Shown here one piece after another: positions 1 to 34,747 of a stretch of DNA of 34,747 nt. The notes beneath the pieces were generated by a model. The model did not search any database. It was not told where the DNA came from and saw nothing but the letters and a program-made list of their open reading frames with translations. The stretch spans positions 1 through 34,747 of the forward strand of contig JAQGBZ010000532.1 in assembly GCA_034687125.1 (NCBI GenBank), read 5' to 3'. The DNA is from Neelides folsomi (taxonomy: Eukaryota > Arthropoda > Collembola > Neelipleona > Neelidae). Positions within the stretch are counted from its first letter, which is position 1; each line of letters starts with the position of its first letter. The position numbers and the translations under genes are program-made.

Positions 1-92
1 GCAAAAAATGCACGAAATCCCCATATATGCAAAACATGCAAAATATGCAAAACATGCACGAGATATGCATTTGCATATATATCCGCCCTTTA
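1..92. mobile_element. End fragment of a hAT-like MITE
   Basis: The left edge is rich in ATGCA/TGCAT words and closes with a terminal motif (TTTGCATATATATCCGCCC at about 70-88) that resembles the right end of the complete element at 27414-27858 (TTGCATATAAATCCGGGC). It is therefore probably the end of a related, more diverged copy, cut by the window border. It lies downstream of exon 3 of gene 1, so it sits in that gene's next intron or in the place of its missing 3' exons. The exact right boundary is uncertain by a few bases. Confidence 0.5.
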
Positions 93-139
93 ATTATAAT
101 CAATTATATGTTAGTTGATAATATTTATAAAATTATTAC

Positions 140-284
140 TCTTCTGAATTAATGTAGACAAAAAAAGATTTATCCTTTGTCTTCATATCGTTTACGTATG
201 TAGATGAAAAGTTTTTATTGATTGATTGTAAAGTTTCCAATAAATTTCCATTTGAACAAAATTCGACTGCAACGAATACTTCAT
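140..284 (-). CDS. Gene 1 kinase exon 3 (hinge and kinase insert)
   Basis: This exon is too short for simple ORF finding. The acceptor CTATAG precedes 284 and the donor GTAATA follows 140. It reads in phase from exon 2 as N-E-V-F-V-A-V-E-F-C-S-N-G-N-L-L-E-T-L-Q, the beta-5/hinge segment followed by a serine/lysine-rich kinase insert of about 30 residues. The homologous exons are 8058-8196 in gene 2 (139 bp) and 22578-22710 in gene 3 (133 bp), against 145 bp here. The length difference falls entirely in the insert, which is poorly conserved between the paralogs. Confidence 0.78.
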
Positions 285-3200
285 CTATAGAAGGTTGAAT
301 TTATGAAAATCTACAATTACACAAAATTATTTTTAAAGAACTTTTCAATAAATGATTTACTGATTTTGATGTTCTCTGTACAAGCAGCTACTAGGGAAAC
401 AATATTTTCGTGTTTTCCAATTGTAGACATTATTTTTAATTCATCTAATAGAGCTTTAATCTGGACAAGTTCAACACCGGATTTGACAATTTTAACGGCA
501 ACTTCAATTTCTCTTTCTTTTGTCTTCAACAACCCAGCTTTTACAACCCCAAAATTTCCACTTCCAAGAATTTTTTCGCCTAATAAATTCATTAAATATT
601 AATTAATTGCTTACTCTTTCTTATATAATAAACATTTTGTTAAAATTTTACTGCTTTCAATTAAAAAAATCTTCATACCAATTATTAAATTTTCTTTTGC
701 CACTTCGTATTTATTATAGTATTTAAAAAATTCTTCGTTTGCAATTGAAGAATAAATTTTTTCCCCTTCAATAAATTCCTTGATTTCATCTTCATTTAAA
801 AATCTTATCAATTCTTGCTTTTTCCTTTTATATTTAATTATAATAAATATTATTACAATTAAAAGAAAAATAAAAACTCCGGTAGTTGACAACACAATAG
901 CATTTATAATATTTTTGGATAATTCTGGTTCATTAATTTTTCTCATTGTTGAATTTTCAACATGCACTTCAAAAAGGTTGGATATTTGGAAATTTCCTTC
1001 ACTAATTGCAATGTCCAGCGCAGTTTGATTTTCAATGTTGCGTAAATGAGTGGATGCATTGAATTTGAGCAGGATTTCCACAAAATCAAAATCCTCTTTA
1101 TTTGCCGCAAAGTGAAGCGGGGTCCATCCTTCAAAGTCAACGCCGTCAATATCCGCCCCGAAGCTCAACAACAATTCCCCAATTTCTTTATTCCCGCTAG
1201 CCACTGCGTAATGAAGAGCCGTCCTGTTTTCAATAGTACCGATATGAACATTTGCCCCGTGGTCTAATAACACTTTTGCGATTTCCAATTTATTAGTAAA
1301 TGCAACTTCCATTAAGGGTGTGAAGAGAAAATTATTTTCTGCAATATTTACATTAGCTGATTTATTTAGCAAAATTTGAACGATTTGAAGATTTCCACAT
1401 TTTGCAGCCAAATATAAAGGAGTTTCATTGACACTAGATAAAGCATCGATCTGGGCTCCATTTTCTAACAACATTTCAATCAATTTTACATTTTCGTCGA
1501 TTACTGCGTAGTGTAATGCGGTATAATTTGATTTATTAATAGCATTAATATCGGCTCCTTTTTCCAATAATAATTTCAAAATCTCAAAATTATTTATGTA
1601 CCTAGCCAATGTGAATGGAGTTTTTTCAAAACTTGAATCTTTTGTATTCACATTTATCCCTGAAACATTTAATAATAAATTTACAACTTCAATGTTCTTA
1701 TTATCAATTGCAAGAACTAAAGGAGTATTATTTGCATCATCAAAGACATTGACAGATGCATTTTTTGACAGAAGCATTTTCACTATTTCTTTGTGCCCAT
1801 TTTTTGATGCTTTGTGAAGGGCAGTTGATAGTTTACCATCCAAATCATTAACTTCCGCATTATTATAAAGGAGCGTTTCCACAATCTCCTTGTATCCTTC
1901 TTCTGCGGCAAGATGTAAAGGAGTTAAACGGGTATTTTTTTCTTTAATATTTACATTTGGATTTTTTTGCAAAATAAGTTTTGCAATATTTGGATATTTA
2001 TTGGCTAATGCCAAATATAGAGGAGTTCGATATTCTTCATCATGAATATCATATTTAGCCTCATTGTCGAGCAGAAGTTTCACCGTATCAAAATGCCCTT
2101 TTGAAATTGCGTAGGACAAAGAAGTCCAAAATTGATTGTCCATAGCTTCAATTTCTGAACCGTGAGATAACAACAATTTAACAATTTTCAAGTAGCCTTT
2201 ACCCGAGGATATGTGCAAAGCTGAGCGACGTTTAAGATCAATGGAATTGACATTGGATTCAGCTTCAAGTAACAATTTGACAATCTTAACATGGCCTTTT
2301 TCAGAAGCTATGTGAAGCGGATTAATGTTGTCAATAGTCGTTGCATTCACCTCAGCTTTGAAATCAATTAAATATCTAACAATTTTCAAATTGCCAATTT
2401 GTGCCGCAAAGTGCAAAGGAGTCCAATTATTTTCTTCCCGTGCATTTACGTTAGCTCCATTGAAAATTAAAAGTTGGACCATTTCAAAAAAACCATTATT
2501 CACCGAATAATGTAAACATGTCCACATACGCTTGGTTTTTGTCTCAATATTTGCACCATAGCTAAGTAAATATTGAACTATTAGTAAACGATTGTTCCTT
2601 GCTGCTTGATGCAAAGCTGTCAAATGGAATTCGGTCTCAACTACATTTAAATCTGCATTGTTTTGCAACAAAAAGTACAAAATTTTTAAATGGCCATTCC
2701 ATGCAGCATAAAATAATGGTGTTCTTTGTTCCTTATCGAAATCATTTACATTCGCCCCCATTTGAATCAATAAATTTGTGATTCCGAAGTTTCCATTTCT
2801 AGAGGCTAAACTTAAGACTGAAGTGAGGGATTTGTCTTTGGCGTTCACATTTGCCCCGTTCCTGATTAGATACAAAGCAGTTTCGGTTTGATTATTGGAA
2901 ATTGCAATGTGTAAATTGGATTTTTTTGATTCGCCATAATGTGTAAAAATTAAATTAAAATTCACTTTCCTATCCTTTAATATTTGAAGAATTTCAATAT
3001 TCCCATGAATCAAAGCTAATTCCAATGGGATACCATTCTCTTCATCTATTTTTGTAATTGTTGCTCCATTTTCTAACAAAATTTTGACAACTTTGGGTTT
3101 ACCTTTAAATACGGCATACTGTAGGGGGGAATTATTATTTTTACTTAAAGAATTTGCATTTAATTTTTTTTCCAATAAAAATAAAACAATATTTTCGTGG

Positions 3201-4219
3201 CCATTATAACTAGCTTCGTGTAACAATGACCATCCATTTTTATCTGTGAGGTTTATGTGTTGGTTTTCAAAAAATAATAAATTTACTACTTCCATATGAC
3301 CATTGGAAACTGCTAATTGTAGGGAATTCCACTGGTTTGAATTTAAAGCATTCAATTCTGCATTTGATTCAATTAATAATTTAACAACATCAATGTTTCC
3401 CTTTAAAGACGCAAAATGCAAAGGAGTCATTTGCTTATAATCGGAATTATTCATGTTGATATTTCCATCTTTTAATAATAATTCTACAATGTTTAAGTAT
3501 CCGAAATATGAAGCGTAGTGCAAGGGATTTAATTTATATTCATCAACTTCATTTATTCCAATTCCCATTTTAATTAATTCTATAGTAACGTTTATTTCTG
3601 ATAGTTTCATTGCTAGCATTAAAGGATTTTTATCAATTTCCAAAATCTGTTGAAAATTTTTATTTGTTTCCAATATTGAACTAATTTTATCCAATTTATT
3701 TTTTAAAGGCAAATAATTTATATTATTGTCATCTTTATACGAATAATAAATGAATCTCCTGTTGTTCGGATTTTCAATTATATTTTTGTTAAATTCTTCT
3801 ATAAGATCAGTTGAAACGAACGGGTCTTCCAGTTGATATTCGATATTTGAGTAAAAACAATTGTGGGTTTTTGAATAAAGTGTATCATAACAACAATCTC
3901 GGTTTTCACATTCCGTTTTTGAAATTCGTGCCCATCCGCAATTCCGCCTTGCGATTAAAGGGTTTGCATAGAAGCAATTCAAATTTCTACTCCGATATTC
4001 TTTGCAATCTTCACAAATTTCCGTCCCTCGTATTTCCTTTTCAGATATTTGATAATTTTCATAAAAACAAGAAGGTTCATTCAATTTATCATAGCAACAC
4101 CCACGATTGTGACAATCAAATATATTAATTTCCAACCAAGCGCATCTTACTCGAGGAAACGAATAGTAATCACCTGAGCATTTTGGATTCTTATTGTCAT
4201 TAATGCCTATAAGTAGCAA
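140..4219 (-). CDS. Gene 1: trefoil/ankyrin receptor tyrosine kinase, partial (3' end off window)
   Basis: Three exons are visible on the minus strand: 679-4219 (or further upstream), 361-579 and 140-284. Exon 1 encodes two P-type trefoil domains (about residues 14-52 and 82-122, counted from 4219), then about 25 ankyrin repeats, a transmembrane helix and a basic/acidic juxtamembrane region ending at ENLIIG. Exon 2 encodes the kinase N-lobe with an intact glycine loop (LGSGNFGVV), the VAIK-type lysine (VAVK) and the helix-C glutamate (DELKIM). Exon 3 carries the hinge-like VAVEFC and a kinase insert. Donors and acceptors are GT-AG and the phases (1, 1, 2) agree with gene 2. Position 4219 is a TTG, not a true start: the frame stays open to 4297 and encodes a hydrophobic signal-like stretch but has no ATG, so a 5' exon (possible acceptor AG near 4297) or a lost start must be assumed. 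The catalytic-loop exons lie left of the window or are gone. One trefoil domain fewer than genes 2 and 3. Confidence 0.82.
611..678 (-). other. Start of gene 1 intron 1 (read-through ORF tail)
   Basis: The open frame of exon 1 continues to 611, but the GT donor at 678-677 (TTG/GTATGA) matches the donors of genes 2 and 3 in position and phase, and the kinase exon continues at 579. The last residues of the naive ORF are therefore intronic. Confidence 0.75.
3289..3768 (-). repeat. Near-identical tract shared with gene 2 (copy in gene 1)
   Basis: Partner of 11458-11937. The encoded residues from about [13 protein letters not shown] to [10 protein letters not shown] are practically the same in both proteins. 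Similarity falls off at the SDKNGW repeat on one side and at the last trefoil on the other, which gives fairly sharp edges. Confidence 0.75.
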
Positions 4220-4870
4220 AATTAGGTTAATTAATGACAGAAATAAAAAGGTTGAGAGATACGGTAAATACCAAAATATTTCTTGTTGTATAAAAACTTA
4301 ATTTTTGCAAAAAAAAATTTTTTGTTTATGTATTATATCATTTTATAATATGATATACATACTAATGTTTAAGTTTTGGAGTCTGCTTTTCCATAGTGCT
4401 TTCATGGTTCAAAACTACGCACAATGTATTTGTGTGTTGCCCCGTCTAACCAAACTTAACCTCACACAACAAATAAGAATACAGAACCATGGTTTTGCAG
4501 AGACTCTAAATCTTAGCCAAAAATAGTGTTACAAAATGTAAAGACAATTAGACAGAAATTATTGGATACATCATATATGTTTTTATATTTTAAAGTAACA
4601 GTAAAATAAGTTCATTGAATATTTACGACTTTCCTTTGAAGAATAATTTTAATATTATTAACAAATGTTTTGCAATTCTTTCGCCGAATGTATTCGTTAG
4701 ATAAGTCCCTCTCGCGGCAGCAAGGAGGAAACAACTCTTTTACTCTCAATGAAACTTTAAAGTTAATTTTTAATTATTTACACCTAAATTATCTACTCTT
4801 CACATCTGAACTTGACCTGGTTTTTATTGGCTGACCTTACATGGCTGGTATTACATTTGACTCTCCTCTC
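4220..4870. other. Intergenic stretch upstream of gene 1
   Basis: No gene is supported here. 4220-4297 is still open in the frame of gene 1 and hydrophobic (signal-peptide-like, without ATG). An imperfect inverted-repeat element lies at about 4372-4513 and is listed separately. The rest (about 4520-4870) has moderate base composition, with short pyrimidine tracts and no recognisable coding frame. Confidence 0.5.
4372..4513. repeat. Imperfect inverted-repeat (foldback) element
   Basis: The outer arms TTTTGGAGTCTGC and GCAGAGACTCTAAA are inverted relative to each other. Inside them CCATAGTGCT faces AGAACCATGG, and TTTGTGTGTTG (about 4429-4440) faces CACACAACAAAT (about 4463-4474). Nested inverted repeats over about 140 bp with no coding capacity fit a MITE or foldback element. 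No target duplication was identified, so the ends are approximate. Confidence 0.4.
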
Positions 4871-5594
4871 ATTTAGCAACCATTATGATAAAGTTAGATC
4901 AATTCAACCTTATTCCGTATTCAAAGAGTGAGAAAGTGCTTTAATAAAAAGGCCTTTCTCATTTACTTTAATGCACTCGTCTTCCCAATTATCGATTTTT
5001 GCTCTGAGGTTTGGCTAGTTGTTTCTGACTCCAAGATCTTTGATTTTCAACATAAGGTTAATATTTTTATTGCCCGTAATCTGTATTTTTTGCATGTAAG
5101 TACTAACAGAAAGAAAAAATCCCTTTCTCATTTAACTAGATCCGACTTTACTAAACTGTTAATTTCTTTTAATATAAAAACAAATATTATTAGGTGTAGA
5201 ATTAGGTATTGAAAGGTGTTTCTACATTTTTAATCTTTTGAAATTTACCCATTCAGGTCGTTCTAATTACAGTATTCATCGAGCCTCACTCGCCTCAACC
5301 TCTGAGATATACTTGAGATGTATTAGACAGAGCTTGTTTACTCTGGAGATCTTTACCTAAAAATTGGGAACTAAATAGCTCTTTAAGTGAGCATGATTGA
5401 ACTTGTTAGAAATGTTCACGAATTGGATTGTTAATAAGGAAATGGTGCCATTATCTTTTTGTAATTAATTTTATGATTAGGTTATGACTTGTATTATGAA
5501 AAAATTGTTATCAATGCAGGTCTATATATGAAAAACTTGTAACACAAGATATATTTGAACTGGTTAAAATAAAACTTATTTGATTTGATTTGAT
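4870..5594 (+). mobile_element. 3' end of a truncated LINE (non-LTR retrotransposon)
   Basis: The frame at 4928-5212 encodes a reverse-transcriptase C-terminal signature: NALVFPIIDFCSEVWLVVSD followed by FQHKVNIFIARNLYF. It corresponds to the thumb-region pattern 'RPIIDYCSxVW...LQxxxNxxxR' of many LINE polymerases. Further degraded frames follow, including a possible terminal WIVNKE motif near 5425, and the element appears to end in a short (TTTGA)n tail at about 5578-5594, typical for LINE 3' ends. The catalytic RT domain, endonuclease and ORF1 are missing, and stops interrupt the frame, so it is a dead 5'-truncated copy. Confidence 0.65.
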
Positions 5595-6620
5595 ACTTTC
5601 GTTAAAATATATCTAATCAAAGATTATAAAACGTTTCATTTCCAAATATTTATCTTACCAAAGGTGATATGTGAAAAATCTTCTTCAAAATTTATACAAA
5701 AAATTCCAGTAAATGTAAAACAAATTATAATAAATATAATTGTCATTTTTAAATATTTTAATATCATTTATTAAATTAAATATCTGAAATTTATATTGTT
5801 ATTTTTATTGAAATTCGATTAGATATTATTATCATTAAATTTATTATTATTTGGATATCAATTCAAGATAATTGTTTAAAATTGAGATATAACATCTAGT
5901 ATACAATTATTTTATACCTCATATTTTGGCACTTATGCTTAAAACTTATGAACAGTAACAAAATATATATTTTGATTGATAAGATATAATAGGCATTGAA
6001 CAATGATATTAAATTGATTATTTAATTAAAGAAGGAAAAGTTAACTTTTAACTTTTAAGGAGATAAAATGAAGGAAAGGAAACAAAAAATTAATTGCAAA
6101 ATATCATGCTTTTCTAAGATTCGGCTCATGAATTTTCCTCATATTCTCACACGAATATATTTTATTCATTTTCTATATTACAAGAATTTTTTTATTAGGA
6201 AATTCAATAGAAATTTCATAATAAAAATATTGGTTAACTTGTTGATTCACAATAAAATGAATAATATGTTGTAAAATCTCAAACTTTACCAGGAAAGAGG
6301 ATAATTGTTAATTATTAGCCGGATCTTAATATTTATGTTTGAATTAAAATAAAAATATTGGTTTTGATACTGAATTTTTACGTTTCTGATTTTTAAGTTG
6401 GCCTATTAAAAATTAAATGTTTACCTTTTTAAAAGAATAGACATTAAATAAATTATTGATGAGCCCACAATATTTTATTGTATAGTGAATCTAATGAGAT
6501 TTCTTAAATAATGCAATGAAACGTAATAATAGACCTAAACTTAATTTGGATTTATTTTAATTGCTACAAGAATTAATTAATCTTCTATAAAATTATTATT
6601 TGTTTAACAAAATATTTTAT
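5595..6620. other. AT-rich intergenic DNA between LINE remnant and gene 2
   Basis: Very AT-rich sequence. The open frame at 6068-6274 (68 residues, rich in Ile, Phe, Asn and Lys) looks like chance translation of AT-rich DNA. The only functional signal I see is the polyadenylation hexamer of gene 2 on the minus strand at 6616-6621. Confidence 0.5.
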
Positions 6621-6621
6621 T
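6616..6621 (-). terminator. Polyadenylation signal of gene 2 overlapping its stop codon
   Basis: On the minus strand the stop TGA (6623-6621) runs directly into AATAAA, sharing its last base. Gene 3 has the same arrangement, which suggests that this compact 3' end is ancestral to the family. Confidence 0.55.
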
Positions 6622-8822
6622 CAGTTTGGTTTTTTGTGGTTTTTATTATTTTCATTTTCAATAATGATTTTAATTTCAAAAAATGTGTTTCGATCTTCAG
6701 AATTAGCATTCCAACAATTTACCATTAAGTTATATCTGTAAATTAAAAAGATTATTAATTTATTTCATGGTAAAACTTATTTTTACAATTAATATATTTG
6801 TAAATATAGCTTATTTATTTCATTTTATCTGTTGTGAGTAAGGTAAATAAACCATATTTTCATCACTAATATAGGAATCTATGTAAATACATATAACCAT
6901 TATGCTTAAACCTAATTTTTAATCTGATTCCCAAACTGAGATGAAACGAGGAATTATAAATATAATGTAAAACATTTTTTATAATTAACAAATATTTACA
7001 TTTTATCAGATGCAAGATTTGGCTTGGTCATCCTCATTCCTTTCTTTAAATCATTGACAAATTCTGGACTATAATGACAGCCTGGATAGGGTATTGACCC
7101 AAGCGAAAATATTTCCCACAAAGTGACACCAAACGACCATACGTCAGATTTTTCAGAAAACTTATAAAACTCCAAAGATTCAATAGCCATCCATTTCCAT
7201 GGGAGTGAGCACTTTCAATTAAAAAATTCGAAATATATTTTAAATAAATTTAATCAAAGTTATTTTGTAATAAAAGAAATGTAGATAAAATGTTATACTT
7301 TTGATTTTTTCGTATATGTTTCATTTTCAAATAATTTCTTTGACAATCCAAAGTCGCAAATTTTAACTTTATTGGTGGATGTTAATAATACATTCCGTGC
7401 CGCTAGATCACAGTGCACGATCTAAATTTTTTGATCAATAATGTATTAAACAATCCACGTTTATTAACTTTCAAATTAACTAAAAGTAATTTATATTAGT
7501 GGGCTTGGAGATTTCATCAAGAGTGCACTATATTCCTAAGTAGCCTATATAACTAAATAACAATATAACTAACAATAAGTCAACTTCCTACTATGATCGC
7601 AATATATAGGCAATTCTCCTTAAACCGCACATTCTCTTTCCCTTTATTTTGAGAATAGTAAAAGGTGATGTTTGGCATCTTAAGATGATTAGGGAAAATT
7701 GAACTTTGAATTGAGATTGTTACAATATTGTCTTTGTAAACAAACAAATAACTCAGAAAATAAAATATTTAAAATCATTCTAAAAGAAAGCAATCAATCA
7801 ATTTATATTGAAAAGTAATTTTATATTGAATTCTAATTTAAAAATATCATATAACAAAATAAAAATGATTTTTCCATACTTATTAAATAATCAATTTAAT
7901 AATATACCTTGTTTTTACTAAGGAAAGCCATTCCACATGAAATATCAAATGACCATTTGGTCAAATTGTATCCCATTTTTATTATATTTTCTTCATTCCT
8001 TAATTAAAAATTAGATAAATGAATAAACGAAATATGAAAATGGTTAAAATTATTTACTTTGAAGAATTTTTATATTCACTCAAATTTGATATTTCGTTCA
8101 TATAAATACTAGTTGACGATGTAATTTTATTTAATGATTGTAAAGTATCCAACAAATTTCCATTTGAACAGTATTCTACCGCGACCAATACTTTATCTGA
8201 AAAATATCAAATTTTAAATGGGATTAACCATGAAATACTATCCTAAATTTGAGTGAATACTTTTTTTCAATAATTTTGTATTAATTCATATAATTTTAAT
8301 AGATTATCAAACAAATAATATGAATAATATTTAATAATATCAATATATTAATAAAGTAATCATTATTATTATTAATGATTATATGATAATGATAATAATT
8401 ACTATATATTGTATCCTAAGTCATATTAAGATAATAGAAAATTTCAATAAGAAAATAATTTATGAATTAGTTAAAAAAATTGTTAGTCGCAGTTAGTGTA
8501 TATTGTAGATGCTACATTAACATTGCCTGAATAAATCCATTCATTAATTAAATCAGTCATTCATTCTAAAATAATTTTAATAGATGAATTAAAAAGATTA
8601 AACTTGTTTTGATATTTTCGGTCGAAGCAGCTATAAGAGAGACAATATTTTCATGTTTTCCAATTGTAGACATTATTTTTAATTCATCTAAAAGAGCTTT
8701 AACTTGGACAAGTTCATCACCAGATTTAACAATTTTTATTGCAACTTCAATATCTCCTTCATTTGTCTTTAAAAGTCCACTTTTAACAACACCAAAATTT
8801 CCGCTTCCAAGAATTTTTTCGC
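6621..8822 (-). CDS. Gene 2 kinase exons 2-7 (non-RD tyrosine kinase domain)
   Basis: Exon 2 (8604-8822): glycine loop [13 protein letters not shown] lysine, helix-C glutamate in LDELKIM. Exon 3 (8058-8196): [14 protein letters not shown] hinge and an insert rich in Ser/Asn. Exon 4 (7908-7998): [18 protein letters not shown], the helix E region. Exon 5 (7299-7421): catalytic loop [13 protein letters not shown] and DFGLSKKLF, with a single activation-loop tyrosine in ETYTKK. Exon 6 (7000-7211): [11 protein letters not shown] and [17 protein letters not shown]. Exon 7 (6621-6735): [26 protein letters not shown] and KWMA mark it as a tyrosine kinase of the split RTK type. The aspartate and DFG are intact, so activity is likely, but the HRD arginine is Cys and the DRP proline of the last exon is Asn. 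The C-terminal tail is only about 15 residues and has no tyrosine. Confidence 0.88.
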
Positions 8823-11800
8823 CTAACAATCCATATTTATTTAGTATTAAAATAACAATTTTTAATCGTATTTTTCTTTATATTTAATATATAATAAACA
8901 ATAAATAAAATAAGAGTTAAAAAAATCATAATAAATTTTCGAACCAATTATTAAATTCTCTTTTTTTACTTCATAATTATTATTATATTTAAAAATTTGG
9001 GATTCTTCATTAGCATAAGGAGAATAAATTTTTTGCCCTTCTATAAATTCCTTAATTTCATCGTCATTTAAATATCTTTTCATTTTTTTGTTTTTTCTTT
9101 TATATTTAATTGCGAGAAAAATAATGACGATTGATGGGATTAATATTATAATAGACGTTGACAAAATAATTGCAACAATTGTGCGAAGAGACAACTCTGT
9201 TCCATAAATTGGGAGAACTTTTGGATTCTTATCAAAATTCTCAATAAGATTTGAGATTGGAATATTATCTTGATAATTTGCTATATCTTGAGCAGTATGA
9301 TTTTGACTATTGCGCAATAGCGTGTTAGCATTGAATTTCAACAGCAATTTTACATATTCAATATTATGATTCATTGCTGCAAAATGAAGCGGCGTCTTTG
9401 AATCAAAATCAATCGAATCAACATCGGCCCCATAATTCAATAATAATTCTCCCATTTCAATATTTCTCCTTGTAATTGCATAGTGCAGAGCAGATGAATT
9501 GTTTTCTGTAGGAATGTTAGCATTGGCCCCATGTTCCAGTAACAATTTAACGATTTCAAAATTATTTAAACGCACAGCTTCAAGCAAAGGGGTGAAATGT
9601 TTTAATTTTTCAATTGTATTTACATCAGAAGAAAAGTTTACCAACAATTGAACAATTTGGAGGTTTCCTTTAGAAATGGCCAAATACAAAGATGTTTTAC
9701 AATTATGTTCAAAATCATTAACCCTTGCGCCATTTTCCAATAACAGTTTTATAATTTTATAATTTTCCTTCGATGTAGCTTCTAACAAAGGGGTAAAATT
9801 TGTGTCTTTCACTCTTGTATTAACTTCAGTCCCCGATGCATTTAACAATAATCTTACAGCTTCCAAATGTTCATTTGACACCGCCAAAAATAAAGGAGTT
9901 TTATTGTTGTCTTCAAACGCATTCACGTTAGCATTTTTTGTAAGGAGTTTTCTTATTATTTCAATATGTCCTTTTTGGGCAGCTTTGTGCAACGCAGTCC
10001 AAAAATTAATATCAACATGATTTACATTTGCATTATTTAGGAGAAGAGTTTCCACGATATCAATGTAACCATTGTTGACCGCCAGATGCAACGGAGTTTT
10101 ATGATATTCGATTTCTGCAACATTTACACTTTGATTTTTTCTCAATATGATTTTAGCAATATTGGGATAACCTTTATCCAAGGATACATACAGAGGAGAT
10201 TGGTTTTTATTATCAAGAATATCAACTTTGGCTCCTTTATTAATTAGAAAATTAACAACATCATAATGCCCCTCGTTTATTGCGTAATAAAGAGCTGTTT
10301 TGTGTTCATTGTCTTTTGCATCGATTTTAGCCCCTTTTGAAATTAACAATTCCACAATTGGTAAATGCCCTTTATTAGCCGTTTCATGCAAAACAGATCT
10401 CTGAAAATTATCTTGTGAATTGACATTGGCTTTTGCCTCTAATAACAATTTCACAATTTCAAAATGTCCATTTTGTGAAGCTGTTTGCAACGGCGAGACA
10501 TTATTAGTAGTTGAATAATCTACATTGGCGTTCATATCCAATAGATGACTTGTTATGTTTAAATATCCTTCTTTTGCTGCAATGTACAACGGAGTTTCAT
10601 CGCTTGTTGTTTTTGAATTTAGATCGGCTCCCCTTGATGTTAAAAGTTGTACAACTTCAAAATACCCATTTTTAACGGCTCTGGTCAAAGGCTTCCACAT
10701 TGAATATGTTTTGACTTCAATATTTGCCCCGTTGTCAAGAAGCAATTGAACCATTTGTAAGTGATTATTACTAACAGCTTGGTATAAAGGGGTTAAATGA
10801 GAATCTTTCTCACCAATATTCACGTCCGCTTTATAATGCAATAAAAGTTGAACAACATCCAAATTTTCGTTTGATGTTGCAAAGAATATTGGTGTTTTAC
10901 CCTCATTATCGTAATCATTAACATTTGCTTCATTTTTAATTAGCAAATCTGTGATTTCAATATTTCCCAATTTGGCAGATAAATTTAAAACTGATGTGAG
11001 GGATTTATCTTTTGCATTTACATTAGCCCCGTTTTGGATGAGAAACACAGAAACTGGGTTGAGGTTATTCGAAATCGCAATGTGCAAAGGAGATTTTTGG
11101 GATTCACGATATTTTTTAAATATAGTATTAAAATTTGTGTTTCGATTCTTCAGCAATTGGAGGATTTTTACATCGCTTAAATTCATGGCTAATTCCAAAG
11201 GAATTCCATATTCTTCATCTATTTTTGAAATAATGGCACCCTTTTCTAAAAATATTTTTATTATTTTTCCTTGACTTTGAGAAGTAGCAGCATATAGCGG
11301 CGTATGATAGTTCATATCAAGTTCATTTATATTTAACCCTTTTCTCAATAAAAATAAAACAATATTTTCATGGCCATTATAACTAGCTTCGTGTAATAAT
11401 GACCATCCATTCTTATCTTTGAGTTTTTTATGTTGCTTTTCAAAAAATAATGATTTTACTACTTCCATATGACCATTGGAAACTGCTAATTGTAGGGAAT
11501 TCCACTGGTTTGAATTTAAAGCATTCAATTCTGCATTTGATTCAATTAATAATTTAACAACATCAATGTTTCCCTTTAAAGACGCAAAATGCAAAGGAGT
11601 CATTTGCTTATAATCGGAATTATTCATGTTGATATTTCCATCTTTTAATAATAATTCTACAATGTTTAAGTATCCGAAATATGAAGCGTAGTGCAAGGGA
11701 TTTAATTTATATTCATCAACTTCATTTATTCCAATTCCCATTTTAATTAATTCTATAGTAACGTTTATTTCTGATAGTTTCATTGCTAGCATTAAAGGAT

Positions 11801-12662
11801 TTTTATCAATTTCCAAAATCTGTTGAAATTTTTTATTTGTTTCCAATATTGAACTAATTTTATCTAATTTATTTTTTAAAGACAAATAATTTATATTATT
11901 GTCATCTTTATACGAATAATAAATGAATCTCCTGTTGTTAGGATTTTCAATGATGTTTTTGTTAAATTCACTTACATGATCTGTTAATATGAAAGGATCT
12001 TCCAGTTGATGTTCAATATTTGTATAAAAACAAAATAAACTATTTAAATTGAGGTCATCATAACAACAATCCCGGTTTTCACATGCCAATTTTGAAATTC
12101 CTGGCCATCCGCAATCTCGTCTGGCCAATGAAGGAGTTCCAAAATAGCAATTTAAATTTTTGCTTCTTTCAATGCAATCGTCGCAGATTTTTTCTTTTGT
12201 TGTATTTTTGAAACAATTGTGTGCATTAGTATAAGTATTGTCATAGCAACAATTTTTAGTTTCACACTCTTCCTGTGTGATTCCTCTTTGCCCGCATTTT
12301 ACTCGATTTACCATCGGATTTTCAAAATCACAAATACGATTCTCACTTTTATACATTGTACTATTTGTTTTAACAGGAATAACTTCATATTGAAAGTTTA
12401 GGTAGAAACATTGAGGCAATTTAAGTTCATCATAGTCTTCATCATAGCAACAACCACGATTTTCGCAATCAGATATTTCGATGGAAGTCCAACCGCAACG
12501 TGATCTGATTGTTGTTGAATTTACATATATACATTTATTAATTTTGTTGTTCTTTTCAATGAACAAACTTTCAATAATTACTATAAAGAATAAATTTAAT
12601 AGGATTAACATAGTTAAGAAAATGACAACGTTCAAAAGCCTATAATTTAAAAGTAAAAACAT
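6621..12662 (-). CDS. Gene 2: trefoil/ankyrin receptor tyrosine kinase, complete
   Basis: Seven exons, complement of 8945-12662, 8604-8822, 8058-8196, 7908-7998, 7299-7421, 7000-7211 and 6621-6735. All junctions are GT-AG and all phases close, giving 1538 residues. Order: N-terminal hydrophobic signal segment (about 8-30); P-type trefoil domains at about 44-86, 111-151 and 172-212, each with six cysteines and CG[WQ]/CCYD cores; a linker with the conserved [18 protein letters not shown]; about 25 ankyrin repeats (about 270-1130); one transmembrane helix near 1160-1185 followed by KYKRKNKK; a juxtamembrane region with [10 protein letters not shown]; and a kinase from ENLIIG to the C-terminus. 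Type I topology is inferred from the signal, the cysteine-rich trefoils and the positive stop-transfer cluster, so trefoils and ankyrins face outside and the kinase inside. The ligand is unknown. The ATG at 12662 gives a start directly in front of the hydrophobic segment. Head-to-head with gene 3. Confidence 0.88.
7422..7907 (-). other. Gene 2 intron 4 (486 bp, the longest)
   Basis: Lies between the helix E exon and the catalytic-loop exon, with donor GTATAT and acceptor TTTAG. No coding content or repeat family was recognised. The matching intron in gene 3 (22915-23051) is only 137 bp, so this one has grown by insertion. Confidence 0.6.
8945..12662 (-). CDS. Gene 2 exon 1: trefoils, ankyrin array, membrane helix in one exon
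   Basis: A single uninterrupted 3718-bp exon encodes the entire ectodomain, the transmembrane helix and the juxtamembrane segment. The ankyrin units of about 33 residues carry the usual TPLHxA...G....VxLLL...GAxxN pattern. They contain almost no cysteine (one seen, in FEHNCKTS), in contrast to the cysteine-dense trefoils. The C-terminal cytosolic piece has [11 protein letters not shown] and [14 protein letters not shown], possible phosphorylation sites just in front of the kinase. The naive ORF runs on to 8862, but the donor at 8944 ends the exon. Confidence 0.85.
11458..11937 (-). repeat. Near-identical tract shared with gene 1 (copy in gene 2)
   Basis: This segment of gene 2 exon 1 matches gene 1 at about 3289-3768 with only a few base differences by eye (about 99 %), while sequence on both sides is clearly more diverged. 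It encodes the linker before the ankyrins and the first three or four repeats. Gene conversion or unequal exchange between the two same-strand paralogs is the simplest reading. Confidence 0.75.
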
Positions 12663-12937
12663 TAAATAATGTAAAATTTATAGATTTATTTTTAATTTTA
12701 GTTAAATAATATTTATTATTGTATATATTTGTGTATAAATTTGAAATGATTATTTTATAAAAAAATTCTATAACCTCCAATGACTAATTTATGAAGGAAA
12801 ATACTCTGCAGTTATTAAGAAATCTCTATTTTTAATTATTTTCATTGGTTAAAGTGAAGGAAAGACAAAGCAAATTATATTTTTCTACTATTCTTTTCCT
12901 GAATCAAGCAATCAATAATTTACAACCTAAACTAACG
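12663..12937. other. 5' flank of gene 2, no gene seen
   Basis: AT-rich non-coding sequence directly upstream of the gene 2 start. It must contain the promoter, but I see no convincing TATA box or initiator. Confidence 0.4.
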
Positions 12938-13227
12938 AGCTCAGGACAGCTTTACTTCAAGCGACTCACAACGGTTCTTTAAACATTGTGAAATTGGTGC
13001 TGGAAAAAGGCACCGAAATCAATGCAATCAACAAAGTAAATTGATCGTCTTTGTATTTTGCAATAGATAATTGGCATTCTGAGGCATTCTATTTGTTAGT
13101 GAAAAATGTCTGCAGTGGATTTGGTTGATAATAAAAATCATTGTCCGCTCCATTTATCTTTGCTACTAAAACTGGTGAATATTATGAGAGCTATTTTGAA
13201 GAGAAATCCAAATGTCAATAAAGTCGG
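12938..13227 (+). pseudogene. Ankyrin-repeat relic of a fourth receptor copy
   Basis: The plus strand reads TALLQATHNGSLNIVKLVLE and then KGTEINAINKVN, hits TGA at 13042-13044, continues SSLYFAIDNWHSEAF, and after further breaks reads [13 protein letters not shown]. It is collinear with gene 3 at about 20594-20876 (ankyrin repeats 14-16), including stretches such as CTCACAACGGTT and TTGTATTTTGCAATAGATAA. Frameshifts and stops make it a dead fragment of about 290 bp with no trefoil or kinase part. It has the orientation of gene 3. Confidence 0.8.
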
Positions 13228-13315
13228 ACAGTATTGTGATACGATTATATATATTAGGATTCTGTTTTAAAATAATAAACACAAGTATCAAAAATAAATA
13301 AATAATAATAAACAT

Positions 13316-13495
13316 GCTTCATTATTGTAAAATTTAATTTCATTAAAGTTAAAAATGTGTATATATCTAAATATCCAAATAAATAACCTCAAGACTTTAA
13401 AACCAAATAGATTGTAAATCTCACCCAAAAGCCAAGAATTGGAAAAGGATTGCATTTTGACTCCATTTCTTATAGGAATTGGACTTTTAGATTCC
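13316..13495 (+). repeat. Direct repeat, left copy
   Basis: About 180 bp that match 17784-17970 at roughly 75-80 % by eye. Shared blocks include GCTTCATTATTGTA, AATCTCACCCAAAAGC, and TTATAGGAATTGGACTTTTA. The two copies bracket the strawberry notch-like pseudogene and the LTR-like segment. Either this is a dispersed repeat family or the flanks of a duplicated block. Confidence 0.7.
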
Positions 13496-13550
13496 ATTAG
13501 AGATTGGCTTTATACTTGGTATAGTAAATTTTACATTAAATCGGCCCTCA

Positions 13551-13574
13551 AACCTAACCTAACCTAACCTAACC
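13551..13574 (-). repeat. Interstitial telomere-type (TTAGG)n repeat
   Basis: Almost five perfect units of AACCT (TTAGG on the other strand) in a row. This is the telomere repeat of most arthropods. It lies 55 bp after the left direct repeat and just before the strawberry notch-like relic, that is, at the border of the inserted block. Short interstitial telomere repeats are known scars of break repair, but 24 bp could also arise by chance slippage. Confidence 0.65.
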
Positions 13575-13890
13575 AGGGTGATTGTTTTTGGGCAATTTCA
13601 TTGTTGCTGTAAAATATTCAGATGGAGCCAGAGAACACTGAAATTAGGAGTAAGTTGAAACTTTATAATAATTACAAGTTCAAGGCTCTAACGACTTTTT
13701 TATTACTAAGAGTGAAGCATAAGCTGGAAAAGTATTTCGAGGAAATTGAAGAATTTGGGCCTCAAGCGTTGGATTCATTGCAAACGGCTTCGTCTCCACT
13801 GCCGACCACCAACATCCAAGAAGAGGAAGAGGCAGAACTAGGGCCAGGCGGGGAATTTGAAATATATTGCACAGCTGGAGGTTTGATTTA

Positions 13891-14115
13891 ATTTTTTTGG
13901 GTGGTTTTTTTGGGTGACAATTTTGGGTGATTTTATTAGGGTATTTTAATGAGTAATTTTCTTTTGGTAATTTTCTTTGAGTGATTTTCTTAGGGTAATC
14001 TTTTTGGATAATTTTCTATCGTTGATTTTCTTTGGGAAAATCATTTTGGGTGATTTTATTTTGGGCAATTCTCTTCTGAGTGATTTTCTTTGGATGATTT
14101 TTTTTAATTAATTTT
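13891..14115 (+). repeat. Degenerate minisatellite, about 16-bp T-rich unit
   Basis: About a dozen imperfect copies of a unit close to GGGTGATTTTCTTT follow one another, probably inside an intron of the strawberry notch-like relic. Confidence 0.6.
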
Positions 14116-15522
14116 GTAAAATTTTAAATTGTTTTTTAGTTAACGGTTACTATTCAAAAATTGGACTATGTTAGACTATCCAGTGCCCGGAAATAAAGAA
14201 CCAGAAGCTCTCTACTCGACTTATGTGGCTCTCACTGAAAAATTCAAGGACAGGTTTCAGACGCTGAAAGAGTGGCTGGGCCAAGACTTTGACGGTCTCA
14301 TGATTTTTGACGAGGCTCATCGTGGGAAAACTTTTCTCACGGCGGGGATTCTGGCTCTAAAGTTGTCGAGCTGGAGCAAAAATTTCCCAAATAAAGGGTC
14401 GTGTATAGTTCGGCAACGAGAGCCAGTCATTGAGGATTTGTTTCACATGGAACGTTTGGGGCTCTGGGGTAAAGGAACAACTTTTAAGACTTATGACGAA
14501 TTTGCCGAAAAATGAGTGACTAGTGAGCCTTTTTTCTCATCCAATATTTTAGGATATAAACGAAATTTGTATAATATTAAAATTAATTTTAGGGGCTTTT
14601 CTAGACTAGAGTTGATTTCAATGAAATTGAAGCAATCGGGCCGCTACTTGTCGCGCCATCTCTCTTTTAATGAATGCAAGTTTTATTGAGTTGAAATTGA
14701 ATTACTTCCTGAATTTTCTAACCTTTGGGATTGCTCATCCAGATTTTGGAAGAATATTCTAACAATAATGACCAGAGCCTTGGTGTATGCGTACCCAAGG
14801 ATCCTTGAAAAACCCACCCAATATCGAGTCAAATACTTTTCCTATCTTTTGTCTTAGTTTCAATCCATATTAGCTTCGGAAAAGGTTGACAGATCAGTGG
14901 AGCTGGCCAATGAATACATGGCCACTGGCCACTGCATTATTTTTTTCCTACAAAAGACTGAGAAAGCGGCCATAAAAAATTATGATGAAAAGTTGAATGT
15001 GCCGGTCGAGGATCAAAAATGGATTTCCACAGCCTATCAAATGCTCATCGACATTACAATCAATTGCTGGCCTAGAGTAAAGGTGTTTGAAAAAAATGTT
15101 CCAAAGCTCGTGACTCGTTCCAAACTTGGGCTCGTCTTTAACCAACTTTTGGAAGAGCGAGAGATGGAGCCAGACATTAAAGCTGCTTTGGACAAAATGG
15201 AACAGAATTTGAAGGACAAACTCCTTGAGCTTGCCCAGGTCCTGCCGCCAAATGTCTTGAACTATCTTATTGATCGGATGGGTGGTGTGGGTAAAGTTGC
15301 GGAATTGACTGGACGAAACCGTCGATACGTCAAGCACCCTGACGGAGTCATTTACTGCGAGAAAGTTCCGGCCAATCAAGTGGAATTGGAAGCATTTATG
15401 AAGGAAGGGCGAAAATAGGTGGCAGTTATTTCTGAAGCCTGCTCTACTGGCATTTCCCTTCATTCGAAAAATGTTGCTGGAGGAAACTTGGCCCGCCGTG
15501 TACACATTACACTCGAATCCAG

Positions 15523-15600
15523 CTGGTACATTTTATTTATATTTTAATTATTTCCATGATTTAGTATTTTGTATTGATTTGGTGTATTTATTCTTATAGG
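15523..15600 (+). other. Retained intron in the strawberry notch-like pseudogene
   Basis: The reading frame ITLESSW/SADRVLQSLG is interrupted by a 78-bp AT-rich segment starting GTACAT and ending TTATAG. Removal restores the conserved protein motif exactly, so the intron is ancestral and the copy is not a processed retrogene. Confidence 0.75.
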
Positions 15601-16096
15601 AGCGCGGATAGGGTCTTGCAGAGCCTTGGGCGGAGCCATAGAACAAACCAACTTTCGACGCCAATTTACTTTATGCTTCTCTCGAGCATTCCTGGGGAAA
15701 TGCGGAATGTGTCGGCTGTGGCTCAAAGGATGCAAACGCTTGGAGCACTCACCAAAGGTGACGGCCTCTCGCTCGACAAGTACAAACACAATCATTTGAG
15801 GCTTGAAACGGACATTGGGCGCGAGGTTGTAAAGGAAGGAAGTTTCCACTTTCCTCAACAGGATCATTGCCACGGAGTTGGCGAATCAAAATGCCCTCTA
15901 TACCCATCTTGCCGCTACCATTACAAAGATGGATAGGAAGGCCAAATTGGAGGAGACTGTTGTGCAATTGAATTCCTGTTTCCTCGTCCCTGGATTGAAC
16001 CAAGAAATTTATATTGAACTCAAGCTTCCCTTTAAATTTTTCCAAAATGGAGAAATAAAGCTTGTGGTCCTCTACCGGCTTAAATTTCGTTGACGC

Positions 16097-16132
16097 AAAA
16101 GGTCAAACGTCATGAGTGACGTTTGACCTTTT
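16097..16132. repeat. Perfect 16-bp inverted repeat with 4-base loop
   Basis: AAAAGGTCAAACGTCA (16097-16112), loop TGAG, and its exact reverse complement (16117-16132). It sits at a break in the strawberry notch-like relic, between LYRLKFR and YKKAFPEAPHERNGG. Confidence 0.9.
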
Positions 16133-16970
16133 TTGTCAATACAAGAAGGCATTTCCAGAGGCACCACATGAAAGGAATGGAGGCTACATGCGCAAGTTTT
16201 CTGGAATGCCGTTATACCTCTCATTTGATTCAAAGGAAGGGAATTTCGTCCAGCTCAGGCCTTTTGATGGAATGATGAAGAAGGTGAAGAATGATGTTTG
16301 GGTGAAGCCGAAATTAACACACTCATCCCATTGGAAGAGAACGAATTTATGAAATTGTGGAAGGCAAAGGCAGCCGCAGCCAAACTTGGTTGTTTCCACA
16401 TTCAACAGTATGTATTATATATATATATTCAAAAGCAATTGAGCATATGGATATTTCGTAATTTAAATGTATTCTTTTAGGAAAAAAGTTTGTGGGTGCG
16501 ACGAAGGGGCCGGGTACTAATACTACTGGTTGGTGATTGGACGGATTTGAGCCATCTACATGAAATTGACTAAATTGCTTCCAACCATCAGGATCATCCA
16601 AGTCAAGGCCAATAATATTAAAAAAAATTGGAAATAAAATCAAAAAGGGAAAAGCCTCTTAATTGGTGGGAGTGGTCATTCAAACAAAGAAGAATGGAGA
16701 CGTTCGTGCATTTCTGGTTTTCAATCTGGTTAAGAAAAACAAGGAAATGATTGACGAAAAGGAGGCTTCCTCTGTGGAAAATACCGATGATTCCTAATTT
16801 TACTCATCCGGCTATCAACTCTCTTTGATTGCCGATGAAGCCACAGAAACGAATGGAAGTGAACAGAAGTCTGAATCTTTTGAGGACGACCAAGAAGTAA
16901 GAGGAAGACGAATCACCCATTATTCATATCAAATGATTTTTAATGTACAAATATTACTGTTCAAATAAAT

Positions 16971-17150
16971 TGTGTTGTATATATAAATTTTCATATTATT
17001 AATTATTCATATTGAAACCCTTCATTTATGTTTATGAAATATTGATAATTAGCATTTAGATTATTATAAGTTAAAATTTCAAGAACTCTATTTTTAATTT
17101 AATCCCTTAAAATATAACATTAGCTTTAAGGTTTGCTAATTTTAATGGTA
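16971..17150. other. AT-rich spacer
   Basis: No coding potential or repeat recognised. It follows an AATAAA at about 16965 that may be the old polyadenylation signal of the strawberry notch-like relic. Confidence 0.4.
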
Positions 17151-17600
17151 CCTGTCGCAAACTATCACAGGTAAACTAGGTGCAAAGATTAAGTAAATAA
17201 GGGCTTTTTCTTGAAAGTTTATTTAAGGAATGCTATAATGCTATGTTTATGATTCACTATATAAGCAGACGAATTGTAACATGTAGGGGAGGGTTGTTTT
17301 GTCCAGTAATTGTTGAAGGAACTCCGTGTGAATAAACCTTGATTTGTTTCTTTGTCAAAATTCAAGTAGCTCATTTTCTTATCGGCTCTTTTGCAAACAT
17401 TGAGGTGTTTACTCCCAAGCCCAAACTTAACTTAAAAGGTCTGTCTCTATCCCGACTTGAGGAATATTCTCCCCATTTTCCATCCCCGTTCCCTTTGACT
17501 TCACGCCGAACAGTATGTGCCGACCCAACCGAACCCGGCGTAATTACCACCAATAAGCCATTGCCAACCAGCCGGGCTCATCATTAAATCATAAACCGAA
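17150..17600 (+). mobile_element. Possible solo LTR or LTR/leader fragment
   Basis: A promoter-like TATATAAG (17258-17265) is followed by GC-richer sequence and an AATAAA (17331-17336) about 70 bases later, the arrangement of an LTR U3-R-U5 region. The open frame 17339-17587 behind it is proline/serine-rich and matches nothing I recognise; it could be leader or gag-like debris. No TG...CA ends with a 4-6 bp target duplication were found, so this is only a suggestion. It could also be the promoter and first exon of an unrelated gene. Confidence 0.3.
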
Positions 17601-17783
17601 CACCGCCTTTTCAATATATATATATACATATTCATAACGTGTTTAAAGATCCATATATTAAAAATAAAACGTTTCAATTAGCACAATAGAGTGCATTAAA
17701 TGTATATTTATAACTTTTTTGAAATGAGCATTCAAAAATAAATAATAAAATAATAATAATAATACTTACATTAACACAATTCA

Positions 17784-17970
17784 GCTTCATTATTGTAGAA
17801 TTTAATTTCCTTAACGTTAAAAATAAATATATATTAAAATACCCAAAGAAGTCACCTAAGATTATAAAAACAAACAGCTTGTAAAATCTCACCCAAAAGC
17901 TCAGAATTGGATAAGTATTTTCCAATTTGCATTTTGACATCAATTCTTATAGGAATTGGACTTTTAAATC
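17784..17970 (+). repeat. Direct repeat, right copy
   Basis: Partner of 13316-13495 in the same orientation. It lies about 500 bp upstream of the start of gene 3. Poly-AT and (TAA)n-like tracts precede both copies. Confidence 0.7.
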
Positions 17971-18477
17971 GAATATATTTTATTCAGTATTCATTATTTC
18001 TTATTTTAATTTATTTTTAATCGTGACTATTAAATTTCTATTTTAAAATTTATAGCTAATTTTTAACAATAATTCTAGATAAAGGCTAAAATTTTGAGCT
18101 ACCACATAATAATGCAATTATCCTTATGTGTATCACAACATATTTCATATGATAGGGAAATATTGATTTAAGAATTATTACTTAGAAATCAATTATATTT
18201 TTTTCTTTGTGATCGCATTAACCAAAAAATAAAGTTATTTTTCCCTTAACACAATTTTATGTTTTCCTACTCAAATAAGGATATTTAGGTTATTAAAAAA
18301 ATTGGAAATGTACCAATATTTCTTGCATTTTAATTACATCATTAAAGTTAGAGAGAATAAATTGGAGGAAAAAAAATTTTCAATTTCCAAATAAAAATTA
18401 ATAAAATACTATTACCATTTATTTGATTCTTTAATTGTGATTTAATGATTTTTGTACTGCACGTGTGAAACATTTAA
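17971..18477. other. 5' flank of gene 3
   Basis: About 500 bp of AT-rich non-coding sequence ending at the gene 3 ATG. It must contain promoter and leader, but no motif stands out. Confidence 0.4.
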
Positions 18478-21400
18478 ATGTCAATTTTATTTTATTTACT
18501 TTATTTTGAATTTGTCTCTCGTGGAATAATTGGAATTGAAGAAAAATGTTTATTTCAAAATGCCACAACATTCAGATCGAAATGCGGCTGGGATGACATC
18601 AATTTAATCGAATGTCAAAATCTCAGCTGTTGCTATGACAATAATGAAAATCCTTCTTGTTTCTATGAAAATTTTCAATTTGAAGAAATTCCGATCAGAT
18701 CCACAAATCCAATAAAGAAAAGTGAAAATAAAACGTGTGATTTTCAAAATCCGCTCGTAAATCGAACCAAATGCGGCTCAAGTGAAAGTACTCAAAATGA
18801 ATGCGAAAACGACAATTGCTGCTTTGACAACAGCTACACAAATGCACACAGTTGTTTCAAGAATTCCCTAAGAGATGAAATTTGCGAAGGTTGCGAATTG
18901 CTTCGGACCGTAAATGGGAATTGCTACTTTGGAAATCCTTCCTTGGTCAGACAGGATTGTGGATGGACGGGAATTTCAAAAGCTTCATGTGAAAACAGAG
19001 GTTGTTGCTATGACGATCATTATAAGAATAGCGGATTTTGTTTTAAAACAAATATTGAACATAAATTGGAAGATCCGTTCATTTTGCCCTTTGTTGGAAT
19101 TTCTTTTAATAAACAGATCATTGAATATCCCCAAAACAGAAGATTCATTTATTATTCTTCCGAGGACGACAATAAAAATTATTTGGGAATGAAGAATAAA
19201 CTTGATAAAATTAAATTGATTTTGGAAAATCATAAAAATTTGGAAAGTTCAAAAGTTTTCAAAAATATTTATAGTGTCGATCAAAACCCAATTGTGTCGG
19301 CAATGAAACTAACGGAATTGAACATTGCCAGAGATTTAATTAAGAATGAGATTGGTTTAAATGGAATTGATAAATATAACTTAAATCCCTTCCACTACGC
19401 TTCCTATTTTGGATATTCTGACATTTTGGAATTGCTGATGGAAATTTCAAATGTGAATCTAAATTCTGATGATTACAAGAAAATGACCCCGCTGCATTTT
19501 GCTTCATCAAAAGGTCACGGCGATATTGTCAAATTATTAATTGACGCAAAAGTCGATTTGAATGTTTTAAATTCCAATAATTGGACTCCGCTCCATTTAG
19601 CTGTTTCTGAAGGTCATGTTGAAATTGTAAAATTGCTAATCACTCACAATGCAAGAATAGACACAGTTGATAGAAATGGATGGACTTTACTACATGAAGC
19701 AAGCTACCATGGCCACGAACAAATTGTATTGTTTTTATTAGATAAAGGTTTAAAAGCAAATACGGTTGATCTGAGCAAAAATTCACCGCTAAATTCTGCG
19801 ACATCCCAAGATAAAACCAAAGTAGTCAAAATATTGCTACAAAACGGCGCCATTCTGTCAAAATCCGATATTGAAAATGGAATTCCTTTAATATTGGCCT
19901 TGAAATCCGGCGAGATTGAAATTCTACAAATATTGAAGGACCAAGGAGCGAATTTTAATATAATTACAAAAAATAATGAAGAATCCCAATACACCCCATT
20001 GCATATTGCCATTTTAAGTAAACAAACCGAAGCTGCAGCATTTCTGGTTAAAAACGGTGCGAATGTTAAAGCCCGAGATTTTTTTTTGCAAACTCCTTTA
20101 CATTTTGCAGCCACATTTGGAAACAAATTAATCTCAAGCTTGCTAATTGAAAGAGGAGCCAATGTCAACGCTCTAGAAAAAGATCTAACAACTCCTTTAT
20201 TTCATGCTTCATTTCACGGACATTTAAAAGTAGTCCAGCTTTTGCTCAATCACAGTGCGGATGTAAACGTTGTTAAAAATAAATACCAATATACGATTCT
20301 GACCATGGCTGTAAGACAAAATTACATCCAAATTGCCAAATTGCTCCTTGACCACGGGGCTAATATAGAAGCCAAATCAAATAAATGGTGGACTCCATTG
20401 CACGAGGCAGTTGATAAAGGACATTTTGAAATGGTTCAATTTTTGACCGAAAAGGGGGCCAATTTAAATGCACAGGATTTAAACGATTGGACGCCTTTGT
20501 ACATAGCTTCACTTAAAGGGAATTTAAACATTACTAGACATCTTTTGGAAAAGATGGGAAATGCTAATGTCAATACTTACGATAAAGAGCACTGGACTGC
20601 TTTGCACCAAGCGGCTCACAACGGTTTTTTAAGCATTGTGGAATTGCTACTTGCCAAAGGTGCCGATATCGATGCAGTCGACAACGAAGATTGGACGGCT
20701 TTGTATTTTGCAATAGATAAGGAACATTCTGAGATTGCCATTTTCTTGATAAAAAAAAAGGCTGCCTTGAATTTGTTAGACTATAAAAATCGCTCTCCGC
20801 TCTATTTTTCTTTAGAAAAAAAACAGGTGAATATTGCGAGAGCTATTTTAAAAAGAAATCCGAATGTCAATACAATTGAAAAGAATTTTAATTTAACTCC
20901 TTTGCATCTCGCGTCCAGCCGTGGCTACACAGACATCGTTGAAATTCTCCTAAAACTAAATTGTACGAATATCAATTACGTTGATACTCTACTATGGTCT
21001 GCACTGCACAAAGCAGCAAATAATGGTCACAAACAAATCGTTAAGATTCTCATATCATACAATGTAGGCTTAAATGTTATTCAAGAAGATCATAAAACCG
21101 CGTTGTTTCTTGCAGTATCAAATGAACATTTCGAAGTTGTCTATTTGTTGTTGAAAGTTCCTAGGATTGAGGTGAACACAAAAATAAAAGACTCAAATTT
21201 TACTCCTTTAATGGAAGCGGTTTCAAAAAATAATTTGGAAATGGCCAAATTATTATTAGAATACCAAGTTGAAATTAATGATTTTGATAATAAAAATTTT
21301 ACTTCTTTGCATCACGCTGTTAAAAACGGGAATATCGACATTGTTGAATTATTGTTGGAAAAAGAAGCCAAAGTTAATGTTTTAGACCAAAATGGAATAA

Positions 21401-22153
21401 GCCCTTTGTTTCTTGCTGTTTCGAATGGAAATGTCCAAATTGTTGAAATGTTGCTGAACAAATCGGCTGATGTAAATGCTGCAGAGAAGAAAAAGGATTT
21501 TACGCCACTGATCGAATCCGTAAACAAAAATAAATTTGAAATCGTTAAACTTTTATTGCAACGTGGGGCTAATCTTGGTCTCCTTTCAAACCAAAATTCA
21601 TCAGCGCTTCATTTAGCAGCCAATGGGAATTATTTAGACACTGGAAAATTGTTATTGGACCATGGAGCAAAAATCGACCAAGCTGAAGAAAAAGGAAGAA
21701 CTCCTTTACATTTGGCGGCAAATAAAGGAAATTTCGAATTTATCAAGATGCTGTTGGAATTTAATGCAAGCACCGTTTTGCTCGATATAGATAATCACAC
21801 AGCTCAAGATTTGGCCGAAATCCATGGAAATCAACAACTTTCTTATTTTTTACAGAATTTTCGTAAAGAATCTAAAATAAATGCAATTCTTGAAAAATCT
21901 CAAATTTCTCAAGCTACAATTATTGGAATTGTCTTGTCGACGGTTGCCGTTATATTGGTCTTTTTGAGCGTCATCATTTTTCTTATGATAAAATATAAAA
22001 TAAAAAGTCGAGAATTGAAAAGATTTTTAAATGAGGATGAAATTAAAGAATTTATCGAAGGAGAAAAAATATATTGTTCAATTGGAAATGAAGAATCACG
22101 AGTTTTCAAATATAACAATAAATATGAAGTGAAAAGAGAAGAACTTATTATCG
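18478..22153 (+). CDS. Gene 3 exon 1: trefoils, ankyrin array, membrane helix
   Basis: One exon of 3676 bp without a break. The trefoils keep the full six-cysteine pattern with cores such as [20 protein letters not shown]. The ankyrin region has a single cysteine (KLNCTN) and many N-glycosylation sequons (for example NFT, NHS, NKS, NSS), both compatible with passage through the secretory pathway. A conserved EICEGC cysteine pair lies between trefoils 2 and 3; genes 1 and 2 have EICEDC and KICDDC at the same place. The exon ends in the glycine codon of EELIIG at a phase-1 donor (22154); the naive ORF continues to 22200 into the intron. Confidence 0.85.
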
Positions 22154-23718
22154 GTAAAAATTTATTTATAATTTTTCAAATATTAATATTAACAACATAA
22201 ATAATCTTAAGCTTAAAAAATTGTATCATTAAATTTATTTACTAAAATTTAAATTTTAAATTTAGGAAAAACGATTCTAGAAAATGGAAATTTTGGAATG
22301 GTTTTAAGTGGATTTGTCAAAACAAACGAAGGAGATGTTGAAGTTGCAATTAAAGTTGTAAAATCGGGTGTCGAACTTGTTCAAATAAAAGCTCTTTTAA
22401 ATGAATTAAAAATAATGTCCACAATTGGAAAACACGAAAATATAGTTTCGCTTATTGCCGCTTGCACTGAAAACATCAAAACAAGTTAACTCAAAAACAT
22501 AAATTAAAAAAAATGCTAAAATATTATTTTCTATTGATTACATATTTTATAAAAATTTACAAAATAAAAATTTTCAGATGATGTGTACGTCGCCGTAGAA
22601 TTTTGTTTGAATGGAAATATGTTGGAAATTCTATTGTCAATGAACAAACACATTTGTTCCATAACGGTTAACAAGAAAACAGTTTCAAATGATTATGAGA
22701 ATCTTACAATGCAATTACAAATTATGAAACTCACAAATTTTTAAATATTTTTAAAATAATAATTAAAATAATTATTTAAGATTTAAATGGTATTTTAAAT
22801 TCTTTTATAATTGTATAATTTAGCAGTTACAAAAAACCAATCGAAGTTTCAAATCAATTGATGAAATGGTCTTTTGAAATTGTTAGCGGAATGGAATTTC
22901 TTAGTAAAAATAAGGTAGTAAATATATATCAATTTTGTATTCAAATCAAATATCAATATTTTTAAAATATTATAATACATAAAATTAAATTTATTACTGA
23001 ATAAAAATGATTTTTATCTTATATATAAATTACATTTATACATTACTATAGATCGTCTATTGTGATCTAGCGGCAAAAAATGTTTTATTGACTTCTGCAA
23101 ATAAAGCTAAAATTTGCGACTTTGGATTATCTCGACAACTATTTGAAGACGCAACATATACCAAAAAATCAAAAGTTTATTCATTATTTAAAAATACTAT
23201 TTAATTTGTAATACAAAATATGCTATTAATGATTTTATATCCCAGTGTCCTTTGCCATGGAAATGGATGGCCGTTGAATCTTTGGAGTTTTTCAAGTTTT
23301 CAGAGAAATCTGATGTTTGGTCTTTTGGCGTTACTTTGTGGGAAATCTTTTCATTGGGGTCAACTCCTTATGCGGGTTCTCATTGGAGTCCAGAATTTGT
23401 CAATTCATTGAAAAATGGAATGAGAATGACCAAACCAGTTTATTCATCTGATAAAATGTATGATTTAGAGTAGTTATTTTATATTTGTTAAACCCTTTTA
23501 TTAAAATGTATATTTAAAACTTCCATATTCAGTTAAATTTCAATTTTTAAATTGCAAAATAATAAATAATTAGAATGAATGGTTTACTGATTTACTGTAT
23601 TCATTTTAGGTATAATTTAATGAAACTTTGCTGGGAAATTAATGCTGACGATCGCCCAACATTTTTCGAAATTTTAGTTTGCATTGAAAATGAAATAGCT
23701 GCAGAAAAAGTTCAATAA
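18478..23718 (+). CDS. Gene 3: trefoil/ankyrin receptor tyrosine kinase
   Basis: Exons 18478-22153, 22266-22484, 22578-22710, 22824-22914, 23052-23174, 23246-23457 and 23610-23718 give 1520 residues with all phases closing. Residues 1-20 form a hydrophobic signal segment. P-type trefoils lie at about 24-62, 87-127 and 149-189, followed by the [18 protein letters not shown] linker, about 25-26 ankyrin repeats (about 268-1125), one transmembrane helix ([20 protein letters not shown] region) with basic stop-transfer residues, a juxtamembrane [10 protein letters not shown], and a tyrosine kinase. Exon lengths equal those of gene 2 except in exons 1, 3 and 7. Oddities: the donor of exon 3 is not GT (AT/GCAATT is the only site that keeps phase and length), the first glycine of the loop is Glu, and the catalytic loop reads YCD. 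Either a working gene with a GC-AG intron or an early pseudogene. Plus strand, head-to-head with gene 2. Confidence 0.82.
22266..23718 (+). CDS. Gene 3 kinase exons 2-7
   Basis: Exon 2: [10 protein letters not shown] (loop with Glu in place of the first Gly), VAIKVVK lysine, NELKIM glutamate. Exon 3: [15 protein letters not shown] hinge. Exon 4: [19 protein letters not shown]. Exon 5: [25 protein letters not shown], one activation-loop tyrosine (ATYTKK). Exon 6: [13 protein letters not shown] and [17 protein letters not shown]. Exon 7: [20 protein letters not shown], ending EKVQ. Lysine, glutamate, catalytic aspartate and DFG are all present, so phosphotransfer is possible. HRD His and Arg are Tyr and Cys. 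The tail after the kinase is only about 15 residues, so substrate docking sites, if any, must be in the juxtamembrane region or insert. Confidence 0.82.
22711..22823 (+). other. Gene 3 intron 3 with non-GT donor
   Basis: No GT lies where the exon must end; GC at 22711-22712 is the only dinucleotide found that preserves both frame and the length seen in genes 1 and 2. The acceptor is TAG (22821-22823) or CAG (22824-22826). The context AT/GCAATT is weak for a GC-AG intron. Confidence 0.45.
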
Positions 23719-23719
23719 A
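23714..23719 (+). terminator. Polyadenylation signal of gene 3 overlapping its stop codon
   Basis: AATAAA spans the TAA stop (23716-23718). Same design as at the 3' end of gene 2. Confidence 0.5.
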
Positions 23720-24020
23720 ATTAATCGTAGAATAATTAACGAATATATTTCCAATAATTTATTTTATATTTTTAATTATAATTAAGTTAAAATACAAAGA
23801 TTTTACAATAATTGTAAATAATAATTAATGTCAATTATATAAATACTTTCTGTAATTCTATCTATTATAATTTTTAAATAATGTCCTCTTCATTATGTTT
23901 ATGTGTTATATCTAAGATTTTATCTACAATCGGGATAAGAATTGGGATAAGACGTGCCATTTATATATAATTAACCTAGAGTTTGCAAGTGTGAATTTGG
24001 GCCTGACTCGATTTAATGAT
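23720..24020. other. 3' flank of gene 3
   Basis: AT-rich non-coding sequence, nothing recognised. Confidence 0.4.
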
Positions 24021-24480
24021 CCATTATGAAGAAACACTCTCAAAGAAAGCTTGACTTATAAATTTAACAACTGCGTATTTGTTTTGCCAAGGAACACATG
24101 GACCAAAGGCATTGTTATGAAGACGTTTCCGTTTCCCGAACGGATGGAGCAGTTTTGACAGTGGAAGTGCAGACCAGGAAAGGAACCTATATTCGACTAG
24201 TTTGCGTCCTCGAGGTGAAAAAAGATTAGATTGTTTTGGTTCCTGTTCCGCCGGAAACATAAACGATGCCCGGTGTATTGTTTGATATAACAAACATTAA
24301 CTGATTATTGAATAATTGTTAAATAGTGACTATGGCTTTATTTAGCTTGTTTGTATCTTTGATGAAATGTGAATGTATAAAATGATTATTATTATGCCCA
24401 TATGATTAGACGAATAAAGTCACTTTTGTTTTCTTTCTCAAATTTGAGTTGACCTTTTACTCGTTCATTTTCATCGTCAT
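24020..24480. other. GC-richer island of unknown origin
   Basis: 24020-24290 is clearly richer in GC than its surroundings. On the plus strand one frame reads EDVSVSRTDGAVLTVEVQTR and continues to VLEVKKD before a stop; the minus strand has an 89-residue frame (24024-24293). Neither matches a family I know. An AATAAA follows near 24413. It may be debris of a retroelement or of a host gene. Confidence 0.3.
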
Positions 24481-24549
24481 CGTATAGATCAAATATAATT
24501 ATTTGTGTATATATTCCTATGTATTCCTATATAATTTGTATGTAAATTT

Positions 24550-24690
24550 TTTAAATGCGGCTTATGAACGAGGACTTCTTATATTTTAGATATTTTTAAA
24601 GTGCGTCTTGTAAATGAGGGCGGCTTATCAGGGGGGAGGGATTATAGTAGTATACATAAGTGCGTCTTAAAACGCCTTATACAAAATTAT
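24550..24690. mobile_element. DNA-transposon end remnant
   Basis: Repeated words TGCGGCTTATGAACGAGG (about 24556) and TGCGTCTTGTAAATGAGG (about 24602), then GGCGGCTTATCA and GTGCGTCTTAAAACGCC. Subterminal arrays of 'GCG(G/T)CTTAT' type are common near ends of cut-and-paste elements. No complete element or target duplication could be defined. Confidence 0.35.
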
Positions 24691-24859
24691 ATTTCTAATA
24701 AAACTGATTGTTTGAATGATAAAATGAGACTTATTATTGAAAATTTTGTAATATATAATAAATTAATTTATCAGAGATTGGAAAAAAATACATGCAAAAT
24801 TGGAAATTATACTAATATTTTATTAATCAATTTATTTTCTTCATCCACCTGTTTTTAAT

Positions 24860-25169
24860 TCGTCCACGATGGCCCAAACTAACCAGAACATGAGATTGTA
24901 GAGATATTGAAAGAAGTGAACCGACGAGGGAAAGCTCCTGAATGCCTCAACCAAACTAAAAATCAATTATGAATTGTAATGATATTTTAATATTCATAAA
25001 TGAATTCTATATTTTAGGAACTATCTATAATGGAACATATGTTTTTGTGCAGTGCCTTAAATCCTTTATCTCACTTGATTTGTGTTCTCCAGATAATAAT
25101 ATTAATAGTCCACTATCTTAAATATTTTGAAATTAAAAGTTAAACCAACTGATTTATCATTTAACACAA
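24860..25169. other. Non-coding, possible degraded upstream part of the CP2 relic
   Basis: 24865-24960 is somewhat GC-rich and may be a decayed exon, but no conserved motif could be read. The remainder is AT-rich. Confidence 0.3.
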
Positions 25170-26084
25170 CCTACAGTTCAAAGTAAGAGCAATCTTCTTT
25201 CGCCATCATATTCATCGGAACATCAAACAGGATATGATTCTCCCGAGAATGTTGGACATGTTTCGAATCCTAACAATCCAGTCAGAGGATTTTCAGCAGT
25301 TTCTGTCACGCCTTCAAATTACCCAAATGTCTTTTCTGCCCATTTTTCTCCTGAATCAGTCCGCAGAGTGATTATAAGAAACAGATGAGCATTAAATTGT
25401 TTTTTATTCAATCTTCTATAATTGAAATATTACATAACTATGATTATATTACATTATTTTAGAATATTTTTAAATAATCAAATACAATTGTATTATTTAC
25501 TTAAATGAATGATTTGTGTTTTTAGATTTTCAACTAAAACACTGGGATTTCAACGGTTTGGATTTAGTTTGATTGATCCGTGAAGAGCTCATTGAAATGT
25601 GTGGATTGGCTGAAGGAATTCGACTTTACAATGCACTTCATTACACAATCACTTAGTAACTTACAATTAGTACGTTTCACTCAATGTAATAAAAAAAATT
25701 GTTTAATTTTGTACATTAAGTTTAAAATAACATTTAATTAATTGTAATAATATTAATATAGTTTATTTGATGCAGGAAAGCGTAAAAAATGAAATGGACG
25801 AATCGATTTTTCATCCAATTTGCCTTTCGTGTCTTTCTATCGAAGAACTTATTTCAGTGTTGGCTTCACTTTACTCAACCAATCCGACCAGTTCTTCAGA
25901 TGGAGATGCTGTTGAAAAAGTTCTGTTAAATGTGGAAGGTCCAGGAAATTCGAAAATTTGTATTATACATACTGAGCAATTATTAAGTACACTAAAGGAC
26001 CAGACTGAGTTTAATTTGAGAAAGAAACGCTCTGAAATTTATCTTGAAATATTTGAACGAATTTCATATATATCTTGCAGTTAA
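25170..26084 (+). pseudogene. CP2/LBP-1 (gemini-type) transcription factor relic
   Basis: Three blocks in CP2-family order. 25180-25388: serine/proline-rich linker (SPSYSSEHQTGYDSPENVG). About 25530-25660: SAM-like domain, DFNGLDLV, stop TGA at 25570-25572, then LIREELIEMCGLAEGIRLYN, which fits the family pattern 'FxGADLLxLTRxDxIQICGxADGIRLFNAL'. 25770-26084, after an acceptor GATGCAG: IFHPICLSCLSIEELISVLA to HTEQLLSTLKDQ, the C-terminal ubiquitin-like/oligomerisation region. The DNA-binding domain is absent. The in-frame stop at a conserved position makes it a pseudogene fragment; an assembly error in one base would be the only alternative for that stop. Confidence 0.72.
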
Positions 26085-27405
26085 TTAACTTCTTTTTACA
26101 TTTCATTACTTAATTAAAAGACAATTCAGATATTGTATTCATAAATTGAATAATTTTATATATTTGGGTTTTAAAATAATTTTAATTTGACGATATTTTA
26201 TCGATTTAATAAATAACTATCCTATTAAAGTTATTAGCTATGAGTAAAATATGTAAATGTAGTTGTCATTTATTTTCGTTTGAATTGTTTCCTATAAATA
26301 AATATCAAATTAAGAATATATACATTGTTTATCTTTTTCCAATTTGCTCTTATTTTTATTAATTTGTAATTCAATTAATAATAGGATTATTGACTTTCAT
26401 TAAAAACATTGCTACTATTCATATAAATTATCATATACTCTTCGAAATTATGTAATTGTAATATTAAGTGCAATAAAAATATATCATTTTATTCAAAAAT
26501 TAAAATTCATTTAATCATTGACAATCAACCATTACCCATTAACATCAACAACCATTAAAAATAATTTCAATTTATTAAATACCTTCTTCGTTTGAAAATT
26601 ATTTCTAAAGGCGATTTTGGTTATGGTTCCCCGTGACTAAAGAATTATCAGTCAAGATCCAATCCAAAGGTTGGTTGAGCGAAAGTTGATTTCAATACTC
26701 ACCTGACAACTTTAGATTCTATAACAACATTAACAACAAAGAAAATGAAGATTGCTAAACTTTCTTAACTCTTAATACTAATACTATCTCAATGTGCAGA
26801 CGTGGTATGAAGGTATGGTATATGGTATGTCCGTATATGCTAATAGAACACTTGTTTGTATATGGCTTAAAATTTTGAATTCCGAGACTGTCTTTAAATC
26901 CTCATGTATGTATGAACATTTGCCCTACTAACCTACCCAAATGGATTAAATTCAACCTTCCGAAACATCAGTCCACTCCATTATCATTATCCTTTTTAAT
27001 TTACCCATCCAAGTTATATAAATTATAAAATATTTCTACCAAAATACATATTTAATTCTTTTAATTTTTTGTTTACACAAACTTACAAATATATATTTAT
27101 AAAAAAATATGAATGTTTAAATAGCATTTAAGAAAATTTTTAAATTCCCCAATACATATTTCGTTCGAATAAAGCATTTATTATAGTGTAATGCCTAGTT
27201 TAGCTCTATTGCCTTGTTATTAAAAATACATGTTTAAGTATAAAAGCCAGTTCAATTTGAATGACAATTGAATTAATAGGATTACAATTGAAATGATTAT
27301 GATGTTAAATGTTTCACTTTAAAAGTCTTGACTTTTTCATCTCCCAAATCAACTTGATGAGATTCTGTGTAAAAGTTAAATGGAATATTTATCCCTTAAG
27401 CATCA
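26085..27405. other. Non-coding AT-rich stretch
   Basis: About 1.3 kb without coding frames or clear repeats. 26800-26860 contains short GGTATG/ATATGG tandem words. Confidence 0.5.
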
Positions 27406-27413
27406 ATCATAAC
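27406..27413. repeat. Target site duplication, left (ATCATAAC)
   Basis: Eight bases identical to 27859-27866, directly abutting the inverted ends of the element between them. Confidence 0.85.
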
Positions 27414-27858
27414 TAGAGCCCGGATTCTTATGCATTTGCATATCGCTCGCATATTTCGCATATTTTTCATATATTGGATTTTTCTGCATATCTTAGCATA
27501 TATTTAGAAATATTTGATATTTTATGAAATCTCTTATTAAATATTTACAAATTTCGCCATTTTTAACAATCAAAATGACTTTTATAAATTATTTAACCCA
27601 AATAATCATTAATTATTCTTATTTTGGCAGTTTTTTACACCACATACTATAAATTAACCACATTAAGTAGCGTGAAATAATATCCAAGGAAATTTGAAAT
27701 TTTAAAGTAACATTTATTTTTTAAAAATGTTTATTATAGCGTTAAATGAGTAACTTAATGAGAATATTGATGTGCATATCGTGCATATTTCGCCAATTTT
27801 GGGCTGCATATTACATGCATATATTGGGGGTTTTGCTTGCATATAAATCCGGGCTATA
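27414..27858. mobile_element. Non-autonomous hAT element (MITE), 445 bp
   Basis: Starts TAGAGCCCGGATT and ends AATCCGGGCTATA, imperfect terminal inverted repeats (TAGAGCCCGG against TATAGCCCGG) of the hAT 'YAGRG' type. An exact 8-bp duplication ATCATAAC flanks it on both sides, the length made by hAT transposases. The inside is packed with GCATAT words in both orientations (subterminal repeats, likely transposase binding) and has no coding frame, so mobility would need a transposase from elsewhere. Confidence 0.85.
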
Positions 27859-27866
27859 ATCATAAC
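27859..27866. repeat. Target site duplication, right (ATCATAAC)
   Basis: Identical to 27406-27413. Confidence 0.85.
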
Positions 27867-29070
27867 AATATGAGGTGTAATACTTAGGAGCTTTTAAGAT
27901 ACGATGATACGAAGATAATAGAACCTATATAGTGAACATTAACTCGCACTCGCACTATACATACTATAGAGTATAAAGTAAGAATAAGAAATAATATTTA
28001 GAAGTATGAAAGGCTTTTGATCTGAAGTCTGAAGTTTATTACTTGGATGTATGGAGTTAGAACAAGCATTGCTGTTTGCTCAGCATTTAATTTCATGCTT
28101 ATTTATTAGTTGAACTGTATAGATTATCAAATCCGCTCCACGATATGTAATTATGTATCGGTAATTAATTCTTACTTTGTGTAGTAAACCAATGCGCTGA
28201 CAATTAGTTCATAGTTCCCTGAAAAAATTTCCATAGCAAATTCATATAAAAAATTTCTGGGAACTTGAACTCACCACATTGGTTAAAAATCGAGTAAGTA
28301 TTATTACTTTTATTAATGATTTTATTTCATTAATCTAATTTTTATAACATTACATACATGCACTATAATAATTTTATATTTGGGGCATATTAGTTAAACA
28401 TTTGGCATTGAATTTAAATTAGGTATGTTAATGAATTTGAATTGAACCACTGTAATTATAAATTATGTTAAATAATTAACATTTGTCAACTGTGCTTTTG
28501 GAATCTTATTCATATTTATATGTGATTTGTTTTTCATGTTACAATTTATAAACGAGGGAATTAAAAACCTAATTCAATTAAAGGAAACTTGAAATTATCC
28601 AATAGTATGTCAAAACTACAATTTTACGGATAATCCAAAAGCCCTGCCCTGTCATTCATCTCAAGTCTACAAATAATTAATCTGGTGTTAAAATTTTATT
28701 GAAGTTTTTTTATATTCGGAAGAGGATGGGTGGAAAAAGTAGCTTTATATGTAGAATTATAAATTTATTTTTATATATACATCTCTAAGTTAATATAGCC
28801 ATTATGAAAAGCGCATCAAAGCAATGAATCATAATACAGTAAGTGTCAAATATTTATTATTTTGGGCCGTGAGACTTAAAATTATAATATGATATAGACT
28901 CTATATCACTTCACCCTATGACCCCATCACGAAAAATATAATATTTGAACCCGGGGAGTTTTATTAAACATCATTCTGGGGTCATTGTCATTTGAGTTAT
29001 TACTTGCAAGAAACTTAAAATGAAATCTTTTTATACTGGAAGAATTTAAAAGTACATATAGGCAACTTCG
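27867..29070. other. Non-coding stretch with one long hairpin
   Basis: AT-rich DNA without coding frames. The hairpin at 28188-28283 is listed separately. Confidence 0.5.
28188..28283. ncRNA. miRNA-precursor-like hairpin (candidate only)
   Basis: The 96-base segment folds on itself: ACCAATGCGCTGA pairs with the region of TCACCACATTGGT with two mismatches, then AGTTCA with TGAACT, GTTCCC with GGGAAC, and TGAAAAAATTT with AAATTTCT-type sequence, leaving a terminal loop around 28240. Stem length and small bulges resemble an animal pre-miRNA, but a short foldback transposon would look the same. I do not recognise a known miRNA in either arm. Confidence 0.35.
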
Positions 29071-29076
29071 AATATA

Positions 29077-29178
29077 CAGAGTGAACCATTTGTAAATGTA
29101 ACGCATCATATTATACATTTAATCTGTAGTAGTATAAGTTACCCTATACGTATCATACGTTACTTACGGTTCACTCTG
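29077..29178. mobile_element. Tiny Tc1/mariner-type MITE, 102 bp
   Basis: Ends CAGAGTGAACC and GGTTCACTCTG are perfect inverted repeats, and looser inverted similarity continues for about 30 bp inward. TA lies on both sides, the target duplication of Tc1/mariner elements. No coding capacity. Confidence 0.65.
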
Positions 29179-29180
29179 TA

Positions 29181-31481
29181 CTACTAATATCCTAATATTT
29201 TTAATTATTTTAATACAATAATATTTATGAAATATTTCCTTTTGGTAATTCAAATATAAAAAAAGTGATGAAGTTCATCAAGTTCAATGATGCGAAAATT
29301 GAAGAATATAAAAGTTATATCTTTGTGTAATTGCACTTCAAGTCGTTTGAGACTTGCCAAGTGAGTGATAACGAGACTCCTGAGCTTCATCATATGTAAT
29401 GTAAAGAAGATGGGGAATTGTTTAGTGTGGTTATGAATTGAGTTAAGGAAATTGTCCATCTGGTTGCTTCCACTTCTCACTTCATCACTCCACTTCACTT
29501 CCATTCAGAATATTTGAGATTGATAGAGAAAGAAAATGAATTCATATTTACAATACAAAAATTACTATTCAAACCAACGTTTCAATTTTCATTAACACGA
29601 ACGTCATAATCTCCACCATAGAAAGGGATTTAGAAAATGAAAGGACTTCACTGCAAATGTTACAACTTCATTGGAAAATATATTGAAAGTCATTAAATTC
29701 TTGCAAATCATCTTCCTATCATTAGTTTCCGGATACATTCTTTATTATATTATTAAAAGTGTCTTATGTTATTTTGTAGTAAACATGTCAATTATAAATG
29801 AAATTGAAAACACCATGTTTAAGAGAAATATAAAATAATAAATTAAATTTAATGGACTTCTTCATGTGACAACTTCATTTATTTCAGGTTCATTTGGTGT
29901 TCAATTAGGGAATTTTGTAATTAGAACAAAAGTTGTTTTAAGGTTAATTACTCCACAAAGAACAACTACTTGATTACAACCTCAATTGTACATACTTATG
30001 TTATAGTATACCCATACATACATACCATGTTATTAATTATGTCCACCCTTAACAAAAATGAAATAAAATTATTGGGATATTAAAAGTATATTAGAATATA
30101 TCAAATATTAATTAATTTCGAAATTTCGAAAAGTATAGGTTAAAATTTGGTAAAAATGTTGTGAGTGTAATTAAGTGAATAGATTAAATGACGATAATGA
30201 ATAAGAAGACAGTTAATGTCACTATCCAATTTCTCAATTTCTATCTTAAAAGGTCAGAGTCAGAGCATCCAATCGTTCATTGTTAAAAACTAATTGTCGA
30301 CTTTCTCTCATTTTACTGCAAGAACTATATTATTATAGTTTTCCCACGATTGTCAACACTTTCATTCAATAGTGTCAATTGTCAATTGAAAAACTGCGAT
30401 TTCCGTTATAAAAGGGATATGATCAAAGTAAAAGAATTTCTAATTGAAACTTAAACTTTGAACTTCTCGCCTATTGTCTTTAGCCATTGACATTGTTAAT
30501 TCTTTATAGGTTAAAAATATTATTGTTTTGTGTTTTAAACTTTTAAGTAATTCATACTTTACTATTATTAGTTTTAATAAATATTGTTTATAAATATTTT
30601 AAATGAAATTTTTTATTATAATATTATACTATACCTAGTACAATATATTTACAAATTACAAGTATAAAAAAATCATCAAATAATTTAACATACTATCTAA
30701 ATACAAATAAATAGATAAATTATTTAAATTCATGGAATTTAAAGAGATATATGATATGTGAAAAGTTTTGAACTTGTGAACTTGAATTACCAGAAGATCT
30801 AAATGTCTTTTATTATGGAATTGAATATTTAGTAATTTATTCACTTTACTTATTTATTCGTGGGTTGTAGTCGTAAAATCGTGTGATTGATTCATTAAAG
30901 TATCGAAAGTAGGCTCAATAATAAAAAAGGAAATTCTCATGATGACCAATAGGCATAATAAAGAGGGAGATAGGGGAAACTATATGATGGGGATTTGGCA
31001 TTATTTATTGAACTTTCATTTTGTAAAATTGAGAACTTGAATTTTCTCCCATTGGGTGGATTTGGTGATAAGGAGCGTGAAAGTTTAAAATTTGCATAAG
31101 CTCAAGGGTGGAAGTTTTGATGTAATTTGGACGGATCTTGTGAGGGGCGAAGGTGAAGGAAGGAAATAAAAATTGTATCTCTTCCGATTCTTCCCCATTT
31201 ACCAACTTGAAGCCTCAACAATCACCAGGAACTCCAAGGAACAAAAAGAAGAGTAGAATTGAAGAAGGAGCATTCAGAACCCAACCAGCACACAACGACC
31301 ACCTTCCTACCCAAACACTCACAAAGGTCCCCATTCAGACCCTTTACATTTTTATTAATATTTCACATTTAAAAGCATATTTTTAAAATTCCCATTAAAT
31401 AATAAAATAATATTCCTAATTAAATAATACAAATATATATTTCAAATGTCCAGACGTCTATTGTGAGATTTGAAAAAAATA
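29181..31481. other. Non-coding stretch upstream of the secreted-protein gene
   Basis: About 2.3 kb without a supported gene. Open frames at 29250-29504 (minus), 30656-30844 (minus), 31005-31205 (minus) and 31153-31386 (plus) have no recognisable features. A TATA-like TATAAAAG at 30407-30414, with two adjacent TGTCAATTG words just upstream, could be a promoter for a plus-strand transcript. 31140-31330 is richer in GC and may belong to the leader of the gene at 31482. Confidence 0.35.
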
Positions 31482-34098
31482 ATGGAATTTTTCATTTTAC
31501 TTCGTTCCTTTTTCATCTGCATCTTCCTGTGTTTGGCCATTCAAGGTAATGTCGAATTTGATAATTTTTAAGAATTCCAATATTTAATTACATTATCAAA
31601 TATTTTAACTTTAATTTTTATTTAAGACTGTAAATTGAAAATAGTTATTTTGTATGACAGAGACAGATATATAAAAATACAAATACAGATATATGGTATT
31701 TGTAGTTTATCTTTGTTATAAAATGAGTGGAGATCATTGGAGTAAATCTCCAGTTACTTTAGTTACCATTGTAAGTTCATTCATTGTTAATATAAAGATC
31801 TCTATAGTTCCCTTCAAACATTATTACACTATTTATCGTAATAAATAGTGGATGGAATTTGTGAGATTCAAAAGTGCATTTTCCTTTCATGCCCCGTCGA
31901 ATTCACATCAAATTCCCCAACATGGCTTTCAATTACATGAAGATCATTTTAGCCCAACTTTGCTACATTTTTAATCTTTATCTCTTAAACTTCTAAATTC
32001 ATTAAAAACTTCAAATATTTAATCCAATGGAAGTTAAGTACATTATTTGCTTTGAGTTATTCGTATTAATTCTAATAGAGAGCTCAAATAAAATATAAGT
32101 GTATAACTCATATTTTGAAAATATATAGTTTATATGAAAAAAGTTAAAATTAGAACATAAAACATGTATCATTAAATGTAAGAAAAAGATATGAATTTAT
32201 CGTGGATGTATCAAAAGCAAACAAATGAAATTCTTATGTTCGGTTTCAGCCTTTGGGGATTTATATTGTTATTTTACTGTGAATTTTAATGTAGGAAACT
32301 TCCGTCGAAGGCATAAAGAACATTTTGAACCCAATTGTTTTACGCCAATGAAAATGAGGTTAGGAAAGTGTAGGAGCGAATATTGGGGATGGGTCTCATA
32401 TAAGTACATATATGAAGTTCAAGAGCAGCGGAAGGCGTGGAAGGAAAATGAGGACAAAAGATTTCTTTTTACCTTCAAAATTATTAAACACATCAAAAGG
32501 CTCTTATCTCATTTTAAACCCATTCTTTTTTATGTCGCCCATCTTCAAGAGAGAAGTTACGTTCATGCCCTAATGAAGAAACGATGAGTTTGAAAGCATG
32601 AACGAATTGCATTTAATTATATGCTAAATAGAATACATACCTAATATGAGCATATCTGCACCTAGGTAATATATATATGTATGTGCAGAATGTGCACTCG
32701 TGCACCTATAAAATAAACACATACTTTATAGTGAAAAATGAATATTGTAATGGATTTATAAACATTATAATACTATATACCTTTAAATATTATCCATTTT
32801 TCATTTATGTTAATTTTAAATTTTAAAATCAATTTGATTTTTCTTTGGCCATTTTTACAAATTTAGAATTTATACAATTTTCAATATTTAATGTACACAA
32901 TTATAAAATAAAATTTCTATATTGTAAGGTTGAACAATATTAAAATAATTTATAACTTATATATTATACCATATAGATTATAGATATTGTACTGAGTGAG
33001 TCAAAAGTTCATTTCTTTTTTAAATAGACAAATACAATCACATAGAAAAGAAATCAACTTTTGTGGACTCTGTACAATTTAATGCATGAAAAATAATATA
33101 ATGATATATTTAAATTGGTAAATATCATATACTTGTCCTGTACTGTAACTATGCAAGATTAAACTTTTGTTATTTTGTCTTTGGCGATTGGCCATCAATA
33201 TAAAAGTAAATTTGTTTAACAATCAAACAAGTGTTAATTAATTGGCAACCTGACAGTTTTAAGTCTTTAAGTTATTTAGCATGTAAATGATGTAATAGAT
33301 TTCTAATTAAAACATTATTGTTTGCAGGTAGTTATGGAGAGAGCGAAGAGAGTTTTGTTAATTCAAAGGAGAGAGATTTGAAAGACCATTTTAACAATGT
33401 TTTGAACGGAAAAAATAAAGGGAAAACTTATGTTGACTCAAAATCAATTGATGATCTTAAAAGAAATAAGAAATCAAGCAAAAGTTCAAAATCTTCAGGT
33501 AAATGATATTCTGGTTACTAATATATATTTTATGTTTTGAATATTTTAACATTTATAATGTCACTATTACAACTATTTATACAGCGTGTTTATTTTCTAG
33601 TGTTCTTTTTTTAAACTCTAAATATTTTAAAAATAACACTACATAGAAAACACGTTGAATAAATAAGTAATTTATTCTATTTATTTAACTTTAAATATTT
33701 AATAAATATATTAAACATATTGATATTAAAATATTAGTAAATGCATAAATTATAATGTAAATTATAATTGTAATATTAACAATTTTTTAATAGATGAAGA
33801 AATCGTTCCTCCAGATTTTAATAAATTACTCGACGTCGGGCGAAGTTTATTTGAAATGATGGGAAGTTCAAAAATCAGTTTGACCAATTTATTTTTTAAT
33901 CCTTCTTCCTTCACTTCACGATCATCTGGATCTACGGGAAGAGCGGGAGTCATCGATTGGCTTGCAAGACTCATCGGCGTCCAAGGGAAAACTTTGGGAG
34001 AATTCCTTCGTGAATATCAAGTTCATGTTCTGTACGATCTCGTCTTTGTTTTCTTCAAGTGGATTTTCTTTTTATATGCAGGGCTTCTCATTCCTTGA
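31482..34098 (+). CDS. Gene 4: small secreted or membrane protein, three exons
   Basis: Exons 31482-31545, 33328-33498 and 33794-34098, all GT-AG with phase-1 joins, give 179 residues. Exon 1 encodes a clear signal peptide (MEFFILLRSFFICIFLCLAI). Exon 2 is hydrophilic, with acidic residues, a KDHFNNVLNGKNKGK stretch and a Lys/Ser run ending KSSKSSKSS. Exon 3 has RSLFEMMGSSKISLTNLFF, VIDWLARLIGVQGKTLGEFL and a hydrophobic C-terminus (LVFVFFKWIFFLYAGLLIP) that could be a membrane anchor or a lipid-interacting helix. I do not recognise the family. Intron 1 is long (1782 bp). No cysteine remains after signal removal, so it is not a disulfide-rich peptide. Its relation to the receptor cluster is unknown. 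Confidence 0.68.
32225..32587 (+). other. Open frame of 120 codons inside intron 1 of gene 4
   Basis: The product is rich in Lys, Phe and His, with no signal, domain or repeat. It is the longest frame in that intron, but nothing supports that it is expressed. It could be an alternative exon (an AG/G boundary lies near 32296) or chance. Confidence 0.15.
32992..33072. mobile_element. Tiny TA-flanked foldback MITE, 81 bp
   Basis: The left arm CTGAGTGAGTCAAAAGTT plus CATTTCTTTT is matched in inverse by AAAAGAAATCAACTTTTGT plus GGACTCTG, almost the whole element being stem. TA on both sides fits Tc1/mariner insertion. Lies in intron 1 of gene 4. Confidence 0.6.
33582..33657. mobile_element. Foldback MITE-like element, 76 bp
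   Basis: CAGCGTGTTTATTTTCTAGT at the left faces ACTACATAGAAAACACGTTG at the right as imperfect inverted repeats of about 27 bp. Lies in intron 2 of gene 4. A target duplication is not clear on the right side. Confidence 0.5.
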
Positions 34099-34469
34099 AT
34101 CTTTAAAGCGCTTTTATCAAATCCTGACAATTGACATTTTAAATTAAATGGACATTAACATATTGTAATGCGTAGTACAAAAATTGAATTAAGATTGAAT
34201 TGTTATAATTGTTATTCAATTTTTAACTTGTTTTGTTTGTTATTTGTCATTGTAATATTTCTTCATAAAATTCTTTATTTTATATTTTTCATATTTGTCA
34301 ATATTTAAAATTTGTGATAGATTTACCTGTGAATTAAGATTAATTTTTTGCTTATCTGTTAAGTTGTTATAATATGAATGTGAATATAAGAATTCTTAAA
34401 TGTTAATGTGAGATGAATGATCAAATGATCATATAACGATTCTAGAGAATACTCACCAGAATACTCACC

Positions 34470-34501
34470 TTCATTTTGAATTTTTAAAAATTCAAAATGA
34501 A
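34470..34501. repeat. Perfect 32-bp palindrome
   Basis: TTCATTTTGAATTTTT followed at once by its exact reverse complement. Just before it, the 13-base unit AGAATACTCACC(A/T) occurs twice in tandem (about 34445-34470). Confidence 0.9.
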
Positions 34502-34605
34502 TCATTTGTTTAAAATATAAATAATTTGTATAAATGAAATGTATTTGGTGAATTGTTTTTTCAATTTTCATTTACCTTAAGAAATAAAAAGAAAGTTGTT
34601 GATTA

Positions 34606-34690
34606 CACTGAACCTCGGATAAGATCAACTTCACGGGATACACCAATTTTGGTGATCTTAACCGCGGTTTACACTAACCGAGGTTGATAT
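34606..34690. mobile_element. pogo/Tigger-like terminal repeat remnant
   Basis: CACTGAACCTCGGATAAGATCA is close to the known pogo/Tigger end pattern (CAGT.AACCTCGGTTAA). GATCTTAACCGCGGTTTA follows in inverse orientation, then CACTAACCGAGGTT. The element is a foldback remnant or continues past the window. Confidence 0.45.
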
Positions 34691-34747
34691 ATGTCATATA
34701 ATTACACATGTAGGTATTTATATTATTGAAAATTAAATAATTTACAT

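Follow-up and report, generated by a model that had tools for sequence, protein, structure and literature searches.

Contig C532 of the springtail Neelides folsomi, all 34,747 nucleotides of which form the window analyzed here, carries three receptor-like genes (copies A, B, and C) that read in the same order: the trefoils come first, followed by some 25 ankyrin repeats, a single membrane helix, and a tyrosine kinase of the PDGFR/VEGFR type. Among close paralogs of this family, a signal of diversifying selection is seen only at those concave positions of the ankyrin repeats that are randomised in DARPins. We consider it fairly probable that the family represents a DARPin-like recognition array mounted on a receptor tyrosine kinase (RTK), with a predicted extracellular groove that binds a different ligand in each receptor.

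Architecture of the three copies

In all three copies, exon 1 is a single open frame in which the membrane helix and juxtamembrane region share one open exon with the ankyrin array. Signal stretches and membrane helices were called by hydropathy with a simple threshold. The features are as follows.

4297-611, reverse strand: copy A exon 1, single open frame (1228 aa)
4297 to about 679, reverse strand: copy A exon 1 features (hydrophobic start, two trefoils, ankyrin array, membrane helix, juxtamembrane)
4061-4153 and 3848-3952, reverse strand: copy A trefoil domains
835..910, reverse strand: copy A membrane helix (hydropathy)
579 to about 361 and about 284 to 140, reverse strand: first kinase exons of copy A, truncated where the contig starts
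12677-8862, reverse strand: copy B exon 1, single open frame (1271 aa)
8945..12677, reverse strand: copy B exon 1 features (signal-like start, three trefoils, ankyrin array, membrane helix, juxtamembrane)
12402-12506, 12207-12317, and 12024-12134, reverse strand: copy B trefoils
9107..9182, reverse strand: copy B membrane helix (hydropathy)
8822-8604, 8196-8058, 7998-7908, 7421-7299, 7211-7000, and 6735-6621 (stop), reverse strand: copy B kinase exons
18478-22200, forward strand: copy C exon 1, single open frame (1240 aa)
18478..22153, forward strand: copy C exon 1 features (start, three trefoils, ankyrin array, membrane helix, juxtamembrane)
18571-18666, 18751-18861, and 18940-19047, forward strand: copy C trefoils
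19288..21855, forward strand: ankyrin solenoid of copy C (an AlphaFold model of the ectodomain has 25 ankyrin helix pairs and a further, degenerate one; the hypervariable block matches repeats 8-16 of the clade alignment)
21916..21991, forward strand: copy C membrane helix (hydropathy)
22266-22484, 22578 to about 22681, about 22781 to 22914, 23052-23174, 23246-23457, and 23610-23718, forward strand: copy C kinase exons

The domain set proposed in a sequence-only reading of this DNA (trefoils, a long ankyrin array, one membrane helix, and a tyrosine kinase) proved to be real. A domain search matched Pfam Trefoil (E values of 6.6e-14, 2.6e-26, and 3.5e-20 for A, B, and C) and Ank_2 (1.8e-165, 3.8e-146, and 1.9e-157) in every copy, the hydropathy profile shows the array closed by one strong hydrophobic helix with KYK directly after it, and the kinase is of the PDGFR/VEGFR type. 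Copy B splices from seven exons into 1543 aa with zero stops. Trefoil and ankyrin were the only Pfam families in A, B, and C; no Ig ectodomain and no latrotoxin-specific family, including the latrotoxin N-terminal domain, was among these matches.

The same reading had credited all three copies with each of these parts, which holds for the trefoils, although copy A has two matching stretches only and B and C have three each. The kinase is complete in B. Copy A retains just its first kinase exons because the window spans the entire contig, and in copy C the glycine loop is altered and the catalytic motif reads YCD, with the His of HRD changed; its exon 3/4 junction was not resolved in the splice model. 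A shared signal peptide stood up less well. The hydrophobic N-terminus exceeds the threshold in A, B, and seven other copies and falls below it in C, C632, C756, and C360, and the open frame of copy A has no Met ahead of residue 226.

The trefoil is a secreted fold held together by disulphide bonds. As proof of an outside location, a low cysteine content and the number of sequons were considered and left unused, because cytosolic arrays are also cysteine-poor (5 in 1211 and 3 in 756 residues for two such arrays from the same genome, versus 0-6 per 700-960 residues in the family) and because the sequon excess is small (10-13 versus shuffled means of 8.0-10.9).

Family members and their kinases

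At least 17 trefoil-plus-ankyrin copies lie on 14 contigs of this 75-Mb genome, and this recurrence makes the architecture far beyond chance. In at least four of them (C133, C259, C451, and C375), a stop or a changed frame interrupts exon 1. Array lengths differ between paralogs in frame, by 101, 31, and 158 residues, and recombination among paralogs was detected. Copies A (3282..3655, reverse strand) and B (11455-11828, reverse strand) share an identical 374-base tract that points to recent gene conversion. P0125, P0164, and P0175, which combine ankyrin with kinase families, were considered as possible relatives and rejected: judged by eye, their starts do not resemble signal peptides, and they show no more than one hydrophobic segment, a weak one (peak 1.81).

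The first intron is in phase 1 and falls at the same place, between LxI and G (L, S, or F variants included), in 17/17 ankyrin-type kinases modelled and in 4/4 non-ankyrin siblings from the same kinase clade. Our simple splicer gave models free of stops and frameshifts for four of the 17 (B, C451, C454, and C682b); trouble in the remaining 13 arose mostly at the kinase insert or at a contig end. The K, alpha-C E, HxD, DFG, and APE-like motifs are all present in 14 of the 17, the incomplete ones being A (cut before HxD) and C133, both truncated by their contigs, and C259, whose APE-like motif contains a stop. A kinase insert is seen by eye between the two lobes of the spliced models. HRD is absent: apart from the YCD of copy C, the ankyrin-type kinases and the four siblings have HCD, in place of the HGD (12) or HAD (6) of the springtail receptor rows (n = 18).

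The best full-domain structure matches were PDGFRA, followed by KIT, FLT3, CSF1R, and VEGFR, and springtail VEGFR-like proteins were among the nearest sequences in the protein-search matches listed and the nearest in a kinase tree. In this tree, which left out rows A, C133, C563a, and C563b, 13 family kinases and the four siblings form one clade (SH-aLRT 100) within a springtail expansion, and the nearest rows outside this clade are springtail receptors carrying Ig families. The family is nearest in kinase sequence to PDGFR/VEGFR-type RTKs (the PVR of arthropods and the VEGFR-like expansion of springtails) and shares its exon joint with the sibling loci, but differs in having trefoils and an ankyrin array in one intronless exon and no Ig ectodomain. 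Because the kinase siblings carry other ectodomains, a PVR-like kinase chassis probably gained the trefoil-ankyrin ectodomain by a swap. When one exon from each of two of the four HCD siblings was searched for Ig, C348 gave an Ig_3 match that fell short of the cut-off (E = 0.014) and C206b gave no match; the HGD receptors C601 and C15 likewise gave weak matches short of the cut-off.

Signal of diversification in the predicted ankyrin groove

Selection was examined in seven close paralogs, with our own codon likelihood implementation for the likelihood tests. The concave set defined a priori comprises ankyrin positions 2, 3, 5, 13, 14, and 33, which are those randomised in DARPins and at which the repeats of DARPin chain 6mol_A differ from one another. 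The dN at these positions is 0.203 versus 0.078 elsewhere, and 0 of 5000 random register sets were as high. Across all repeats, the comparison of models M2a and M1a for the concave positions (156 codons) gave a 2dlnL of 31.1 (p = 1.8e-7), with about 17% of codons in a class with an omega of about 5.9, whereas the other 676 codons gave no sign of positive selection (2dlnL of 0.04). For the hypervariable block (repeats 8-16 of the clade alignment), which like position 10 was chosen after the alignment was viewed, the maximum likelihood omega was 1.70 versus 0.41 elsewhere (2dlnL of 16.5). Taken over all repeats, the a priori set had a pairwise omega of 0.91, and the block-based ratio was 1.48 (1.11-1.99). 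Purifying selection acts on the repeat core, the trefoils (omega of 0.29), and the membrane and juxtamembrane region (0.27).

Because the predicted groove residues carry a signal of diversifying selection while the rest is conserved among these closest relatives, the receptors likely recognise many different, possibly foreign, molecules. The earlier suggestion that the receptors are a lineage-specific family and that their binding surface is large and evolvable is directly supported by this groove signal, as it is by the multiple copies, the single kinase clade, and the in-frame variation in array length.

Any binding arms race would fit such a selection pattern, and the growth-factor receptor class to which the PDGFR/VEGFR-like chassis belongs gives some credit to self ligands that co-evolve with the receptors. 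Each groove would then track its own partner, for example, a paralog-specific growth factor or a mating or allorecognition protein. We regard this explanation as rather unlikely, given that a copy number of about 17 or more, with repeats gained and lost in frame and with conversion, resembles recognition repertoires.

A less probable explanation still is relaxed constraint together with shuffling, whereby the concave positions would merely be the most permissive, conversion would inflate dN, and part of the family would be decaying. The 374-base tract and the broken copies fit this account, as does variation between repeats at similar positions, judged by eye, in cytosolic arrays from the same genome. 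In an older clade (A, B, C451, C259, and C639), no omega exceeds 1 (0.36 versus 0.16), with synonymous sites being saturated. Furthermore, for the a priori positions of repeats 8-16, a neutral star simulation is borderline at the dS measured there (0.346), with the observed amino acid diversity reached in 36 of 500 runs, compared to 0 of 500 at a dS of 0.25 and 485 of 500 at 0.5. However, permissiveness alone caps omega at 1, and a class near 5.9 is needed. The concave signal also holds on a star tree (2dlnL of 42.2) and an alternative tree (35.3), whereas seven control register sets reached 4.2 at most, the value for exposed convex positions (p = 0.12), and the kinase exons are under purifying selection (omega of 0.29, 0.13, and 0.13 for 72, 41, and 60 codons).

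It is very improbable that the receptor is a gene-model artefact, with ankyrin and kinase exons on separate transcripts or a cytosolic array: the architecture is read here from genomic sequence and the starts of copies A and C are imperfect, but the array, helix, and juxtamembrane region lie in the same open exon, the phase-1 joint is at one place in all 17 ankyrin-type kinases modelled, copy B has an uninterrupted frame throughout, and the trefoil is a secreted fold.

Proposed working and significance

If the family is a recognition array on an RTK, its anatomy suggests that the array would be secreted and displayed at the cell surface, where the trefoil cap may protect or position the solenoid and the groove of the middle repeats would contact a ligand that differs from receptor to receptor. 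Clustering or dimerisation driven by the ligand would likely switch the kinase on, the activation-loop tyrosine would be trans-phosphorylated, and the kinase insert, through its YxN motif of the Grb2/Drk type, could lead to Ras/MAPK signalling. The family may have originated when one trefoil-ankyrin exon took the place of the ectodomain of an Ig-type PVR-like receptor. Its later diversification presumably involved duplication and gene conversion, repeats gained and lost in frame, and selection acting on the groove. The most likely ligands, as judged from this analysis, would be variable foreign or rival proteins. A more specific proposal, which we offer tentatively, is that springtails have evolved natural DARPins as a germline repertoire, in the form of trefoil-capped ankyrin solenoids on tyrosine kinase receptors, with each groove tuned separately to proteins of pathogens or parasites or to toxin proteins.

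DARPins share the repeat framework and the diversity at positions 2, 3, 5, 13, 14, and 33, but they are engineered and have few repeats, whereas the family is natural and has about 25 repeats, a trefoil cap, a membrane helix and kinase, and variation at position 10 as well. Plant LRR receptor-like kinases are a large family in which a membrane kinase carries a solenoid outside the cell, the concave face of which diversifies. By analogy, the springtail receptors may work alike, with ankyrin in place of LRR and an animal tyrosine kinase; common descent is not claimed. Spider latrotoxins are secreted toxins with long ankyrin arrays that act outside cells, and they resemble the family in fold matches to the array, but no latrotoxin-specific Pfam family was matched in A, B, or C. 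The best fold matches of the array were Ankyrin-R/B and NOMPC (TM-scores near 0.35), which, unlike the family, are cytosolic arrays with neither trefoils nor a kinase.

The ectodomain is what defines an RTK class, and among the classes found, none reads with an ankyrin array. In agreement with the sequence-only reading, no described RTK class with this domain order was found in the literature searched (search listings) or among the protein-search matches listed. In the portion of PMC8260672 consulted, ankyrin concerns NF-kB; the trefoil serves only as a marker for outside location.

If the array works outside the cell, then the recognition residues used in nature would be those that engineers chose for DARPins, here placed on a signalling receptor. 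The family would thereby offer a testable model for a diversified receptor repertoire, in an animal lineage, that is built without Ig or LRR domains, as well as a supply of long ankyrin binders that natural selection has shaped and that are probably stable. Should the natural-DARPin proposal be true, these receptors would be to an animal what LRR receptor kinases are to plants, and they would form the first family of immune receptors in animals to read with extracellular ankyrin repeats.

Gene structure and the joint between ectodomain and kinase

The window is the whole of contig C532, part of an assembly of 75,104,828 bases in 840 contigs, and it holds three receptor paralogs, A and B on the reverse strand and C on the forward strand. 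Each has a single uninterrupted exon 1 of 1228 to 1271 residues, encoding in order an N-terminal hydrophobic stretch, P-type trefoils, an ankyrin array, a membrane helix, and a juxtamembrane segment. The sequence-only reading had proposed trefoils and a long ankyrin array in all three, and a Pfam search bore this out for A, B, and C (Trefoil E-values of 6.6e-14, 2.6e-26, and 3.5e-20; Ank_2 E-values of 1.8e-165, 3.8e-146, and 1.9e-157, respectively). Its shared signal peptide stands in part: the hydrophobic stretch is present, but it is weak in copy C, and the open frame of copy A has no Met upstream of residue 226.

An AlphaFold model of the copy C ectodomain (mean pLDDT 72.8, pTM 0.50, three-row alignment) predicts an unbroken solenoid with 25 ankyrin helix pairs and a further, degenerate pair, in keeping with the earlier estimate of about 25 repeats; the trefoil region is of low confidence. 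The best fold matches of the array are ankyrin-1, ankyrin-B, and NOMPC, followed by latrotoxin and DARPin structures; TM-scores, normalised by query length, do not rise above about 0.35. Counting against an extracellular reading, the sequon excess in the array is small, and its cysteine poverty is common also to cytosolic arrays. Between copies B and C, a G+C-richer island at 14144-15936 (+) contains fragments of a strawberry-notch helicase (PF13872, 1.5e-14; PF13871, 1.9e-20).

The exon 1 frame passes through the membrane helix and stops at a phase-1 donor (LxI|G, with variants). The position and phase of this joint are identical in all 17 modelled ankyrin-type kinases and also in the siblings, members of the same kinase clade with another ectodomain (4/4). 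Spliced copy B comprises 1543 residues in 7 exons with no stop. All five catalytic landmarks (K, alpha-C E, HxD, DFG, and APE-like) are present in 14 of the 17 kinases; A and C133 are cut by the contig, and C259 has a stop in its APE-like motif. The catalytic motif is HCD instead of HRD, or YCD in copy C. The domain order is thus encoded, with exon joint and catalytic residues conserved, and from the genomic sequence we conclude that kinase and trefoil-ankyrin ectodomain are one gene. Only four of the 17 models (B, C451, C454, and C682b), made with a simple splicer on genomic sequence alone, are free of stops and frameshifts; the exon 3/4 junction of copy C, in the kinase insert, requires a frameshift, as it does in several close paralogs. 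The kinase exons 3' of this junction still evolve at an omega of 0.13 (two exons, five paralogs), which speaks for the ankyrin-type loci being translated genes.

Family members and searches for the same architecture

Genome-wide there are 66 trefoil matches, and 14 contigs carry trefoils together with ankyrin matches to copy C, giving at least 17 trefoil-ankyrin copies with the three on C532 and two on C563 counted. Exon 1 is broken in C133, C259, C451, and C375. Contig C682 bears an ankyrin-only form that has the membrane helix and kinase without a trefoil. This ankyrin-only receptor, at locus L039 (C682:11600-19400), has a 1495-residue frame and membrane helix with a complete kinase after them, and C682 also holds another ankyrin frame, 1475 residues long, with a kinase match. 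Among ten further kinase loci, C614, C361, C348, and C206b belong to the HCD kinase clade and have no ankyrin frame upstream; C507, C792, C601, C15, and C223 are HGD kinases, and C92, an unrelated kinase, served as outgroup. By eye, transposase-like frames adjoin the VEGFR-like kinase of locus L045 (C223:3500-9200) at 200-1051.

A protein search with the trefoil and linker of copy B returned two weak ankyrin proteins, and a trefoil is listed for neither. No ankyrin or trefoil families appear among the best 120 of 3164 matches to the kinase, nor any trefoil among the best 120 of 1641 matches to a profile of four family members. Three ankyrin-kinase proteins among the listed profile matches were rejected, since none has a signal-like start or more than one weak hydrophobic segment. 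No receptor tyrosine kinase (RTK) with an extracellular ankyrin array was found in the literature searched at listing level or in the portion of PMC8260672 covered. The earlier claim that no described RTK class has this domain order therefore holds among the matches listed and the literature searched.

Selection inside and outside the ankyrin groove

We aligned the codons of seven close paralogs (C532C, C563a, C563b, C632, C756, C360, and part of C133). Differences in array length keep the reading frame: C563a and C563b carry 101 residues (three repeats) absent from the others, C360 is missing 158 (roughly five repeats, though not a whole number of them), and C532C is missing 31 (about one repeat). 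On visual inspection, the variation in the middle repeats falls in the hairpin and the inner helix. Across 29 registered repeats, we tested positions 2, 3, 5, 13, 14, and 33, those randomised in DARPins; the same six vary between the repeats of DARPin 6mol_A. At these positions of the paralogs, dN is 0.203 versus 0.078 elsewhere, a value reached by none of 5000 random six-register sets, and pairwise omega is 0.91 versus 0.36. At inner-groove positions 10, 13, and 14 of repeats 8-16, dN is 0.633, which with the block dS of 0.265 gives a ratio of 2.39 (bootstrap 1.72-3.28). This ratio exceeds 1 in 21/21 pairs; at exposed convex positions it is 0.45. Position 10 and the block were picked after the alignment was viewed, and therefore the site-class test uses neither as a site set.

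A model in which all partitions share one neutral clock, with the rate of the middle block left free, puts omega at 1.70 for the DARPin positions within repeats 8-16 (2dlnL 16.5 versus omega 1), at 0.77 for those of flanking repeats, and at 0.39 to 0.41 for the remainder of the array. The site-class test compared M1a with M2a, with fixed branch lengths and a separate neutral rate for the middle block. For the whole array (858 codons), M2a was favoured (2dlnL 58.9) and placed 3.2% of codons in a class with omega 5.7. For the DARPin set alone (156 codons), 2dlnL was 31.1 (p 1.8e-7) and the class with omega 5.9 took up about 17% of codons; the 676 other array codons gave no positive selection (2dlnL 0.04), position 10 being excluded from both sets. 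The respective values were 42.2 and 0.96 with a star tree and 35.3 and 0.0 with another topology. Among control sets, the exposed convex positions reached 4.2 (p 0.12), and six random register sets stayed between 0 and 1.75. Of the 16 codons whose posterior in the whole-array fit exceeds 0.8, nine are at DARPin positions and two at position 10; repeats 9-16 hold nine of the 16. The close paralogs are thus under purifying selection outside the groove and carry a diversifying signal within it.

Other results count against a diversifying reading. The older clade (A, B, C451, C259, and C639) has an omega of 0.36 at concave positions versus 0.16 elsewhere, with saturated synonymous branches, and no supported site class above 1. 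In a neutral star simulation of repeats 8-16, the diversity of the DARPin set was reached in 0/500, 36/500, and 485/500 runs at dS 0.25, 0.346 (the value measured at these positions), and 0.5, and that of positions 2, 3, 5, 10, 13, and 14 in 0/500, 4/500, and 365/500. Copies A and B share 374 identical bases near the start of the array (3282-3655 and 11455-11828), where the surrounding identity is mostly 55-73%; from this tract we infer recent gene conversion.

Two side observations concern variation elsewhere. Over the signal region, which spans the first 20 codons, copy C and its close paralogs have a dN of 0.086 versus a dS of 0.023 (six paralogs, very few sites). Two apparently cytosolic arrays, L055 and L056 (C235 and C662), have near-identical repeats that, by eye, vary within the protein at hairpin and inner-helix positions.

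Proposed working and origin of the ectodomain

In our proposed mechanism, the trefoils would cap the solenoid outside the cell, and the groove of the middle repeats would hold a protein ligand that differs for each paralog. Ligand binding would cluster the receptors, the kinase would phosphorylate its activation-loop tyrosine and a YxN motif, and the phosphorylated YxN in the kinase insert would recruit Grb2/Drk. This motif is present in the insert of 10 of 17 ankyrin-type models, a count that has no chance control and includes several poorly modelled inserts. In its action, such a receptor would parallel the LRR receptor kinases of plants, but with an ankyrin reader. By membership criteria applied to the sequence, it is an RTK that matches the PDGFR/VEGFR class in kinase type but not in that class's Ig ectodomain.

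A quick tree of 49 kinases included 13 ankyrin-type rows, with A, C133, C563a, and C563b left out. These 13 and the four HCD siblings form a single clade (SH-aLRT 100), nested in a clade with all 18 springtail rows used (SH-aLRT 100); sister to the HCD clade stand Orchesella receptors that carry Ig families (SH-aLRT 93). C15 pairs with a Folsomia row (SH-aLRT 96). By this placement the genome is probably a springtail's. Given the nesting and the Ig-type sisters, the ectodomain was probably swapped onto a PVR-like chassis. Ig support in the HCD siblings is weak (two of four scanned, one sub-threshold match). The ankyrin label requires three changes within the HCD clade, which is compatible either with a single origin followed by losses or with several swaps. 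Non-RD catalytic motifs are the rule in these kinases: of the 18 springtail rows, 12 carry HGD and six HAD. Two springtail kinases, P0040 and P0110 of Allacma fusca, have LDLa and trypsin annotations, which suggests that receptors beyond the trefoil-ankyrin family have also exchanged ectodomains on this kinase chassis.
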